From Paroceanicella profunda (lineage in GTDB: Bacteria; Pseudomonadota; Alphaproteobacteria; Rhodobacterales; Rhodobacteraceae), in the NCBI RefSeq assembly GCF_005887635.2, contig NZ_CP040818.1:1-64000 (forward strand): DNA of 64,000 nucleotides, given 5' to 3'. Under the pieces are notes generated by a model, which saw only the letters and a program-made list of their open reading frames with translations, did not search any database and was not told the origin of the DNA. The position numbers and the translations under genes are program-made. This document shows positions 1-64,000 of the stretch, one piece after another; position 1 is the stretch's first letter, and each line of letters starts with the position of its first letter.

Positions 1-100
1 GAGTTGACGCCTCCCAACGCGTAGCGGATGACCCGGAGCGCCGCTCCGGACAGTGATATTTTCTTCGGTCGGGGGTGTTGACGTGCAGGGGACAGCGAGA

Positions 101-1552
101 ATGATGGAGCAGGAGGCAACCGTCTGGAGCAGGATCTGCGGTCCGCTCGAGGCTGCGATCGGCCGGGATGCCTTCACGGCCTGGATCGCCCCGCTCCGCT
201 TCCGCTCTGCCGAGAACGGCGTGGCGCAGTTCGGTGTTCCCACCACCTTCTTCGGCAACTGGGTGGAGCGGAACTACCGCGACATCATCGTGGGACTGAT
301 GACCTCCGAGGGCGTTCCCGTCGACCGGCTGAGCTTCGACATCATCGGCAACGCCCGCCCTGCCCCGGTGCCGGCCGCGCTCTCCAACGGCTATGGCGCG
401 CCCGCCCCGCAGCCCCAGCCGACCCCGGTCCAGCGGCATGCCCCTGCCCTGTCGCGCGCGCCGGAGCAGGCAGCCCCCCCGCCGGCCGCCGCCGCGGCGC
501 CGGAGCCGGAGCTGCCCGGCTCGCCGCTCGACCCGCGCTACAACTTCGACAATTTCGTGGTGGGCAAGCCCAACGAGCTCGCCCATGCCGCCGCGCGCCG
601 CGTGGCCGAGGGCGGCCCGGTGAGCTTCAACCCGCTGTTCCTCTATGGCGGCGTGGGCCTGGGCAAGACCCACCTCATGCACGCCATCGCGCTGGAGTAT
701 CAGCGCCAGTTCCCCGGCAAGAAGGTGCTCTACCTCTCCGCCGAGCACTTCATGTACAAGTTCGTGCAGTCCCTGCGCTTCAAGGACACGCTGAGCTTCA
801 AGCAGATCTTCCGCTCCGTCGACGTGCTGATGGTCGACGACGTGCAGTTCATCTCCGGCAAGGGCTCCACCCAGGAGGAGTTCTTCCACACGTTCAACGC
901 CCTCGTGGAGCAGCGCAAGCAGGTGGTGATCTCCGCCGACCGCGCGCCCGGCGAGATCGACGGGCTGGAGGACCGCATCCGCTCGCGCCTGCAGTGGGGC
1001 CTGGTGGTCGACGTGCACCCCACGGACTACGAGCTGCGCCTGGGCATCCTGCAGTCCAAGGCCGAGACGCACTTCGCCGCCCAGCCGGATGTGCAGCTCG
1101 CCTCCGGGGTGATCGAGTTCCTCGCGCACCGCATCTCCTCCAACGTGCGTATCCTGGAGGGCGCGCTCACGCGGCTCTTCGCCTTCGCCGGGCTGGTGGG
1201 GCGGCGCATCGACCTCGACATGGTTCAGGAGTGCCTGGCCGACACGCTGCGCGCCTCGGACCGCAAGGTCACCATCGACGAGATCATCCGCAAGGTGGCC
1301 GAGCACTACAACCTGAAGATCAACGACCTGCTCTCCGCCCGGCGCGCCCGCTCCGTGGCCCGGCCGCGGCAGATCGCGATGTTCCTCGCGAAGTCGCTCA
1401 CCTCGAAGTCGCTGCCCGAGATCGGCCGGCGCTTCGGCGGGCGCGATCACACCACGGTGATCCACGCGCTGCGCAAGATCGAGGAACTGCGCCAGACCGA
1501 CAGCGGCCTCGCCGAGGACATCGAGCTGCTGCGCCGCATGCTGGAAGCCTGA
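101..1552 (+). CDS. dnaA: Chromosomal replication initiator DnaA
   Basis: Initiator that binds DnaA boxes at the origin and opens DNA; AAA+ ATPase acting with DnaN, RecF and GyrB encoded just downstream. Domain I is residues 1-80, followed by a Pro/Ala-rich domain II linker (about 90-140) and the AAA+ core with Walker A GGVGLGKT near 183 and Walker B VLMVDDVQF near 243. The C-terminal DNA-binding domain carries GRDHTTVIHALRKIE near 446. Length of 483 residues is normal for alphaproteobacteria. I chose ATG 101 because AGGGGA (87-92) lies 8 bases upstream; ATG 104 and an upstream GTG at 53 are alternatives, the latter adding 16 residues without homology. A TTGACG at 4-9 may be the -35 of its promoter, which is mostly outside the window. 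Confidence 0.98.
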   Translation: MMEQEATVWSRICGPLEAAIGRDAFTAWIAPLRFRSAENGVAQFGVPTTFFGNWVERNYRDIIVGLMTSEGVPVDRLSFDIIGNARPAPVPAALSNGYGAPAPQPQPTPVQRHAPALSRAPEQAAPPPAAAAAPEPELPGSPLDPRYNFDNFVVGKPNELAHAAARRVAEGGPVSFNPLFLYGGVGLGKTHLMHAIALEYQRQFPGKKVLYLSAEHFMYKFVQSLRFKDTLSFKQIFRSVDVLMVDDVQFISGKGSTQEEFFHTFNALVEQRKQVVISADRAPGEIDGLEDRIRSRLQWGLVVDVHPTDYELRLGILQSKAETHFAAQPDVQLASGVIEFLAHRISSNVRILEGALTRLFAFAGLVGRRIDLDMVQECLADTLRASDRKVTIDEIIRKVAEHYNLKINDLLSARRARSVARPRQIAMFLAKSLTSKSLPEIGRRFGGRDHTTVIHALRKIEELRQTDSGLAEDIELLRRMLEA

Positions 1553-1753
1553 GCGACCGGCCTCCCTCTCCCGCACTCCTGACACACCCCCCCCGGGCGT
1601 CCCGGGCATTGGCGGATGAAACGCCGGCCCGCGCGCGCCGTCTTGTACCCATCGCGCATCGCCGGCGGCAGCCGCCCCGCGGCGCTGCGGGCGCACCGTT
1701 TTCCCCCGTTCCGCCGCGCCGCCAGCGCATGCTGTGCCGCACGCTATAAGCGA

Positions 1754-1781
1754 TTGACCCTGCTCACGGTTCGGATAGTGT
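1754..1781 (+). promoter_or_regulatory. Possible dnaN promoter in the dnaA-dnaN gap
   Basis: TTGACC at 1754-1759 is followed after 16 bases by TAGTGT (1776-1781), about 55 bases before the dnaN start. The -10 match is weak, which is common in high-GC alphaproteobacterial promoters. The rest of the 284-base gap (1553-1836) shows no DnaA-box cluster, AT-rich unwinding element or gene. Confidence 0.35.
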
Positions 1782-1836
1782 CGCAGGCCCTGCCGGGCGT
1801 CCGGCAGCCACGTGATTACCGGAAGGCGAGGGGCAG

Positions 1837-2955
1837 ATGAAGGTCAGCATTGAACGCAGCGCACTGTTGAAGGCGATGGGCCGGGCTCAGGGTGTTGTCG
1901 AGCGGCGGACGACCATTCCGATCCTCTCCAACGTCCTGATCGAGGCCGAGGGCGCGGAAATCGCCTTCCGCGCCACGGATCTCGACATCGAGGTGCTCGA
2001 CCGCACCCCCGCCGTGGTCGAACGGGCCGGCGCCACAACCGTGGGCGCCCACACGCTGCACGAGATCGTGCGCAAGCTGCCCGACGGCGCGATGGTCGAG
2101 CTGCAGGATGACGGCACCGCGGGCCGGCTGGAAGTGCGCGCCGGGCGCAGCCAGTTCTCGCTGGCCACCCTGCCGAAGGAAGACTTCCCGGTGATGGCCT
2201 CCTCCGAGTATTCCTGCACCTTCACCTGCCCGGCGCCGGTGCTGCGGCGGCTGTTCGACAAGGCGAAATTCGCCATCTCCACCGAGGAAACCCGGTACTA
2301 CCTGAACGGCGTCTACATGCATGTGGCCGAGGCCGACGGCGGCCGGCGCCTGCGCTGCGTGGCCACCGACGGCCACCGCCTCGCGCGCATCGACGCCGAG
2401 GTTCCCCCGGGCGCCGAGGCGGCGCCGGGCGTGATCGTGCCGCGCAAGACCGTGGGTGAGCTGCGCAAGCTGCTCGATGACGACGAGGCGGAGATCACCG
2501 TCTCCGTTTCCGAGACGAAGATCCGCTTCGCCACGCCGGAGGTCTCGCTCACCTCCAAGGTGATCGACGGCTCCTTCCCGGACTACACACGGGTGATTCC
2601 GCAGGGCAACACCAAGCGGCTCGAGGTGGACGCCGCCGAGTTCGCCCAGGCGGTGGACCGGGTGTCGACCGTCTCCTCCGAGAAGTCCCGCGCCGTGAAG
2701 CTCTCGCTGGAGGAGGACCGGCTGACCCTCTCCGTGAACGCCCCCGACAGCGGTGCGGCCACCGAGGAGCTGGCCGTCGCCTATGCCGACGAGCCGCTCG
2801 ACATCGGGTTCAACGCGAAATACCTGCAGGAAATCGCCAGCCAGATCGACCGCGAGAACGCCGTCTTCATGTTCAACTCGATGAACGACCCCACGCTGGT
2901 GCGCGAGGGGGACGACGAGAGCGCCGTCTACGTGGTGATGCCGATGCGCGTCTGA
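1837..2955 (+). CDS. dnaN: DNA polymerase III beta sliding clamp DnaN
   Basis: Ring-shaped processivity clamp that tethers DNA polymerase III and serves as docking site for many replication and repair proteins. The 372-residue product has the standard bacterial length. It starts MKVSIERSALLKAMGRAQGV with the usual RRTTIPILSNVLIEA stretch at about residues 23-37, contains the clamp-typical ATDGHRLA segment near 178-185, and ends VYVVMPMRV, the conserved VMPMR tail at the protein-binding cleft. ATG 1837 is preceded by GGCGAGGGGC. It lies between dnaA and recF as in most bacteria and can be co-transcribed with recF, 121 bases downstream. Confidence 0.98.
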   Translation: MKVSIERSALLKAMGRAQGVVERRTTIPILSNVLIEAEGAEIAFRATDLDIEVLDRTPAVVERAGATTVGAHTLHEIVRKLPDGAMVELQDDGTAGRLEVRAGRSQFSLATLPKEDFPVMASSEYSCTFTCPAPVLRRLFDKAKFAISTEETRYYLNGVYMHVAEADGGRRLRCVATDGHRLARIDAEVPPGAEAAPGVIVPRKTVGELRKLLDDDEAEITVSVSETKIRFATPEVSLTSKVIDGSFPDYTRVIPQGNTKRLEVDAAEFAQAVDRVSTVSSEKSRAVKLSLEEDRLTLSVNAPDSGAATEELAVAYADEPLDIGFNAKYLQEIASQIDRENAVFMFNSMNDPTLVREGDDESAVYVVMPMRV

Positions 2956-3076
2956 GGCGCGCCCCGCCCCCGATGATGGACCGGCCCGGCCCCCCGGACC
3001 GCTCCGCCCCGGCCGCCCCGCCGGCCCCGCACCGGCCCTTCGGCCCCCGGCCGCCCCGGGAGACAAGGCCTGCGCC

Positions 3077-4174
3077 ATGACCGCCCTCACCCGCCTCACC
3101 CTGTCGCAGTTCCGCTCGCACCCGCGCAGCGTGATCGAGACCGATGGTCGGCCGGTGGCGCTGTTCGGCCCGAACGGCGCCGGCAAGACCAATGTCCTCG
3201 AAGCCGTGTCCATGCTCTCTCCCGGCCGCGGCCTGCGTCGGGCGGCGGCGGAGGACATGGCCCGCCGCGCCGCCGGCATCGGCTGGAAGGTCACCGCGGA
3301 GCTGTCCCTGCCCGGCAATGCCCATGCCCTCGCCACATGGTCGCAGGGCGGCAGCCGGGAGGTGGAGATCGACGGCAAGCCCCAGCCGCAGGTGGCCCTG
3401 GCCCGGCTGCTGCGCGTGATCTGGCTCACCCCGGCGATGGACCGGCTGTGGACCGAGGGCGCCTCCGAGCGCCGCCGCTTCCTTGACCGGGTGACCATGA
3501 GCTTCCTGCCCGCCCATGCCGAGGCGACGCTCGCCTACGAGAAGGCGATGCGCGAGCGCAACCGGCTGCTGAAGGACCAGGTGCGCGACGCGCGCTGGTA
3601 CGAGGCGCTGGAGGCCCAGATGGCCCGCGCCGGGGCGCTGATCGCCGCGAACCGGCTCTCCGCGCTCGGCCGGCTCTCCGCCGCGCAGGACGGGGCGGAG
3701 ACCGCCTTCCCCCGCGCCACGCTCGGGCTGGCGGAGCCGGACGCGCCCCTGCCGGGCGGCGAACCCGCCCTGCGCGAGGCCCTCGCCGTCGGCCGCGCGC
3801 GCGACATGGCCGCCGGGCGCAGCCTCATCGGCCCGCACCGAACCGACCTCACCGCACTCTACGCGGAGAAGGGCGTGGAGGCCCGGCTGTGCTCCACCGG
3901 CGAGCAGAAGGCCCTGCTGGTGTCGCTGGTGCTGGCCAACGCGCGGGCGCTGGCGGCCGACGAGGGTCCGCCGCTCCTGCTGCTGGACGAGGTGGCCGCC
4001 CATCTCGACGCCGCCCGGCGCGCGGCCCTCCACGACGAGATCGCGGCCCTCGGCGCCCAGGCCTGGATGACCGGCACCGGCCCGGAACTTTTCTCCACGC
4101 TGGGCGACCGGGCGATGGCCCTGCGCGTGAGCGAGACGGACGGCATCTCCCATCTCGCCCCGGCCACCCTCTGA
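3077..4174 (+). CDS. recF: DNA replication and repair protein RecF
   Basis: SMC/ABC-type ATPase that helps load RecA at single-strand gaps and stalled forks. Walker A GPNGAGKT is at residues 31-38, an ABC-signature-like STGEQKALL at about 273-281, and Walker B LLLLDEVAAHLD at about 300-311. The length (365 residues) is that of the family. ATG 3077 follows GGGAGACAAGGCC with a usable Shine-Dalgarno. The preceding 121 bases are almost pure G+C and hold no recognisable site. The gene is third in the dnaA-dnaN-recF order; it is followed directly by a 17-bp repeat array rather than by gyrB. Confidence 0.96.
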   Translation: MTALTRLTLSQFRSHPRSVIETDGRPVALFGPNGAGKTNVLEAVSMLSPGRGLRRAAAEDMARRAAGIGWKVTAELSLPGNAHALATWSQGGSREVEIDGKPQPQVALARLLRVIWLTPAMDRLWTEGASERRRFLDRVTMSFLPAHAEATLAYEKAMRERNRLLKDQVRDARWYEALEAQMARAGALIAANRLSALGRLSAAQDGAETAFPRATLGLAEPDAPLPGGEPALREALAVGRARDMAAGRSLIGPHRTDLTALYAEKGVEARLCSTGEQKALLVSLVLANARALAADEGPPLLLLDEVAAHLDAARRAALHDEIAALGAQAWMTGTGPELFSTLGDRAMALRVSETDGISHLAPATL

Positions 4175-4194
4175 GCCCGGGCCGCCGGGCATCA

Positions 4195-4313
4195 GTCGCG
4201 CCCGGCCTTCCGCCGCGGTCGGCCTTCGATCGCGCCCGACCTGCCGTCATGCCCGGCCTGCCGTCGCACCCGGCCCTCCGCCGCGCCCGGCCTTACGTCG
4301 CGCCCGGCCGTGC
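4195..4313. repeat. 17-bp degenerate tandem repeat, 7 units, 3' of recF
   Basis: Seven consecutive units of the pattern GTCGCGCCCGGCCTTCC, each 17 bases with 1-5 substitutions, begin 21 bases after the recF stop. No unit is shared with the other arrays of the window. The array carries no convincing reading frame of its own. Confidence 0.8.
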
Positions 4314-4464
4314 AGCACGCTGCGTCGCGTCGATGGCGGCGGTCCGGGTTCCCGGCATTTCCGGAGCACGCGCGCGGGCGCGCGGGGATGCACTCCCCAT
4401 GTCCGCCCGTGGCGATTTCTTGCGAACAGGGGCCATGCGGGGCGCCCCGGGCGCCCTGCAGCCC

Positions 4465-4493
4465 TTGCCCGCGGGCGCGCGCGTACCGATATT
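4465..4493 (+). promoter_or_regulatory. Promoter abutting the VOC gene start
   Basis: TTGCCC (4465-4470), a 17-base spacer and GATATT (4488-4493). A start point 6-7 bases after the -10 would fall on or beside ATG 4500, so the transcript may be leaderless or nearly so. Confidence 0.4.
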
Positions 4494-4499
4494 GAAGGA

Positions 4500-4925
4500 A
4501 TGGATGCACGCATCACACTCGTCACGCTCGGCGTGGCCGATCTCCCGCGGGCGGAGGCGTTCTACGGCCGGCTGGGCTGGGTGCCCTCGGGGCAGAGCCA
4601 GGAGGGCGTGCGCTTCTACCAGATGAACGGCCTCGTGCTGGCGCTCTTCGGGCTGGCGGACCTCGCCGCGGACCAGGGACGCCCCGATGCGAGATTGGGC
4701 ACCGGCGCGATGACCCTCGCGCAGAACCACCCCGACATCGCCGCGGTGGACCGGGCCTGGGAGGCGGCCATGGCGGCCGGCGCCACCCCGCTCAAGCCCC
4801 CGGCCGCCGTGGCCTGGGGCGGCTATTCCGGCTATTTCGCCGACCCGGACGGCCATGTCTGGGAGCTGGCGATGAACCCGTTCTGGCCGCTTTCCCCCGA
4901 TGGCGGACTGACCCTGCCGAATTGA
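4500..4925 (+). CDS. VOC (glyoxalase/bleomycin-resistance) family protein
   Basis: Small metal-dependent or binding protein of the vicinal oxygen chelate fold; substrate unknown. The 141 residues contain two beta-alpha-beta-beta-beta halves: LVTLGVADLPRAEAFYGRLGW (N-terminal half, residues 7-27) and the closing motif GYSGYFADPDGHVWELA near 115-131, in which the last Glu is a usual metal ligand. It sits between recF and gyrB in the same direction. The purine-rich AGGA directly abuts ATG 4500, too close for normal Shine-Dalgarno spacing, and a promoter-like element ends 7 bases upstream, so leaderless translation is possible. No nearer in-frame ATG with better spacing was seen. Confidence 0.88.
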   Translation: MDARITLVTLGVADLPRAEAFYGRLGWVPSGQSQEGVRFYQMNGLVLALFGLADLAADQGRPDARLGTGAMTLAQNHPDIAAVDRAWEAAMAAGATPLKPPAAVAWGGYSGYFADPDGHVWELAMNPFWPLSPDGGLTLPN

Positions 4926-4969
4926 GGGAAAAAACCCGTCTCCGGGCCGATTCCCCCCCCCCCGTGCGC

Positions 4970-7440
<2,471 letters not shown>

Positions 7441-7447
7441 TCCCCCT

Positions 7448-7483
7448 CGCGATGCCTCGCTTCGGGCGGGGCATCGCGCTTTT
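7448..7483 (+). terminator. Hairpin terminator after gyrB
   Basis: CGCGATGCC (7448-7456) pairs with GGCATCGCG (7470-7478); four further inner pairs close on a TTCGG loop, and CTTTTG follows. It ends the replication block; the next gene converges from the right. Confidence 0.75.
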
Positions 7484-7675
7484 GCCCGCGCCTGCAAAGC
7501 GGTACGGGCTCCGGCCAGCCCACCCTGCCGGCCAGAGCGGGGGACATGGCAGCGGCCCCTCCGCAGGACACAATCGACGGCGCGGCGCCTGTCGCGGAGA
7601 GGTTCGGCGCGGCGGTGCAGCGTCCCGCTCCGCGGTGACGTCACCGCGCCCGGCCGCCCCGGTTTCCCGCGCCCC

Positions 7676-8305
7676 TCACCCTGCGTCCGACAGGATTTCC
7701 GCCACCCCGGGCAGGCCCGCCATGCGCGCCCACCACTGCGCCAGCGCCGGGCGCGCGGGGAGCATCCGCCGGCCCTCCGGCGTCTTCAGGAAATAGTCGA
7801 TCATCGGCAGGAGGTGGAAGTCCGCGAGCCCCGGTCGCGCCGCGCCGAAGCCGGGGCCGATGAGGGCGCAGAGCGCGTCAAGGCAGGTCTCCGCCCGGGG
7901 CGTCGCGGCGGCGATGACGGCGAGATCCGGCGCCGGCCGGCTGCGCGGCACGTAGATCTGCCACACCAGGCAGGGGTAGACGTAACTGTCGGCCAGGCCG
8001 ATCGCCTGCGCCATCCGCGCCCGGGCCAGGGGGGTGTCGGGCTGCAGCGCCGGCCCGGGGAAGGCCTCGTCGAGATAGCGGGTGATGGCGGCGGTCTCGT
8101 AGAGCACCACGGCGCCATGGCTGAGCGCCGGGATGCGCCCGAACGGCTGGCGCGAGAGGTGTTCCGCCGGCGGGCCGCCCGGCGCGAAGGCATCCACCGG
8201 GTCCACCCGGCAGGCCAGACCCTTCGCCGCCAGCACCAGCCGCACGATGCGCACATAGACGCTCCAGGGCGCGCCGTGCAGGATGAGCCCGGTATCCGAC
8301 GGCAT
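7676..8305 (-). CDS. Glutathione S-transferase family protein
   Basis: Soluble enzyme expected to conjugate or reduce electrophiles with glutathione; substrate unknown. The N-terminal thioredoxin-like domain (about 1-85) begins LILHGAPWSVYVRIVRLVLAA, with Ser13-15 region in the place of the catalytic Ser/Cys, and carries the glutathione-contact segment GRIPALSHGAVVLYETAAITRYLDEAF (about 56-82, with cis-Pro and the E-T/S pair). The C-terminal half is all-helical with PGLADFHLLPMIDYF, the usual helix N-cap. Length 209 is typical. The minus-strand ATG at 8305 is preceded by GGAGG with 9-base spacing. It is divergent from the ndh gene across 259 bases and convergent with gyrB. Confidence 0.9.
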   Translation of the reverse strand: MPSDTGLILHGAPWSVYVRIVRLVLAAKGLACRVDPVDAFAPGGPPAEHLSRQPFGRIPALSHGAVVLYETAAITRYLDEAFPGPALQPDTPLARARMAQAIGLADSYVYPCLVWQIYVPRSRPAPDLAVIAAATPRAETCLDALCALIGPGFGAARPGLADFHLLPMIDYFLKTPEGRRMLPARPALAQWWARMAGLPGVAEILSDAG

Positions 8306-8564
8306 GCAGAACTGCCTCCAAAGTGCTTGCGCCCGTTGGCGGAACCGTAAGCGCCGGCCGGCGCCCCGTCATGCGGAAAAAGCAGGGCTCCCCCACCTTG
8401 CCAACCGCTTCGCGCAGCCCGACATAGGGGGAACGCGACCGGCGCGCAGCGCGCGCTCAGGCGGCTCCACCGCCTGCGACACCGGTTCCGCGGTGTGACG
8501 GACCGGGGATGCCGCCCGCACGGGCAGCCCCCCTCCGGCTTCCGATGACGACAAGGAGAGCCCC

Positions 8565-9914
8565 ATGTCCATCCAGACACCATCCGCCGCCAGCCCCTTG
8601 CAGCCCCGCCCCGGGCCGGGCGGAAAGCACCGCGTGGTGATCGTCGGCGGTGGTTTCGGCGGGCTGGAGACGGCGAAGCGCCTCAGGGGCGCGGATGTGG
8701 AGATCACGCTCGTCGACCAGCGCAATCACCACATCTTCCAGCCGCTGCTCTATCAGGTGGCGACGGCCTCGCTCGCCACATCCGAAGTGGCCTGGCCGAT
8801 CCGCGGCATCCTGCGCGGGCGCGAGGACGTGCGCGTGCTGCTCGGCACCGTGAACGGGGTGGACACCGCCTCGCGCCGGGTGCTGCTCGCGGACGGCGAC
8901 AGCCTGCCCTATGACACGCTCGTGCTCGCCACCGGCGCGCGCCACGCCTATTTCGGCCATGACGAGTGGGAGGACGCCGCCCCCGGCCTGAAAACCATCG
9001 AGGACGCCACCCTTCTGCGCCGCCGCATCCTGCTTGCCTTCGAGCAGGCGGAGCGCGAGCCGGACCCGGCCCGCCGCGACGCCCTGCTCACCTTCGTGGT
9101 GGTGGGCGCCGGGCCGACGGGGGTGGAGATGGCCGGCACCATCGCCGAGCTTGCGCATGTGACACTGGCGCCGGAGTTCCGCAGCATCGACACGCGCAAG
9201 GCCCGGGTGCTGCTGATCGAGGCCGGGCCGCGGGTGCTGGGCGGCTATCACGAGAGCCTGTCGGCCTACGCGCAGGCGGAGCTGGAACGGCTGGGGGTGG
9301 AGGTGTCGCTCGGCCAGCCGGTGACCGAATGCACCCGCGACCACGTGGTGTTCGGCGGCACGACCCTGCCCGCGCGCACGATGATCTGGGCGGCGGGGGT
9401 GCGGGCCTCTCCTGCCGCGGAATGGCTGGGCGCCCCGGCGGACCGCGCCGGCCGGCTGGAGGTGGCGCCCGACCTCACCGTGCCCGGCCACCCGGAGATC
9501 TTCGCCATCGGCGATACGGTCTCGGTGGCGCGCGCCGACGGCCGGCCGGTGCCCGGCATCGCCCCGGCGGCGAAACAGGGCGGGCGCCACGTGGCCGCCA
9601 CCATCCGCGCCCGGCTGGCGGGCCGCGACGCGCCGCGCTTTCGCTACATCCACCAGGGCAGCCTGGCCCAGATCGGCAAGCGCAAGGCGGTGATCGACTT
9701 CGGGCGCATCCGCCTGCGCGGCGCCATCGCCTGGTGGATCTGGGGCATTGCGCATATCTTCTTCCTGATCGGCATGCGCACCCGGCTGGCGGTGGCGGTG
9801 AACTGGCTGTGGATCCACACCCGCAACCAGCGCAGCGCCCGGCTGATCACCCAGGGCGAGGCGCAGGCCCCCGGCGACCGCCCCTCCGGCACCCTGCGCG
9901 CCGACGCCGCCTGA
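8565..9914 (+). CDS. ndh: Type II NADH dehydrogenase (NDH-2)
   Basis: Single-subunit flavoprotein that passes electrons from NADH to quinone without pumping protons. FAD-binding VVIVGGGFGGLETAKRL is at about 22-38, the NAD-binding Rossmann motif TFVVVGAGPTGVEMAG at about 175-190, and FAIGDT with PGIAPAAKQGGRHVA near 312-348 is the FAD/quinone-side signature of the family. Membrane attachment is by the C-terminal hydrophobic stretch WWIWGIAHIFFLIGMRTRL near 389-407 and WLWIHTRNQRSARLI after it. The 449 residues fit the family. ATG 8565 follows AAGGAGAGCCCC. A possible promoter with TTGCCA (8398-8403) is weak. A 13-bp GC hairpin follows the stop. Confidence 0.93.
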   Translation: MSIQTPSAASPLQPRPGPGGKHRVVIVGGGFGGLETAKRLRGADVEITLVDQRNHHIFQPLLYQVATASLATSEVAWPIRGILRGREDVRVLLGTVNGVDTASRRVLLADGDSLPYDTLVLATGARHAYFGHDEWEDAAPGLKTIEDATLLRRRILLAFEQAEREPDPARRDALLTFVVVGAGPTGVEMAGTIAELAHVTLAPEFRSIDTRKARVLLIEAGPRVLGGYHESLSAYAQAELERLGVEVSLGQPVTECTRDHVVFGGTTLPARTMIWAAGVRASPAAEWLGAPADRAGRLEVAPDLTVPGHPEIFAIGDTVSVARADGRPVPGIAPAAKQGGRHVAATIRARLAGRDAPRFRYIHQGSLAQIGKRKAVIDFGRIRLRGAIAWWIWGIAHIFFLIGMRTRLAVAVNWLWIHTRNQRSARLITQGEAQAPGDRPSGTLRADAA

Positions 9915-9940
9915 GCAGGCACATGTCCGATACGCATCCA

Positions 9941-9971
9941 CACCGCCCGGGGCCGAATGCCCCGGGCGGTG
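9941..9971 (+). terminator. 13-bp GC hairpin after ndh
   Basis: CACCGCCCGGGGC (9941-9953) is a perfect inverted repeat of 9959-9971 with a 5-base loop CGAAT. There is no T tract, so it may slow or end transcription without being a canonical intrinsic terminator. Confidence 0.55.
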
Positions 9972-10072
9972 GCGCGAGTTGGAGCCCGATTCCCGGGCAG
10001 TATGCACGCCTTTCCCCCTACCCCGCCTGAAAGCGCGGCGGATACTGCTCAAAATGCCGGCAAGGCGACATA

Positions 10073-10117
10073 TTGCGCCGGTTGGTGGCGAAAATATTTT
10101 ACACATGAAGGTATACC
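10073..10117 (+). promoter_or_regulatory. Promoter and likely GntR operator of the TRAP operon
   Basis: TTGCGC (10073-10078), 16-base spacer, TATTTT (10095-10100) inside a rare AT-rich islet. GGTATACC, a perfect 8-bp palindrome at 10110-10117, covers the expected transcription start and ends 45 bases before the regulator gene. Short ATAC-centred palindromes are typical of GntR/FCD operators, so autoregulation is inferred. Confidence 0.5.
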
Positions 10118-10162
10118 GTGCACCGTGTCCCGAGCCACGCATCAGGACAGGGATGGCCGAGC

Positions 10163-10822
10163 ATGACCGACAGCGACCGCATCCAGCGCACCCCGCCGCT
10201 CGCCGACCAGGTGTACCGCGGCCTGCGCGAGCTGATGCGCGAGCACGCCTTCAAGCCCGGCGAGCGGCTGGTGGAGGCGAATCTCGCCCGCCGGCTGGAC
10301 GTCTCGCGCACGCCGGTGCGCGAGGCCCTGTCGCGGCTCGCCTCCGACGGGCTGGTGGAGTTCCAGGACGGCGGCGTGGCGGTGCTGCGCCTCACCCTCG
10401 AGGATGTGGAGGAGATCTTCGAGATCCGCCGCCTGCTGGAGCCCCCCGCCGCAGCCCAGGTGGCCCGCAGCCTCGGGCCGCAGGATAATGAGGCGTTCCG
10501 CGCCGCCCTCGCCCGGGCCGAAGCGGCGCGCAGCGTGATCGAATTCTCCGAGGCCAACATCGCCTTCCGTGGCCTCTGGGTGTCGCGCATCGCCAACCGG
10601 CGGCTGCGCAAGACCCTGCTGCGCTTCGACGACCAGGTGTCGCTGGTGCGCCGCACCACGCTGGTCGACCCGCGGGCGCGCAGCGTGGCGCTGGACGGGC
10701 TGCGCAGGCTCGCCACTGCCTTTCTCGCAGGCGACGCCGGGCGCGCCGCCGCCGAGATGGCGGAATTCGTCGACTCCGCCTTCGAGTTCTTCGAGGCGGC
10801 CTTCCCCGAAGACCGCCCCTGA
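10163..10822 (+). CDS. GntR family (FCD subfamily) transcriptional regulator
   Basis: Predicted ligand-responsive regulator of the following transporter and catabolic genes. The winged helix-turn-helix is residues 12-80 with the GntR hallmark RRLDVSRTPVREALSRLASDGLV. An all-helical C-terminal FCD-type domain (about 85-210) follows. In this domain the histidines that normally bind metal are replaced: the usual D-x-x-FH helix reads NIAFRGLW, and the later two His positions are also non-His, so the effector pocket is probably metal-free. ATG 10163 follows ACAGGGA; an upstream GTG at 10118 would place the start over the operator. The gene is 29 bases from dctP in the same direction, so it is likely the first gene of the operon. 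Confidence 0.92.
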   Translation: MTDSDRIQRTPPLADQVYRGLRELMREHAFKPGERLVEANLARRLDVSRTPVREALSRLASDGLVEFQDGGVAVLRLTLEDVEEIFEIRRLLEPPAAAQVARSLGPQDNEAFRAALARAEAARSVIEFSEANIAFRGLWVSRIANRRLRKTLLRFDDQVSLVRRTTLVDPRARSVALDGLRRLATAFLAGDAGRAAAEMAEFVDSAFEFFEAAFPEDRP

Positions 10823-10851
10823 CAATCAGACCAACAAGGAGAGGTAAGCCA

Positions 10852-11850
10852 ATGAATGCCATGACGAAATTGCGCTCCGGCCTTGCGGCCATCGCGCTCG
10901 CCGCGTCCGCCTTCGCCGGCCACGCGGAGGAGGTGACGCTGCGCGCCATCACCTTCACCCCCGCGCAGGTGATCTACGCCCAGCACTTCCAGACCTTCGT
11001 GGACATGGTCAACGAACGCGGCAAGGGCGTGGTGCAGATCCAGATCATCGGCGGCCCGGAGGCGATTCCGCCGCTGCGGCTGGGCGAGGCGCAGCAGAAC
11101 GGTGTCGCGGACATCTTCAACCTGCCCGCGGGCCTCTATCTCAACATGGTGCCCGAGGGCGAGGCCTTCTCCGGCTCCAACCACACGCCGATGGAAAACC
11201 GGGCCAACGGCGCGCTGGACTACATCAACGACATCTTCGCCGAGAAGGCGAACGCCCACATCATCGCGCATGTGGACGGCGGCAACGGCTTCCACCTGTT
11301 CCTCACCAAGAAGCCGAATATGACGGCCGAAGGCACCGTGGACCTCTCCGAGTTCCGGGTGCGCACCGCGCCGCTGCAGCGCGCCTTCGTGGAGAACCTC
11401 GGCGCGATCAACGTCACCCAGTCCCCCACCGAGGTCTACACCTCGCTGGAGCGCGGCATCGTGGACGGCACGGCCTACACCATCGTGGGCATGCGCGACT
11501 TCAACTGGGACAAGTTCGTGAAATACCGGGTGGACCCGGGCTTCTTCCAGACCGACGTGCTGATCTCGCTCAACCTCGACGTCTGGAACGGCCTGTCGGA
11601 CGAGGCGAAGGCCATCCTCAACGAGGTCGGCGAGGACTACGAGCAGATCTCCTATGACACGATGGCCGAGGCCACCGCGTCCGAGGACAAGGCGTTGCGC
11701 GACGAGGGCATCGAGGTGATCTCGCTGGAGGGCGAGGCCCGCCAGACCTACCTCAAGGCGGCCTATGCCACCTCCTGGGACCGGCTGAAATCGCGCGATG
11801 CCACGCATTACGACAAGCTGCGCGAGCTGTTCTTCACCCCGATCGAGTGA
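10852..11850 (+). CDS. TRAP transporter substrate-binding protein (DctP family)
   Basis: Periplasmic receptor that captures a carboxylated substrate and hands it to the DctQ-DctM membrane pair. A Sec signal peptide covers residues 1-25, cleaved after the Ala of AFAGHA. The family landmark LSEFRVRTAPLQRAFVENLG (165-184) includes Arg171 in the place of the conserved arginine that salt-bridges the substrate carboxylate, and ESLERGIVDG-like SLERGIVDGTAYT (198-210) follows. The 332-residue length is standard. ATG 10852 is preceded by AAGGAGAGGTAAGCC. A stable hairpin follows the stop and may hold expression of dctP above the membrane genes. The substrate cannot be read from sequence; a small organic acid is inferred. 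Confidence 0.93.
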   Translation: MNAMTKLRSGLAAIALAASAFAGHAEEVTLRAITFTPAQVIYAQHFQTFVDMVNERGKGVVQIQIIGGPEAIPPLRLGEAQQNGVADIFNLPAGLYLNMVPEGEAFSGSNHTPMENRANGALDYINDIFAEKANAHIIAHVDGGNGFHLFLTKKPNMTAEGTVDLSEFRVRTAPLQRAFVENLGAINVTQSPTEVYTSLERGIVDGTAYTIVGMRDFNWDKFVKYRVDPGFFQTDVLISLNLDVWNGLSDEAKAILNEVGEDYEQISYDTMAEATASEDKALRDEGIEVISLEGEARQTYLKAAYATSWDRLKSRDATHYDKLRELFFTPIE

Positions 11851-11873
11851 TCCTGCCCACCGCTGTCTCTCCA

Positions 11874-11895
11874 GCCCGGCGGTGCGCCGCCGGGC
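11874..11895 (+). promoter_or_regulatory. Intercistronic hairpin between dctP and dctQ
   Basis: GCCCGGCGG (11874-11882) pairs perfectly with CCGCCGGGC (11887-11895) around a TGCG loop, with no T tract. Its position in the 75-base gap fits a 3'-end stabiliser or partial terminator that gives more receptor than permease. Confidence 0.5.
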
Positions 11896-11925
11896 CCTGA
11901 CCACCCTCCGCGCCGGGGCGCAAGA

Positions 11926-12438
11926 ATGTCCATGCTGATCACAGCCGTAGACCTGATCTCCCGTTTCCTCTTCCTGCTCGCCATCCTGATCACCGCGGCG
12001 CTCGTCTTCATCGTCACCTATGACGTGGGCGCGCGGAACCTCGGGCTCACGCCGCCGAACTGGGCGGTGAACACGGTGGAATACGGGATGCTCCACATCA
12101 CCTTCCTGGCCCTGCCCTGGCTGGTGCGCACGCGCGGCCATGTCTGCGTGGAACTGGTGCTCACCTACCTGCCGGCCCGGGCAAGAACGGCCTGGGAGCT
12201 GGCGCTGCACGCGATCTCGGCGCTGATCTGCTTCTATCTCGCATACCGTTCCGGCCTGTCGCTGGCCGACACCATCGCCAAGGGCTCCTACGAGGTGCGC
12301 TCCTTCGACATGCCGATGTGGATGCTCTTCGCCTCCATGCCCGCGGGCTTCCTGCTGGGCGGGCTGCAGTTCGTCGCCTTCCCGCTCAGGGGCGACAGTT
12401 TCTTCGCCGGCGCGGCCGCGGAAAAGGGAGGCCTGTGA
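11926..12438 (+). CDS. TRAP transporter small permease (DctQ family)
   Basis: Four-helix inner-membrane subunit that forms the membrane component together with DctM. Hydrophobic segments lie near residues 10-35 (FLFLLAILITAALVFIVTY), 48-66, 88-108 and 128-150. The segment TVEYGMLHITFLALPWLVRTRGHVCVELV (about 45-75) matches the family core in which an E-Y helix is followed by a charged R-x-R/G-H-V loop. Its 170 residues are typical. The Shine-Dalgarno is weak (GGGGCGC); ATG 11932 is an alternative start. Its stop overlaps the dctM start by one base (TGATG), implying translational coupling. Confidence 0.9.
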   Translation: MSMLITAVDLISRFLFLLAILITAALVFIVTYDVGARNLGLTPPNWAVNTVEYGMLHITFLALPWLVRTRGHVCVELVLTYLPARARTAWELALHAISALICFYLAYRSGLSLADTIAKGSYEVRSFDMPMWMLFASMPAGFLLGGLQFVAFPLRGDSFFAGAAAEKGGL

Positions 12439-13751
12439 TGCTGGACTGGACCGTCTCCCTCGCCATTCTCGTCGGCGGCCTGCTGTTTGCCATGGGCATC
12501 GGCCTGCCGGTGGCACTGGCCTTCTTCGCGGTGAACGTGATCGGCGTCTACGTGTTCATGGGCGGCTCGCGCGGCATCGACCAGATGCTGTCGAACGCCA
12601 CCACCGCCGTCTCCACCTATTCACTCGCCCCGGTGCCGCTGTTCCTGGTGATGGGCTCGCTGTTCTTCTACTCCGGCCTCGCCCGCCGGGTGCTGGACGC
12701 GATCGACCTGCTGATCGGCCGCCTGCCCGGCCGGCTCTCCTATCTCACCGTCACCTCGGGCACGGTGTTCGCCGCGCTTTCGGGCTCAAGTCTCGCCAAC
12801 ACCGGCATGCTGGGCGCGCTCATGGTGCCGGAAATGGTGAACCGCGGCTACAAGAAGCACATGGCGCTGGGGCCGATCCTGGGCTCCGGCGGGCTCGCGG
12901 TGATCATCCCGCCCTCCACGCTGGCGGTGCTGCTGGGCTCGCTCGCGCGCATCGACATCGGCGCGCTGCTGGTGGCGGGGCTGATCCCCGGGCTGGTGCT
13001 GGCGGTGTTCTATGCCGGGCTCATCTATGCCCAGACGAAGCTCGACCCCGAGGCAGCACCTTTCTACGAGGTGGAGGCGATGCCGCTGTCCCGCCGGCTC
13101 TGGGTGTTCACGCGGGATGTGATGCCGATGGCGATCATCATCGCCGCGGTGGTGGGCTCCATCCTCACCGGCATCGCCACGCCCACGGAGAGCGGCGCGC
13201 TCGGCGTCTTCGCGGTGGGCTTCCTCGCCCTCGCCTTCCGCGCGCTGGACTGGAAGGCGATCGAGAAGGCCGTGACGGAGGCCGCCCGCGTCACCGGCAT
13301 GACCTTCCTGCTCATCACCGCCTCCTCCACCTTCGCGCAGCTGCTCGCCTTCTCGGGCGCGAGCTCGGGCCTCGTCCGCTGGGCCACGGGCATGGAGATG
13401 GGCCCCACGCAGATGCTCCTCGTGATGCTGCTCATCCTCTTCGTGCTGGGCATGTTCATGGACCAGGTGTCGATGATGCTCATCACCCTGCCGGTGTTCG
13501 TGCCGCTGGCCGCCAGCCTGCATTTCGACATGGTGTGGTGGGGGCTGATCATGCTGCTGATGCTGGAGGTGTCCTTCACCACCCCGCCCTTCGGCCTGCT
13601 GCTCTTCGTGATGCAGGGCGTCGCACCGCCGGGCACCAGCCTGACGGAGGTGGCCCGCGCCGCCCTGCCCTACATGCTCTGCGTCTTCCTGCTGATCGCG
13701 CTGCTCATCGTCTTTCCGCCTCTGGCCACCTGGCTGCCAGAGAACATGTGA
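12438..13751 (+). CDS. TRAP transporter large permease (DctM family)
   Basis: Main sodium-coupled transport subunit of the TRAP system. About twelve hydrophobic segments run through the 437 residues. Family landmarks are GIGLPVALAFFAVNVIGVY at the start, SGSSLANTGMLGALMVPEM near 112-130, GSGGLAVIIPPSTLAVLLGSLARIDIG near 147-173, and the near-C-terminal LEVSFTTPPFGLLLFVMQGVAPPG. The start ATG 12438 shares its A with the dctQ stop; a longer frame extends upstream but has no membrane features and overlaps dctQ. The intergenic distance to the next enzyme gene is 11 bases, tying transport and catabolism together. Confidence 0.93.
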   Translation: MLDWTVSLAILVGGLLFAMGIGLPVALAFFAVNVIGVYVFMGGSRGIDQMLSNATTAVSTYSLAPVPLFLVMGSLFFYSGLARRVLDAIDLLIGRLPGRLSYLTVTSGTVFAALSGSSLANTGMLGALMVPEMVNRGYKKHMALGPILGSGGLAVIIPPSTLAVLLGSLARIDIGALLVAGLIPGLVLAVFYAGLIYAQTKLDPEAAPFYEVEAMPLSRRLWVFTRDVMPMAIIIAAVVGSILTGIATPTESGALGVFAVGFLALAFRALDWKAIEKAVTEAARVTGMTFLLITASSTFAQLLAFSGASSGLVRWATGMEMGPTQMLLVMLLILFVLGMFMDQVSMMLITLPVFVPLAASLHFDMVWWGLIMLLMLEVSFTTPPFGLLLFVMQGVAPPGTSLTEVARAALPYMLCVFLLIALLIVFPPLATWLPENM

Positions 13752-13762
13752 GGAGACCCGTC

Positions 13763-14848
13763 ATGACCCATCCCATGCATGGCGCAAACCGCTTCAAGCT
13801 CGGCATCTTCTCGGCGAATGCCGATGGCGGCCTCACCCTCACGAAGGTGCCGGAGCGCTGGCCGGCCCGCTGGCCCGAGATCGTGCAGGTGGTGCAGATG
13901 GCCGATGCGGCGGGCATCGAGTTCTTCCTGCCCATCGCGCGCTGGAAGGGCTTCGAGGGCGAGACCAACTCGCGCCAGCACTCCTTCGAGACCTTCACCT
14001 TCGCCGCCGCGCTGGCGGGGGTGACGCGCGACATCGCGCTGTTCTCCACCGTTCATGTGCCGATGGTCCACCCGATCTTCGCCGCGAAGGCGCTGGCGAC
14101 CGTCGACCATGCCTCGGGCGGGCGCGCGGGGCTCAACATCGTGGCGGGCTGGAACCCCGACGAGTTCGCCATGTTCGGGCTCGAGCGCACCGACGCGCCC
14201 TACGAGCAGGCGGCGGAGTGGATCTCGCTCATCGAGCGTCTCTACACCGCGCCGGAGCCCTTTGATTTCGAAGGGAAATTCTACTCGGTGAAGGGGGCCA
14301 CCACGGCGCCGAAATCCCTCCAGTCGCCGCGCCCGGTGGTGCTGAACGCCGCCTTCTCGCCGCCGGGCCGGGCCTTTGCCGCGGCGCATGCGGATTATCT
14401 CTTCACCACCTTCGTGGACATCGAGGGCGGGCGGGAGACCATCTCCGACATCTCCGCCCGCGCCGCGGAGGCGGGGCGTTCGGTGGGCACCTACACCACC
14501 ACCCATGTCGTCTGCCGCCCCAGCCAGGACGAGGCCGAGGCCTATTACGAGCGCTACGCGGTCAGCGAGGCCGACCAGGGCGCGCTCGACTACCACACCA
14601 GCCAGAAGATGAAGCACGCCGCCTCGCACGACCCCGAGACCTTCGCGCGCCACCAGAAGCGCTTCGCGGGCGGCGCCGGCACCTACCCGCTGGTGGGCAC
14701 GCCCGAGCATATCGCCGCCGAGATGGTGCGCATGTCGCAGGCGGGTTTCGCCGGCACCACGGTGAGCTTCGTGAACTTCCTCGACGAGCTGCCGTATTTC
14801 CTCTCGGAGGTGCTGCCGCTCCTGCGCGAGGCGGGGCTGCGGCAATGA
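13763..14848 (+). CDS. LLM-class flavin-dependent monooxygenase, RutA-like branch
   Basis: Luciferase-fold (TIM-barrel) enzyme expected to use reduced FMN and O2. The overall motif order resembles pyrimidine oxygenase RutA and related flavin-N5-peroxide enzymes: KLGIFSANADGG at 12-23, EFFLPIARWKGFEGETN near 53-69, the FMN-contacting ATVDHASGGRAGLNIVAGWNPDEFAMFG near 111-138, and a C-terminal VGTPEHIAAEMV that is common to LLM enzymes. It is not a RutA orthologue by context, because rutB-G are absent. ATG 13763 follows AGGAGACCCGTC; the long frame upstream overlaps dctM and is not homologous. The stop overlaps the next start as ATGA. The substrate is unknown, and a partner flavin reductase is not encoded nearby. 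361 residues. Confidence 0.9.
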   Translation: MTHPMHGANRFKLGIFSANADGGLTLTKVPERWPARWPEIVQVVQMADAAGIEFFLPIARWKGFEGETNSRQHSFETFTFAAALAGVTRDIALFSTVHVPMVHPIFAAKALATVDHASGGRAGLNIVAGWNPDEFAMFGLERTDAPYEQAAEWISLIERLYTAPEPFDFEGKFYSVKGATTAPKSLQSPRPVVLNAAFSPPGRAFAAAHADYLFTTFVDIEGGRETISDISARAAEAGRSVGTYTTTHVVCRPSQDEAEAYYERYAVSEADQGALDYHTSQKMKHAASHDPETFARHQKRFAGGAGTYPLVGTPEHIAAEMVRMSQAGFAGTTVSFVNFLDELPYFLSEVLPLLREAGLRQ

Positions 14849-15336
14849 GCTTTCGCGACCGGCTCAGCTTCGACGCCGCGCGGGGCGAGTATCTCGACAG
14901 CGGAATCCGCTACATGATGATCCGCCCCGACGCGCTGATGGGCATCCTCCACGAGCTTCCGGAGGAGAGCCGCCCGGCGGTGCTGGAGGCGATGGCCCGC
15001 TCGATCACGAAGGCGGGCGGCAAGTCCGCCGCCGCCTACCGCGACATGGGCGCGGCGGAGGCCGACGCGCTGCTCGGCGTCATCGCCGCCACCGCGCCCG
15101 AGCTGGGCTGGGGCGTCTGGTCCTTCGCGCGCAGCGCCGATGGCCTCACCCTCACCGTGGCGAACGCCCCCTTCCCCGCCGGGCACGGCCCCGCGCCGGC
15201 CCCGGTCTGCGCCCCGATCCGCGGCATGCTGGGGGCCATCGGCCCCATGGTGCTCGGCGGCCCGGTTGTCGTATCAGAGACCGGCTGCGCCGCCTGTGGC
15301 GCGGCGCACTGCAGCTTCACCATCGCGCCTGCCTGA
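14845..15336 (+). CDS. V4R-domain-like small protein
   Basis: A 163-residue protein that resembles the 4-vinyl reductase (V4R) / heme NO-binding-like fold used to bind small hydrophobic or metal-bound ligands. The beginning IRYMMIRPDALMGILHELPE (21-40) and the C-terminal SETGCAACGAAHCSFTI (144-160) match the V4R pattern in which spaced cysteines close the domain; Cys148, Cys151 and Cys156 are the candidates for metal or substrate contact, and Cys122 is extra. It overlaps the monooxygenase gene by four bases, so the two are translationally coupled and probably act on the same compound. It could be a substrate-handling subunit, sensor or chaperone; the sequence does not decide. Confidence 0.7.
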   Translation: MSFRDRLSFDAARGEYLDSGIRYMMIRPDALMGILHELPEESRPAVLEAMARSITKAGGKSAAAYRDMGAAEADALLGVIAATAPELGWGVWSFARSADGLTLTVANAPFPAGHGPAPAPVCAPIRGMLGAIGPMVLGGPVVVSETGCAACGAAHCSFTIAPA

Positions 15337-15356
15337 CCCCCTCCGAGGTATCTTCA

Positions 15357-16742
15357 ATGTCCGACGTTCTTTCCCAGCTTCTCGAAGCCCTCGGCCCCGA
15401 TGTGGTGAGCACGGGCGACGCCATCCCCGCCCGCTACCGGCATGACTGGTCGGGCCTCGCCCCGGTGCTGCCGCTCGCCCTGCTGCGCCCGCGCAACACC
15501 GAGGAGGTGTCGAAGGCGCTCGCCATCTGCAACGCCACCGGCACGCCGGTCACGCCGCAGGGCGGGCTCACCGGCATCTCGGGCGGCGCGCATCCCGATG
15601 CCGCCGCCGTCTCGCTCTCGCTCGACCGGATGAACCGCATCGAGGGGGTGGACCCGGAGATGGCCACCTTGACGGTGGAGGCGGGCGTGATCCTGCAGGC
15701 CGCCCAGGCCGCTGCCGCCGAGGCCGGGCTGATGCTGGGCTACGATCTCGGCGCCCGCGGCTCCTGCACCGTGGGCGGCACCATCGCCACCAATGCCGGC
15801 GGCAACCAGGTGATCCGCTACGGCATGGCGCGCGAGCACATCCTCGGGCTCGAGGTGGTGCTGGCCGACGGCACGGTGGTGAACGCGATGAACCGGATGA
15901 TCAAGAACAACGCGGGGCTGGACACCAAGCAGCTCTTCATCGGCTCCGAGGGCCTGTTGGGCGTGGTGACGCGCGCGGTGCTGCGCCTGCAGCCGCGCCC
16001 GCCCTTCACCGCCACCGCCTTCTGCGGCTGCCCGGACCTTCCCGCCGGCCTGCGCCTGCTCACCGCGGCGCGCAAGGCGCTGGGGCCCGCCCTCACCTCC
16101 TTCGAGGTGATGTGGCCGAGCTTCTACCACTTCATGTCCGACGGCACCCACCAGCGCCGGATCCTCGCCGAGGAGCACGGCATCTACGTGATCGTCGAGG
16201 CCTCCGCCTTCACCGAAACCGCGGCGCGCGAGATGCTGGAGACCTGCCTCGGGGCGGCGATGGAGGAAGGCGACGTGGCCGATGCCGTGCTCGCCGCCTC
16301 CGGCAAGGACGAGCGCGCGCTCTGGGCGGTACGCGAGAGCGTGGCCGAGTATCCCAACCTGATGGGCCCGATCAACGCCTTCGACATCGGCATCCCGCTG
16401 GAGCGCATGGCCGAGGCGGTGGCGGCGCTCGAATCCGGCCTGAAGGCGAAGTTCCCCGACGCGATCACCCTCTCCTACGGCCATATCGGCGACAGCAACC
16501 TGCATCTGGTGGTGAACGTGCCCTCCGCCGGCCGGCAGCAGCCGGACAAGGAAATCAAGGGCTTCGTCTACGGCATGACGCGCGACCTCGCCGGCACCAT
16601 CTCCGCCGAGCACGGGCTGGGGCTGATCAAGCGCGCCTATCTCGGCTACAGCCGGAGCCCCGAGGAGATCGCGCTCATGCACCAGGTGAAGGCGGCGCTC
16701 GACCCCAACAACATCCTCAACCCCACGAAGGCCTTCGCATGA
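15357..16742 (+). CDS. FAD-binding 2-hydroxyacid oxidase/dehydrogenase, GlcD family
   Basis: VAO-type flavoenzyme of the glycolate oxidase subunit D / D-lactate and D-2-hydroxyglutarate dehydrogenase group, expected to oxidise a 2-hydroxy acid to a 2-oxo acid. The FAD pyrophosphate loop PVTPQGGLTGISGGAHP is near 63-79, LGYDLGARGSCTVGGTIATNAGG near 127-149, and the C-terminal substrate/metal segment YGHIGDSNLHL near 376-386 and EHGLGLIKR near 422-430. It ends in LDPNNILNPTKAF, the usual family tail. 461 residues, normal. ATG 15357 follows GAGGTATCTTCA. Its stop overlaps the aldolase start (ATGA). The product would be a plausible substrate or product of the next enzyme. Confidence 0.92.
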   Translation: MSDVLSQLLEALGPDVVSTGDAIPARYRHDWSGLAPVLPLALLRPRNTEEVSKALAICNATGTPVTPQGGLTGISGGAHPDAAAVSLSLDRMNRIEGVDPEMATLTVEAGVILQAAQAAAAEAGLMLGYDLGARGSCTVGGTIATNAGGNQVIRYGMAREHILGLEVVLADGTVVNAMNRMIKNNAGLDTKQLFIGSEGLLGVVTRAVLRLQPRPPFTATAFCGCPDLPAGLRLLTAARKALGPALTSFEVMWPSFYHFMSDGTHQRRILAEEHGIYVIVEASAFTETAAREMLETCLGAAMEEGDVADAVLAASGKDERALWAVRESVAEYPNLMGPINAFDIGIPLERMAEAVAALESGLKAKFPDAITLSYGHIGDSNLHLVVNVPSAGRQQPDKEIKGFVYGMTRDLAGTISAEHGLGLIKRAYLGYSRSPEEIALMHQVKAALDPNNILNPTKAFA

Positions 16743-17497
16743 GCCGTGTCTCCCTGCGCCCGGCGCTGGCGGCCGGCACGCCGCTGATCGGCGCCTTCGC
16801 CGCCATCCCCAGCCCGATGGCGGTGGAGATCCTCGCCGCCTCGGGCCCGGATTTCCTGTGCATCGACGGCGAGCACAGCCCGATCGCCGGCGAGCGGCTG
16901 GAGAACATGCTGCGCGCGGCGCAGGTCCACGGCATCCCGGCGCTCGTGCGCGTGCCCGGCCATGCGCCGGAGGCGATCGCCGCAGCGCTGGACGCAGGCG
17001 CGGCCGGCATCCTCGCGCCCCGGGTCTCCACCGTGGCGGAGGCCCGCGCGGTGATCGACGCCGCGCGCTACCCCGCCCTCGGCCGGCGCGGCGCCGGCCC
17101 CGGCCGGGCGGCGGGCTATGGCCCCGGCATCCCGGACTACATCGCCCGCGCCAACGACGAGACCGTGCTCGCCGTGCAGTTCGAGACCGTGGAGGCCGTG
17201 GAGAACGCGGCCGACATCCTCTCCCTGCCGGGCATCGATCTCGCCTTCATCGGCCCCGGCGACCTCGGGGTGACCCTCGCCGCCGCCGGGCAGCCGGGCG
17301 CGGACGCACTGGATGCCGCCATCTCCAGCCTCGCCGCGGCGATCGCCGCCTCCCCGGTGGCCGCCGGCATTTTTGCCGGCACGCCGGCAGAGGCCCGTGC
17401 CCGCATCGGCTCGGGCATCCCCTTGGTGATCATGGGCTCGGACGCGATGATGCTGGGTGAGGCCCTGCGCAGCCGCTTCCACGCCGCGCGCGCCTGA
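16739..17497 (+). CDS. HpcH/HpaI-type class II 2-oxoacid aldolase
   Basis: Metal-dependent aldolase of the pyruvate/oxaloacetate-releasing HpcH/HpaI group. FLCIDGEHSP (about 37-46) carries the catalytic His, PALVRVPG (about 63-70) the substrate-carboxylate Arg, VQFETVEAVENA (about 143-154) the metal-binding Glu, and LAFIGPGDLGVTL (about 167-179) the metal-binding Asp. The loop usually reading RGxGxxxRA is present as RRGAGPGRAAGYG. 252 residues, as in the family. It is the last gene of the operon that starts at 10163. Together with the GlcD-type oxidase it suggests that the imported acid is converted to a hydroxy acid, oxidised and cleaved to pyruvate plus an aldehyde; this is inference. Confidence 0.92.
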   Translation: MSRVSLRPALAAGTPLIGAFAAIPSPMAVEILAASGPDFLCIDGEHSPIAGERLENMLRAAQVHGIPALVRVPGHAPEAIAAALDAGAAGILAPRVSTVAEARAVIDAARYPALGRRGAGPGRAAGYGPGIPDYIARANDETVLAVQFETVEAVENAADILSLPGIDLAFIGPGDLGVTLAAAGQPGADALDAAISSLAAAIAASPVAAGIFAGTPAEARARIGSGIPLVIMGSDAMMLGEALRSRFHAARA

Positions 17498-17672
17498 GCG
17501 GGAGGCGCGGGCCCGCCCGGGCCCGGGCCCTGCCCCGGGCAGCGGACTGGCCGGTGCCGCGCCCGGGAAGACCGTCACGCTCCGTGCATCGCTCACAAGT
17601 CTCCGGTCGTGAGCCGGGCGCCCCGCGGTCCGCTCTTACCCCCGTGCCGCCCTGTCCCCACGCGCCACCGAA

Positions 17673-18022
17673 GCGTGGAGCGTGGAGCGTGGAGCGTGGA
17701 GCGTGGAGCGTGGAGCGTGGAGCGTGGAGCGTGGAGCGTGGAGCGTGGAGCGTGGAGCGTGGAGCGTGGAGCGTGGAGCGTGGAGCGTGGAGCGTGGAGC
17801 GTGGAGCGTGGAGCGTGGAGCGTGGAGCGTGGAGCGTGGAGCGTGGAGCGTGGAGCGTGGAGCGTGGAGCGTGGAGCGTGGAGCGTGGAGCGTGGAGCGT
17901 GGAGCGTGGAGCGTGGAGCGTGGAGCGTGGAGCGTGGAGCGTGGAGCGTGGAGCGTGGAGCGTGGAGCGTGGAGCGTGGAGCGTGGAGCGTGGAGCGTGG
18001 AGCGTGGAGCGTGGAGCGTGGA
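17673..18022. repeat. Perfect 7-bp tandem repeat, 50 copies
   Basis: The unit GCGTGGA is repeated 50 times without interruption over exactly 350 bases; phase was checked at each 60-base line. As 7 is not a multiple of 3 and no stop is formed, all six frames are open and read as 7-residue repeats, so long hypothetical frames here are artefacts of the repeat. It lies 176 bases after the aldolase stop and 440 bases beyond the 3' end of gapR, between two convergent genes. The copy number would be hypermutable in vivo and hard to assemble. Confidence 0.98.
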
Positions 18023-18461
18023 TGCCTCCGGACGAACGCCGGTACAAGCCCCTTTCTTGCGGCGCCTTTGAAGAACTCACCGCCGCCCAAGGACCATGTT
18101 TGCAACGCTTCCGCTGAGCACGAAGGGACGCGCCCGACCCTGGGTGGGCGCGGCCACTCTCGTGGTGGGCGCTTTATCTCGAAAGCCCCGGACGAGGGGT
18201 GTGCGGCGTGCGGCATCGCCATCGCGCCCTCCCGGGGGAGGGTCGGGCGCTGCCCGGGCTGGTCGCCCGGGCGGAAGGGGCGAGCTGCGCCGGACCTGTC
18301 GCTCGACGCGGCGCAACGGGGACACGATGTCCGCCGGGGGCCGCAAGGGCGGAGGCCCGGAGGGGCCTTCGCCACGCCCGTCGAGCTGCGGGGGCCGGAA
18401 GGCCCCCTCGGCGAGGCGGGCGTCCCCCGGGCGCGCCGGGAGCGGACGCCCGAAGGCGCGA
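18023..18461. other. Non-coding stretch between the 7-mer array and gapR
   Basis: No gene is supported: frames across it are long only because of base composition and lack starts with ribosome-binding sites or recognisable motifs. It has local GC hairpins such as GCCCGGGC...GCCCGGGC near 18250-18275. No promoter, operator or repeat family was recognised. Confidence 0.5.
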
Positions 18462-18734
18462 TCACATGCCGAGCGCTTCCTTGTAGAGCTCGAGCACGGC
18501 CTCCTCCTCGGAAATCTCCTGGGGGTCCTTCTTGCGCAGGGCAATGATCTTGCGCAGCACCTTGGTGTCGTAACCGCGGGCCTTCGCCTCGCCCATCACT
18601 TCCTTCTGCTGCTCGGCGATGTCCTTCTTCTCCGCATCGAGCCGCTCGAAGCGCTCGATGAACTGGCGCAGCTCGCCCGCCGTGACGCGGTACTGGGAGG
18701 GGGCACCCTCGTGCTCGTCGATGATCTCGTCCAT
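18462..18734 (-). CDS. gapR: Nucleoid-associated protein GapR (DUF2312/UPF0335)
   Basis: Small alphaproteobacterial chromatin protein that in Caulobacter binds overtwisted AT-rich DNA ahead of forks and RNA polymerases and stimulates topoisomerases. The 90 residues show the family layout: [46 protein letters not shown] (about 19-64), a coiled-coil arm, then [22 protein letters not shown] as C-terminal helices. ATG 18734 is preceded on its strand by AGGA with 8-base spacing. A weak TTGCGG / TGTAGG pair upstream may be its promoter. It is divergent from a small membrane-protein gene. Its transcription runs toward the 50-copy heptamer array, which is notable given its role in DNA topology. Confidence 0.93.
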
Positions 18735-18862
18735 CCGTGTCGTCCTGCATGGAAAGGGGAAGCGCGGACCCTACAAAGACCGCCGCTCGCCCGCAAGGGC
18801 TTGCCAGCCCCCCGGGGCACCTCTATGCGGGCGTCACCGAAGCCAGCTGGGGAGGCCCGCAC

Positions 18863-19081
18863 GTGACCGCATTGCTCATCATCGGCATCCTGATGGCCCT
18901 CGCCGGAATCGGCGGGCTGGGCTGGTGCGTGGTCCGCGCCCGCGCCCTGCAGCGCAGCGCCCTCAGCCCGGACGAGGCGAAGGTGGAGATGCGTCGCCTC
19001 GTGGCGGTGAACCTGGGCGCCATCTCCACCGGCTTTCTCGGCGCGGCCCTGGTGCTGGCGGCGCTGATCCTCGGGGTCTGA
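18863..19081 (+). CDS. Small two-helix membrane protein, function unknown
   Basis: A 72-residue protein with hydrophobic segments at about 3-24 (ALLIIGILMALAGIGGLGWCVV) and 50-71 (AISTGFLGAALVLAALILGV), separated by a charged cytoplasmic-type loop ARALQRSALSPDEAKVEMRRLV. GTG 18863 is chosen because GGGGAGG lies 7 bases upstream; a longer frame starting at 18737 would add 42 residues of non-membrane sequence overlapping the gapR promoter gap. I recognise a general similarity to conserved hypothetical proteins of Rhodobacterales but no named family. It converges with the hydrolase gene, whose stop lies 3 bases away. Confidence 0.7.
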   Translation: MTALLIIGILMALAGIGGLGWCVVRARALQRSALSPDEAKVEMRRLVAVNLGAISTGFLGAALVLAALILGV

Positions 19082-19083
19082 GC

Positions 19084-19854
19084 TCAGCCCAGGCTGGCCG
19101 TCACCTCCGCCACCGCGGACCAGATCAGGTGCAGGTCCGTCGCGGCGGAGAAGCGGTGGTCCGCGCCCTTCATCACGGTGAGGCGCATGTCATGCGCCTG
19201 CGCATGGCTGATGAGGCGCATGGGCACGGTGAGGGGCACGTCCGTGTCATCCGTACCGTGCAGCAGGCGTACGGGGAACGGCAGCCTCAGCGGGCTGCGC
19301 AGCACCAGGTTGCGCCGCCCGTCCTCGATCAGCCGCGCGGTGATGATGTAGGGCTCGTCGGAATAGTCCGACGGCAGGGCCACCCGGCCGGTCGCCTCCA
19401 TCTCGGCGCGCTGCTTGTCGGAGAAGCCCTCCCACATGCTGTCCTCGGTGAAATCCGGCGCGGCGGCGATGCCCACCAGCCCGGCCACCCGCTCCGGCCG
19501 CTCCCGCGCCAGCAGGAGCGAGATCCAGCCCCCCATGGAGGAACCGACGAGGATCTGCGGCCCCATGGCCTGCGCCGCGATCACCTGCGCCGCGTCCGAG
19601 GCCCAGTCGCCGATGCAGCCGTCGAGGAAATCCTCCGAGCTCTGCCCGTGGCCGGAATAGTCGAAGCGCAGGAAGGCGCGGCCCTCCGCCCGGGCCCGTT
19701 CCTCCAGCCAGAGGGCCTTCGTGCCCTCCATGTCGGAGCGGAAGCCGCCCAGAAACACGATCCCCGGGAGATTTGCCCCATCCCCCTCCGGCATGGTTCT
19801 GATATAGGCAATCCGACGGCCTTCGGTCGTGGAATGGAAGTGCGGAGCAGTCAT
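19084..19854 (-). CDS. Alpha/beta hydrolase, ABHD10-like
   Basis: Serine esterase or thioesterase of 256 residues. Landmarks resemble ABHD10, a mitochondrial depalmitoylase/acyl-glucuronide esterase: LPGIVFLGGFRSDMEGTKA (29-47), LRFDYSGHGQSSEDF (62-76), the nucleophile elbow GPQILVGSSMGGWISLLLA with Ser106 (98-116), PVRLLHGTDDTDVP with the acid Asp (194-207), and KGADHRFS with His233. No signal peptide is seen, so it is cytoplasmic. ATG 19854 shares the CATG tetranucleotide with the ATG of the divergent glycosyltransferase gene: the two start codons overlap by two bases, leaving no separate promoter space. Met21 (19794) is an alternative but would remove conserved N-terminal strands. Confidence 0.9.
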   Translation of the reverse strand: MTAPHFHSTTEGRRIAYIRTMPEGDGANLPGIVFLGGFRSDMEGTKALWLEERARAEGRAFLRFDYSGHGQSSEDFLDGCIGDWASDAAQVIAAQAMGPQILVGSSMGGWISLLLARERPERVAGLVGIAAAPDFTEDSMWEGFSDKQRAEMEATGRVALPSDYSDEPYIITARLIEDGRRNLVLRSPLRLPFPVRLLHGTDDTDVPLTVPMRLISHAQAHDMRLTVMKGADHRFSAATDLHLIWSAVAEVTASLG

Positions 19855-21058
19855 GGAACAGTCCTCATCGGGGCAGGAGCAGGAGCACACGCGTGGCGGG
19901 CCCGACCATGCACCGGGTTTCACGGTGCTGCAACTGGTGCCGGCCCTGAACGAAGGCGGGGTGGAGCGCGGCGCGATCGAGATCTCCTCCGCCATCACCG
20001 CGGCCGGGGGACGGGCGCTGGTGGCCTCCGCCGGCGGGCGGCTGGAACAGGCGCTGCGCCGCGCCGGGGGCGAGTTGATCCGCCTGCCCGGCTTCGACGC
20101 GAAGAACCCGCTGAAACTGCCTGATTTCATCCGCGCCATCCGCGAGATCATCCTCGCGGAGAAGGTGGATATCGTCCACGCGCGCAGCCGCGGGCCGGCC
20201 TGGGCCGGATGGTTCGCCGCCCGGGCGGAGGGGTGCCCCTTCGTCACCACCTACCACGGCAGCTATTCCGAGGGCTTTCCCGGCAAGCGTCTCTACAACT
20301 CGGTGATGGCGAAGGGCCGGCCGGTGATCGCGGTGTCCGAATTCATCGCCGCGCGGGTGATGGAGCGCCACGGCGTGGCGCGCGAGGACATCGTGGTCAT
20401 CCCCCGCGGCGCCGATCTCGAGGTGTTCGACGAGGCGCTCGTCACCCCCCAGCGCACTGCCGCCATCACCGCGGACTGGGAGCTGACCGAGGACCCCCGC
20501 CCCATCGTGCTGCTGCCCGGCCGGCTGACGCGCTGGAAGGGACAGGGCCTGCTGGTGGAGGCCGCGGCGCTGATCGCGCAGGGCGGCCGGCTGCCGTTCC
20601 GCATCGTGCTGGCCGGCGGAGACCCCTACGGCGCCTTCGGCCGCGAGATCGAGGCGCAGGCGCAGGCCGCGGGGCTGATGCATGACGTGAGCCTGGTGGG
20701 CAGCGTGACCGACATGCCCGCGGCACTGAAGCTCTCCGCCGTGGTGGTCTGCCCCTCGCTGGAGCCGGAGGCCTTCGGGCGCTCGGTGGTCGAGGCCCAG
20801 GCGATGAGCCGCCCGGTGATCGCCGCGAACCACGGCGGCGCGCGCGAGACGGTGGCCGACGGCGTGTCGGGCTGGCTCGTGCCCCCCGGCGATGCCGCGG
20901 CCCTCGCCGGAGCCCTGCGCCACGCCATGGCCCTCAGCGGCGAGGAACGCGCCCGCATCGGCGCCGCGGGGCTCGAACGGGTGCGCGCACGCTACTCCAT
21001 CGCCGCGATGCAGGCCGCCACGCTGGAGGTCTATGCCGAGGTCCTGCGCCGGGGGTGA
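19853..21058 (+). CDS. Group 4 glycosyltransferase
   Basis: GT-B fold glycosyltransferase, probably acting on a lipid-linked or lipopolysaccharide acceptor at the inner membrane. The N-terminal domain begins VLQLVPALNEGGVERGAIEI (25-44); AGRSRGPAW-like HARSRGPAWAGW (about 110-121) and VTTYHGSYSEGF follow. The C-terminal donor-binding domain has VLLPGRLTRWKGQGLLVEA (about 221-239) and SLEPEAFGRSVVEAQAMSRPVIAANHGGARETV (about 301-333), including the E-x7-E pair. 401 residues. ATG 19853 has GCGGAG five bases upstream and overlaps the start codon of the divergent hydrolase; GTG 19829 is an alternative. No other sugar genes are adjacent, so acceptor and sugar are unknown. Confidence 0.9.
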   Translation: MEQSSSGQEQEHTRGGPDHAPGFTVLQLVPALNEGGVERGAIEISSAITAAGGRALVASAGGRLEQALRRAGGELIRLPGFDAKNPLKLPDFIRAIREIILAEKVDIVHARSRGPAWAGWFAARAEGCPFVTTYHGSYSEGFPGKRLYNSVMAKGRPVIAVSEFIAARVMERHGVAREDIVVIPRGADLEVFDEALVTPQRTAAITADWELTEDPRPIVLLPGRLTRWKGQGLLVEAAALIAQGGRLPFRIVLAGGDPYGAFGREIEAQAQAAGLMHDVSLVGSVTDMPAALKLSAVVVCPSLEPEAFGRSVVEAQAMSRPVIAANHGGARETVADGVSGWLVPPGDAAALAGALRHAMALSGEERARIGAAGLERVRARYSIAAMQAATLEVYAEVLRRG

Positions 21059-21166
21059 TCCACCCTGCGGACAGGGCCGGACATCCGGGCCCGGCCCGAC
21101 TATGGCTCCCCGAAGGGGCGCACCCGCTCCGGGCCATGGCCGGGGCGCGCTTGCAGGGCTCCCGCC

Positions 21167-21316
21167 CCTTCGGCCCACACCAGACACTGCCCGTCGGCCC
21201 GCACCGGGCACCGCCCCGCCGACCCACACCGGGCGCCGCCCTGTCGGCCCGCACCGGACACCGCCATGTCGGCCCACACCGGGCACCGTCCTGTCGGGCC
21301 ACACCCGGCGCCGCCC
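21167..21316. repeat. 25-bp tandem repeat, 6 units, between convergent genes
   Basis: Six 25-base units of the type TGTCGGCCCACACCGGGCAC plus 5 further bases, with 2-6 substitutions each, fill most of the 309-base gap between the glycosyltransferase and pleD stops. No gene is supported in the gap. Confidence 0.85.
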
Positions 21317-21367
21317 TGTCAAGCGCGCGGGGCCCGCCGGTGCGTCCCCCCGGCGGCGCGCGTCCGT

Positions 21368-22762
21368 TCAGGCCGCGTTGGCGACCACGGTGACCATGTT
21401 GCGGCCACCGTGCTTGGAGGCGTAGAGCGCCGCGTCGGCGCGGTTGATCAGCTCCGCCACCTCCAGCGGCTCCGGGTGGTGGCCGACGCTCACCCCGATG
21501 CTCACCGTCACCGAGAGGCCCTCGGGCACGCCGTCGACCACGAAGGGCGCCGATTCCACCGCCACGCGCATGCGCTCGGCCACCTGGGCGGCGATGCGCG
21601 CATCGACATCGGGCATGGCGACGAAGAACTCCTCGCCGCCCAGCCGCGCCACCAGATCCTCGCCGCGCACGGTCTCGCGCAGGCGGTCGGCGAACTGGCG
21701 CAACACGGCGTCCCCGGCCGGGTGGCCGTAGCGGTCGTTCACCGACTTGAAGCTGTCGAGATCGAGCATCATGGTCGCGAAACCGCGCCCGGTGGCGCGG
21801 GCACGCGCGACGATGCGCTCGAGGTGGTGGAGGGCGTAACGCCGGTTGAACAGCCCGGTGAGGGGGTCGACCATCGCAAGGCGCAGCCCGTCGCGCAGGG
21901 TGGAGCGCAGGCCGTCGGAGATCAGCTTGCGGCGGAGCTGCGCGCGCAGGCGCGCGGCCAGCTCGGCCGGGTCCGGCGGGGTGTGGAAATAATCGCTCGC
22001 GCCGAGGTCCAGAACCTGGGCGGCCAGCGCGAAATCCTCGCCCTGCACCGCGAAGAGGATGGCCGATTGCCGCGTGTCGGGATGCGAGCGCAGCGCGGCG
22101 AGCAACTGGCGCCCGTCCACCCCGTCCCGCACCTGCTGCGAGATCACGATGGCGTCCGGCGGGGCTTCGCGCACGATGTTGAGCGCCGTCTGCCCCGCGT
22201 CGCAGCTCATGGTGCGGATGCCCAGGCGGCGGCCCATCCGGGTGGCCCAGTCCTGCGCCTCCTCCGGCGGGTCGGAGACGAAGAGCACGCTGCTGCCGCC
22301 GCTGGCGATGAGCGCGTCGCCCTCCGCCAGCGTGGTGCCCGGCCCGGAGCCGCCGCAGGTGCGGTCGCGCAGGCGCAGTTCGTCGAACATCAGCTTGGAG
22401 CGCATGAGGTTGCGCACCCGGGCGAACAGGGCAAGGTCGCACAGCGGCCGGGAGAGGAAGTCGTCCGCACCCACCTCCAGGCCGCGCAGCCGCTCCTCGG
22501 GCGAATTGAGCGCCGTGATCATCACCACCGGGATATGGGCGAGGCAGGGGTCCGCCTTCAGCCGCCGGCAGACCTCGAACCCGTCGATATCGGGCATGAC
22601 CACGTCGAGCAGGATGACATCGGGTTCCTCGCGCGTGGCAAGGTCGAGCCCGTGATATCCGCTCTCTGCAAGGAGGACCGAGTAATATTGCGAAGCAAGC
22701 TTGGTCCTGAGGATGACGCGGTTGGTTTCGACGTCATCGATTACCAGAATCCGTCCAGACAT
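21368..22762 (-). CDS. pleD: PleD-type response regulator with GGDEF diguanylate cyclase
   Basis: Response regulator that makes cyclic di-GMP and in Caulobacter controls the motile-to-stalked transition. REC1 (1-120) has the phospho-acceptor Asp53 in VILLDVVMPDIDGFEV. REC2 (about 157-280) has lost the acceptor: the equivalent strand reads AIVISQQVRDG, so it is an adaptor for dimerisation. The GGDEF domain (about 290-460) has the active-site GGEEF at 375-379 and the inhibitory I-site RGED at 366-369, so it should be catalytically active and feedback-inhibited. 464 residues. The minus-strand ATG at 22762 is preceded by GGGGAG with 6-base spacing; the frame extends 12 residues further without support. 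Divergent from DUF3572, a pairing common in this order. Confidence 0.94.
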   Translation of the reverse strand: MSGRILVIDDVETNRVILRTKLASQYYSVLLAESGYHGLDLATREEPDVILLDVVMPDIDGFEVCRRLKADPCLAHIPVVMITALNSPEERLRGLEVGADDFLSRPLCDLALFARVRNLMRSKLMFDELRLRDRTCGGSGPGTTLAEGDALIASGGSSVLFVSDPPEEAQDWATRMGRRLGIRTMSCDAGQTALNIVREAPPDAIVISQQVRDGVDGRQLLAALRSHPDTRQSAILFAVQGEDFALAAQVLDLGASDYFHTPPDPAELAARLRAQLRRKLISDGLRSTLRDGLRLAMVDPLTGLFNRRYALHHLERIVARARATGRGFATMMLDLDSFKSVNDRYGHPAGDAVLRQFADRLRETVRGEDLVARLGGEEFFVAMPDVDARIAAQVAERMRVAVESAPFVVDGVPEGLSVTVSIGVSVGHHPEPLEVAELINRADAALYASKHGGRNMVTVVANAA

Positions 22763-22995
22763 CTGTGCTCCCCGAAAGCGACCACCCCCTCCCCCCACGA
22801 GGAATACCGGACATGGTCCCGCGGCCCGAACGGGCCACCTGAAATACCCTTTTTCGCCTCACGGGGACCGGACAGAACCCTTCAAGGCTCCTGCCCCGAC
22901 AGTGGCGCGAAATTTGCACCGGCACCAGAGGCTGATAGAATCGTTTTCGATCGAATGAATGATCCAACGCAACCGAGTATAGCGGAGTTCGCACC

Positions 22996-23283
22996 ATGCG
23001 TCATCACAAGCAGCCTTCGGCCGAGGAGATCGGTCTCTCCGCCTTTTCCTGGCTGCTGGAGGACCCGGACAGGGCCGGCTCCTTCCTGGGCTGGTCGGGC
23101 ACCGACCCCTCGGAGCTGGCCGGGCGGCTGGAGGACCCGGTGTTCCTGGGCTTCGTGCTCGACTTCCTGCTGATGGAGGACGAGCAGGTGACCGCCTTCT
23201 GCGCCGCGGCCGGGCTGAAGACCGACGCGCCGATGCGCGCGCGCCAGGCCCTGCCCGGCGGCGACCTGCCGAACTGGACGTGA
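22996..23283 (+). CDS. DUF3572 family protein
   Basis: A 95-residue conserved alphaproteobacterial protein of unknown function. The recognisable core is AFSWLLEDPDRAGSFLGWSG (18-37) and DPVFLGFVLDFLLMEDEQVTAFCAAAGL (about 47-74), followed by a tail ending LPGGDLPNWT. It is acidic and soluble. ATG 22996 follows GCGGAG (22982-22987), spacing 8; a TATAGC at 22978-22983 could be a -10 but no good -35 is seen. It sits divergently next to pleD and 7 bases before the HAD-like gene, probably as an operon with it. Confidence 0.85.
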   Translation: MRHHKQPSAEEIGLSAFSWLLEDPDRAGSFLGWSGTDPSELAGRLEDPVFLGFVLDFLLMEDEQVTAFCAAAGLKTDAPMRARQALPGGDLPNWT

Positions 23284-23290
23284 GCGCGGC

Positions 23291-23935
23291 ATGACCCTGG
23301 ACGCAGCATTGCACAGCGAGATCCGCGACCTGCGCCTGGACGCCGACCGGCCGCTGCTCATCGTCGACGCCGACGAGGTGCTGATCCACTTCGCCGAGCA
23401 CCTCACCCGCTGGCTTGCCGCGCAGGGCTGGGTGCTGCGCCTCACCGAGTACCGGCTGGACGGCGCGATCCGCCATGCGCAGACCGGGCAGGCCCCGGGC
23501 GCCTTCCAGCTGCGCGAACTGCTCGACGGCTTCATCGACAGCGAGACCCGGCAGCAACTGGCCGTGACCGGCGCCGCCGAGGCGCTGGCCGCGCTCTCGC
23601 GCGAGATGCAGGTGGTGGTGCTCACCAACGTGCCCGCACGGGCGCGGGCCGACCGGGTGGCCAATCTCGCCGGGCTGGGCATGGACTATCCGCTGCTCGC
23701 CAACGCCGGGCCGAAAGGGCCGGCGCTGGCCGCGCTCGCCCGGCGGATGTCGGCGCCGGTGGCCTTCGTGGACGACAGCCCGCTGCAGATCGAGAGCGCC
23801 GCGCGCCTCGCGGCCTCGGTGCGGCGCATCCACTTCAGCGGCTCGGAGATGCTGCGCACCATCCTGCCACCAGTGCCGCAGGCCCACCACGCGGCGCTGA
23901 GCTGGGAGGAGATCGCCACGCTGCTGCGCGCCTGA
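23291..23935 (+). CDS. HAD-superfamily-like protein
   Basis: A 214-residue haloacid-dehalogenase-fold protein. Motif I is LLIVDADEVLIHF (about 21-33), with DxD present but followed by E-V instead of the usual G-T; motif II is VVVLTNVP near 110-117; the lysine of motif III may be GPKGPALAALA near 139-149; motif IV is AFVDDSPLQIESAA near 158-171. It is therefore probably a phosphatase or a related degenerate member. Family members with the DADEV signature are usually annotated as hypothetical. It follows DUF3572 by 7 bases without a clear ribosome-binding site, suggesting coupled translation. Confidence 0.75.
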   Translation: MTLDAALHSEIRDLRLDADRPLLIVDADEVLIHFAEHLTRWLAAQGWVLRLTEYRLDGAIRHAQTGQAPGAFQLRELLDGFIDSETRQQLAVTGAAEALAALSREMQVVVLTNVPARARADRVANLAGLGMDYPLLANAGPKGPALAALARRMSAPVAFVDDSPLQIESAARLAASVRRIHFSGSEMLRTILPPVPQAHHAALSWEEIATLLRA

Positions 23936-24134
23936 CACGGGAGGCCCCGGGGGACTGAGGGACCGGGATCCTGCGTCCGGCGGTGGCCCGCTGCGCGCCG
24001 CACCTGACCGCTCCGCCATCGGGCGCGGCCGGCAGCCGGGGGAAGCCGTCGGATCCGGCGGCTGCCCCTCCGGGCGGCAGCGGCCTGCTGCTCGGAGCGG
24101 CCCGCGCGGGGCCGGGCCGGGCACGGCCCCCGGT

Positions 24135-24572
24135 TCAGACGGCCGCGCGGAGCGCCTCCGCTGCGGCGCGCAAGCCGTCCGGCAGGGGCACGGGGCGGCG
24201 GGTGGCCGGGTCCACGTAGACATGGGTGAAGCGGCCCTCGGCGGCGGCGAGATCCTCGTCCGGCGCGAAGAGCCCGATGCGGAAGGTGAGCGAACTGGAG
24301 CCGACGCGCTCCATCCCCAGCCCCGCGACCAGCCCGCGCGGCCAGCCCAGCGAGGCGTGGTAGACACAGCCCGTCTCCACCACCAGCCCGATGACCTCCG
24401 CCTCCGGCACCGGCAGGGCCGCCTCCTCGATCAGCCAGAGATTCACCAGCGCGTCGAAGAACTCGTAGTAGACGACATTGTTCATGTGGCCGTAGACATC
24501 ATTGTCGCGCCAGCGGGTGGTCATCTCCCGGAAATATGCATAGTTTGCGCGCGGCGCGCGGTCCTTCGGCAT
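24135..24572 (-). CDS. Hotdog-fold acyl-CoA thioesterase (4HBT family)
   Basis: A 145-residue single-hotdog protein of the 4-hydroxybenzoyl-CoA thioesterase family. The active-site signature is TRWRDNDVYGHMNNVVYYEFFDALVNLWL (about 19-47), where Asp of DNDVYGHMNN is the catalytic residue. Substrate-pocket segments VVETGCVYHASLGWPRGLVAGLGMERVGSSSLTF follow. It probably hydrolyses an acyl- or aroyl-CoA in the cytoplasm; the substrate is not decidable. ATG 24572 follows GAGGCGAGGCCC. It is divergent from the phosphoglycolate-phosphatase-like gene with only 62 bases between starts, and convergent with the HAD-like gene to its left. Confidence 0.88.
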   Translation of the reverse strand: MPKDRAPRANYAYFREMTTRWRDNDVYGHMNNVVYYEFFDALVNLWLIEEAALPVPEAEVIGLVVETGCVYHASLGWPRGLVAGLGMERVGSSSLTFRIGLFAPDEDLAAAEGRFTHVYVDPATRRPVPLPDGLRAAAEALRAAV

Positions 24573-24634
24573 GGGCCTCGCCTCATCGTTTCCCGCGGCC
24601 CAGGCGCCGCGCTGCCGCCCGGAGGATTGCCGCG

Positions 24635-25330
24635 ATGCACGAGCGGATCAAGGGGCTGCTGTTCGACAAGGACGGCACGCTGTTCGACTTCCAGTCCTCC
24701 TGGGCACCGGTGTTCGCCCGGGTCGTGGCGGAACTGGCCGGAGATGACGCCGCGCGGGCCGGCGCGCTCTGCGCCGCCGGGGGCTTCGATGCCGGGCGCG
24801 GGCGCTTCACCCCGGCCTCCCCGGTGATCGCCGGCACCTCGGCCGACATTGCCGCCTGCCTGCTGCCGCACCTGCCGGGCTGGGACGCGGAGCGGCTGGA
24901 AGAGCTGCTCAACCGCCGGGCCACCGGGGTGGCGATGTCTCCCGTCACCGATCTCGCCGCCTTCACCGGCCGGCTGCGCCGCGCCGGGCTGCGCACCGGC
25001 GTCGCCACCAATGACGGCGAGACCGCGGCGCGCAGCCACCTGGGCGCCGCCGCCGCCGGCTTCGACTACATCGCCGGCTATGACAGCGGCTACGGCGCGA
25101 AGCCGGGGCCGGGCATGGTGGAGGGGTTCCTCGCCGTCACCGGGCTCGCGCCGCGGGAAGTGGCGATGGTCGGCGACAGCCTGCACGACCTCGTCGCCGC
25201 CCGCGCCGCCGGCACGCTCGCCATCGCCGTGCTCACCGGCGTGGCCGGCGCCGCGGATCTCGCCCCGCATGCCGACCTCGTGTTCGACAGCATCGCCGAC
25301 CTGCCCGCCTGGCTGGAGATCGCCCCATGA
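24635..25330 (+). CDS. HAD-IA family phosphatase, phosphoglycolate phosphatase-like
   Basis: Phosphatase of 231 residues with all four HAD motifs: LLFDKDGTLFDF (8-19), VATNDGE with motif II Thr (about 124-130), the lysine in YGAKPGPGMVEGF (about 150-162), and VAMVGDSLHDLVAARAAG (about 172-189). A helical cap of about 100 residues separates motifs I and II, as in Gph/PGP enzymes. It likely acts on phosphoglycolate or another small phosphoester. ATG 24635 follows GGAGG (24621-24625) by 9 bases; a longer frame starting at 24536 overlaps the divergent thioesterase gene. Its last codon overlaps the next start (ATGA). Confidence 0.88.
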   Translation: MHERIKGLLFDKDGTLFDFQSSWAPVFARVVAELAGDDAARAGALCAAGGFDAGRGRFTPASPVIAGTSADIAACLLPHLPGWDAERLEELLNRRATGVAMSPVTDLAAFTGRLRRAGLRTGVATNDGETAARSHLGAAAAGFDYIAGYDSGYGAKPGPGMVEGFLAVTGLAPREVAMVGDSLHDLVAARAAGTLAIAVLTGVAGAADLAPHADLVFDSIADLPAWLEIAP

Positions 25331-25842
25331 CGACCGCCCCCTCCCCCATCGCCCGCCTGGGCTGCGCCGCGCCGCGCCGGGTGATCGCCACGGCCGTTCT
25401 GGGCGCATTGGGCGTGTTCCTGCTGGTGCTCGCGGTGGAGCAGGCGGGCAGCGGCGCGTGGAAGACCCTCGTCCTGGCGCTGGCCGGGCTGGGCACGCTG
25501 GCGCTCACCCTGCTGGTCTGGCGCGCCACCGGCAGCACGGTGCTGCTCACGGAAGAGGCCCTCACCACCTCCGAGGGCACCCTGCTCTGCCCGGTGAGCG
25601 AGATCGTCGCGGTGGAGAGCGGGTTCCTCGCCTTCCGCCCGGCGAACGGTTTCGTGCTGCGGCTGAAGAGCCCGGCCCCGCGCGGCTTCGCGCCCGGCCT
25701 GTGGTGGCGCTTCGGGCGGCGGCTGGGCGTGGGCGGCTCGGTCTCCGCGCAGGAGGCGAAGGTGATGGCGCAGGCGATCTCGCTGCAGATCGCCGCGCGC
25801 GCCGCCCCGGCGGATGCAGCGGACCCGGCAGATCCCGCATGA
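25327..25842 (+). CDS. Two-helix membrane protein, function unknown
   Basis: A 171-residue inner-membrane protein. Two hydrophobic helices lie at about 20-38 (IATAVLGALGVFLLVLAVE) and 46-66 (TLVLALAGLGTLALTLLVWRA). A soluble C-terminal part (about 70-160) has a PH-like pattern of short beta strands, GSTVLLTEEALTTSEGTLLCPVSEIVAVE, and ends in an Ala/Asp/Pro-rich tail. It overlaps both neighbours by four bases (ATGA on each side), so it is translationally coupled to the upstream phosphatase and the downstream patatin lipoprotein. No named family is recognised. Confidence 0.8.
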   Translation: MTTAPSPIARLGCAAPRRVIATAVLGALGVFLLVLAVEQAGSGAWKTLVLALAGLGTLALTLLVWRATGSTVLLTEEALTTSEGTLLCPVSEIVAVESGFLAFRPANGFVLRLKSPAPRGFAPGLWWRFGRRLGVGGSVSAQEAKVMAQAISLQIAARAAPADAADPADPA

Positions 25843-27032
25843 TCGCGCGCCGTGCGCTGCTCGGCGGGCTGACCGCCCTGGCGGCGTGCTCCGGCCTGCC
25901 CCGGATGCCCCCGGCGATTCCGGCCCCCGAACGGGATTCCATCGCCGCGCTGCCCGGCTATGACCGCATCCGCTTCTTCGGCGACGAGGTCTCGCCCCGC
26001 GCAAGCGACATGGTCGAGATGATCGTGAACCGCCGGCGCGCGAGCCATGTCCGCCCGGGGAAGTTCGACATCCTCGCCCTCTCGGGCGGCGGATCGGACG
26101 GGGCCTACGGCGCCGGCCTGCTCACCGGCTGGAGCGCGCAAGGCGACCGGCCGGAGTTCGACGTGGTCACCGGCATCTCCACCGGCGCGCTGATCGCCCC
26201 CTTCGCCTTCCTCGGGCCGGAGGAGGACGACCAGATCGCCCATCTCTACACCAGCATCTCGCTGGACCAGATCGTGGAGTTCGCGCCGCTGAAGGCGCTG
26301 TTCGGGGCCGCCTCCCTGGGCGATTCGACGCCGCTGCTGCGGCTGCTGCGCGAGCAGATCACGCCGGAGTTCGTCGCCCGGATCGCGCAGCAGTACCAGC
26401 GCGGGCGCGTGCTGCTGATCGGCACCACCAATCTCGATGCCCAGCGCCCGGTGATCTGGGACATCGGCGCCATTGCCAGCTCCGGGCGCGAGGATGCGCC
26501 GGAGCTGATCTGCAGGGTGATGCTGGCCTCCGCCGCGATTCCCGCCGCCTTCTCGCCGGTGCTGTTCCGCGTCACGCAGAACGGCGTGGCGGGCAGCGAA
26601 CTGCATGTCGACGGCGGGGTCACCCAGTCGATCTTCGTGACGCCGCCGGGCTTCGACACCCGGCCGATCATGGACCGGCTCGGCGTGCCCCCGGAGGGCC
26701 GCGCGCTCTGGCTGATCCGCAATGCCAGCCTGCGGCCGGACTATGACCCGCTGCCGCTCGGGGTGCTCGACATCGCCCAGCGCGCGGTGAGCACGCTGAT
26801 CAAGTCGCAGACCACCGGCGATCTCTTCGGCATCCAGGCCCGGGCGAAGGAGGACGGTTTCGCCTTCCACCTCGCCTATGTGCCCGAGAGTTTCGACGAG
26901 CGCGAGACCGCGCCCTTCGACCCGCAGTACATGGCAGCCCTCTTCGCCCTCGGCCGCCGCGAGGCCGAGGCGGGCTATGACTGGAAGTCCTCCGTCTATC
27001 CCGCGACGGTCAACCCCGACGCGGGGAACTGA
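25839..27032 (+). CDS. Patatin-like phospholipase, lipoprotein
   Basis: Serine lipid acyl hydrolase of the bacterial patatin family, 397 residues. The N-terminus MIARRALLGGLTALAACSG carries a lipobox with Cys17, so export and lipid anchoring are expected. The oxyanion loop is ALSGGGSDGAYGAGLL (about 75-90), the nucleophile motif VTGISTGALIAPFAF (about 108-122, GxSxG), and the dyad aspartate is in HVDGGVTQ (about 249-256). ATG 25839 overlaps the preceding stop. Two ATGA overlaps link it to the membrane protein and the HAD phosphatase. It converges with glutamate dehydrogenase across 290 bases in which no gene or repeat is seen. Confidence 0.9.
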   Translation: MIARRALLGGLTALAACSGLPRMPPAIPAPERDSIAALPGYDRIRFFGDEVSPRASDMVEMIVNRRRASHVRPGKFDILALSGGGSDGAYGAGLLTGWSAQGDRPEFDVVTGISTGALIAPFAFLGPEEDDQIAHLYTSISLDQIVEFAPLKALFGAASLGDSTPLLRLLREQITPEFVARIAQQYQRGRVLLIGTTNLDAQRPVIWDIGAIASSGREDAPELICRVMLASAAIPAAFSPVLFRVTQNGVAGSELHVDGGVTQSIFVTPPGFDTRPIMDRLGVPPEGRALWLIRNASLRPDYDPLPLGVLDIAQRAVSTLIKSQTTGDLFGIQARAKEDGFAFHLAYVPESFDERETAPFDPQYMAALFALGRREAEAGYDWKSSVYPATVNPDAGN

Positions 27033-27322
27033 CACCCGAGGCGCGGCAAGCCGCTGCCCGGTCACGCAGCGCCTGTCATCCTCCCGCAGCTCACCCGCCA
27101 CCGGCAACGCCCGGTGCAACCACCCTCCGCCCGCCCGGAGCGGGCACGAGACCCGGCATCGGGGACAAGCGCCTCCGGCTGGCTCTGGCCGTACGCGTGC
27201 GCGACGGGACAGGCTTTGCCTGCCGCCGCCCTCACGCCCCGCCCTGCGGCGGAACCGGGCACCGAAGGTTCCCCGCTGCGCCCGGACCGGGCCCGGGCGG
27301 TTCGCTCCGGTGCCGGGCCGTG

Positions 27323-28753
27323 TCAGAGGCCCAGGGCGCGGTAGCTCTGCGACACCCGGTCGATGGAGACCACGTAGGCCGCGAGGCGCAGGTCGGTCAC
27401 GTCGGAGCGGCTGCGCCAGACCGAGCGCATCGACTGGTAGGCCTCGCGCATCGTGTCATCGAGGCCCGAGCGCACCAGTTCCAGTTCCCCGGCCCCGTGG
27501 AGATAGTTCTCCTTGAACCCCTCGGAGAGCGCGCCGGCGAACTTCATCTGCCCGCCGATGCGCTCCAGCTCGTCGACCAGAAGCTGGTGGCGCGCCTCCT
27601 CCTGCCGCCGCTGCATGCGCCCGAAACGGATGTGGCTGAGGTTCTTCACCCATTCGAAATAGGAGACCGTGACGCCGCCTGCGTTCGCGTACATGTCCGG
27701 CAGGATGATGGTGCCCTTGGAGCGCAGCACCTCGTCCGCTCCGGCCGTGGTGGGGCCGTTCGCGGCCTCCACGATGAGCGGCGCCTTGATCGAATGCGCG
27801 TTGGAGAGGTTGATCACCCCTTCCATGGCGGCGGGGATGAGGATGTCGCAATCCTCGCACAGCACGGTGGAGCCGTCCGCCACGTAGGTGGCGCCGGGGA
27901 AGCCGCGCACGCCGCCGGTCTCCGCGATATGGGCGCGCACCCGCTCCACCGGCAGGCCGGTGGGGTCCAGGATGGCGCCGTCGCGCTCGATGATGCCGGT
28001 GATCAGGCAGCCGTCCTCCTCGGAGAGGAACTTCGCGGCGTGGTAGCCCACGTTGCCGAGCCCCTGCACGATCACCCGCTTTCCGGCCAGCTTGCCGGTG
28101 AGATGCGCCTCCGCCACGTCCTCCTTGTGGCGGAACATCTCGCGCAGGGCGTATTGCACGCCGCGCCCGGTGGCCTCGGTGCGCCCGGCGATGCCGCCGG
28201 CGTTCAGCGGCTTGCCGGTCACGCAGGCGCGGGCGTTGATGTCGGTGGTGGCCATGCGGCGGTACTGGTCGGCGATCCAGGCCATCTCGCGCTCGCCGGT
28301 GCCCATGTCCGGCGCGGGCACGTTCTGGGAGGGGTTGATGAGGTCGCGCTTGATGAGCTCGTAGGCGAAGCGGCGGGTGATTCGCTCCAGCTCGTCCTCC
28401 TCCCAGGCGCGGGGGTCGATGCACAGGCCGCCCTTGGAGCCGCCGTAAGGCGCCTCGACCAGCGCGCATTTGTAGGTCATCAGGGCCGCGAGCGCCTCGA
28501 CCTCGTCCTGGTTCACCGAGAGGGCGTAGCGGATGCCGCCCTTCACCGGCTCCATGTGCTCGGAATGCACGGCGCGGTAGCCCGTGAAGGTGTGGATCTG
28601 CCCGCGCAGGCGCACGCCGAAGCGCACGGTGTAGGTGGAGTTGCACACCCGGATCTTCTCCTCCAGCCCGTCAGGCAGGTGCAGGAGCGCGGCTGCGCGG
28701 TTGAACATGATGTCGACGGATTGGCGGAAGCTCGGTTCGTGCTGGATCTGCAT
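27323..28753 (-). CDS. gdhA: Glu/Leu/Phe/Val dehydrogenase, probable glutamate dehydrogenase
   Basis: Amino-acid dehydrogenase of 476 residues that interconverts glutamate and 2-oxoglutarate plus ammonia. The substrate domain has PVKGGIRYALSVN (69-81), MTYKCALVEAPYGGSKGGL with Lys95 and catalytic Lys107 (92-110), and PAPDMGTGEREMAWI (146-160). The nucleotide domain has VIVQGLGNVGYHAAKFL (227-243, GxGxxG). EAANGPTT and ILPDMYANAGGVTVSYFEWVKN near the C-terminus are standard. ATG 28753 follows AGGGGATAGGA; the frame extends 60 residues upstream into the non-coding leader. A promoter is proposed at 28824-28853. Coenzyme preference cannot be assigned by eye. Confidence 0.94.
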   Translation of the reverse strand: MQIQHEPSFRQSVDIMFNRAAALLHLPDGLEEKIRVCNSTYTVRFGVRLRGQIHTFTGYRAVHSEHMEPVKGGIRYALSVNQDEVEALAALMTYKCALVEAPYGGSKGGLCIDPRAWEEDELERITRRFAYELIKRDLINPSQNVPAPDMGTGEREMAWIADQYRRMATTDINARACVTGKPLNAGGIAGRTEATGRGVQYALREMFRHKEDVAEAHLTGKLAGKRVIVQGLGNVGYHAAKFLSEEDGCLITGIIERDGAILDPTGLPVERVRAHIAETGGVRGFPGATYVADGSTVLCEDCDILIPAAMEGVINLSNAHSIKAPLIVEAANGPTTAGADEVLRSKGTIILPDMYANAGGVTVSYFEWVKNLSHIRFGRMQRRQEEARHQLLVDELERIGGQMKFAGALSEGFKENYLHGAGELELVRSGLDDTMREAYQSMRSVWRSRSDVTDLRLAAYVVSIDRVSQSYRALGL

Positions 28754-28823
28754 TCCTATCCCCTGTGCCAGGTGTGTCCGGCATTCTGTGTTTCGATTCC
28801 GACGCGAGGAACCTTGCCAAGGA

Positions 28824-28853
28824 ATTAACCCTGTTTCATGCAATTTCGAACAA
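28824..28853 (-). promoter_or_regulatory. Possible glutamate dehydrogenase promoter with downstream palindrome
   Basis: On the minus strand TTGTTC (28853-28848), an 18-base spacer and GTTAAT (28829-28824) lie in an AT-rich islet about 70 bases before the gene. The palindrome CCTTG-C-CAAGG (28812-28822) overlaps the expected start point and could be an operator. Both halves of the promoter match are modest. Confidence 0.35.
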
Positions 28854-28901
28854 TGCACGGAAACAGGCGGGGAAACCCGCCCCGCGGGGGTCCATCCGCC
28901 G

Positions 28902-29336
28902 CCCCCCGGCGCGGGCACCCCTTCACCCGGCAAATCCAGGGCGCCGGCGGCCCCCTCGCGCGGTGGTTTGCCGGGAGACGCACCCGGGGCAGCACGCCCG
29001 GGGCCAACGGGCCGTCGCGGGATGACCGGGTAGCCCCCCGGCGCTGGGTGCCCCCGATCTCCACGTGGAGTGCACTGCGGGCTTCCGGGCGGGCGCGCCG
29101 CGCAGTGGTCGGGGAACGCCCATGGCGGGCAGCGCGCTTCGGGCTGGCGGACCGTCGCACGAGGAGCGGGCAGCCCCCGACGCGGGTCTCCCGACCGCCG
29201 CGCGGAGTGCGTTGCGGGTTGCCGGGCGCGCGCTGCGCAGTGGGCGGGAGATGCCCGCGGCGGGCAGCCCGCTCCGCTCCGGCGGATCGTCCCAGGAGGA
29301 CCGGGGGGCCCCCGGGCGCGGGGGTCCCGGCCCCGG
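28902..29336. repeat. ~135-bp degenerate tandem repeat, about 3 units
   Basis: A phrase CCCCCGGCGCGGG-like recurs at 28902, 29035, 29173 and 29309, and GTGGAGTGC (29065) recurs as GCGGAGTGC (29201), exactly 136 bases apart. The two complete copies 29065-29200 and 29201-29336 are the most alike; the first is more diverged. The array fills the space 3' of hrpB. No gene is supported. Confidence 0.7.
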
Positions 29337-29377
29337 GATCCTATGGACCCGGGGCGCCCGGCCGCGGCGAAGAGGGG

Positions 29378-31860
<2,483 letters not shown>

Positions 31861-31864
<4 letters not shown>

Positions 31865-32220
31865 GCAGCGACCACCTTTCCGCCCTCCACCGCAATCGGG
31901 ATGGCCCAGAGCCCGCAGGAGACCGGGATCGATCCCTCCGCCGGCGCGCCGGTGCGCGCGTCGAAGATCGCGGCGTGGTTCGAGCACATCAGCTTCGTGC
32001 CATCGGCCGAGAGGATGGAGGGCGCGCGCCAGTCCAGCGGCAGGTACTGGTGCGGGCAGGCGTTCCAGTAGGCGCGCACGCTGTCGCCCTCGCGCAGCAG
32101 GATCACGCCGAACTCCTCCAGCGTCAGCACCCGCACCCCCTGTTCCAGCGCATCGAGCGCGATGATCTCCTGCCCGGGCGCGGGGGCGCCTTGCATCGTC
32201 TTCCAGGGCTCCGTGGCCAT
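31861..32220 (-). CDS. Small Rieske [2Fe-2S] protein
   Basis: A 119-residue soluble Rieske ferredoxin-like protein. The cluster motif is ACPHQYLPLDW (Cys55, His57) and LMCSNHAAIFDARTG (Cys79, His82), giving the C-x-H...C-x2-H pattern. No oxygenase domain, signal peptide or membrane anchor is attached, so it is probably a cytoplasmic electron carrier or assembly partner of a non-heme oxygenase encoded elsewhere. ATG 32220 follows GAGGGAGGACGG; in-frame ATGs at 32241 and 32259 lie over or before that ribosome-binding site. Its stop overlaps the hrpB start. The coupling of an iron-sulfur protein with an RNA helicase has no obvious functional reason. Confidence 0.88.
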
Positions 32221-32551
32221 GTTCCGTCCTCCCTCTGCCATCCGTTCGCGGCGCATCATCCCGTTTCGGGCGGGATTTGCAAATCCGCGCGCATCTCCCG
32301 CGGCTCAGGCGCGCGATCGCCCCGGGGACCAGGCTGCCGGGCGGAGCGGGGCGAGTCGCAGCTGCAGGCCGCCCCGCCGGCGATAGCCCCGCACAGGCCT
32401 CCCACGTCCACCGGCTCAGCGCCGATCTCATGCGGTCGCCCGGTCGGGGGGGGCCGGCCGCCTCTGGCAACCGCCGGCCGCGCTTCAGGCGCAGCCAACC
32501 CCCGGAAAGGGCCTTGCGGGACGACCAAACGGCGCGGGTCTCACTCGCGAC

Positions 32552-32820
32552 CCGGCCCGATGCGGACCCGGGGTCGAGCACGGCCCGGAAAGGACCTCGA
32601 GCTAGACACAGCCCGGGACGGGCCTCGGGGTCAGCGCGGCCCGGGGCGGCCTCCGCGGCCAGACACGACCCGGGACGGGCTCGTGGCCAGGCATGGTTCG
32701 GGGCGGCGCCCGCGTTCGGCACGGCCCGGGTCGGGCCCCGGGTTCGGCACAGCCCGGGATGGACCCGGGGTTGAACACGGTTCGGGGCGGGCTCTGGCTC
32801 AGCCATGGCCCGAAACCGGC
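32552..32820. repeat. 28-bp degenerate tandem repeat, ~9.5 units
   Basis: Successive units of 28 (twice 29) bases follow the pattern CGGCCCGGGACGGGCCTCGG plus 8 bases ending in GGCA or GACA. The array starts 332 bases upstream of the Rieske gene and ends 29 bases from the stop of the oxygenase gene, i.e. directly 3' of that gene. The stretch 32221-32551 holds no gene and only weak traces of the same pattern. Confidence 0.8.
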
Positions 32821-32848
32821 CTTCGGGGGCAGGAACCGCCCGGCGCCT

Positions 32849-33400
32849 TCAGCGGAAGGCCGGGCCGTGCACCCAGGTGGTGAGCGAGTGGCGCGCGCCG
32901 CGGGTGACGGGCGTGACCCGGTGCAGCACGAAGGCGGGGAAGAATGTGGCCGAGCCGCGCGCGGTGTCCGCGCTGCGGATATTGGCGTCGGCGTTCGTCT
33001 CCAGCGCGCCGCCCTCATAGGCCTCCGGCGCGGAGACCTGCACCACGAGGGTGAGCTTGCGCCGGCGGGCCAGCGCGCCGTCGCCGATGTCGGTGTGCCA
33101 GTCGAAATGCCCGCCCTGCGCCTCGCCGTACCAGGCAAGCTGCATGCGCTCGGCGAAATCGGTGAGGACGAAGTCGAAATGCGTGCGGTTCACCTCGGCC
33201 ACCGCCGCCACGATGCGCTCCATCACCCAGTCGGCGGAGCCCGCGTCATCCAGCCAGGCGATGCGCGCGGAGCGGATGTTTTCCAGCAGCGCGCCCCCCA
33301 CGAGACCGCCCTGATCATAGCCCGCCGCCTCGCCCAGCGCGGTCAGCGCATCGCATTCGGCCGGGGTGAACAGCGCGGGAAGGGTGACGGGAACGAACAT
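32849..33400 (-). CDS. PKHD-type Fe(II)/2-oxoglutarate hydroxylase
   Basis: Cytoplasmic 2OG-Fe(II) oxygenase similar to PiuC/YbiX proteins linked to iron uptake, 183 residues. The facial triad is complete: FDWHTDIGD with His102 and Asp104, and FVLHRVTPV with His160; Arg170 in RGARHSLTTW anchors 2-oxoglutarate. The N-terminal segment FTPAECDALTALGEAAGYDQGGLVGG and RSARIAWL are family-like. Start 33400 is preferred since GGAG lies 7 bases upstream; ATG 33406 would leave that site one base from the start. No TonB receptor is adjacent. A 28-bp repeat array begins immediately after the gene. Confidence 0.88.
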   Translation of the reverse strand: MFVPVTLPALFTPAECDALTALGEAAGYDQGGLVGGALLENIRSARIAWLDDAGSADWVMERIVAAVAEVNRTHFDFVLTDFAERMQLAWYGEAQGGHFDWHTDIGDGALARRRKLTLVVQVSAPEAYEGGALETNADANIRSADTARGSATFFPAFVLHRVTPVTRGARHSLTTWVHGPAFR

Positions 33401-33922
33401 CGGCATGCTCCGGCAGGAAAGGCTGCCATAGACCCGCTCCGCCCGCGGCTGTCTGACACGCGGGCGACGCGACGGATGTCGTTTTTGCGCCTCCGTAGCC
33501 CTCCCGGCGGCCGGAACCGCGACCTCCCGGCGGGGCCCGGCGCCTCCCCCGAGCGCGAGGACGGCACCGCACCCGAGCAGCCTTGCGGCCAATCGGCGAG
33601 GCCGCCGGCCCGGCGCGCAGCCGTGCGGGCGGAGAGCCCGGCCGGGCCGTCAGCCACCTGTCGCCCGCCCGGCGAAGACCCGGCGCCGGGCTGCGACGGC
33701 TGACACGGGCGGCCACCCGGCGGGCCGTCGCGCGGGCCGGGAACGGCCCCGGGCCCGGCAGGCGCAAGGTGGCATGGAGCGCGGTCGGAGAGCCCGACGG
33801 GGCAGTCCGGCGCCCCGGGGCCGGGACGTGGCGCGCGCCCGGGGCCCGTGGCAGGGCAATACGGCCATGGCGATCCCGGCTCCGGATGCTAGGTATCGGG
33901 CGGAAGGCGAAGGAGGACAGGC
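33401..33922. other. 522-base gap between the oxygenase and SDR genes
   Basis: Divergent gap of nearly pure G+C. The phrase CGGAGAGCCCG occurs near 33630 and 33788 and GGCCGGGAACGGCCCCGGGCC near 33736 can fold, but no regular tandem period could be confirmed. No promoter of reasonable quality and no gene were recognised. Confidence 0.4.
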
Positions 33923-34687
33923 ATGAGCGAGCGCGTTCTGATCACCGGCGGCGGCAGCGGCATCGGGGCCGGCCTGGCCCGGGCCTTTGCCGCGCGGGGC
34001 GACCGGGTGGCGATCTGCGACAGTGATCCGGAGGCGGTGGCCCGGTGCGCCGCGGAGCTGCCCGGAGCCATCGCCCGCACCGCCGACGTGACGGACGAGG
34101 CCGGGATGGCGGCCTTCCTGTCGGAGGTGGAGGCGGAATGGGGCGGGGTGGACGTGGTCTGCGCCAATGCCGGCACCGGCGGGCCCGCGGGGCGCATCGA
34201 GACGCTGGATTACGCCGCCTGGCAGGCCTGCATCGCCACCAGCCTGCACGGCGCCTTCCTCACCTGCCGCTGGGCGGCGCGGCTGATGCGCGCCCAGGGC
34301 AGCGGGCTGATCGTGCTCACCTCCTCCACCGCCGGGCTGGCGGGCTACCCGCTGCGATCGCCCTATTCGGCGGCGAAATGGGCGATCGTGGGGCTCACCA
34401 AGACGCTGGCGATGGAGCTGGGCCCCGCGGGCGTGCGGGTGAACGCCATCTGCCCCGGCGCGGTGGAGGGCCCGCGCATGGACCGGGTGGTGGCGATGGA
34501 AGCCGCCGCCAGCGGCCGCTCGGAGGAGGAGACCCGGGAGCTCTACGTGCGCGGCGTCTCCCTGCGCACCTGGGTGAGCGTGGAGGACGTGGCCGCCGCC
34601 GTGCTGCACCTCGCCTCGCCCGCGGCGCGGCGGATCTCCGGGCAGATCCTCGCCATCGACGGCCATACGGAGACGCTGGCGCCCTGA
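33923..34687 (+). CDS. Short-chain dehydrogenase/reductase (SDR)
   Basis: Classical SDR of 254 residues, NAD(P)-dependent. The cofactor loop is TGGGSGIG (8-15), with ICDSDP (31-36) after beta-2, where the acidic Asp suggests NAD preference. CANAGTGG (80-87) corresponds to NNAG. The active site has Ser134/135, Tyr148 and Lys152 (SSTAGLAGYPLRSPYSAAKWA). The fourth tetrad residue, normally Asn in VNLxG, is replaced: the segment reads IATSLHGAF with Ser107. ICPGAVEGPRMDRV and SGQILAIDGHTETLAP finish the fold. ATG 33923 follows GGAGGACAGGC. The substrate is unknown and no neighbouring genes suggest one. Confidence 0.88.
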   Translation: MSERVLITGGGSGIGAGLARAFAARGDRVAICDSDPEAVARCAAELPGAIARTADVTDEAGMAAFLSEVEAEWGGVDVVCANAGTGGPAGRIETLDYAAWQACIATSLHGAFLTCRWAARLMRAQGSGLIVLTSSTAGLAGYPLRSPYSAAKWAIVGLTKTLAMELGPAGVRVNAICPGAVEGPRMDRVVAMEAAASGRSEEETRELYVRGVSLRTWVSVEDVAAAVLHLASPAARRISGQILAIDGHTETLAP

Positions 34688-34807
34688 CGGCTGCCGCGCC
34701 CGGGGGCCCTCGGGTGCACCGGGTCTGCCCTGCGGCGCCGACAGCGCATCGCACCCCGCCGAACCGGGCCGCATCTGCCGGCGCGCAGCGCGCAGCTCTT
34801 CGCTGCC

Positions 34808-35100
34808 CGCGCACTGTGTCCGGCACGGGCTTGCCGTCGGGCCCCTCGCCGCCGCCCCTCGCGAAGGCGGCTGGGGCCGTCCCGACCCGATCGTGACCTT
34901 CGCTGCCCGCGCGCTGCGTCCGGCGCGGACCTGCCGTCGGGCCCCTCACCGCCGCCCTCGTAAAGGCGCCTTGGGCCGTCTCGACCTGATCGTGACCGTC
35001 GCTGCCCGCGCGCTGCGTCCGGCACGGGCCTGCCGTCGGGCCCCTCGCCGCCGCCCCTCGCGAAGGCGGCTGGGGCCGTCCCGACCCGATCGTGACCGTC
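34808..35100. repeat. ~100-bp tandem repeat, 3 units
   Basis: Units start at 34808, 34908 and 35007 (100, 99 and about 94 bases). Units 1 and 3 are nearly identical over their full length, while the middle unit carries more changes and small deletions. All contain GGCCTGCCGTCGGGCCCCTC-like and CCCGATCGTGACC-like phrases. The array lies 3' of the SDR gene; the rest of the gap leads to the argD promoter. Confidence 0.85.
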
Positions 35101-35303
35101 TCCAGCCGCCGGGCAGCACGGCGCTAGCCTGCCCGGCGCGGGATGCAGGCCCCACAGGGCCTGCGGCCGAAGCCCGTGCCCGCGCGAAGACCTCCTCCCC
35201 CTCCTGCCAGGCGCGCTGCACCGGCACCGCGGTCCGCCTGCGGCGGCCGGGGGGAGGCCGCGGCGGGGCCAGGCGCATCCGGCCGGGCCGGGACGGCACT
35301 TGA

Positions 35304-35332
35304 TTGACATCCCGCCGTGCATCATGTTTTGT
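35304..35332 (+). promoter_or_regulatory. argDF promoter
   Basis: A perfect TTGACA at 35304-35309 is followed after 17 bases by TTTTGT (35327-35332). It would give a leader of about 70 bases before the argD GTG. No ArgR-type operator was recognised. Confidence 0.45.
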
Positions 35333-35409
35333 CCCGCGAGCCCCCCGTCGCGCGGTCGCCGGCGGGGTGTTTTCATTTGAACGCGACCGATGCAGAGGAG
35401 ACGACCGAG

Positions 35410-36588
35410 GTGATTACGCCCGTCCTGCCAACCTACGCGCGGGCACCGCTTTCATTCGTGAAAGGCGAGGGCCCCTGGCTGGAAACCGAGACCGGAGAGC
35501 GCTACCTTGACCTGGGAGCCGGCATTGCCGTGAACATCCTGGGCCATGCAGCCCCCGTGCTCGTCCGCGCGCTGGAGGAACAGGCCCGACGAGTCTGGCA
35601 CACCTCGAACCTCTACCGGATCCCGAACCAGGAAGAGCTTGCCGCAGGGCTGGTGGAACACACCTTCGCGGACACGATGTTCTTCACCAACTCGGGCACC
35701 GAGGCGATCGAGTGTGCCATCAAGATGGCGCGGAAGTTCCAGAGCCATGCCGGCCACCCGGAGCGCTTCCGCATCGTCACCTTCCAGGGCTGCTTCCACG
35801 GCCGCTCCACCGGTGCCATCGCCGCCACGCAGGGCGAGAAGATGGTGGGCGGCTTCGGCCCGCTCATGCCCGGTTTCGACCAGGTGCCGCTCGACCTCGA
35901 CGCGGTGCGCGCCGTGGTGGGCCCGGAGACGGCCGCCATCATGATCGAGCCCATCCAGGGCGAGGGCGGCATCCGGGTGGTGGAGGCCTCCTTCCTCAAG
36001 GCGCTGCGCGAGATCTGCGACGAGAACGGCGCGCTGCTGATCCTCGACGAGATCCAGTGCGGCATGGGGCGCACGGGGCGGCTCTTCGCGCATGAATGGT
36101 CGGGTGTTACGCCGGACATCATGACCGTGGCCAAGGGCATCGGCGGCGGCTTCCCGCTCGGCGCCTGCCTTGCCACCGAGCATGCGGCCTCCGGCATGAC
36201 CGCGGGCACCCATGGCTCGACCTATGGCGGCAACCCGCTGGGCTGCGCCATCGGCCTCGCCGTGCTGGGCGAGGTCACCGCGCCGGGGTTCATGGATGGC
36301 GTGAGCCGCGCCTCGGGCCACATGCGCCAGAGGCTGGAGGGGCTGGTGGCCAGCCATCCCACCATCTTCTCGGAGGTGCGGGGCCAGGGCCTGATGCTGG
36401 CGCTCAAATGCGTGCCGGCGAACGGCGAGGTGGTGAAGGCCGGCTACGCCGAGCACGTGATCACCGTGCCCGGCGGCGACAACGTGGTGCGCCTTCTGCC
36501 GCCGCTCAACATCACCGAGGCGGAGATCGACGCGGGTATCGCCCGGCTCGACGCCGCCGCCACGGCGATGGAGGCAGCGGCGCAATGA
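35410..36588 (+). CDS. argD: Acetylornithine aminotransferase (ArgD family)
   Basis: PLP enzyme of arginine synthesis that converts N-acetylglutamate semialdehyde to N-acetylornithine (also able to serve lysine synthesis in some bacteria). 392 residues. Start of the fold [39 protein letters not shown] near 97-114 binds the PLP phosphate; [12 protein letters not shown] and [21 protein letters not shown] follow with the PLP-contacting Asp; the Schiff-base lysine is Lys242 in [17 protein letters not shown] 35410 is chosen because GAGGAG (35395-35400) lies 9 bases upstream and the length then matches the family. The stop overlaps argF (ATGA), as in other Rhodobacterales. Confidence 0.95.
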
Positions 36589-37514
36589 CCCGGCATTTCC
36601 TCGACCTGCACAAGGTGGAAGCCCAGACCCTGCGCGAGATCCTCGCGGACGCGCAGGCGATGAAGAACGCCCGCGCGGGCCTGCCGCGCGGCACGAAGGA
36701 TTCCGAGCAGCCCCTGGCCGGGCGCGCGGTGGCGCTGGTGTTCGAGAAACCCTCGACGCGCACGCGCATCTCCTTCGACGTGGGCATCCGCCAGATGGGC
36801 GGCGAGACCCTGGTGCTCTCCGGCTCGGAGATGCAGCTGGGCCATGGCGAGACCATCGCCGACACGGCGCGCGTGCTCTCGCGCTACGTGGACGCGATCA
36901 TGATCCGCACCTTCGAGGAGAGCACCCTCCTCGAGATGGCGGAGCATGCGACGATCCCGGTGATCAACGGGCTCACCAACCGCACCCATCCCTGCCAGAT
37001 CATGGCCGACGTGATGACCTATGAGGAGCACCGCGGGCCCATCGCCGGGCGCAAGGTGGTCTGGGCGGGCGACGGCAACAACGTCTGCGCGAGCTTCCTG
37101 CACGCGGCCGGCCAGTTCGGCTTCGACTTCACCTTCACCGGCCCGCCGACGCTGGACCCGGAGCGCGAGATCGTCGACTGGGCCCGCTCGCACGGGGTGA
37201 AGGTGGAGATCGAGCGCGACGCGGCGAAGGCCGTGGAGGGCGCCGACCTCATCGTGACCGACACCTGGATCTCGATGCATGACCCGCAGAGCGCGCGCGA
37301 GCGACGCCACAACCAGCTCCGCCCCTACCGGGTGGACGAGCGGCTGATGAGCCTCGCCGGGCCCGACGCGCTGTTCATGCACTGCCTGCCCGCCCACCGT
37401 GAGGAGGAGGCGACCGGCGCCGTGATGGACGGCCCGCATTCGGTGATCTTCGACGAGGCGGAGAACCGCCTGCACGCCCAGAAGGGCATCCTGCGCTGGT
37501 GCCTCGGCGTCTGA
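36585..37514 (+). CDS. argF: Ornithine carbamoyltransferase
   Basis: Makes citrulline from ornithine and carbamoyl phosphate. The carbamoyl-phosphate site is [15 protein letters not shown] with STRTR at 57-61; the conserved [10 protein letters not shown] (about 128-137) and the ornithine-binding cysteine motif [11 protein letters not shown] with His266-Cys267-Leu268-Pro269 confirm OTCase rather than aspartate carbamoyltransferase. SMG-type loop is represented by DTWISM near 225-230. 309 residues. It overlaps argD by four bases, so the two arginine enzymes are made together. A GC hairpin follows the stop. Confidence 0.96.
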
Positions 37515-37530
37515 GCCCCTGCGCGACCGC

Positions 37531-37551
37531 GGGGGCGGTTCCGCCGCCCCC
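37531..37551 (+). terminator. GC hairpin after argF
   Basis: GGGGGCGG (37531-37538) pairs with CCGCCCCC (37544-37551) around TTCCG. No T tract follows, so it is a weak or factor-assisted terminator. Confidence 0.45.
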
Positions 37552-37640
37552 CTGCCCGCCGGCATCCCCGGCACCCTGATCCAAGATGCGGCCGCGATGG
37601 CCGGGGCCGCGCCCCCGCCCAGCCTGCCGCGGAGACCCTG

Positions 37641-38804
37641 ATGTTCAATATCTGGCAACGGAAGAAATCCGGCACGCGGGAGCGGCTGTGCATCCTGCAC
37701 GCAGGCCAGCACAAGACCGGCTCGACCACGCTGCAGAACTTCCTTACCCAGAACGCGAACCGCCTGCAGCGCGACGGCGTGCTCTACCCCAAGGCCGGGC
37801 GCAGCCTCGCGCGCACCCAGCACGTGGACCTGCTGCGGCTGATCGCCGGGCAGCCGCTGTTCTCCTCCGGCGACGGGCTCATCGAGGCCTTCGACGAGGA
37901 GATCGCGCACACCGATCACGAGGTGCTGCTGCTCTCCTCGGAATTTCTGTGCAGCCCGCTCTACTTCCGGCCCAACCGGCTGGTGCAGGACTTCCTCACC
38001 GCGCGCGGCTACCGGCTGCACGGAGTGATGTACCTGCGCGACCAGCCGGAGTACCTGAATTCCGCCTATGCGGAGCGGGTGAAGATGGGCCGCGAGCACC
38101 GGCCCTTCGCGGAGTTCGCCGAGGGCGTGCTGACCGGCACCATCTCCGGCGCGGGCACCGCGATGGAATTCCACCGGCTGCGCCGCCCGGAGGTGACCGA
38201 CTGGGGCACCCAGACCTTCCGCCCCTACAGCCGCGCCGTGCGCCGCAACGGGGTGGAGGCCGATTTCATGGAAACCCTGCTCGGCATCCTGGCCGAGACC
38301 GGCCATGCGCCCGGGCTCACCGCGGAGCGGGTGGCCGGTTTCGCTCCTGCCGAGCGCGCCAACATCTCCACCGGGCCGCTGCACATCGCCATCGGCCGGA
38401 GGGTGGCCGCCAGCCTCGCGCCGCGCTTCGATCATCGCACGCTGGTGCGGGTCACCGAGGGCGTCTACACCGTGATCCACGAGATGCTGCTGCGCGAGGG
38501 CATCTCCGAGCGCTCCTACACCGGGCTGACCCCGGAGATCTACGCCCGCATCCGCGCCCATTACGCCCACCGCAACCGCGGCGTGGGCCGCGAGTTCTGG
38601 GAGCGCTCCTGGGCACGGGTGTTCCCCGCGCTGCCCGCGACACGGTTGGTGACCAACGATCTCGACCTCGACAGCCCCCGCGGCCCCGCCGGCCGGCAGG
38701 AGAAGAAGGTGAACCGCCTGTTCCGGCTGGTGATGCCCGAGATTGAGGCCAGCGTCGCCGCCGCCCTCGCCGCCCTCCCGCCGGAACCCGCCAGCCAGGA
38801 CTGA
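37641..38804 (+). CDS. Sulfotransferase-like P-loop protein
   Basis: A 387-residue protein with the N-terminal 5'-phosphosulfate loop LCILHAGQHKTGSTTLQNFL (16-35), of the K-T-G-S/T-T type found in PAPS-dependent sulfotransferases and in related bacterial polysaccharide proteins. A second motif YLRDQPEYLNSAYAERVKMG (about 131-150) matches the 3'-phosphate-binding R-D-x-x-x-x-x-x-S pattern. The rest (about 160-387) is helical and without a named domain. It probably modifies a surface glycan or lipid, but substrate and even activity are inference. ATG 37641 has GGAGACC nine bases upstream. It stands alone between argF and a large repeat array. Confidence 0.75.
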   Translation: MFNIWQRKKSGTRERLCILHAGQHKTGSTTLQNFLTQNANRLQRDGVLYPKAGRSLARTQHVDLLRLIAGQPLFSSGDGLIEAFDEEIAHTDHEVLLLSSEFLCSPLYFRPNRLVQDFLTARGYRLHGVMYLRDQPEYLNSAYAERVKMGREHRPFAEFAEGVLTGTISGAGTAMEFHRLRRPEVTDWGTQTFRPYSRAVRRNGVEADFMETLLGILAETGHAPGLTAERVAGFAPAERANISTGPLHIAIGRRVAASLAPRFDHRTLVRVTEGVYTVIHEMLLREGISERSYTGLTPEIYARIRAHYAHRNRGVGREFWERSWARVFPALPATRLVTNDLDLDSPRGPAGRQEKKVNRLFRLVMPEIEASVAAALAALPPEPASQD

Positions 38805-38899
38805 TCCGCCCGGCTCCGCCAAAGCGCGCGCCCGGTACCGGCCAACGCGCGCGCCCCCGGCCCCTGCGGATGCACGCCTGCCGGCCCCGGAGGACCGGT

Positions 38900-39440
38900 C
38901 TGCCAGGCCGGAGGCCAGGTGCCGCGATGCGCATCGCCCCAGCGCATCACTCCCCCCGGGGTAGCGTCCCCTCCTCGCCACCCATGCCGACGCGCGCCTG
39001 CCGGCACCGGCGCTGCGATGCCATAGCCCCGGGCGCGCGCGCCCGCATCACTCCCCCCGGGGAAGCACACCCCTTCCACTCTGCCGACGCACGCCCGCCG
39101 ACACCGGCGAACCGGTCTGTCGGGCCCGGCACTCCGTGTTGAGATGCGCATCGCCGGCGTATCACGCCCCCGGGGTCGCGGCCCCCTCCCGGCCGCCCCT
39201 GCCGATGCGCGCCCGTCGGCACCGGCGGACCGGGCCCGTCGGGCCCGGCACCCGGCGATGCAATGCGCGTCCCCCGACGCGCGCCCACGCGCATTACTCC
39301 CTCGGGGAAGCACACCCCTTCCCGCCACCTCTGCCGATGCACACCCGCCGGCACCGGCGGACCGAGCCTGTCGGGTTCGGCACCCCATGTTGAGATGCGC
39401 ATCGCCCGGCGTATCCCTCCTTCCGGGGTCGCGGCCCCCT
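38900..39440. repeat. ~120-bp tandem repeat with alternating A/B units
   Basis: A phrase CATCACTCCCCCCGGGG-like recurs at about 38943, 39051, 39165, 39294 and 39413. Two types alternate: A with GGGAAGCACACCCCTT, B with GGTCGCGGCCCCCT. The B copies, each with GTTGAGATGCGCATCGCC (39135 and 39377), are 242 bases apart, i.e. the A/B dimer is a higher-order unit. The array is 3' of the sulfotransferase-like gene. The remainder up to 39731 holds no gene. Confidence 0.75.
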
Positions 39441-39731
39441 GCCGGCCGGCCCTGCCGCGCGGCCCCGCCGGGGCCACCTGCCGCCCGCGCGCGGCGGGAG
39501 CCGAGCCTGCGATGGAGGGCTGCGCGTCGCCCTCCGCGCTTGCAGCGAAGGATGTTTCCCCGCTGGCGCAAGGGCATGGCCCGTCGCGCCCGTGGGTCCG
39601 GGCGCGCGCGTCGGCGGGCCCGGCGGTGCGCGCAGGCGGGCCGAGCGACGTGCGCCGGGGGGCGGGGTGGCGTGCCTCACTGAACCGGGCGGATGCAAAA
39701 CGCGAATCTGCTGCACTGCACCCATCGACCC

Positions 39732-39760
39732 TTGCATCCGGCGGACCGACAGTCTATCTG
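39732..39760 (+). promoter_or_regulatory. Likely promoter of the DEAD-box helicase gene
   Basis: TTGCAT (39732-39737), a 17-base spacer and TATCTG (39755-39760) in a locally less GC-rich stretch. The resulting 5' leader would be about 210 bases, long enough for regulation of the kind seen in cold-induced helicase mRNAs, which is inference. Confidence 0.45.
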
Positions 39761-39979
39761 GTGCACTTCACTGTGGCGTCGTTTCCTCCGGCAGGGCCGG
39801 GCGGGGCGACAGGCGTGGGTTCCGGAAGCATCCGGCCGGCGCCGGATCCCCACACCAGCGGCAGCGACAGCGCAAGACGTGTGATCACGTATCGTCGCCC
39901 CCCTACCCCGTCTTTGCCAGATGCGCTTGGCGATGGCAGCACCCGGATGGCCACAGCCATTCCGGACAAAGGACCTGCT

Positions 39980-41299
39980 TTGACCAACGATACCTTCCGG
40001 GCCTTCGGCCTGGCTCCGTCCATCCTGTCCGCTCTCGACCGGGCCGGCATGACCACCCCCACCCCCATCCAGGCGCAGGCGATCGCGCCGCAGCTCGAGG
40101 GCCGCGACATCCTGGGCATCGCCCAGACCGGCACCGGCAAGACTGCGGCCTTCGCGCTGCCCATCCTGCACCAGATCCTCGACATGCCGGGCCGGCCTTC
40201 GCCGAAGACCACCCGCGCCCTCGTGCTCGCCCCGACCCGCGAGCTCGCCGTGCAGATCGAGGAAGCCTTCCGCAAGTTCGCGGACGGCGCCCGCCTCTCC
40301 ACCGCCCTCGTGCTCGGCGGCGTCTCGCGCAATTCGCAGATCCGGCGCATGGCGCGCGGTGTCGACGTGCTCGTCGCCACGCCGGGCCGCCTCACCGACC
40401 TGGTCGGCGAAGGCCATATCCGGCTCGACGAGACCCGCTTCGCGGTGCTCGACGAGGCGGACCGCATGCTCGACATGGGCTTCGTGCGCGAAGTGAAGAA
40501 GATCCACGCCGCCCTGCATCCGCGCCGCCAGTCGGCGCTGTTCTCGGCCACCATGCCGACCGATGTCGCCGGGCTGGCCGAAGGGTTCCTGCGTGATCCT
40601 GTCCGCATCGCCGTCGCCCCGCAGGGGGAGACCGCCGGCACCATCACCCAGAGCGTGGAAGTGATGCAGCACGCCGAGAAGCGCTTCCGGCTGGCCGAGC
40701 TGGTGGGCAGCACCGATGTCTCCCGCGTCATCGTCTTCGCCCGCACCAAGCGCGGCGCGGACCGGGTGGCCGAGAACCTGGGCAAGGACGGCGTTCCGGC
40801 CGAGGCCATCCACGGCAACAAGGCCCAGAACGCCCGCCAGCGCGCGCTCGACGCCTTCCGCTCCGGCCGGGTCAAAGTGCTCGTGGCCACCGACATCGCG
40901 GCCCGCGGCATCGATGTGCCGGGCATCAGCCATGTGGTGAACTACGAGCTGCCCGACGAGGCGGAGAGCTACGTGCACCGCATCGGCCGCACCGGGCGCA
41001 ACGGGCTCGATGGCATCGCCATCACGCTCTGCGCTCCGGATGAGGGCGACAAGCTGCGCGCGATCGAGAAGCTGACCCGTCAGCAGCTCGCGCCCGAGGG
41101 CTTCAAGTCCACGCCTTCGACGACGGCCCGCAAGGGTCGCGGCGGCGGGAACCCGGCCAAGCCGCACTCCGCCCGCCGCGCCCAGCAGGAGGGTGCGCTC
41201 ACCGCGAAGGGCCCGCGCGCCCCGTCCGGCAAGCCCGCCGGCGTTGCAGCGGCCCGCCGCCGCCCGCGCCGCACCGGCCGCTCCGGCGCCGCCGCCTGA
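39980..41299 (+). CDS. DEAD-box RNA helicase, RhlE-like
   Basis: ATP-dependent RNA helicase of 439 residues. Q motif FRAFGL...TPTPIQAQAI (6-35), motif I AQTGTGKT (48-55), motif Ia APTRELAVQI, motif II DEAD at 158-161, motif III SAT near 189-191, motifs IV-VI including TDIAARGIDVPGI and HRIGRTGR near 333-340. The basic, Arg/Gly/Ala-rich tail (about 370-439) should bind RNA. I chose TTG 39980 since AAAGGA (39968-39973) lies 6 bases upstream and the product then starts M-TNDTFRAFGL as family members do; ATG 39947 would add 11 residues. A strong terminator follows. Confidence 0.93.
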   Translation: MTNDTFRAFGLAPSILSALDRAGMTTPTPIQAQAIAPQLEGRDILGIAQTGTGKTAAFALPILHQILDMPGRPSPKTTRALVLAPTRELAVQIEEAFRKFADGARLSTALVLGGVSRNSQIRRMARGVDVLVATPGRLTDLVGEGHIRLDETRFAVLDEADRMLDMGFVREVKKIHAALHPRRQSALFSATMPTDVAGLAEGFLRDPVRIAVAPQGETAGTITQSVEVMQHAEKRFRLAELVGSTDVSRVIVFARTKRGADRVAENLGKDGVPAEAIHGNKAQNARQRALDAFRSGRVKVLVATDIAARGIDVPGISHVVNYELPDEAESYVHRIGRTGRNGLDGIAITLCAPDEGDKLRAIEKLTRQQLAPEGFKSTPSTTARKGRGGGNPAKPHSARRAQQEGALTAKGPRAPSGKPAGVAAARRRPRRTGRSGAAA

Positions 41300-41344
41300 G
41301 CCAGCGCGCGCCCGGCTCCGCCGGGACATATCGCCTGACAGAGA

Positions 41345-41375
41345 CGCCGCCGGGGCTTCCCCCGGCGGCGTTTTT
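41345..41375 (+). terminator. Intrinsic terminator of the DEAD-box gene
   Basis: CGCCGCCGGGG (41345-41355) and CCCCGGCGGCG (41360-41370) form a perfect 11-bp stem with a CTTC tetraloop, followed by TTTTT (41371-41375). This is the clearest canonical terminator of the window. Confidence 0.93.
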
Positions 41376-41638
41376 CATGCGCCGTGCCCTCCGCCGCCGG
41401 CCCCGCGACGGGCGCCGGGACCGCGCCGCCGGGCCGGCCAGCGCACGACCTCCGCACGGGCCACGTCCCCGACGCTGCGTGACATCAGCCATCCCCCCAT
41501 GTCCGCGACATCCCTCTCGAGCGCCATGCCCCCCGCTGCTCCCGTGAGGCGCCCCGCGGGGCCGACCAGAGCTTCGCCACCCACCGCGCCGCAGGGGCAG
41601 TGGCCAGTGCAGCGAGCCCACCGCCCGGCGTGCCCGGC

Positions 41639-41903
41639 GTGGCCGCGCCCTTACCGGTGTCGGGCCGCGTCGCGCGCCGGGCGTGGCAGCGCCATTTCTG
41701 GCACCGAGTCGTGCAGCGGACCGGACCTGGCAACGCCAATCCGCGCGTCGCCCCCCTGCGCCGGGTGTGGCAGCGTAATTCCTTGTATCGGGCCGCGCGA
41801 AGCGTCGGGCGTAGCGGCGCCATTCCGAGTGTCAGGCCGCCCGGCGCCGGACGTGGCGGCACCAAACCCGGGGACCGGACCGCGCGGCGCGCCGGCCTGC
41901 GGT
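41639..41903. repeat. ~44-bp degenerate tandem repeat, 6 units
   Basis: Units of 38-47 bases start GTGGCAGCG or similar (GTGGCCGCG, GGCAACGCC, GTAGCGGCG, GTGGCGGCA) and end in GCCGGGC or similar. The array lies between the terminated DEAD-box gene and the convergent tetR gene, ending 37 bases from the tetR stop. The preceding stretch 41376-41638 holds no gene. Confidence 0.7.
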
Positions 41904-41940
41904 GCGCCTGGGGTGGGGCGGTGCAGAGAGGCCCCGGCGG

Positions 41941-42489
41941 TCAGGACGTGAGCCGGGCCACGATGGCGCGGACATCGGCGCGCGAGAGCGGCTGCGGGTC
42001 CACCATGTTGTGCAGCGTCAGCCCCTCCACCAGGGCGTCGAGCGCATGAACCGTGTGGGCGTCGAAATGCCGGCCCAGCGCGGCGCGGCTCTGGCCCAGC
42101 CAGCCCTGCATCACCGTGCGCAGCACCGGGATGCGGCCCGTGTAGGCCCAGAGCTCGCAGACCAGCTGCATGTTGCGCGGCGTGGCGATCCGCCCGCCGG
42201 AGATCACCTCCACCACCGCTTCCGCCGCCTCCGCCGGGCTGCGCGCCGCGTCCAGCAGGCTGGCGTAATCGGCGTGCATCTCGGTGGCGAGCCGGGTGAA
42301 GGCCTCCAGCAGCAGGGCTTCCATGCCGTCGAAATGATAGGTCATCGAGCCGAGCGGCACCCCGGCCGCCGCCGCCACGCGCCGGTGGGTGGTGCCGGCC
42401 ACCCCGTGGCTCGCGATCACGTCGAGCGTGGCGAGAAGGATGCGTTCGCGGCGGTCCGGGTCGCGGCCCCGGTGCGGCTGGTCGGTCAC
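41941..42489 (-). CDS. TetR family transcriptional regulator
   Basis: Dimeric repressor of 182 residues, very likely controlling the divergent MFS gene. The helix-turn-helix is RERILLATLDVIASHGVAGTTHRRVAAAAGVPLGSMTYHFDGMEALL (about 13-59). The C-terminal ligand domain is helical, with LVCELWAYTGRIPVLRTVMQGWLGQSR near 115-141, similar to the TetR_C group with an L-W-x-x-x-x-R-x-P pattern. GTG 42489 is selected because it starts 12 residues before the first helix; a second GTG at 42531 would add 14 residues. Tandem palindromes at 42567-42603 lie in the 175-base divergent gap. Confidence 0.88.
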   Translation of the reverse strand: MTDQPHRGRDPDRRERILLATLDVIASHGVAGTTHRRVAAAAGVPLGSMTYHFDGMEALLLEAFTRLATEMHADYASLLDAARSPAEAAEAVVEVISGGRIATPRNMQLVCELWAYTGRIPVLRTVMQGWLGQSRAALGRHFDAHTVHALDALVEGLTLHNMVDPQPLSRADVRAIVARLTS

Positions 42490-42566
42490 CTCTGCGTCTC
42501 GCCTCCCCGGACTGGCCGCGCGCGGCTGCACCGCCCCGCGCCGTCACGCCCGGTTCACAGGCCGGG

Positions 42567-42603
42567 CGTACACCGGTTTACATGCAGGGTGTACATATGT
42601 ACA
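42567..42603. promoter_or_regulatory. Tandem TetR operators over the MFS promoter
   Basis: TGTACATATGTACA (42590-42603) is a perfect 14-bp palindrome. A second, imperfect one, GTACACCGGTTTAC (42568-42581), uses the same half-site and is centred 22 bases away, about two helical turns, so two dimers could bind one face. TTTACA (42577-42582) and TACATG (42600-42605), 17 bases apart, may be the -35 and -10 of the MFS gene and are covered by the operators. Confidence 0.6.
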
Positions 42604-42664
42604 TGATCACTGACGCCCCGCCGCAGCGTGATGCGCGGGCCGACCTCTTCATCAGGGTGCCGCA

Positions 42665-43885
42665 ATGTTTTCCGCCATTCAACGCCGCCGGCTTGCACTT
42701 TACGTGCTGTTCTTCCTGCCGGGGGTGCAGTTCTCCTCATGGATCACCCGCACGCCGGCGATCCGTGACCGGCTGGACGCCTCCACCGCCGAAATGGGGC
42801 TGGTGATTTTCGGCCTGTCGCTGGGGGCGATGATCGGCATCCTGTCCTCCGCGCCGCTGGTTCTGAAGTTCGGAACGCGGCCCGTGGTGGGCGCCGGCAT
42901 GGCCTCGGTCACGCTCAGCATCGCGGTGGTGGCGCTGGGGGCGGCGCTGGCCTCGCCGCTGCTGGTCTCCGTCGGGCTGGCCTTCGGCGGGCTGGGCATG
43001 GGCGCGCTCGACGTGGCGATGAACGTGGAAGCCGCGGACGTGGAGCAGCGGATCGGCCGGCCCTTCCTGACCGGGATGCATGGCTGCTTCAGCCTCGGCA
43101 CGGTGGTCGGCGCGCTGGCGGGCATCGCCCTCTCCGCCATCGCCTTCCCGGTGCCCTGGCACCTCATGGCGGTGTTCGTGCTCTCGGTTCCGCCGCTCCT
43201 TCTCGCGATGCGGCAGGTCGCGCCCGGCCTCGGCCGCCGGGTGGTGCTCACCGAGCTGGAGCGCAGCCGCGCCGGCCCGGTGCCGCGCAGCTGGCGCGAC
43301 CCGCGCCTTGCCATCATCGGCGTGGTGGTGCTGGCGATGGCCCTGGCCGAGGGCGCCGCGAACGACTGGCTACCGCTCCTGATGGTCGACGGGCACGGCT
43401 TCGGCGCCACGGCCGGCTCGCTGGTCTTCGCCGGCTTTGCCAGCGCGATGACGGTGGGGCGCTTCTTCGGCGGCCCGGTGATCGCACGTTACGGCCGGGC
43501 AGCAGTGGCGCGGGGCAGCGCCGTGTCCGGTGCGCTCGGCATCGCGCTGGTGATCTTCGGCGAGGGGCCGGTGGTCGTCGGGGCCGCGGTGGCGCTCTGG
43601 GGACTGGGCGCCTCGCTCGGCTTCCCCGTGGCGCTCTCGGCGGCGGGCGAGACCGCACGGCCCGGCGAGAGCCCGGCGGCCCGGGTGGGCGTGGTGGCAA
43701 CGGCCGGCTACGTGGCCTTCCTCGTCGGCCCGCCGCTGCTGGGCTTTCTGGGAGACTCCTTCGGGCTGCGCAGCGCGATGATCGTGGTCCTCGCCCTGAT
43801 GGGCGTCGCCGCCATCCTGGCCCCCGCGCTCGGCAGCGGCCGCGTCGTGGCGCGGGAGCCGGCGCCCTGCGGCAACGCCGGGTGA
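42665..43885 (+). CDS. MFS transporter
   Basis: Major facilitator of 406 residues with twelve predicted helices. The first segment reads LALYVLFFLPGVQFSSWITRTPAIRDRL (about 10-37), and the loop after helix 2 contains the family A-motif analogue LKFGTRPVVGAG. FGGLGMGALDVAMNVEAADVE near 107-127 and GMHGCFSLGTVVGALAG near 136-152 resemble the YbjJ-like/fucose-permease-related branch. It may export a toxic compound or import a sugar-like solute; the TetR partner favours efflux, but that is inference. The ribosome-binding site is weak (AGGGTG, 42655 region). A 202-base gap without features separates it from the photolyase gene. Confidence 0.88.
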   Translation: MFSAIQRRRLALYVLFFLPGVQFSSWITRTPAIRDRLDASTAEMGLVIFGLSLGAMIGILSSAPLVLKFGTRPVVGAGMASVTLSIAVVALGAALASPLLVSVGLAFGGLGMGALDVAMNVEAADVEQRIGRPFLTGMHGCFSLGTVVGALAGIALSAIAFPVPWHLMAVFVLSVPPLLLAMRQVAPGLGRRVVLTELERSRAGPVPRSWRDPRLAIIGVVVLAMALAEGAANDWLPLLMVDGHGFGATAGSLVFAGFASAMTVGRFFGGPVIARYGRAAVARGSAVSGALGIALVIFGEGPVVVGAAVALWGLGASLGFPVALSAAGETARPGESPAARVGVVATAGYVAFLVGPPLLGFLGDSFGLRSAMIVVLALMGVAAILAPALGSGRVVAREPAPCGNAG

Positions 43886-44087
43886 GCGGCGGTCGCGGGG
43901 CTGTCCCCCACGGCATCGGTCACCGCCCGGAAATGCGCCACGAGGGAATCCACAGCCCCGCGCCCCGCCCGGCGGGGATCCGCCGCCCGGCGACCCTCCG
44001 CCGCCGGACATGCCGCCCGGTGATCCGCCGCGCCCGCCCGCACGTATGCAGGGGCATGACACCGCTTCGCATCCTCACCGAGGCCCG

Positions 44088-45509
44088 ATGACCGACACGG
44101 CCCCTGCCCTCCTGTGGTTCCGCCGCGACCTGCGCCTGGCCGACCATGCCGCCCTCACCGCCGCCGCCGCCGGCGGACGGCCGGTGATCCCCGTCTTCGT
44201 GCTCGATCCGGAGACCGAGGCCATCGGGGCCGCCGCGCTCTGGCGGCTCGGGCTCGGGCTGGAGGAGCTTGCCCGCAGCCTGGGCGCGCGCGGCATGCGG
44301 CTGGTGCTGCGCCGCGGCCCGGCGCGCGCCGCGCTCTCCCGGCTTGCCGCGGACACCGGCGCGCGCGCCCTGCACTGGACCCGCCTCTATGACCCCGCCT
44401 CCGTGGCCCGCGACACGCAGGTGAAGGCGGAGCTGCGCCGCGAGGGGATGGAGACGGTCTCCCACCCCGGCCACGTGCTGTTCGAGCCCTGGACCGTGGC
44501 CACCGGCAGCGGCGGGCCGTTCCGGGTGTTCACCCCGTTCTGGAAATCGGTGCGCGGCCGCGGGCAGGACCCCGCCCTGCCGGTGCCCGAGCTGCGCGCG
44601 CCCGCCCGCTGGCCGGCCAGCGACCGGCTGGAGGACTGGGAGCTGGGCGCGGCGATGAACCGGGGTGCTGCGGTGGTGGCCGCGCATGTGGCGGTGGGCG
44701 AGCAGGCCGCGCGCGACCGGCTCTCCGCCTTCCTGCGCGGCAGCCTGGACGGCTACGCCGCCGACCGGGACCGCATGGACCGCGCCGCCACCTCGCGCCT
44801 GTCGGAGAACCTCACCTATGGCGAGATCTCCCCCCGCAGCATCTGGCATGCCGGCACCCGGGCGCTGGAGGAGGGCCGGCCCGGCGCCGAGGCCTTCCTG
44901 CGCGAACTGGCCTGGCGGGACTTCGCCTGGCACCTGATGCACCACGTCCCCGATCTCGCCACCGCCAACTGGCGCCGCGAGTGGGACGCCTTCCCCTGGC
45001 GCGGGGACAGCGCGGAGGCCGAGGCCTGGCGGCGCGGCCGCACCGGGGAGCCGGTGGTCGACGCCGCCATGCGCGAGATGTTCGTGACCGGCACCATGCA
45101 CAACCGGGCCCGGATGATCGTGGCCTCCTACCTCACCAAGCACCTGCTGACGGACTGGCGCATCGGCCTCGCCTGGTTCGCGGAGTGCCTGACGGACTGG
45201 GACCCGGCCTCCAACGCCCTCGGCTGGCAGTGGACCGCCGGCTCCGGCCCCGATGCGGCCCCCTATTTCCGCGTCTACAACCCGGCGCTGCAGGCGGAGA
45301 AGTTCGACCCGAAGGGGCATTACCGCCACCGCTTCCTCGCCGGCTACGGGCCGGGCCGGCCGCATGGCGATGCGCTGAGCTATTTCGACGCGGTGCCGCG
45401 GTCCTGGGGCCTCGTTGCCGACACTCCCCCGCCGGAGCAGCCGCTGATCGGGCTGAAGGAGGGCCGGGCCCGCGCCCTCGAGGCCTATGCCGCCCTGCGC
45501 GGCACCTGA
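44088..45509 (+). CDS. phrB: Deoxyribodipyrimidine photo-lyase
   Basis: Blue-light-driven enzyme that splits cyclobutane pyrimidine dimers; 473 residues. The N-terminal antenna domain begins LLWFRRDLRLADHAALTAA (8-26). The FAD-binding domain has RLSENLTYGEISPRSIWH (about 240-257), ELAWRDFAWHLMHH (about 277-290), and the signature WRRGRTGEPVVDAAMREMFVTGTMHNRARMIVASYLTKHLL (about 313-353), followed by WFAECLTDWDPASNALGWQWTAGSGPDAAPYFRVYNP. These point to class I CPD photolyase rather than cryptochrome-DASH. ATG 44088 has GAGG four bases upstream. It is followed by a 478-base gap. Confidence 0.95.
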   Translation: MTDTAPALLWFRRDLRLADHAALTAAAAGGRPVIPVFVLDPETEAIGAAALWRLGLGLEELARSLGARGMRLVLRRGPARAALSRLAADTGARALHWTRLYDPASVARDTQVKAELRREGMETVSHPGHVLFEPWTVATGSGGPFRVFTPFWKSVRGRGQDPALPVPELRAPARWPASDRLEDWELGAAMNRGAAVVAAHVAVGEQAARDRLSAFLRGSLDGYAADRDRMDRAATSRLSENLTYGEISPRSIWHAGTRALEEGRPGAEAFLRELAWRDFAWHLMHHVPDLATANWRREWDAFPWRGDSAEAEAWRRGRTGEPVVDAAMREMFVTGTMHNRARMIVASYLTKHLLTDWRIGLAWFAECLTDWDPASNALGWQWTAGSGPDAAPYFRVYNPALQAEKFDPKGHYRHRFLAGYGPGRPHGDALSYFDAVPRSWGLVADTPPPEQPLIGLKEGRARALEAYAALRGT

Positions 45510-45987
45510 CACCGCGCGCCGCGCTGTGCCCGCACGGCCACCGTGTGCACGCCGGAAGTCTGGCATCCCGGCCGGCCCCGCCGAAGGCCCCCGGGGCGCC
45601 GCGCCCATACCACGGGGGGGGCGCAGGACCGGGGAGCGGAGGACGGGAAGCGCCCCCACGCCCCGGGCGCGGCATCGCGACCTCCCCGGCGCGCGCCGGA
45701 CCCCCGGGGAACCGCCCCTGATCCCAAGCCCGAACCGACGGCCCACCGGCCCCGCGTACCGGGGCCGATGCGCGCCCCCGCCGCGATGGATGGCGCCGCG
45801 ACAGACCCTCGGCGCCGCAGGCGCGGGCGCCCGGGCAGCGCGTGGGAGCGGGCCCTGCCCCGCGCCGGCGGGTCTCTTGGCCCGCCGGCCGTTTCATGCT
45901 CAGATGCCCCGTCCCGATCCTCGGGCCCCACGGCCCTCCGCCCTCCCGGCGGGTCCGCACCTCTCCAGAACGACAGGATTTCCCCAC
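45510..45987. other. 478-base gap before the GGCT-Nudix gene
   Basis: Very GC-rich with no supported gene; open frames lack starts with ribosome-binding sites. No regular tandem period could be established by eye and no promoter was recognised, apart from AGGA at 45974-45977 serving the next gene. Confidence 0.4.
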
Positions 45988-47118
45988 GTGTCTCGCCCGA
46001 TCTTCCTCTACGGAACCCTGCGCGATCCGCGCGTTCTCGAAACCGTCGCCGGCCCCGGAGCAGCCGGCCTGCGGCTGCGCCCTGCACATTGCCGCGATCA
46101 CCTCGCCCGCCGGGTGGAGGGCACCGGCTATCCCGTGCTGCGCCCCACGCCCGGCGCGCTGGCCGAGGGGTTGCTGCTGGAGGATGCGGGGGAGGAGGTG
46201 CTGGCCCGGCTGAGCTTCTTCGAGGACGGCTTCGGCTACACGCTCGTCCCCGTGCCCGTGCTCACCCGGGACGGTGAGACGGAGGCGCTGGCCTGGCTGA
46301 ACCCCGGTGACACCCTGCCGCTGGGGCCACGCTGGGACTTCGCGGCCTGGGCGCGGGAGGACCAGCCGGTGTTCCTGGAATCCGTGCGCGAATACATGGC
46401 CTTCATGGAGCGTGGCGCGGCCGCCGCCGCCTTGTGGCACGGGGTGTCGATCCGCGCCCGCGCCCGGGTCTCCGCCGCCGCCGAGACGCCGGTTCAGCGC
46501 CTGCGCAGCGGCTTCACCCGGGAGGACGTGGAGCTTCTCTCCCTCACCCGGCCCTACGCGAACTACTTCGCCATCGAGGAGCACACCCTGCGCTTCCGCC
46601 GCTTCGACGGCAGCCTCTCCGCGCCGATGCTGCGCGCCGCCTTCACCTCCGGCGACGCGGTGACCGTGCTGCCCTGGGACCCCGGGACGGACCATGTCCT
46701 CGTCATCGAGCAGTTCCGTACCGCGCCCTGGGCGCGCGGCGACAAGGCGCCCTGGACGATCGAGACCGTGGCCGGGCGCTGCGATTCCTCCGAGAGCGCG
46801 GAGGAGGCCGCCCGCCGCGAGGCGCGCGAGGAGGCCGGGCTGGAGCTGGGGCGCATGGAGCGCGTGGCCGCCTATTACCCCTCGCCCGGCGCGGCGGCGG
46901 AGTTCCTCACCTCCTTCGTGGCGCAGGCGGAGCTGGGCGGCGCCGGCGGCGTGCACGGTCTGGAGATCGAGGGGGAGGACATCCGCGCCTTCACCCTGCC
47001 GCTCGATGACGCGCTTGCGGCGGTGCGCAGCGGCGAGATCGCCAACGGCCCGCTGGTCCTGTCGCTGTTCTGGCTCGCGGCGCAGCGCGAAACCCTGCGC
47101 GCGGCCTGGGGCGCTTGA
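45988..47118 (+). CDS. Fusion of gamma-glutamylcyclotransferase-like and Nudix hydrolase domains
   Basis: A 376-residue two-domain protein. The N-terminal part (1-about 115) has the GGCT/AIG2 signature IFLYGTLRDPRVL (5-17) with a later E in FFEDGFGY. After a helical linker comes an ADP-ribose-pyrophosphatase-like Nudix domain (about 190-370) with HVLVIEQFRTAPWARG near 234-249 and a perfect Nudix box (G-x5-E-x7-REAREEAGL) at about 263-285. It should hydrolyse an ADP-sugar or related nucleoside diphosphate derivative; the role of the GGCT part is unknown. GTG 45988 has AGGA about 10 bases upstream. A cysK promoter overlaps its stop codon. Confidence 0.87.
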   Translation: MSRPIFLYGTLRDPRVLETVAGPGAAGLRLRPAHCRDHLARRVEGTGYPVLRPTPGALAEGLLLEDAGEEVLARLSFFEDGFGYTLVPVPVLTRDGETEALAWLNPGDTLPLGPRWDFAAWAREDQPVFLESVREYMAFMERGAAAAALWHGVSIRARARVSAAAETPVQRLRSGFTREDVELLSLTRPYANYFAIEEHTLRFRRFDGSLSAPMLRAAFTSGDAVTVLPWDPGTDHVLVIEQFRTAPWARGDKAPWTIETVAGRCDSSESAEEAARREAREEAGLELGRMERVAAYYPSPGAAAEFLTSFVAQAELGGAGGVHGLEIEGEDIRAFTLPLDDALAAVRSGEIANGPLVLSLFWLAAQRETLRAAWGA

Positions 47119-47143
47119 TCTCGGGGCGGTGAGCGCCTATTTT
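47115..47143 (+). promoter_or_regulatory. cysK promoter
   Basis: TTGATC (47115-47120), a 17-base spacer and TATTTT (47138-47143). The -35 overlaps the stop codon of the upstream Nudix gene. AGGA at 47166-47169 is the ribosome-binding site for ATG 47179. Confidence 0.6.
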
Positions 47144-47178
47144 CCAGTCGACCGCCTCACCGCCCAGGAAATCACACA

Positions 47179-48219
47179 ATGTCCATGTATAAAGACCTCC
47201 CGCATGCTGTCGGCCACACGCCGCTGATCCGGCTGCGCAAGGCTTCCGAACTCACCGGCTGCGAGATCCTCGGCAAGGCGGAGTTCCTCAACCCCGGCCA
47301 GTCGGTGAAGGACCGCGCCGCGCTCGGCATCATCACCGACGCGGTGGCGCGCGGCACGCTCAGGCCCGGCGGCACCATCGTGGAAGGCACCGCCGGCAAC
47401 ACCGGCATCGGCCTCGCGCTGGTGGGGGCGTCGATGGGCTTTCGCACCGTCATCGTGATCCCCGACACCCAGAGCCAGGAGAAGAAGGACATGATCCGGC
47501 TCGCCGGCGCGGAGCTGGTGGAAGTGCCCGCGGTGCCCTACCGCAACCCCGACAACTACGTGAAATATTCCGCCCGCCTCGCCGCCGAGCTGGCGAAGAC
47601 CGAGCCGAACGGCGCCATCTGGGCGAACCAGTTCGACAACGTGGCCAACCGCCAGGCCCATATCGACACCACCGCGCCGGAGATCTGGGAGCAGACCGAC
47701 GGCAAGCTGGACGGGTTCATCTGCGCCGTGGGCTCCGGCGGCACGCTGGCGGGCGTGGCCATGGGCCTGCGCGAACGCTCGAAGGACGTGAAGATCGGCC
47801 TCGCGGACCCCGACGGCGCCGCCCTCTACAACTGGTACGCCAACGGCGAGCTGAAGTCCGAGGGCTCCTCCATCACCGAGGGCATCGGCCAGGGCCGCAT
47901 CACCGCGAACCTGGAGGGGCTGACCGTGGACATGCCCTTCAACGTGCCGGATGCGGAGGCGCTGCCGGTGGTCTTCGACCTGCTCTCCGAGGAGGGCCTG
48001 TGCCTCGGCGGCTCCTCGGGCATCAACGTGGCCGGCGCCATCCGCATGGCGAAGGAGATGGGCCCGGGACACCGCATCGTCACCATCCTGTGCGACTACG
48101 GCACCCGCTACCAGTCCAAGCTGTTCAACCCGGCGTTCCTGCGCGCGAAGTCCCTCCCCGTCCCGGCCTGGCTGGACCGCCCGGCGCGCGACCTCCCCAC
48201 GGTGTTCGAAGCCGCCTGA
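47179..48219 (+). CDS. cysK: Cysteine synthase (O-acetylserine sulfhydrylase)
   Basis: PLP enzyme that makes cysteine from O-acetylserine and sulfide, 346 residues. Schiff-base Lys44 is in EFLNPGQSVKDRAAL (35-49). VEGTAGNTGIGLALVGASMG (about 68-87) binds the substrate carboxylate, AVGSGGTLAGVAMGL (about 181-195) the PLP phosphate, and CLGGSSGINVAGAIRMA (about 275-291) the pyridine side. The 340-plus length and DYGTRYQSKLFNPAFLR ending match the longer alphaproteobacterial cysteine synthase A group rather than CysM. ATG 47179 is preferred; ATG 47185 is possible. A short GC hairpin at 48245-48262 follows the stop, then the 41-bp repeat array. Confidence 0.95.
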   Translation: MSMYKDLPHAVGHTPLIRLRKASELTGCEILGKAEFLNPGQSVKDRAALGIITDAVARGTLRPGGTIVEGTAGNTGIGLALVGASMGFRTVIVIPDTQSQEKKDMIRLAGAELVEVPAVPYRNPDNYVKYSARLAAELAKTEPNGAIWANQFDNVANRQAHIDTTAPEIWEQTDGKLDGFICAVGSGGTLAGVAMGLRERSKDVKIGLADPDGAALYNWYANGELKSEGSSITEGIGQGRITANLEGLTVDMPFNVPDAEALPVVFDLLSEEGLCLGGSSGINVAGAIRMAKEMGPGHRIVTILCDYGTRYQSKLFNPAFLRAKSLPVPAWLDRPARDLPTVFEAA

Positions 48220-48361
48220 CCAGCCCGCGCCGCGCGACCGGCATCGCCCCCTGTCCGGGGCGCGGTGCCCCACGGCGGCGCGCAGCCGACCGCGCTGGTC
48301 GTCGAACGGCGCATCACCGCCGCCGGGAATGCCCTGCCCGACGAGCCCGGCGCCCCCAGCC

Positions 48362-48812
48362 GGTGAGCACCCTCTCCGAAGCGCCCGGTGCGGCCCCTGA
48401 CGGTGCACACCCTGTCCGCAGGGTCCGGCGTGCAGCCCTGTCGATGTGAAGCCCCTCCGAAGGGCCCGGCACACAGCCCCTGCCGATGCGCATGCTGCCC
48501 GAAGGGCCCGGCGTACTGCCCATGCCGGTGAACACTCCCTCCGACGAGTCCGGCGCGCGCCCTGACGGTGAGCACCCTCTCCGAAGGGCCCCCGCACACA
48601 GCCCCTGCCGATGCGCATGCTGCCCGAAGGGCCCGGCGTACTGCCATGCCGGTGAGCACTCACTCCGACGAGTTCGGCGCGCTCCCTGACGGTGAGCACC
48701 CTCTCCGAAGGGCCCCACACAGGCCCTACCGATGCCCATGCTGCCCGAAGGGCTTGGCGTACTGCCCATGCCGGTGAGCACTCCCTCCGACGAGCTCGGC
48801 GCGCGCCCTGGC
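48362..48812. repeat. 41-bp tandem repeat with ~123-bp higher-order unit, 11 monomers
   Basis: Eleven monomers of 39-42 bases. Three monomer types recur in fixed order, starting GGTGAGCACCCTCTCCGAAG, CGATGCGCATGCTGCCCGAA and CGGTGAGCACTCCCTCCGAC. The trimer (about 123 bases) appears three times from 48441 on; the first monomers are more diverged. Trimers resemble each other more than neighbouring monomers do, the classic mark of higher-order amplification. Between cysK and a convergent hypothetical gene; 48813-49017 holds no gene. Confidence 0.88.
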
Positions 48813-49017
48813 GGTGAGTGCCTGGGGCGACGGGGTCCGGGGCAAGCCAGGGCGCCTGCGCTTCGCGCGACTGTCGGACGGAGTGGGGGCCGCTGCCCGC
48901 GACCGTGCAGGGCGAGGCCCGGGTCAGGGCCGCGGAGAGCGCGTGTTGCGCGGCGGAGAGGGGCCCGCCCGGGAGCCGCCCGGCCTTCGGGCCGGACGCA
49001 TCGCCCGTGCGAGGCGC

Positions 49018-49446
49018 TCAGTTGCCGAAGCCGTTCATCAGCAGGATCGCGCACAGCCCCACGGCGGCGATCCAGAAGTATCCGGGAACGATGGCCGTCA
49101 GCCGGGCCAGGCTCAGCGGCTGACCGGGCTGCTGACCGTGCGGCTCGGGCGTGGCGGCGCGCGGGTTGCGCGGCAGCAGCGGCAGGATCCGGGCCGAAAG
49201 GGCGGCGCGATCCGCCTCGCCGATCTGCACGTCGCGGAACGCCGAGAGGCGCTCGGCCAGCCGGGTGGTGGCCGAGGACATCGAAAGATCCGCCAACGCC
49301 GCCGCCTCGCGCCAGGGGTCGACCCCCAGCCGGGCCAGCATCGACATCACGGTAACCGTGCCGCCCCGCTGGTCGAGGCCGACCGACGCGGTCAGGAAGG
49401 GCTCGAATTGCGGATCATTGCCCAGGCGGGTCTGTATCGCTGTCAT
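49018..49446 (-). CDS. Hypothetical protein with C-terminal membrane anchor
   Basis: A 142-residue protein not assigned to a named family. The central part SMLARLGVDPWREAAALADLSMSSATTRLAERL (about 35-67) looks like a conserved helical hairpin seen in Rhodobacteraceae hypothetical proteins, with the phrase L-D/V-D-P-W-x-E-A-A. A Pro/Gln-rich linker (about 92-112) leads to one transmembrane helix, AIVPGYFWIAAVGLCAILLM (about 118-137), so it is probably tail-anchored with the bulk in the cytoplasm. ATG 49446 has GGAG six bases upstream on its strand; the frame extends far upstream without support. Confidence 0.75.
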   Translation of the reverse strand: MTAIQTRLGNDPQFEPFLTASVGLDQRGGTVTVMSMLARLGVDPWREAAALADLSMSSATTRLAERLSAFRDVQIGEADRAALSARILPLLPRNPRAATPEPHGQQPGQPLSLARLTAIVPGYFWIAAVGLCAILLMNGFGN

Positions 49447-49651
49447 CTGTCGCTCCATCGGCGTGCCCTGCCGCCCGCCTCGCGTGGCGACGCGGGCCGG
49501 CAGCCCGCGCCCTCCGCAGCGGGCGGCGGGAACGGGACAGGCAGGATGCCGGATCGCGCCGGCGCGCTGTGACGAAAATGGCCGGCCACGGGCCCGCAAC
49601 CGGCAGGTCGGATCCCCTGCGCGGGGCGCGGAGGTGACGGGAACGCCCGGG

Positions 49652-49760
49652 CGGGCAGACCGGCCGGGTTCGGTATCGGATGCCGCACGGGCAAACCGGC
49701 CGGCTTCGCAGCCGATGCCGCACCGGCAGACCGGCCGGGTTCCCGGCCGTCGCCGCAGGG
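49652..49760. repeat. ~36-bp tandem repeat, 3 units
   Basis: Three units share GGGCAGACCGGCCGGGTTCG-like and GATGCCGCAC-like phrases, at about 49652, 49689 and 49724. The surrounding 49447-50161 holds no supported gene and lies between two minus-strand genes. Confidence 0.7.
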
Positions 49761-50161
49761 ATCCGGTGCGCCATGCCCTGAAATACGCGCGCGTCGCGGG
49801 CTCAGGAACGGGGCACCCGCCGTGCCATCGGAACCCGATGACGCCGCTGCGCACCAGCGAAAGGTCCGGGCCTCGCAAACCCGCGTCGGGGGGAGGAGCA
49901 CCGGCCTCGCGTCTCCGGACTGCCCTGCACGGGAACCCGTCCGCGAAGCGCACTGAGCGGCTGTGGCACGAACCGTTGACCACCTGCGCGTGCCGTTCAC
50001 CGCACCGCGCGGCGGCAGGTCCCCGGTGCTGCAACAGGGCCGCCGCGGGCGACGTGCCGACCTCGCTCCCCCTCCGACCCGAACAGGCGCCGCGCACCGT
50101 GCGGATCAGCAGGGTTTGTGCGGGCACCGCACCATGGACAGTCAGGCGCAGCCACGACGGT

Positions 50162-50278
50162 CACTGGGGCTGGCCCGCGCCCATGCTCCAGGCCAGCAGT
50201 CACGAGGGCTTGCCCGCGCCCGTGCTCCGCGCCGGCGGTCGCAAGGGTTGGCCCGCGCCGGCGGCACGCGCCTGCGGC
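50162..50278. repeat. 39-bp tandem repeat, 3 units
   Basis: Three consecutive 39-base units begin CACTGGGGCT, CACGAGGGCT and CGCAAGGGTT, each followed by GGCCCGCGCC-like sequence. The array ends 65 bases beyond the stop of the minus-strand gene at 50344. Confidence 0.75.
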
Positions 50279-50343
50279 CGGTGGCCCGCGCGCGACCTGG
50301 CGGGGCGCAGCGTTGCGGCCGCGGCCCTGCGCGCAGGAGCGGA

Positions 50344-50625
50344 TCAGCCCGCGGCGGAGACTTTCGCGGCTGCCGGCTTGCGGGCCTTCGCTGTCGCGGC
50401 CGTGGCGCGCTTCGCGGGCGCCTTCACCGGCGTGGCCGCTGCCAGCTCGGCCTTCTGGCGCTCAGATTCCAGCCGGGCCGCGCGCAGACGGCGGGTCTTG
50501 TCCTCGCGCTCGGTGGTCTCCTCCAGGATGATCGCTCTCGCGATGTCGCTGGTGTTGGCGGCGCTGGTGCGCGGCTGAGCGGGCTTGAACAACGGGATGC
50601 GTCTGGTCAGGTCATCGATCTGCAT
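50344..50625 (-). CDS. Small basic hypothetical protein with histone-like tail
   Basis: A 93-residue cytoplasmic protein. The N-terminal part MQIDDLTRRIPLFKPAQPRT is followed by a charged helix IARAIILEETTEREDKTRRLRAARLESERQKAEL (about 28-61) and a Lys/Ala/Pro-rich tail VKAPAKRATAATAKARKPAAAKV (about 67-89) that resembles the low-complexity tails of histone-H1-like proteins. Nucleic-acid binding is a reasonable guess but there is no recognised domain. ATG 50625 has AAGGGG seven bases upstream. It lies 226 bases downstream of the transglutaminase-like gene's end, in the same direction. Confidence 0.7.
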   Translation of the reverse strand: MQIDDLTRRIPLFKPAQPRTSAANTSDIARAIILEETTEREDKTRRLRAARLESERQKAELAAATPVKAPAKRATAATAKARKPAAAKVSAAG

Positions 50626-50851
50626 GTGTCGGCCCCTTGGGATTGTAGGCGGGCTGCAGCGGCGCCGATCGTCACCCCGGCCCGAAGGCCATGGCGATGC
50701 GGCTGCAAGCTCGTGAGAAGCAGGGAAGCCCAGGGCTGTCGCACAACGCGCATGACGGCCCTGATGTCGGGACCGGCCGCGCTCGGCAAGGCGGACAGCC
50801 GTCCCCAGTCATGTGATCACGAAATGCCGCGTTACAAGGGGTGCCGCGAAA

Positions 50852-51775
50852 TCAGAGCGGCGGAAGGGCCCAGGCCGGCGCCTCGTCCTCCAGCGCGACC
50901 ACGTCCACCTCCACCGTCATCTCGTCCAGCGCATCGGAGGATCCGAAGAAACTGCCCGACACCGGCACCGCGTGGCGGATCTCGCGCACGGCGGCGACGG
51001 GAACGAGCCGCGCCCCGCCCAGCCCCCGCCCGGCCCGGTGGTTGGTGGGATCGAAGGCGATCCAGCCGGCCCCGGGCAGGAAGACCTCCACCCAGGCATG
51101 GGTGGCGCCGGTGCCGCGCACGCCGCTGTCGCGCGGAACGCTCGGCGCGTCGGGCAGCAGGTAGCCCGAGACGAGGCGCGCGCCCAGCCCGAGCTGGCGG
51201 CAGGCCTCCGCCAGCAGCGTCGCCATGTCGCGACAGGTGCCGGTGCCGAGGTGCAGCGTCTCCAGCGGGGCCTGGGTGCCGTGCTCCTCCCGCCGGCGGT
51301 AGGCCGCGGCGGCGCTCACGCCCGCGCAGAGGTCGCGCAGCAGCGACAGCGTGTCCGTGCCGCCCGGGGTGTCGGCCACGAAGCCGCGGCTCCAGGCCAG
51401 CAGGCGGCCCTCCGGGTCCGCATGAGCCGGGCGGAGCAGGCTGCCGAGGTCGGTCAGCGCCGCGTCATCGTAGCGGAACGGGTAGCGCAGCGCCGCGGTA
51501 TCGATGCCGAACACCGGCCATGCGGTCGCGTTCGACACCACGCGGACGCGGGTCTCGATCATCAGGCCGAGATGGCGGCCCTCCGGCAGCAGCGTGGCGA
51601 TGGCGTTGCCGAAGACATCGCTGGCCCAGCGGAGCGCGCCGGCCGGCTCGCAGGTGAGGGCGAAGGAGCGGATGTGCAGCTCGTGCCCCTCCCGCGGCCG
51701 CAGGATCAGGTGGTGCGGGCCGAAGCCCACCGGCCGGGAATAGCGGTAGGTCGTGCGGTGGCGGATGTCGATCAC
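50852..51775 (-). CDS. Transglutaminase-like cysteine peptidase family protein
   Basis: A 307-residue cytoplasmic protein with the bacterial transglutaminase N-terminal beta domain (IRHRTTYRYSRPVGFGPHHLILRPR, 4-28) and a papain-like transglutaminase core. The triad is Cys181 in HLGTGTCRDMATLLAEACR, His226 in GATHAWVEVFLPG and Asp242 in WIAFDPTNH. Such proteins are usually proteases or amidases rather than true transglutaminases. GTG 51775 starts the conserved domain directly but has no good ribosome-binding site; the upstream frame has 74 more residues without homology. It is divergent from the small basic protein and the glucan synthase gene. Confidence 0.88.
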   Translation of the reverse strand: MIDIRHRTTYRYSRPVGFGPHHLILRPREGHELHIRSFALTCEPAGALRWASDVFGNAIATLLPEGRHLGLMIETRVRVVSNATAWPVFGIDTAALRYPFRYDDAALTDLGSLLRPAHADPEGRLLAWSRGFVADTPGGTDTLSLLRDLCAGVSAAAAYRRREEHGTQAPLETLHLGTGTCRDMATLLAEACRQLGLGARLVSGYLLPDAPSVPRDSGVRGTGATHAWVEVFLPGAGWIAFDPTNHRAGRGLGGARLVPVAAVREIRHAVPVSGSFFGSSDALDEMTVEVDVVALEDEAPAWALPPL

Positions 51776-52188
51776 GGGCAAGGGCTGGCTCCTGCGTGCC
51801 CGGTGGCCGGGACGGGGGATTGCATGGCATCCGGGAGAGGAGGAACGAGCAGTCGGACCCTCATGACATGGCGATGGACGGGCGCCATTGCACGCCCCGC
51901 GCCCCGATCCTTCCCTCCACGCGAATATACCCTGCCCGCCCCTTGCGCGGCGCGGCGCGCATCCCGATGTAAGAAGCAGCGCCGTCCGCGACCGCACCCA
52001 TGTTCAGGGTCCCGGGCCGTCGCCCTCTTCCGTGTTTTCGCCCCCTCGCAGCGCCGGATCGGCATGACACCCCACGGGCCATGGCTCCTCGGGGGTGCGT
52101 GCGCCCTGCGGTGCGGGATGTCGGCCCCTCAGGGGCCACCCCTCGGGGACACGGCGCGCAGCCGCGGTCCCTCCTCCGGAGAATGCAC
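51776..52188. other. 413-base divergent gap with an AT islet and a GC hairpin
   Basis: An AATATACC islet at 51924-51931 could be the -10 of a promoter in either direction, but no matching -35 was found. GGCCCC-TCA-GGGGCC (52123-52137) forms a small hairpin in the likely leader of the small basic protein. No gene and no tandem array are present, unlike the non-divergent gaps nearby. Confidence 0.4.
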
Positions 52189-52320
52189 ATGGCCAAGGGT
52201 CAGAACCGCAGCGGCAAGGAATCCAAGAAGCCCAAGCAGGTGAAGGGCGCGACCGTCGCGCCGATCCCCTTTGCCAAGAGCGTGGCCGCGGCCAGCGCGA
52301 AGGCGGGGAAGAAATCCTGA
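52189..52320 (+). CDS. Conserved 43-residue basic protein
   Basis: A very short Lys/Arg-rich protein starting MAKGQNRSGKESKKPKQ and ending AKSVAAASAKAGKKS. The opening MAKGQ-x-R-x-x-x-E-x-KKPK is a pattern I recognise from small conserved proteobacterial hypothetical proteins. GGAGA (52178-52182) lies 6 bases before ATG 52189; ATG 52183 would overlap that site. It ends 46 bases before the giant glucan synthase gene in the same direction, so the two may be co-transcribed. Function is unknown; a nucleic-acid or ribosome contact is only a guess from the charge. Confidence 0.75.
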   Translation: MAKGQNRSGKESKKPKQVKGATVAPIPFAKSVAAASAKAGKKS

Positions 52321-52366
52321 TGCGTGTCGCGGCGCGCCGGAGCGCGGCGCGCCGAGCCCCGCGCGC

Positions 52367-55300
52367 ATGACCTCGGGCAGGACGTGGACCCTGGCGGGCC
52401 GCGCAGCCGGGCGGGCGGTCGCGGGCGCCCTCCCCTCCCTCTCCCGGAGAGACGCGCAGGCCGGCGGGCACCTCTGGTCCGACCGCTCGGCGATCCGGGC
52501 CGAGAAGTTCGGCATCGAACGGCTGGAGCAGCACGCGATCAGCCTCGCCGCGGCCCAGCAGGTGGCGGAGCACCCAGCGCGCGTCACCGGGCTGCATCGC
52601 CGGCTGGACGACAACGCCGCCGCCCTGCTGGCCGCCTGGAAATCCTGCATGCACGAGGTGGCCGCGGGGCGCCCCGTGGTGCCGGCGGCCGAGTGGCTGC
52701 TGGACAATTACCACCAGGTGGAGATGCAGATCGTCGAGATCCGCACCGACCTGCCGCCGCGCTACTACCGGCTGCTGCCCAAGCTCGCCTCGGGGCCGTT
52801 TCGCGGCTACCCCCGGGTATTCGAGCTGGTCTGGGCCTTCGTCGCCCACACCGACAGCCACGTCGACCCGGAGGTGCTGCGCCGCTTCCTCACCGCCTAT
52901 CAGACCGTGCAGCCGCTCACCATCGGTGAGCTGTGGGCCGTGGCCATCACCCTGCGGATCGTGCTGCTGGAGAACCTGCGCCGCCTCACGGACCAGATCC
53001 TGCAGGCCCGCAGCCGGCGCGCCCAGGCGGACCGGCTGGCGGACCGGCTGCTGAACGCGGGCGCGGCGGAGGGCGGCGCCGGCCTCGGCCACCCGCACCT
53101 GCTCGACGCGGTGCTGCGCCATGACGACGGCCGGATCTCCGAGATCTTCGCTGCCGAGCTCGTCCGGCGCCTGCGCGATTTCGACCCCCGCACCACCCCG
53201 GCGGTGGACTGGCTGGAGGGCCAGCTGCGCGCCCAGGGCGCGAGCTTCGACAGCGTCGTCCAGCATGCGCAGGAGCGGCAGGGCGCCTCGAACCTGAGCG
53301 TGCGCAACGTGATCACCGGGCTGCGCACCATCTCCGAGATGGACTGGCCGGACCTGTTCGAGACCGTGAGCCTGGTCGAGGCCCGCCTGCGCGGGCATCC
53401 CGGCTTCGCGGAGATGGATTTCGCCAGCCGCAACCTCTACCGCAGCGCCATCGAGGATCTCGCCCGCGGCACCGGGCTGGACGAGATCGGCGTGGCGGAG
53501 ACCGCCATCGCCCGGGGCGCCGCGGCGCGCGCGCGCCTCATCGACCACCCGGAGCCGGACCCGGCCCGCCGTGCCCGGGCGCTGCGGCTCTGCGACCCCG
53601 GCTGCCACCTGCTGGCCGAGGGCCGCCCCGCCTTCGAGACCCTCATCGGCTACCGCGCGCCGGGGCTGCTGCGCTTCGGCCTGCGCCCGGGGCTGGGCGG
53701 CTACGTGGGGGCGATCCTCGGGCTCACCTGCGCCGTCCTCGCCCTCGCGCTCTGGGCGCTGGCCGCGGGCGGCGCCTCCGCGGCGCAGCTCGTGCTCTGG
53801 GGCCTGCTGGCGCTGATCCCGGCCAGTGCCGTGGCCCAGCCGCTGGTCGACAGGATCGCCGCCCGGGCGGTGCCCGCCACCCCCCTGCCCGGGCTGGCGC
53901 TGGAGGAGGGCGTGCCGGCGGAACTGCGCACCCTGGTCGTGGTGCCCGCGCTGCTGACCACGGCCGCCGACCTCGCCACGCTGGTCACCGAGCTGGAGGT
54001 CCACCACCTGTCCGGCGCCGGGGGCGACATCACCTTCGCCCTGCTCACCGACGGCACAGACGCGCCGCAGCGCGACATGCCCCGCGACGCGCCCCTGCTC
54101 GCCCAACTCACCGCGGAGATCGCGGCGCTGAACCTGCGCTGCGGCCCCGGCCCGGCCGGACCGCGCTTCCTGCACCTGCACCGCCGGCGGCAGTTCAACG
54201 CCGCGGAGGGGGTCTGGATGGGCTGGGAGCGCAAGCGCGGCAAGCTGCATGAGCTGAACCGGCTGCTGCGCGGCGCCACCGACACCGGCTACTCGGACGC
54301 GGAGGGCCGCGCGCCGCCCGTGCCCGCAGGGGTGCGCTACGTCCTCACCCTCGACAGCGACACGCGGATGCCGCGGGACGCGGCCACCCGGCTGATCGGC
54401 AAGATGGCACATCCCCTGAACCGCCCGGTGCTGGACACGGCCCGGCGGCGGGTGACCGCGGGCCACGCGATCCTGCAGCCCCGGGTCTCGCCCGCCCTGC
54501 CGATGATCGACCTCGGCTCGGCCTTCCTGCGCGCCACCTCCGCGCCCGGCGGCATCGACCCCTACGCGGCGGCCGGGTCGGACATCTTCCAGGACCTGTT
54601 CGGCGAGGGCTCCTACACCGGCAAGGGCATCTACGACGTGGACGCCTACGAGAGCGTGATGGCCGGCCGGGTTCCGGAGAACACGCTGCTGAGCCACGAC
54701 CTGCTGGAGGGGATCTTCGCCCGCGCCGGGCTCGCCTCCGATGTCGAGGTGGTCGAGGCCTTCCCGGACCGGCAGGACCTCGCCGCCCGGCGCGCGCACC
54801 GCTGGTGCTGCGGAGACTGGCAGCTTCTGCCCTGGCTCGGGCCCTCCGGCGGGCTGCCCGCGCTCGGGCGCATCAAGATCCTCGACACCCTGCGCCGCTC
54901 GCTCGTGCCGCCCGCGGTCCTGCTGATGTTGGCGGCGGGCTGGCTGCTGCCGCTGCCCGCCGCGCTCATCTCCTGCGTGCTGGTGCTCACGGTGCTGACG
55001 ATGCCGCCGCTGCTGCACGCGGTGCTGTCGGCGCTGCCGCACCGGCGCGGGCTGCACCTGCGCACCCATCTGCGGCTGATGCGCGGGGATTTCCGGCTGG
55101 CCGCCCTGCAGGGCGGCATGGAACTCGCGCTGCTGCCGGACCGCGCCTGGCGCGCGGCCGACGCGATCGGGCGCACGCTCTGGCGGCTCGGCGTCTCGCA
55201 CCGGCACCTGCTGGAGTGGACGACGGCCGCCGCGGCCGCCGGCCGCACGCGCCCGGGCCTGCGCCGCATCCTGCGCGACCTCGCCCCCGGCCTCACGCTG

Positions 55301-58300
55301 GCGCTGGCGCTGGCGCTCGGCGCCGGGCTTCTGATGCCCTCCGCACTGCCGCTCATCCTGCCCTTCGTGCTGGCCTGGGCCGCGAGCCCGCTCATCGTGC
55401 GCGCCATCAACCGCCAGCCGGCGGCGAGGGAAACCGCGCTGACGCCGGCGCAGACCACCGAACTGCGGCTCATCGCCCGCCGCACCTGGAGCTTCTTCGA
55501 AACCTTCGTGACCGCGGCCGACAGTTTCCTGCCGCCGGACAATTTCCAGGAGGACCCGCACCCGGTCATCGCGCACCGCACCTCGCCCACGAACATGGGG
55601 CTCTACCTGCTCTCCACGGTCGCGGCGCATGACTTCGGCTGGAGCGGGCGCGGCGCCACCGCGACCCGGCTCGCCGCCACGCTGGAGCGCATGCAGGGCC
55701 TGGCACGCCTGCACGGGCATTTCTACAACTGGTATGACACGACCGACGGCCGGGTGCTGGACCCGCCCTATGTCTCGACCGTCGACAGCGGCAACCTGGC
55801 CGGCCATCTCATCGTGCTCGCCAATGCCTGCGAGGACTGGGCGCAGGACGCGGCCACGCCCGCCGCCGCCGGTCTGCGAGACACGCTGGCGCTGGTGCTG
55901 GCCGAGCCCGTCCCCGCCGACCCCGCCCTGCGGGAGGTGCTCGACAGCCTGCGGGCCGGGCTGGCCGCCCCCGCGCCGGAGCTCGCGGCGCTCCTGCGCC
56001 TCGCGCGGAAGGCGCAGGCGCTGGCGGGCGCCCGCAGCCCGGACGGCGTGGACAGCCCCGACGCGCTGGCCCACTGGATCGGCGCGCTGGAGCGCGGCCT
56101 TGCGGAGCATTGCGCCGATGCGGCGCTGGCGGACGCGGCCCGCGGCGCCCTTGCCGCGCGCTTCGCCGCGCTCGGCCGCCAGGCCCGCGAGATGGCCATG
56201 GCGATGGATTTCACCTTCCTGCTCGACCCGAGGCGCAAGCTCCTCTCCATCGGCTACGCGCCGGTGGAGGGCACGCTGGACCGGGGCTGCTACGACCTGC
56301 TGGCCTCCGAGGCCCGGCTGGCCAGCCTCTTCGCCGTGGCCAAGCAGGACCTGCCGCTGCGCCACTGGTTCCGCCTGGGCCGCACCGCAACGCCCCTGCC
56401 CGGCGGGCAGGCGCTGATGTCCTGGTCCGGCTCGATGTTCGAGTACCTGATGCCGCCCCTGGTGATGATCGAACCCGAGAGCAGCCACATGGGCCGGTCC
56501 TGCCAGCTGGTGGTGGCGCGCCAGCAGGCCTATGCCGCGGCGCTCGGCGTGCCCTGGGGCATCTCGGAATCCGGCTTCAACGCCCGCGACACCGCCTTCA
56601 CCTACCAGTATTCCAACTTCGGCGTGCCCGGGCTGGGCCTGAAGCGCGGGCTGGCGGGCGACCTGGTGATCGCGCCCTATGCCACGGCCCTGGCCGCGAT
56701 GTTCGCCCCCGCCGCCGCCTGCCGCAACTTCGAGCGCATCGCCATTGCCGGCGGGCTGGGCCGGCACGGCTTCTACGAGGCGCTGGACTACACGCCCGCG
56801 CGCATCCTGCCGGGGGAGACTGTGGCCGTGGTGCACAGCTACATGGCCCATCACCAGGGCATGAGCATCACCGCCATCTCGAACGTGCTCTCGGGCGGGC
56901 GCATGCGCCGCCGCTTCCACGCCGAGCCGATGATCCGCGCCAGCGAACTGCTGCTGCAGGAGCGCCTGCCGCGCGACATCTCGCGCGTGCCGCCGCGCAT
57001 CGACGAGGCCACCCCGGCCCGGATCCTCCGCCTCCCCGCCGGCCAGAGGGTGCGCCGGTTCAGCGGCGGGCCGAGCGGGCCCGCGGAAACCCAGCTGATG
57101 TCGAACGGGCGCTATTCGGTGATGCTCACCGCCACCGGCGGCGGCTACAGCCGCTGGGGCGACATGGCCCTCACCCGCTGGCAGCCCGATGCCACCACCG
57201 ACGGCCAGGGCAGCTTCCTCCACCTGCGCGAGTGCGCCTCGGGGGCGCTCACCTCCTTCGGGCCGGGCTTCGGGCCGGGCTTCGCCCAGGACGGCTTCCC
57301 CGCCGCCGCTGGCGCCGGGGCCCCGGAAGTGCAGTTCCACGAGGACAGGGCACGGTACTCCTGCCGCGCCGGCCGGCTGAGCTGCAAGCTCGACATCATC
57401 GTCTCGGCGGAGACCGATGCGGAGATCCGTTGCCTCACGGTGCTCAACACCAGCCGCAAGCCGCGCGAGATCGACGTCACCTCCTACGCCGAGCTGGCGC
57501 TCACCCGGCCGGAGGCAGAGGCCGCCCACCCGGCCTTCGCCCACATGTTCGTGCAGACCGCCTTCCTGCCGGAATTCGGCGCGCTGATCGCCTGGCGCCG
57601 CCCGCGCGGGCCGGGCGAGCCCGGCATCTGGGCCGCCCATTTCGCCGTGATCCACGGCACCGCGACGGAACCGCCGCACTTCGACACCGACCGCGCCACC
57701 GCCCTGGGCCGCGACCGGCCGAGCGCACGCCGCGCGCAGGTGACCGGGCCGGGCCCGCTGGCCGGGCGCACCGGCACCGTGCTCGACCCGGTGTTCGCGC
57801 TGCGCCACCGGGTGAGCATCGCCCCCGGCGCTTCCGCCCGCCTGATGTTCTGGACCGTGGCCGCGGCCAGTCGCGAGGAGCTGATCGCCCTCATCGACCA
57901 CCACCATGACCGCAACGCCGTGGACCGGGCCCGCACCCTGGCCTGGACCCAGGCGCAGGTGCAGCTGCGCCACCTCGGCATCACCGACCGCGAGGCGGCG
58001 GATTTCCAGCGCCTCGCGGCACCGCTGCTCTATCATGACGCGCGCTTCCGGGCCTCCGGCCTTGCCCTGCAACAGGGGATCGGCCCGCAGTCCGGCCTCT
58101 GGCCGCTGGCCCTGTCCGGCGACCGGCCGATCGTGCTGCTGCGCATCGATGACGCGGCCGACCTGAAGCAGGTCCGCACCCTGCTGCAAGCCCATGAATA
58201 CTGGGGCGGCAAGCAGCTTGCCGTGGACCTGGTGATCCTCAACGACCACCCGCCCAGCTACGTGCAGGACCTGCAGCTGGCCATCGAGGCCGCCGTGCGC

Positions 58301-61300
58301 AGCAGCCATTCCCGCACCCGGACCGGGCCCGGCCCGGCCGGCCAGAGCAGCGCGGGCGGCGACGTGCGCGTGCTGCGCGCCGACCTCGCGCCGCCGGAGG
58401 CCGTCCGGCTGCTGCTGGCCGTGGCCCGGGTGGTGCTCTATGCCCGGCGTGGCTCGATCCGTGACCAGCTCGCGCGCATCCTGAAGACTGCGCCGGAAGC
58501 CGGGCAACCGGCAATCGCCGTCGCGTCCCCCGTCCCGGCGGCCGCCGACGCGTCCCCCCTCCCGGCGGCCACCGGTGCAGTCCCCGTCCCGGCAACTGCC
58601 GTCGCGTCCCTCGTCCCGGCGATTACCGGTGCGGTCCCTGTCCCACCAGCCGCCGGCGCAGTCCCCGTCCCACCAACTGCCGTCGCATCCCCCGTCCCGC
58701 CGGCCACCGGCGCGGTCCCTGTCCCACCAGCCGCCGGCGCAGTCCCCGTCCCAGCAACTGCCGTCGCGTCCCCCGTCCCAGCGGCCACCGGTGCAGTCCC
58801 TGTCCCACCAGCCGCCGGCGCAGTCCCCGTCCCGGCGGCCACCGGCGGATCCGCGCCATTCCTGCGCCAGCCAGCCGGCGCTGACCCGACCGCCCCCGTG
58901 CTGTCAGCTTCCGCAGCGGCAGGCCCCGGCCCGGCTGTGTCCGCCTCGCCCGCGTCCGTCGGGGCAGCCTCCGCCCGCCCGGCACCCGGCCGGACGGCCG
59001 ATGCCCGGTCTGCCGCCATCCAGTCCGCCACCCCGGGCCTCGCGGCTTCGGACACTCCCGCTTCGCCTGCGCCTGTGTCCGGACCCCGCCCCCCCGCGCC
59101 GTCCCTGCCGGTCGCGCCCGGGCAGGCCCCGTCGCCGCAGCCGCCCGGCACGCTGGCGACGCAGGCTCCCACCGTTCCGGTGCCGGCGGCGCTGCCTCCC
59201 GACGCCCCCGGCCCGTCACCGCTCCGTTCGACCGCGCCGGCCCCGTCCCCCCTGCCTCCCTCTGCGCCTGCCCCGTTTCCGCAGCCTGCCAACGCACCGG
59301 CGCAGGCGGCTGCCACCCGTGCTCCGCAAGCCCTGCCCGCGCCTGGACTGCCCGTGCCCGGCTTGCCCGTGCCTGGCTTGGCCGCGTCTGGCCTGCCCGC
59401 GTCTGGCCTGCCCGCGTCTGGCCCGCCCGCGTCTGGCCCGCCCGCGTCTGGCCTGTCCGTGCATGGCCTGTCCGTGCATGGCCTGCCCGTGCATGGCCTG
59501 CCCGTGCATGGCCTGCCCGTGCATGGCCTGCCCGCACCAGGTCTGTCGATGTCGGGTTTGTCTACGCCGGATCCGACCATGCCCGGGGCCAGCCCTTCCC
59601 TGTCGGGATCCGCCCCGGCACTTCCTGTGGGCGCGGCCGGGGCGGGCGCGTCGCAGGGCGGGCCTTCGGCCGCTCCTGCCGGGGCGTCGCCCTCCGGCGA
59701 GGCGCTGGAATTCTTCAACGGCACCGGGGGGTTCGCCCGCGACGGGCGGGAATACGTGTGCTGCCTTCACGAGGGCAGTGCCACGCCGGCCCCCTGGATC
59801 AACGTGCTTGCGAACCCCGGCTTCGGCTGCCAGGTCTCGACCACCGGCAGCGGCTATGTCTGGTCCGGCAACAGCCGCGACAACCAGCTCACCGCCTGGA
59901 GCAACGACGCCGTGGCCGACCCGCCGGGCGAGGCGTTCTACATCCTCGACGAGGCCACGGGCCGCATCGTCTCGCCCACCGCCTCGGTGCTGCGCGACGC
60001 GGGCAGCTACACCGCCCGCCACGGCTTCGGCTACAGCCGCTTCGAACATCACGCCGGCGGGCTCAACTGCGCGCTGCTGCAGTTCGTGCCGCTGGAGGAC
60101 CCGGTGCGGATCTCGCGCCTGGTGCTGCACAACCCCGGCGCCACCGCCCGCACGCTGAGCGTGATCGCCTATGCCGAGCCGGTGATGGGCACCTCGCGCG
60201 CCGCCTCCGCCCCGATGCTCTACACCGGGCAGGACCCGGAGACCGGCGCGCTCTTCGCCCGCAATCCCTGGGCCGAGGGCGGCGCACAGCGGGTGATGTT
60301 CAGCGATCTCGCCGGCGCGCAGACCAGCTGGACCGGCAATCGCACCGAGATCCTCGGCCCCGGGGGCCGCGTGGCGGAGCCGCGCGGGCTGGGCACCGGC
60401 CTCGGCCTGTCCGGCAACACCGGCGCCGGGCGCGACCCCTGCCTCGCGCTGCTGCAACCGGTGGTGCTGGCGCCGGGGGAGACCGTCACCCTCACCCACC
60501 TGCTGGGCGAATGCCCGGACGCGCAGAGCGCCGCGGCCCTCATCACCCGGCTGCGCGCGACCGACCCCGACACGCTGCTCGCGGAGGTGGAGGCGCACTG
60601 GGAGCGCCTGCTCGGCGCCGTGCAGGTCACCACCCCGGACAGGGCCTTCGACATCATGGTGAACGGCTGGCTGCTCTACCAGACCCTCGCGTGCCGGATC
60701 ACCGCGCGCAGCGGCTTCTACCAGGCCAGCGGCGCCTACGGCTTCCGCGACCAGTTGCAGGACGGCATGGCGCTCAGCCTCGCCTGCCCCGCGCTCACCC
60801 GCGCCCACCTGTTGCGCGCGGCCGGGCGGCAGTTCCCGGAGGGCGATGTGCAACACTGGTGGCTGCCCGCCACCGGGCGCGGGGTGCGCAGCCGCATCTC
60901 GGACGATTGCGTCTGGCTGGGCCACGCGGTGGCCGAATACGTGGCCACCTCGGGCGACAGCGCGGTGCTCGACGAACAGGTGGCCTTCCTGGAGGGCCCA
61001 CCCGTGGCGCCGGAGGAGGCGGACGCCTTCTTCCTGCCCGGGGTGAGCGCGGCGCAGGCCTCGGTCTATGAGCATTGCGCGCTGGGGCTGGACCGCGCCC
61101 TGTCGCTGCTCGGCCCGCAGGGCCTGCCCCTGATGGGCGCGGGAGACTGGAATGACGGCATGAACCGGGTGGGGATCGGGGGGCGCGGGGAAAGCGTCTG
61201 GCTCGGCTGGCTGCTGCTGCGCACGCTGGACGCCTTCGCGCCGCTGGCCGATGCGCGCGAGCCCGCCCGCGCCGGCCGCTGGCGCGCCGCCGCCGACACC

Positions 61301-62107
61301 CTGCGCGACGCGGTGGAGGAGTGCGCCTGGGACGGCGCCTGGTATCGCCGCGCCACGTTCGACGACGGAACCTGGCTCGGGGCCGACGGCCCGGGGCCGT
61401 GCCGGATCGATTCCATCGCCCAGAGCTGGGCCGTGCTCTCCGGCCGGGCCGACCCCGCGCGGGCCGCCGCGGCGATGGTCTCTTTCGACGCGCAGCTGGT
61501 GCGGCGCGAGGCCGGGCTGGCGCTGCTGTTCACCCCGCCCTTCGACGGCGGCGCGCCGGATCCGGGCTACATCGCCGCCTACCCGCCGGGCCTGCGCGAG
61601 AACGGCGGGCAATACACCCATGCCGCCGCCTGGGCGGTGCTCGCCTGGGCCGGCCTGGGGGAGGGAGACCGCGCGGCGGAGCTCTTCGCCCTGCTCAACC
61701 CCATCTCGCATGCCCGCACCCCGGAGCAGGCCGCGCGCTACCGCACGGAACCCTACGTGATGGCCGCCGACATCTACTCCGAACCGCCCCACACCGGGCG
61801 CGGCGGCTGGACATGGTACACCGGCTCCGCCGCCTGGATGCAGCGCGCGGCGGTGGAGGGCATCCTGGGCATCACGCGCGAGGGCGACCATGTCCGCGTG
61901 GCCCCCTGCCTGCCGCGCGCCTGGCCGGAGTGCGGCGTGACCCTGCGCGTCGAGGGAACGGCGATCGCCATCCGCATCCTGCGCGGCAGCCCCTGCGGCA
62001 GCACGCTCGACGCCCGCCCGATGGCCGCGCACGCGCCCCTGCTCGTGCCGCTCGACGGCGCGCAGCACACCCTCACCATCACCCTGCCGCCCGCAGACCG
62101 GGCCTGA
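52367..62107 (+). CDS. ndvB: NdvB/ChvB-like cyclic beta-1,2-glucan synthase with a large low-complexity insert
   Basis: Inner-membrane enzyme that builds and closes cyclic beta-1,2-glucan from UDP-glucose for the periplasm. 3,246 residues versus about 2,800-2,870 for known NdvB. A helical N-terminal region is followed by two membrane segments (about 445-498). The GT84 domain has LTLDSDTRMPRDA near 661, NTLLSHDLLEG near 772 and the R-x-x-RW element RRAHRWCCGDWQ near 808. More membrane helices lie at 848-888 and 975-1018. The glycoamylase-like domain has SGFNARDTAFTYQYSNFGVPGLG (about 1402) and YMAHHQGMSIT (about 1490). The GH94 phosphorylase domain ends the protein with DCVWLGHAVAEY (about 2846) and the catalytic-Asp motif GAGDWNDGMN (about 2923). 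Residues about 2040-2440 are a Pro/Ala/Gly-rich insert containing two DNA repeat arrays. ATG 52367 is the first supported start, though its ribosome-binding site is poor. Confidence 0.93.
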   Translation: MTSGRTWTLAGRAAGRAVAGALPSLSRRDAQAGGHLWSDRSAIRAEKFGIERLEQHAISLAAAQQVAEHPARVTGLHRRLDDNAAALLAAWKSCMHEVAAGRPVVPAAEWLLDNYHQVEMQIVEIRTDLPPRYYRLLPKLASGPFRGYPRVFELVWAFVAHTDSHVDPEVLRRFLTAYQTVQPLTIGELWAVAITLRIVLLENLRRLTDQILQARSRRAQADRLADRLLNAGAAEGGAGLGHPHLLDAVLRHDDGRISEIFAAELVRRLRDFDPRTTPAVDWLEGQLRAQGASFDSVVQHAQERQGASNLSVRNVITGLRTISEMDWPDLFETVSLVEARLRGHPGFAEMDFASRNLYRSAIEDLARGTGLDEIGVAETAIARGAAARARLIDHPEPDPARRARALRLCDPGCHLLAEGRPAFETLIGYRAPGLLRFGLRPGLGGYVGAILGLTCAVLALALWALAAGGASAAQLVLWGLLALIPASAVAQPLVDRIAARAVPATPLPGLALEEGVPAELRTLVVVPALLTTAADLATLVTELEVHHLSGAGGDITFALLTDGTDAPQRDMPRDAPLLAQLTAEIAALNLRCGPGPAGPRFLHLHRRRQFNAAEGVWMGWERKRGKLHELNRLLRGATDTGYSDAEGRAPPVPAGVRYVLTLDSDTRMPRDAATRLIGKMAHPLNRPVLDTARRRVTAGHAILQPRVSPALPMIDLGSAFLRATSAPGGIDPYAAAGSDIFQDLFGEGSYTGKGIYDVDAYESVMAGRVPENTLLSHDLLEGIFARAGLASDVEVVEAFPDRQDLAARRAHRWCCGDWQLLPWLGPSGGLPALGRIKILDTLRRSLVPPAVLLMLAAGWLLPLPAALISCVLVLTVLTMPPLLHAVLSALPHRRGLHLRTHLRLMRGDFRLAALQGGMELALLPDRAWRAADAIGRTLWRLGVSHRHLLEWTTAAAAAGRTRPGLRRILRDLAPGLTLALALALGAGLLMPSALPLILPFVLAWAASPLIVRAINRQPAARETALTPAQTTELRLIARRTWSFFETFVTAADSFLPPDNFQEDPHPVIAHRTSPTNMGLYLLSTVAAHDFGWSGRGATATRLAATLERMQGLARLHGHFYNWYDTTDGRVLDPPYVSTVDSGNLAGHLIVLANACEDWAQDAATPAAAGLRDTLALVLAEPVPADPALREVLDSLRAGLAAPAPELAALLRLARKAQALAGARSPDGVDSPDALAHWIGALERGLAEHCADAALADAARGALAARFAALGRQAREMAMAMDFTFLLDPRRKLLSIGYAPVEGTLDRGCYDLLASEARLASLFAVAKQDLPLRHWFRLGRTATPLPGGQALMSWSGSMFEYLMPPLVMIEPESSHMGRSCQLVVARQQAYAAALGVPWGISESGFNARDTAFTYQYSNFGVPGLGLKRGLAGDLVIAPYATALAAMFAPAAACRNFERIAIAGGLGRHGFYEALDYTPARILPGETVAVVHSYMAHHQGMSITAISNVLSGGRMRRRFHAEPMIRASELLLQERLPRDISRVPPRIDEATPARILRLPAGQRVRRFSGGPSGPAETQLMSNGRYSVMLTATGGGYSRWGDMALTRWQPDATTDGQGSFLHLRECASGALTSFGPGFGPGFAQDGFPAAAGAGAPEVQFHEDRARYSCRAGRLSCKLDIIVSAETDAEIRCLTVLNTSRKPREIDVTSYAELALTRPEAEAAHPAFAHMFVQTAFLPEFGALIAWRRPRGPGEPGIWAAHFAVIHGTATEPPHFDTDRATALGRDRPSARRAQVTGPGPLAGRTGTVLDPVFALRHRVSIAPGASARLMFWTVAAASREELIALIDHHHDRNAVDRARTLAWTQAQVQLRHLGITDREAADFQRLAAPLLYHDARFRASGLALQQGIGPQSGLWPLALSGDRPIVLLRIDDAADLKQVRTLLQAHEYWGGKQLAVDLVILNDHPPSYVQDLQLAIEAAVRSSHSRTRTGPGPAGQSSAGGDVRVLRADLAPPEAVRLLLAVARVVLYARRGSIRDQLARILKTAPEAGQPAIAVASPVPAAADASPLPAATGAVPVPATAVASLVPAITGAVPVPPAAGAVPVPPTAVASPVPPATGAVPVPPAAGAVPVPATAVASPVPAATGAVPVPPAAGAVPVPAATGGSAPFLRQPAGADPTAPVLSASAAAGPGPAVSASPASVGAASARPAPGRTADARSAAIQSATPGLAASDTPASPAPVSGPRPPAPSLPVAPGQAPSPQPPGTLATQAPTVPVPAALPPDAPGPSPLRSTAPAPSPLPPSAPAPFPQPANAPAQAAATRAPQALPAPGLPVPGLPVPGLAASGLPASGLPASGPPASGPPASGLSVHGLSVHGLPVHGLPVHGLPVHGLPAPGLSMSGLSTPDPTMPGASPSLSGSAPALPVGAAGAGASQGGPSAAPAGASPSGEALEFFNGTGGFARDGREYVCCLHEGSATPAPWINVLANPGFGCQVSTTGSGYVWSGNSRDNQLTAWSNDAVADPPGEAFYILDEATGRIVSPTASVLRDAGSYTARHGFGYSRFEHHAGGLNCALLQFVPLEDPVRISRLVLHNPGATARTLSVIAYAEPVMGTSRAASAPMLYTGQDPETGALFARNPWAEGGAQRVMFSDLAGAQTSWTGNRTEILGPGGRVAEPRGLGTGLGLSGNTGAGRDPCLALLQPVVLAPGETVTLTHLLGECPDAQSAAALITRLRATDPDTLLAEVEAHWERLLGAVQVTTPDRAFDIMVNGWLLYQTLACRITARSGFYQASGAYGFRDQLQDGMALSLACPALTRAHLLRAAGRQFPEGDVQHWWLPATGRGVRSRISDDCVWLGHAVAEYVATSGDSAVLDEQVAFLEGPPVAPEEADAFFLPGVSAAQASVYEHCALGLDRALSLLGPQGLPLMGAGDWNDGMNRVGIGGRGESVWLGWLLLRTLDAFAPLADAREPARAGRWRAAADTLRDAVEECAWDGAWYRRATFDDGTWLGADGPGPCRIDSIAQSWAVLSGRADPARAAAAMVSFDAQLVRREAGLALLFTPPFDGGAPDPGYIAAYPPGLRENGGQYTHAAAWAVLAWAGLGEGDRAAELFALLNPISHARTPEQAARYRTEPYVMAADIYSEPPHTGRGGWTWYTGSAAWMQRAAVEGILGITREGDHVRVAPCLPRAWPECGVTLRVEGTAIAIRILRGSPCGSTLDARPMAAHAPLLVPLDGAQHTLTITLPPADRA
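58526..58849 (+). repeat. 27-bp in-frame tandem repeat in ndvB, 12 units
   Basis: Twelve 27-base units encode nonapeptides of three alternating types, VPVPPAAGA, VPVPATAVA and SPVPAATGA, so an 81-base higher-order unit is visible. The frame is kept throughout. It opens the low-complexity insert between the glycoamylase-like part and the GH94 part of the glucan synthase. Confidence 0.93.
59333..59572 (+). repeat. 15-bp in-frame tandem repeat in ndvB, 16 units
   Basis: Sixteen 15-base units encode pentapeptides such as LPVPG, LPASG, PPASG, LSVHG and LPVHG. Runs of identical units (three LPVHG, two PPASG, two LSVHG) show recent local amplification. The array ends the insert shortly before the GH94 half resumes at about 59700. 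Confidence 0.93.
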
Positions 62108-62380
62108 CACCGCACCGCGCCCGGGCGGGGGGCGGCACCGTCGGGGCCATCGCCGCGCCCCACCGGGCGTCCCGGCGGGGCGGCCCCGGGGCAGCGGCCC
62201 CGGAGCGTCGGCGCGCGCCGGCAGGCCCGCTGCACGGGCCTTCACCGGGGTGCGGCCGGGCAGAGACGGGTCGGGCGCGCGCTCCCGGGCACCGCGGAGG
62301 GAGAGACATCCCCCACCTGCCCGAGGCCCGGTCCGGCCCGTGGCCATCGCTCCGAGGACACCGGCCTGTGGTGACCGCTC

Positions 62381-62453
62381 CGGGCCCGCCGGTCCGAGCC
62401 CCGCCGGTCCGGGCCCGCCACTCCGAAGCCGCCGGTCCGAGCCCCATCGATCC
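62381..62453. repeat. ~15-bp degenerate tandem repeat, ~5 units, 3' of ndvB
   Basis: Units of the type GCCCGCCGGTCCGA (14-17 bases), such as CGGGCCCGCCGGTCCGA and GCCCCGCCGGTCCGG, lie in the 488-base gap after the glucan synthase. The remaining parts of the gap (62108-62380 and 62454-62595) hold no gene. Confidence 0.6.
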
Positions 62454-62595
62454 ATGGCCGTCCCCGTCGCGGCAGCGGGCCCGGATGCCGCCGCGTCAGG
62501 CAGGGGATGCCCGGGTCGTGACGGGCCGGGGGCTTGCGTACCCCCTGCCCCGTCATGATAGTGGCCGCCGCGCTCCCCCCGACAGAGGCAGACCC

Positions 62596-64000
62596 TTGAT
62601 ACGCCATGTTCTCCTCCTGCTGCTGTTGCTCGCCGGCCTTGGCGGACCGGCGGCACCGCAGGCCCTTGCGCAGGATTCGCTCTCCGATACCGGCAAGATC
62701 ATCGACCGCTGGGAAACCCTCGCCGACCGGGCCAAGACCGCGCTGCAGAACGCCGAGAGCACCACGCCCGCGCTGGAGCGCCTGCGTCTCGACCTCGTGC
62801 AGCAGCGCGCCGAGGCGGAATCGCTGCGCGTGACGGCCGAGGAGGCGCTGGCCCCGCTGCGCGCCCAGGCCGATGCGCTGGGGCCGCCGCCCGCCGAGGG
62901 GGCGGAGGAGGCCGACGAGATCGTCCGTCGCCGCAAGGACCTCGACGACGCGATCACCGCCGCGGAAGTGCCCGTGAAGGCCGCCTCCTCCGTCGCGCGG
63001 CAGACCGAGGCGCTGATCACCTCCATCGACGCGGAGCTGCACCGCCGCTTCACCGCCGAGCTGCTGTCGCAGCACGCCCCGCCGCTGGACCCCGCCGGCT
63101 GGAACGCCGCGTTCGACGAGGCGGTGAACGGCGCCCTGCCCGCCCTGCGCCAGGGCTATGAGGGGCTTATGGGCTCCGGGAACGGGCTGTGGCTGGCGAT
63201 TTCCTGCGGCACGCTCGGCCTTTCCCTGCTGCTGGGCATCCGCAGCCGGGTGATGCGCTGGTTCGAACGCCGGCTCTCGCCCTCCTTCTCGCGCGGGCAG
63301 CGCGAGCATGTCTGGGTGGGCGCCGGGCTCACCTTCGCCGCCTTGCTGCTGCCCGCCGCCGGGGCCTCGCTGCTGCTCTACGCGCTGGACCGCTCGGGGC
63401 TGCTCTCCGGCCTCAGCCAGGCGCTGGTGCGCGACCTCGGCGGGTTCGCGGCGATCCTGGTCACCGCCTACTGGCTGTCGGAGGCGCTGTTCGGCCCCGA
63501 CGTGCCGGCCCGCCAGCTGCTGCCGATGGGCGAGCGCCCGGGCCGCAAGGCGGCGCGCATGACGCTGGTGCTCGGCCTGGTGACGGGCATCGACCACGTG
63601 GCGATCGGCGGGGAAACCTCGCTGAACCTCTCGCTCTCCACCCTCACCATGCTCAACATCGTGCTGGTGGGCGTGGGCGCCGTCGCACTCTACCGGCTCG
63701 GCCGCGCGCTCATCCCCGTCTACGCCCCCGCCGGCGCTGCCGCCCCGCAGGAGGACGAGGACGAGGAGGACGAGGACGAGGGCCGCGGGCGGGAACCGCT
63801 CGGCACCCTGCTCGCCTCGCTGCTGGCGCGACTGCTGCGGCTGGTGGCGCTGATCTCGCCGGTGCTGGCGGTGTTCGGCTTCTTCGCCGCCTCGCGCTTC
63901 CTGTTCTACCCCACGGTGCGCACCGGGGCGCTGATCGGCATCGTTCTGGTGCTCGTCGCCCTGGTGCAGGACGGGGTGGAGGCCGCCCTCACCGAGGAGG
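62596..64000 (+). CDS. DUF3772 / MscS-family mechanosensitive channel, truncated by window edge
   Basis: First 468 residues of a large inner-membrane channel-like protein. A signal peptide (1-about 24, LLLLLLLAGLGGPAAPQALA) leads to a periplasmic coiled-coil region of about 165 residues (DSLSDTGKIIDRWETLADRAKTALQ onward) typical of DUF3772 proteins fused to MscS. Several membrane helices then appear, at about 197-213, 235-262, 270-295, 320-335, 345-370, 410-435 and 440-460. An acidic run of Asp/Glu (EDEDEEDEDE, about 384-394) sits in a loop between helices. The pore and beta domain lie beyond 64000. TTG 62596 is the start: AGAGG (62584-62588) is 7 bases upstream, and no ATG precedes the signal peptide in frame. 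Confidence 0.85.
   Translation, partial: MIRHVLLLLLLLAGLGGPAAPQALAQDSLSDTGKIIDRWETLADRAKTALQNAESTTPALERLRLDLVQQRAEAESLRVTAEEALAPLRAQADALGPPPAEGAEEADEIVRRRKDLDDAITAAEVPVKAASSVARQTEALITSIDAELHRRFTAELLSQHAPPLDPAGWNAAFDEAVNGALPALRQGYEGLMGSGNGLWLAISCGTLGLSLLLGIRSRVMRWFERRLSPSFSRGQREHVWVGAGLTFAALLLPAAGASLLLYALDRSGLLSGLSQALVRDLGGFAAILVTAYWLSEALFGPDVPARQLLPMGERPGRKAARMTLVLGLVTGIDHVAIGGETSLNLSLSTLTMLNIVLVGVGAVALYRLGRALIPVYAPAGAAAPQEDEDEEDEDEGRGREPLGTLLASLLARLLRLVALISPVLAVFGFFAASRFLFYPTVRTGALIGIVLVLVALVQDGVEAALTEE

Follow-up and report, generated by a model that had tools for sequence, protein, structure and literature searches.

The GC-rich bacterium Paroceanicella profunda and a sister species carry many tandem repeat arrays whose units are nearly private to their locus and which lie mostly between convergent genes, and the repeated word can change while the site keeps a repeat. 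The arrays are real, occur well beyond chance and favour convergent gaps; the cause of this bias is unproven. They are probably fast-turnover VNTR loci, which slippage and unequal exchange would create and which would be tolerated wherever they strike neither a promoter nor a reading frame.

Arrays in the window and along the chromosome

We call the window the whole 64-kb stretch of DNA in which the arrays were initially noticed. A first-pass annotation had claimed 12 non-coding arrays there, and TRF (score of at least 75) found ten of them to be clear (Table 1). The two others are diffuse or weak. Near 38900 there are three irregularly spaced copies (63-76%), with a lag-120 match of 0.416 that falls within shuffles (maximum 0.441), while at 41639 two of the three copies stand at 71-74% of the reference and the lag match (0.503) is above shuffles (maximum 0.429). 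Both arrays claimed inside ndvB were recovered. They are the window's two coding arrays that score above 100, and their periods are multiples of three. Two-level periodicity is evident at 58508-58847 (lag match 0.85 at 81 versus 0.72 at 27) and at 48354-48818 (TRF matches of 89% at period 124 versus 65% at 40); at 21162-21320 it is absent by lag match (0.74 at 25, 0.67 at 75).

Table 1. Repeat arrays and dispersed elements of the window, with their gene context
Feature	Position	Strand	Context	Basis or remark
Degenerate 17-bp array, 6.8 copies	4195-4309		Tandem gap 3' of recF-type gene, 20 bp from 3' end	TRF
Perfect heptamer array, (AGCGTGG)x50	17672-18022		Convergent gap: HpcH/HpaI aldolase gene (+), gapR-type gene (-)	TRF
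147-bp palindromic element copy	18126-18271	-	Heptamer array 104 bp from element's 3' side	
Another dispersed intergenic repeat, of the L101:2286-2423 family	18331-18439			
Degenerate 25/75-bp array	21162-21320		Convergent gap: glycosyltransferase (+), GGDEF response regulator (-)	TRF
Degenerate 135-bp array	28987-29329		Tandem gap (-,-), adjoins 3' end of hrpB-type helicase gene	TRF
Degenerate 28/57-bp array	32569-32832		Tandem gap (-,-), adjoins 3' end of 2OG-Fe(II) oxygenase gene	TRF
99-bp array, 3.0 copies, 88%	34800-35100		Tandem gap (+,+), 3' of short-chain dehydrogenase gene	TRF
Claimed ~120-bp array	38864-39457			Diffuse, diverged direct repeats only
Claimed ~44-bp array	41632-41824		Convergent gap	Weak; three copies, uneven spacing
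Two-level array, periods 40 and 124	48354-48818		Convergent gap after PALP-family enzyme gene	TRF
35-bp array, 3 copies	49652-49757		Tandem gap (-,-)	TRF
39-bp array, 2.6 copies	50160-50259		Same tandem gap as 49652-49757, closer to 3' end	TRF
27/81-bp array	58508-58847	+	Inside 3246-aa gene labelled ndvB in the first-pass annotation	TRF
15-bp array, 13.6 copies	59332-59535	+	Inside the same ndvB-labelled gene	TRF
14/29-bp array	62333-62444		Tandem gap (+,+)	TRF

Gene positions come from a codon-usage caller of our own instead of a standard annotation, and arrays were merged before being placed against them. As had been claimed, none of the ten clear arrays lies in a divergent gap: three are in convergent and seven in tandem gaps. 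The top repeat in the five divergent gaps named by the first-pass annotation is a two-copy 23-bp repeat of score 64 (42550-42595, flanked by a TetR gene and an MFS gene). By our gene calls, two of the seven tandem-gap arrays are closer to a neighbouring gene start than to a 3' end. The array at 49652-49757 is nearer the start of 49018-49446 than the 3' end of 50344-50625; the gene 49018-49446, which also faces the PALP-family enzyme gene across the array at 48354-48818, has no Pfam match. The array at 62333-62444 lies 226 bp 3' of the ndvB-labelled gene, with the next called start 152 bp further on.

We then considered the window together with 50 further stretches, in all 1,064 kb of the 4.04-Mb chromosome; most of the 50 lie within the first 1.6 Mb, one (L095) was picked for a BLAST match, eight for synteny, and the rest are regularly spaced. 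Arrays of score at least 150 occupy 33 of the 117 convergent gaps and 27 of the 465 tandem ones, and none of the 126 divergent ones (convergent versus divergent, p=2e-12). At a score of at least 100 the counts are 40, 36 and 5, so that divergent gaps are array-poor yet not empty; 3 of 17 sister arrays also sit in such gaps. In a 564-kb sample, 334 gap sequences held 57 arrays of score at least 100, versus none in each of 20 dinucleotide-preserving shuffles of the gap set. Array density is unequal between divergent and convergent gaps and unlike that of shuffled sequence, so that neither condition set beforehand to refute the proposal holds; a process that is genome-wide, private to each locus and active in non-promoter DNA is supported. 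In the same 564-kb sample, 21 of 30 tandem-gap arrays are closer to the 3' end of the upstream gene. Tandem gaps may still be transcribed, leaving room for selection there.

Near-perfect arrays and the turnover of their units

Beside degenerate arrays of long period, the 1,064 kb contain 23 near-perfect arrays (95% match limit) of period up to 20 bp; decayed arrays in this period range number just five. Their periods are 6 (two arrays), 7 (12), 8 (five) and 12, 17, 18 and 19 (one each), so about half are heptamers. They occupy 14 of 117 convergent gaps and 1 of 126 divergent gaps, and 15 of the 23 are in convergent gaps. The chromosome extrapolates to about 90 such arrays (23 in 1,064 of 4,040 kb) notwithstanding MutS, which is present in both species and in nine further genomes; loss of that repair gene is therefore not the cause. 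The units had been described as unrelated between loci, and this is largely true: 38 near-perfect arrays of the two species have 36 distinct units, with two units found twice each and, additionally, one unit common to three P. profunda loci with copied flanks. Seeding by stop codons was considered and rejected: CTGAG or CTCAG occurs in 7 of 38 units (0.7 expected), but just two of these arrays lie within 2 bp of a stop.

Could the location bias reflect purging near promoters alone? In DNA at least 150 bp away from every start codon, within gaps no longer than 1 kb, near-perfect arrays in the two species are still about four times denser in convergent than in tandem gaps (0.44 versus 0.10 per kb, p=0.0002). 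Setting aside the arrays linked to the element described below, which are not independent because some share cassettes, leaves 18 convergent and 5 tandem arrays in the two species (p=0.003), or 15 and 5 in P. profunda only (p=0.012). As the bias persists far from start codons, promoter-near purging is insufficient to explain all of it. Comparison of convergent with divergent DNA 150-200 bp from starts was not significant (p=0.09 and 0.23) because little such DNA exists.

These densities, together with the sister sample (5 convergent, 1 tandem and 0 divergent near-perfect arrays), are what would be expected if convergence itself made arrays. What breaks or stalls the DNA between facing genes would be head-on transcription, transcriptional read-through or trapped supercoiling, and short stretches would be duplicated during repair or restart, selection playing a smaller part. 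We hold this to be possible but doubtful, as tandem gaps could equally be purged as transcribed DNA, and sampled GC-rich relatives, which have convergent gaps as well, carry few arrays, so convergence is not sufficient. Under the VNTR reading, candidate loci would be born one by one from local sequence. Strand slippage would make the short units, above all those of 7-8 bp, and unequal exchange would grow and reshape arrays with longer, sometimes two-level, units. Arrays would persist between two gene ends because promoters, ribosome-binding sites and reading frames stay intact there, and selection would remove them elsewhere. The earlier suggestion of replication-slippage relics is thus half retained: slippage fits best, but the perfect arrays of 7-8 bp look young or under active homogenisation, unlike relics.

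Turnover of units is visible when orthologous gaps are compared, with one genome per species. Twenty array-bearing gaps of P. profunda have a sister ortholog; six of these hold a sister array and 14 have none of score at least 100, in a draft of 110 contigs where arrays may be shortened or lost. Among the six, five pairs of arrays have no blastn similarity (E 0.01) and the sixth has a 21-bp stretch in common; unit and copy number both differ between species. In the window, the sister gaps matching 4195-4309 and 32569-32832 (71 and 124 bp) are without array, that matching 21162-21320 has no array of score 100, and that matching 34800-35100 holds a 25-bp array with no detectable similarity to ours. 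At the gapR locus the sister has (AGCCGGA)x18 in place of (AGCGTGG)x50. Both arrays end before the same ATGCCT, and the last sister heptamer, AGCGCGC, stands where P. profunda has AGCGTGG, which indicates that the register has been kept. At another locus, inspected by eye, the sister seems to have one 8-mer similar to the unit of the P. profunda array (AGGCGGTG)x9, which looks like the birth of an array from a single copy. An array might thus shrink and a variant unit re-expand, the site keeping a repeat, and sometimes its period, while the word changes; array sites could in this way outlast their own units.

Assembly of long perfect arrays is prone to error, but an assembly or sequencing artefact is scarcely credible here: the separately assembled sister has arrays that agree in kind and period and are biased to the same locations, and a perfect 8-bp array is present in Albimonas sp. 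CAU 1670.

Are the arrays instead kept by selection as functional 3' ends, whether terminators, roadblocks or topology buffers? The first-pass annotation had suggested 3' ends and topology buffers. A sister array is likelier where the P. profunda gap has one (across gap classes the Mantel-Haenszel odds ratio is about 14, with gap length uncontrolled), and a gapR-type gene adjoins the strongest array of the window. However, 14 of the 20 orthologous gaps hold no array in the sister, and RNA of the arrays showed no folding advantage over arrays built from permuted units (76 strands, mean z +0.38), with no excess of terminator hairpins. We found no evidence of terminator function, and selection for any such role is very improbable. 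A gapR-linked array is not a family trait either: in other genera of the family, none of 30 gapR loci examined, from 76 matching genomes, has an array of score 100.

A 147-bp palindromic element beside heptamer arrays

A palindromic element of 147 bp adjoins the gapR array and some others. The family conserves it: 152 of 295 genomes give at least a partial match, and 27 aligned copies (146-150 bp) have a mean identity of 89% with nearly invariant inverted arms. None of 38 arm pairs has changed on both sides, and arms that hardly vary make covariation uninformative. The element is new here, and Rfam yielded nothing for it at the thresholds applied: the window gave no gathering-level match. A sub-threshold Guanidine-III match inside the element (18166-18222; 18.8 bits versus 36, E 0.34) was treated as chance, as five other loci, four of them with an element copy from this genus or a relative, gave none at E<=0.1.

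At 11 of 21 P. profunda element loci examined (at a 94% match limit), a near-perfect array lies no more than 220 bp away, heptameric in ten, versus 16 of 95 element-less convergent gaps of this species (p=0.001). The sampled stretches alone give a weak difference in P. profunda (4 of 8 versus 16 of 95, p=0.044) and 2 of 5 versus 3 of 23 in the sister (p=0.21); at P. profunda loci outside them the count is 6 of 11 (p=0.01). At 17 of 18 array-bearing element loci of the two species the array is on the 3' side of the element, two also having one on a 5' side. Heptamer arrays would thus form or settle preferentially by the element in this genus, perhaps through palindrome-linked polymerase pausing or recombination.

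Both this 3' placement and the three loci with a common unit would suit arrays that form part of a mobile or recombining element, palindrome plus flanking cassette, and spread along with it; the three loci (L236, L238 and L246) share their cassette, which is missing from the sister orthologs of the first two. We consider such carriage unlikely. The element occupies the same place in 13 ortholog pairs, so those copies are old rather than freshly moving, none of 24 loci examined in other genera has a near-perfect array, and only 4 of 20 convergent gaps of at least 150 bp with a near-perfect array in the P. profunda stretches contain the element, which is therefore no universal carrier. Neither genome has a Y1/RAYT transposase (PF01797; the E. 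coli control was positive), and a RAYT/REPIN origin was rejected. Within the VNTR reading, ectopic recombination may have copied some array-bearing cassettes between element loci.

By array content, the 13 ortholog pairs divide into three with arrays in both species, five in P. profunda only, none in the sister only and five in neither, numbers too small to demonstrate inheritance. At the three orthologous copies with arrays in both (the gapR locus and two more), the array is heptameric in either species but the heptamer differs. This could point to a site-specific generator of heptamer arrays in this genus, at certain convergent tails and on the 3' side of the element. Period and place would be inherited, and the word would be rewritten from species to species and from one paralogous copy to the next; the site would then encode array-making rather than sequence. 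We rate this as rather unlikely.

ERIC, RIME and REP/BIME are dispersed intergenic palindromes, and the 147-bp element resembles them as a conserved intergenic palindrome of fixed length and many copies. It differs in having no RAYT transposase, no Rfam match and adjoining heptamer arrays. In BOX elements, tandem boxB shares one unit across loci; the likeness is a conserved module beside a tandem module of variable copy number, whereas here the heptamer differs between most element copies.

Relation to described tandem repeats

Among the open-licence matches listed, we found no paper describing such arrays at convergent bacterial genes, nor any in relation to Rhodobacteraceae or mobile elements, which is weak evidence of absence. 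The arrays open two questions to testing: the reason for a unit of seven bases, and whether repeats are produced by facing gene ends or just tolerated there. The closest bacterial relatives are VNTR and simple sequence repeats, with short perfect intergenic units among which heptamers are over-represented, in passages of one study that also quote a polymerase-size slippage idea (PMC4692102). Our arrays share the short perfect units, intergenic location and preference for heptamers, and their head-to-tail copies exceed chance by TRF and shuffles. In the same study, the Xanthomonas GGGAATC repeats and those of Nostoc use a single unit at different loci; co-oriented genes flank most of the Xanthomonas sites, and convergent genes flank 11% of those in Nostoc (PMC4692102). 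A unit shared across loci, of this type or that of REP/BIME, is not what we observe; compared with those repeats, ours are dense, near-private and strongly concentrated in convergent gaps. Another study reports bacterial genomes as poor in short tandem repeats, with weak enrichment up- and downstream of genes and, in the discussion, a preference downstream of transcript ends (PMC12699852).

The tandem repeats of Borgs, archaeal extrachromosomal elements, are also alike: virtually all units are unique to a locus, copies are perfect, turnover is rapid and coding repeats have periods divisible by three (PMC9879509). All four traits recur here, locus-unique units included apart from the exceptions given above. 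Borg repeats, however, lie to 43-65% in reading frames (PMC9879509), against 11 of our 100 arrays of score at least 100 outside called gaps (in CDS or at stretch edges, in the 1,064 kb). Ours belong to a bacterial chromosome and other replicons and are mostly intergenic, with near-perfect arrays mostly of 7-8 bp.

Position of the arrays and the role of chance

The array pattern in Paroceanicella profunda is real and strong. The genome comprises 5.47 Mb in seven contigs; the window, with a GC content of 72.9%, covers the initial 64 kb of contig C1 (4,039,866 bp) and starts with dnaA, dnaN, recF-type and gyrB genes. Genes were called with a custom codon-usage caller, and most of the array-flanking genes scanned are backed by Pfam matches. 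TRF bore out ten of the twelve non-coding arrays proposed in the first-pass annotation, as well as both arrays within the long gene it had named ndvB; of the other two, that at 38900 is diffuse and that at 41639 weak. Of the ten confirmed arrays, three are in convergent gaps, seven in tandem gaps and, as had been claimed, none in a divergent gap of the window; with the same gene calls, two of the seven (49652 and 62333) are closer to a start than to any 3' end.

We then scored a chromosome sample of 1,064 kb (the window and 50 stretches of 20 kb), in which 100 arrays reached a TRF score of at least 100. Arrays scoring at least 150 occur in 33 of 117 convergent, 27 of 465 tandem and 0 of 126 divergent gaps, in line with the claim that divergent gaps have none; at a score of at least 100, five divergent gaps do have one, so 'none' was overstated. 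On the other contigs (15 stretches, 300 kb), the counts at score 100 are 6/29, 8/121 and 1/36, respectively. In the proposed shuffle control, this score was never reached in 20 rounds over the gaps of the first 564 kb.

The chromosome sample holds two populations of arrays. Near-perfect arrays (match of at least 95%, at least five copies, period of at most 20) number 23, with periods of 6 (2), 7 (12), 8 (5), 12, 17, 18 and 19 (one each); an array of period 23 is listed in addition. Such arrays are present in 14 of the 117 convergent gaps, against 6 of the 465 tandem and 1 of the 126 divergent ones; one more is outside gaps. The other arrays are longer, degenerate and in some cases two-level. 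Decayed short-period arrays are scarce (five), as if short arrays were young or held uniform. Across 38 near-perfect arrays of both species, the first five outward flank bases are A-rich (0.23 vs 0.11-0.16 further out).

Features located in the window and at fetched loci
Feature	Sequence	Position	Remark
Heptamer array, gapR locus	window	17672..18022	convergent gap
147-bp element	window	18126..18271 (-)
Second dispersed intergenic repeat, ~100 bp	window; L101	18331-18439; 2286-2423	some 40 sister matches
23-bp direct repeat x2	window	42550-42595	divergent TetR/MFS gap; resembles paired operator sites
Predicted gene	window	49018-49446	no Pfam match
Long gene, 3246 aa	window	52367-62107
Perfect array (CTCTCCGC)x16	L004, Albimonas sp. 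CAU 1670	15349-15477	word close to CCGCTCT heptamers seen here
147-bp element in tandem	L253, sister contig C92	127152-127897	also in L251 and L288 (G155 C1); ~200-bp and 181-bp spacing

Private units and near relatives

Best matches to one query protein came mainly from Rhodobacteraceae, in a list from which P. profunda itself is possibly absent; Albimonas sp. CAU 1670 is the most similar named isolate (83% for this single protein). The sister, the one other genome of the genus in the comparison (G001, a draft of 110 contigs), aligns over syntenic DNA at 80-92% identity, which allows a gap-by-gap comparison. A P. profunda array of score at least 100 is present in 20 of the 156 orthologous adjacent gene pairs compared, and six of these 20 have a sister array too; by blastn, five of the six array pairs show no similarity and one a common 21-bp stretch. 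Arrays are found in the sister only in four gaps (one convergent, one tandem, two divergent). At the gapR locus, (AGCGTGG)x50 faces (AGCCGGA)x18 in the sister, with identical end point and register, and to the eye one P. profunda 8-mer array looks as though it had grown from a single similar sister 8-mer. On C57, the syntenic contig of the sister, counterparts of the long gene and of the genes around it are absent; on C46 the sister has stretches of 68-71% similarity.

Near-perfect arrays number 0.022 per kb in P. profunda, 0.016 in the sister and 0.006 in Albimonas (one in 181 kb, a small sample), with none in small samples of Rubrimonas (97 kb), G067 (80 kb) and Xanthobacter (101 kb). Just eight arrays of score at least 100 occur across 80 relative loci (1.37 Mb). 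On these small relative samples, near-perfect arrays are a genus trait.

A palindromic element beside the heptamers

The flanks of several heptamer arrays have a 147-bp palindromic sequence in common. Whole-genome searches, with 40 candidates per genome scored, gave at least 27 matches in P. profunda, at least 20 of them almost full length, and at least 47 in the sister; 27 aligned copies average 89% identity, with almost invariant inverted arms. Of 21 P. profunda loci examined, ten have a near-perfect array no more than 220 bp away on the element's 3' side, one has such an array on the 5' side alone and ten have none; at 30 sister loci, the 3' side has one in seven and 23 have none. All these adjacent arrays are heptameric except one of 12 bp. 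Element position is kept in 13 ortholog pairs, three of which have heptamer arrays in both species with different words (along the element, ACTGGTC/CCGCTCA, CCCTGAG/TGCGCCT and CCACGCT/TCCGGCT).

Identity between orthologous elements (0.864, 11 pairs) is not above that between paralogs (0.868 and 0.880), which implies strong constraint or gene conversion. Three loci (L236, L238 and L246) have 3' flank and unit in common while the sister orthologs of L236 and L238 have neither, from which we infer that these cassettes spread by ectopic copying. With two candidates per genome scored, at least 152 of 295 family genomes have at least a partial element match, many covering just the first 35-60 bases, and none of 24 loci examined outside the genus has a near-perfect array; the element thus probably predates the arrays.

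Selection or convergence

At its core the pattern is of an ordinary sort, namely repeats that probably arise by slippage and are tolerated where genes end. Three publications already report a lean of bacterial STRs toward transcript ends (PMC12699852), heptamer over-representation (PMC4692102) and, for Borgs, fast-evolving, locus-unique units (PMC9879509). What is unusual is the density, the privacy of units, the heptamer preference, the convergent bias and the link to a conserved palindrome, a combination of which we found no description in the open-licence literature searched.

In permissive DNA (at least 150 bp from every start codon, gaps of up to 1 kb), the density of near-perfect arrays, both species taken together, is 0.44 per kb for convergent gaps (25 arrays over 56.3 kb), 0.10 for tandem gaps (6 over 63.1 kb) and 0 for divergent gaps (none over 12.7 kb). 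When element-linked arrays are left out, 18 convergent stand against 5 tandem arrays (p=0.003); for P. profunda alone the counts are 15 and 5 (p=0.012). Since the convergent excess persists far from starts and without element-linked arrays, either tandem gaps are purged as transcribed DNA or convergence helps in the making of arrays.
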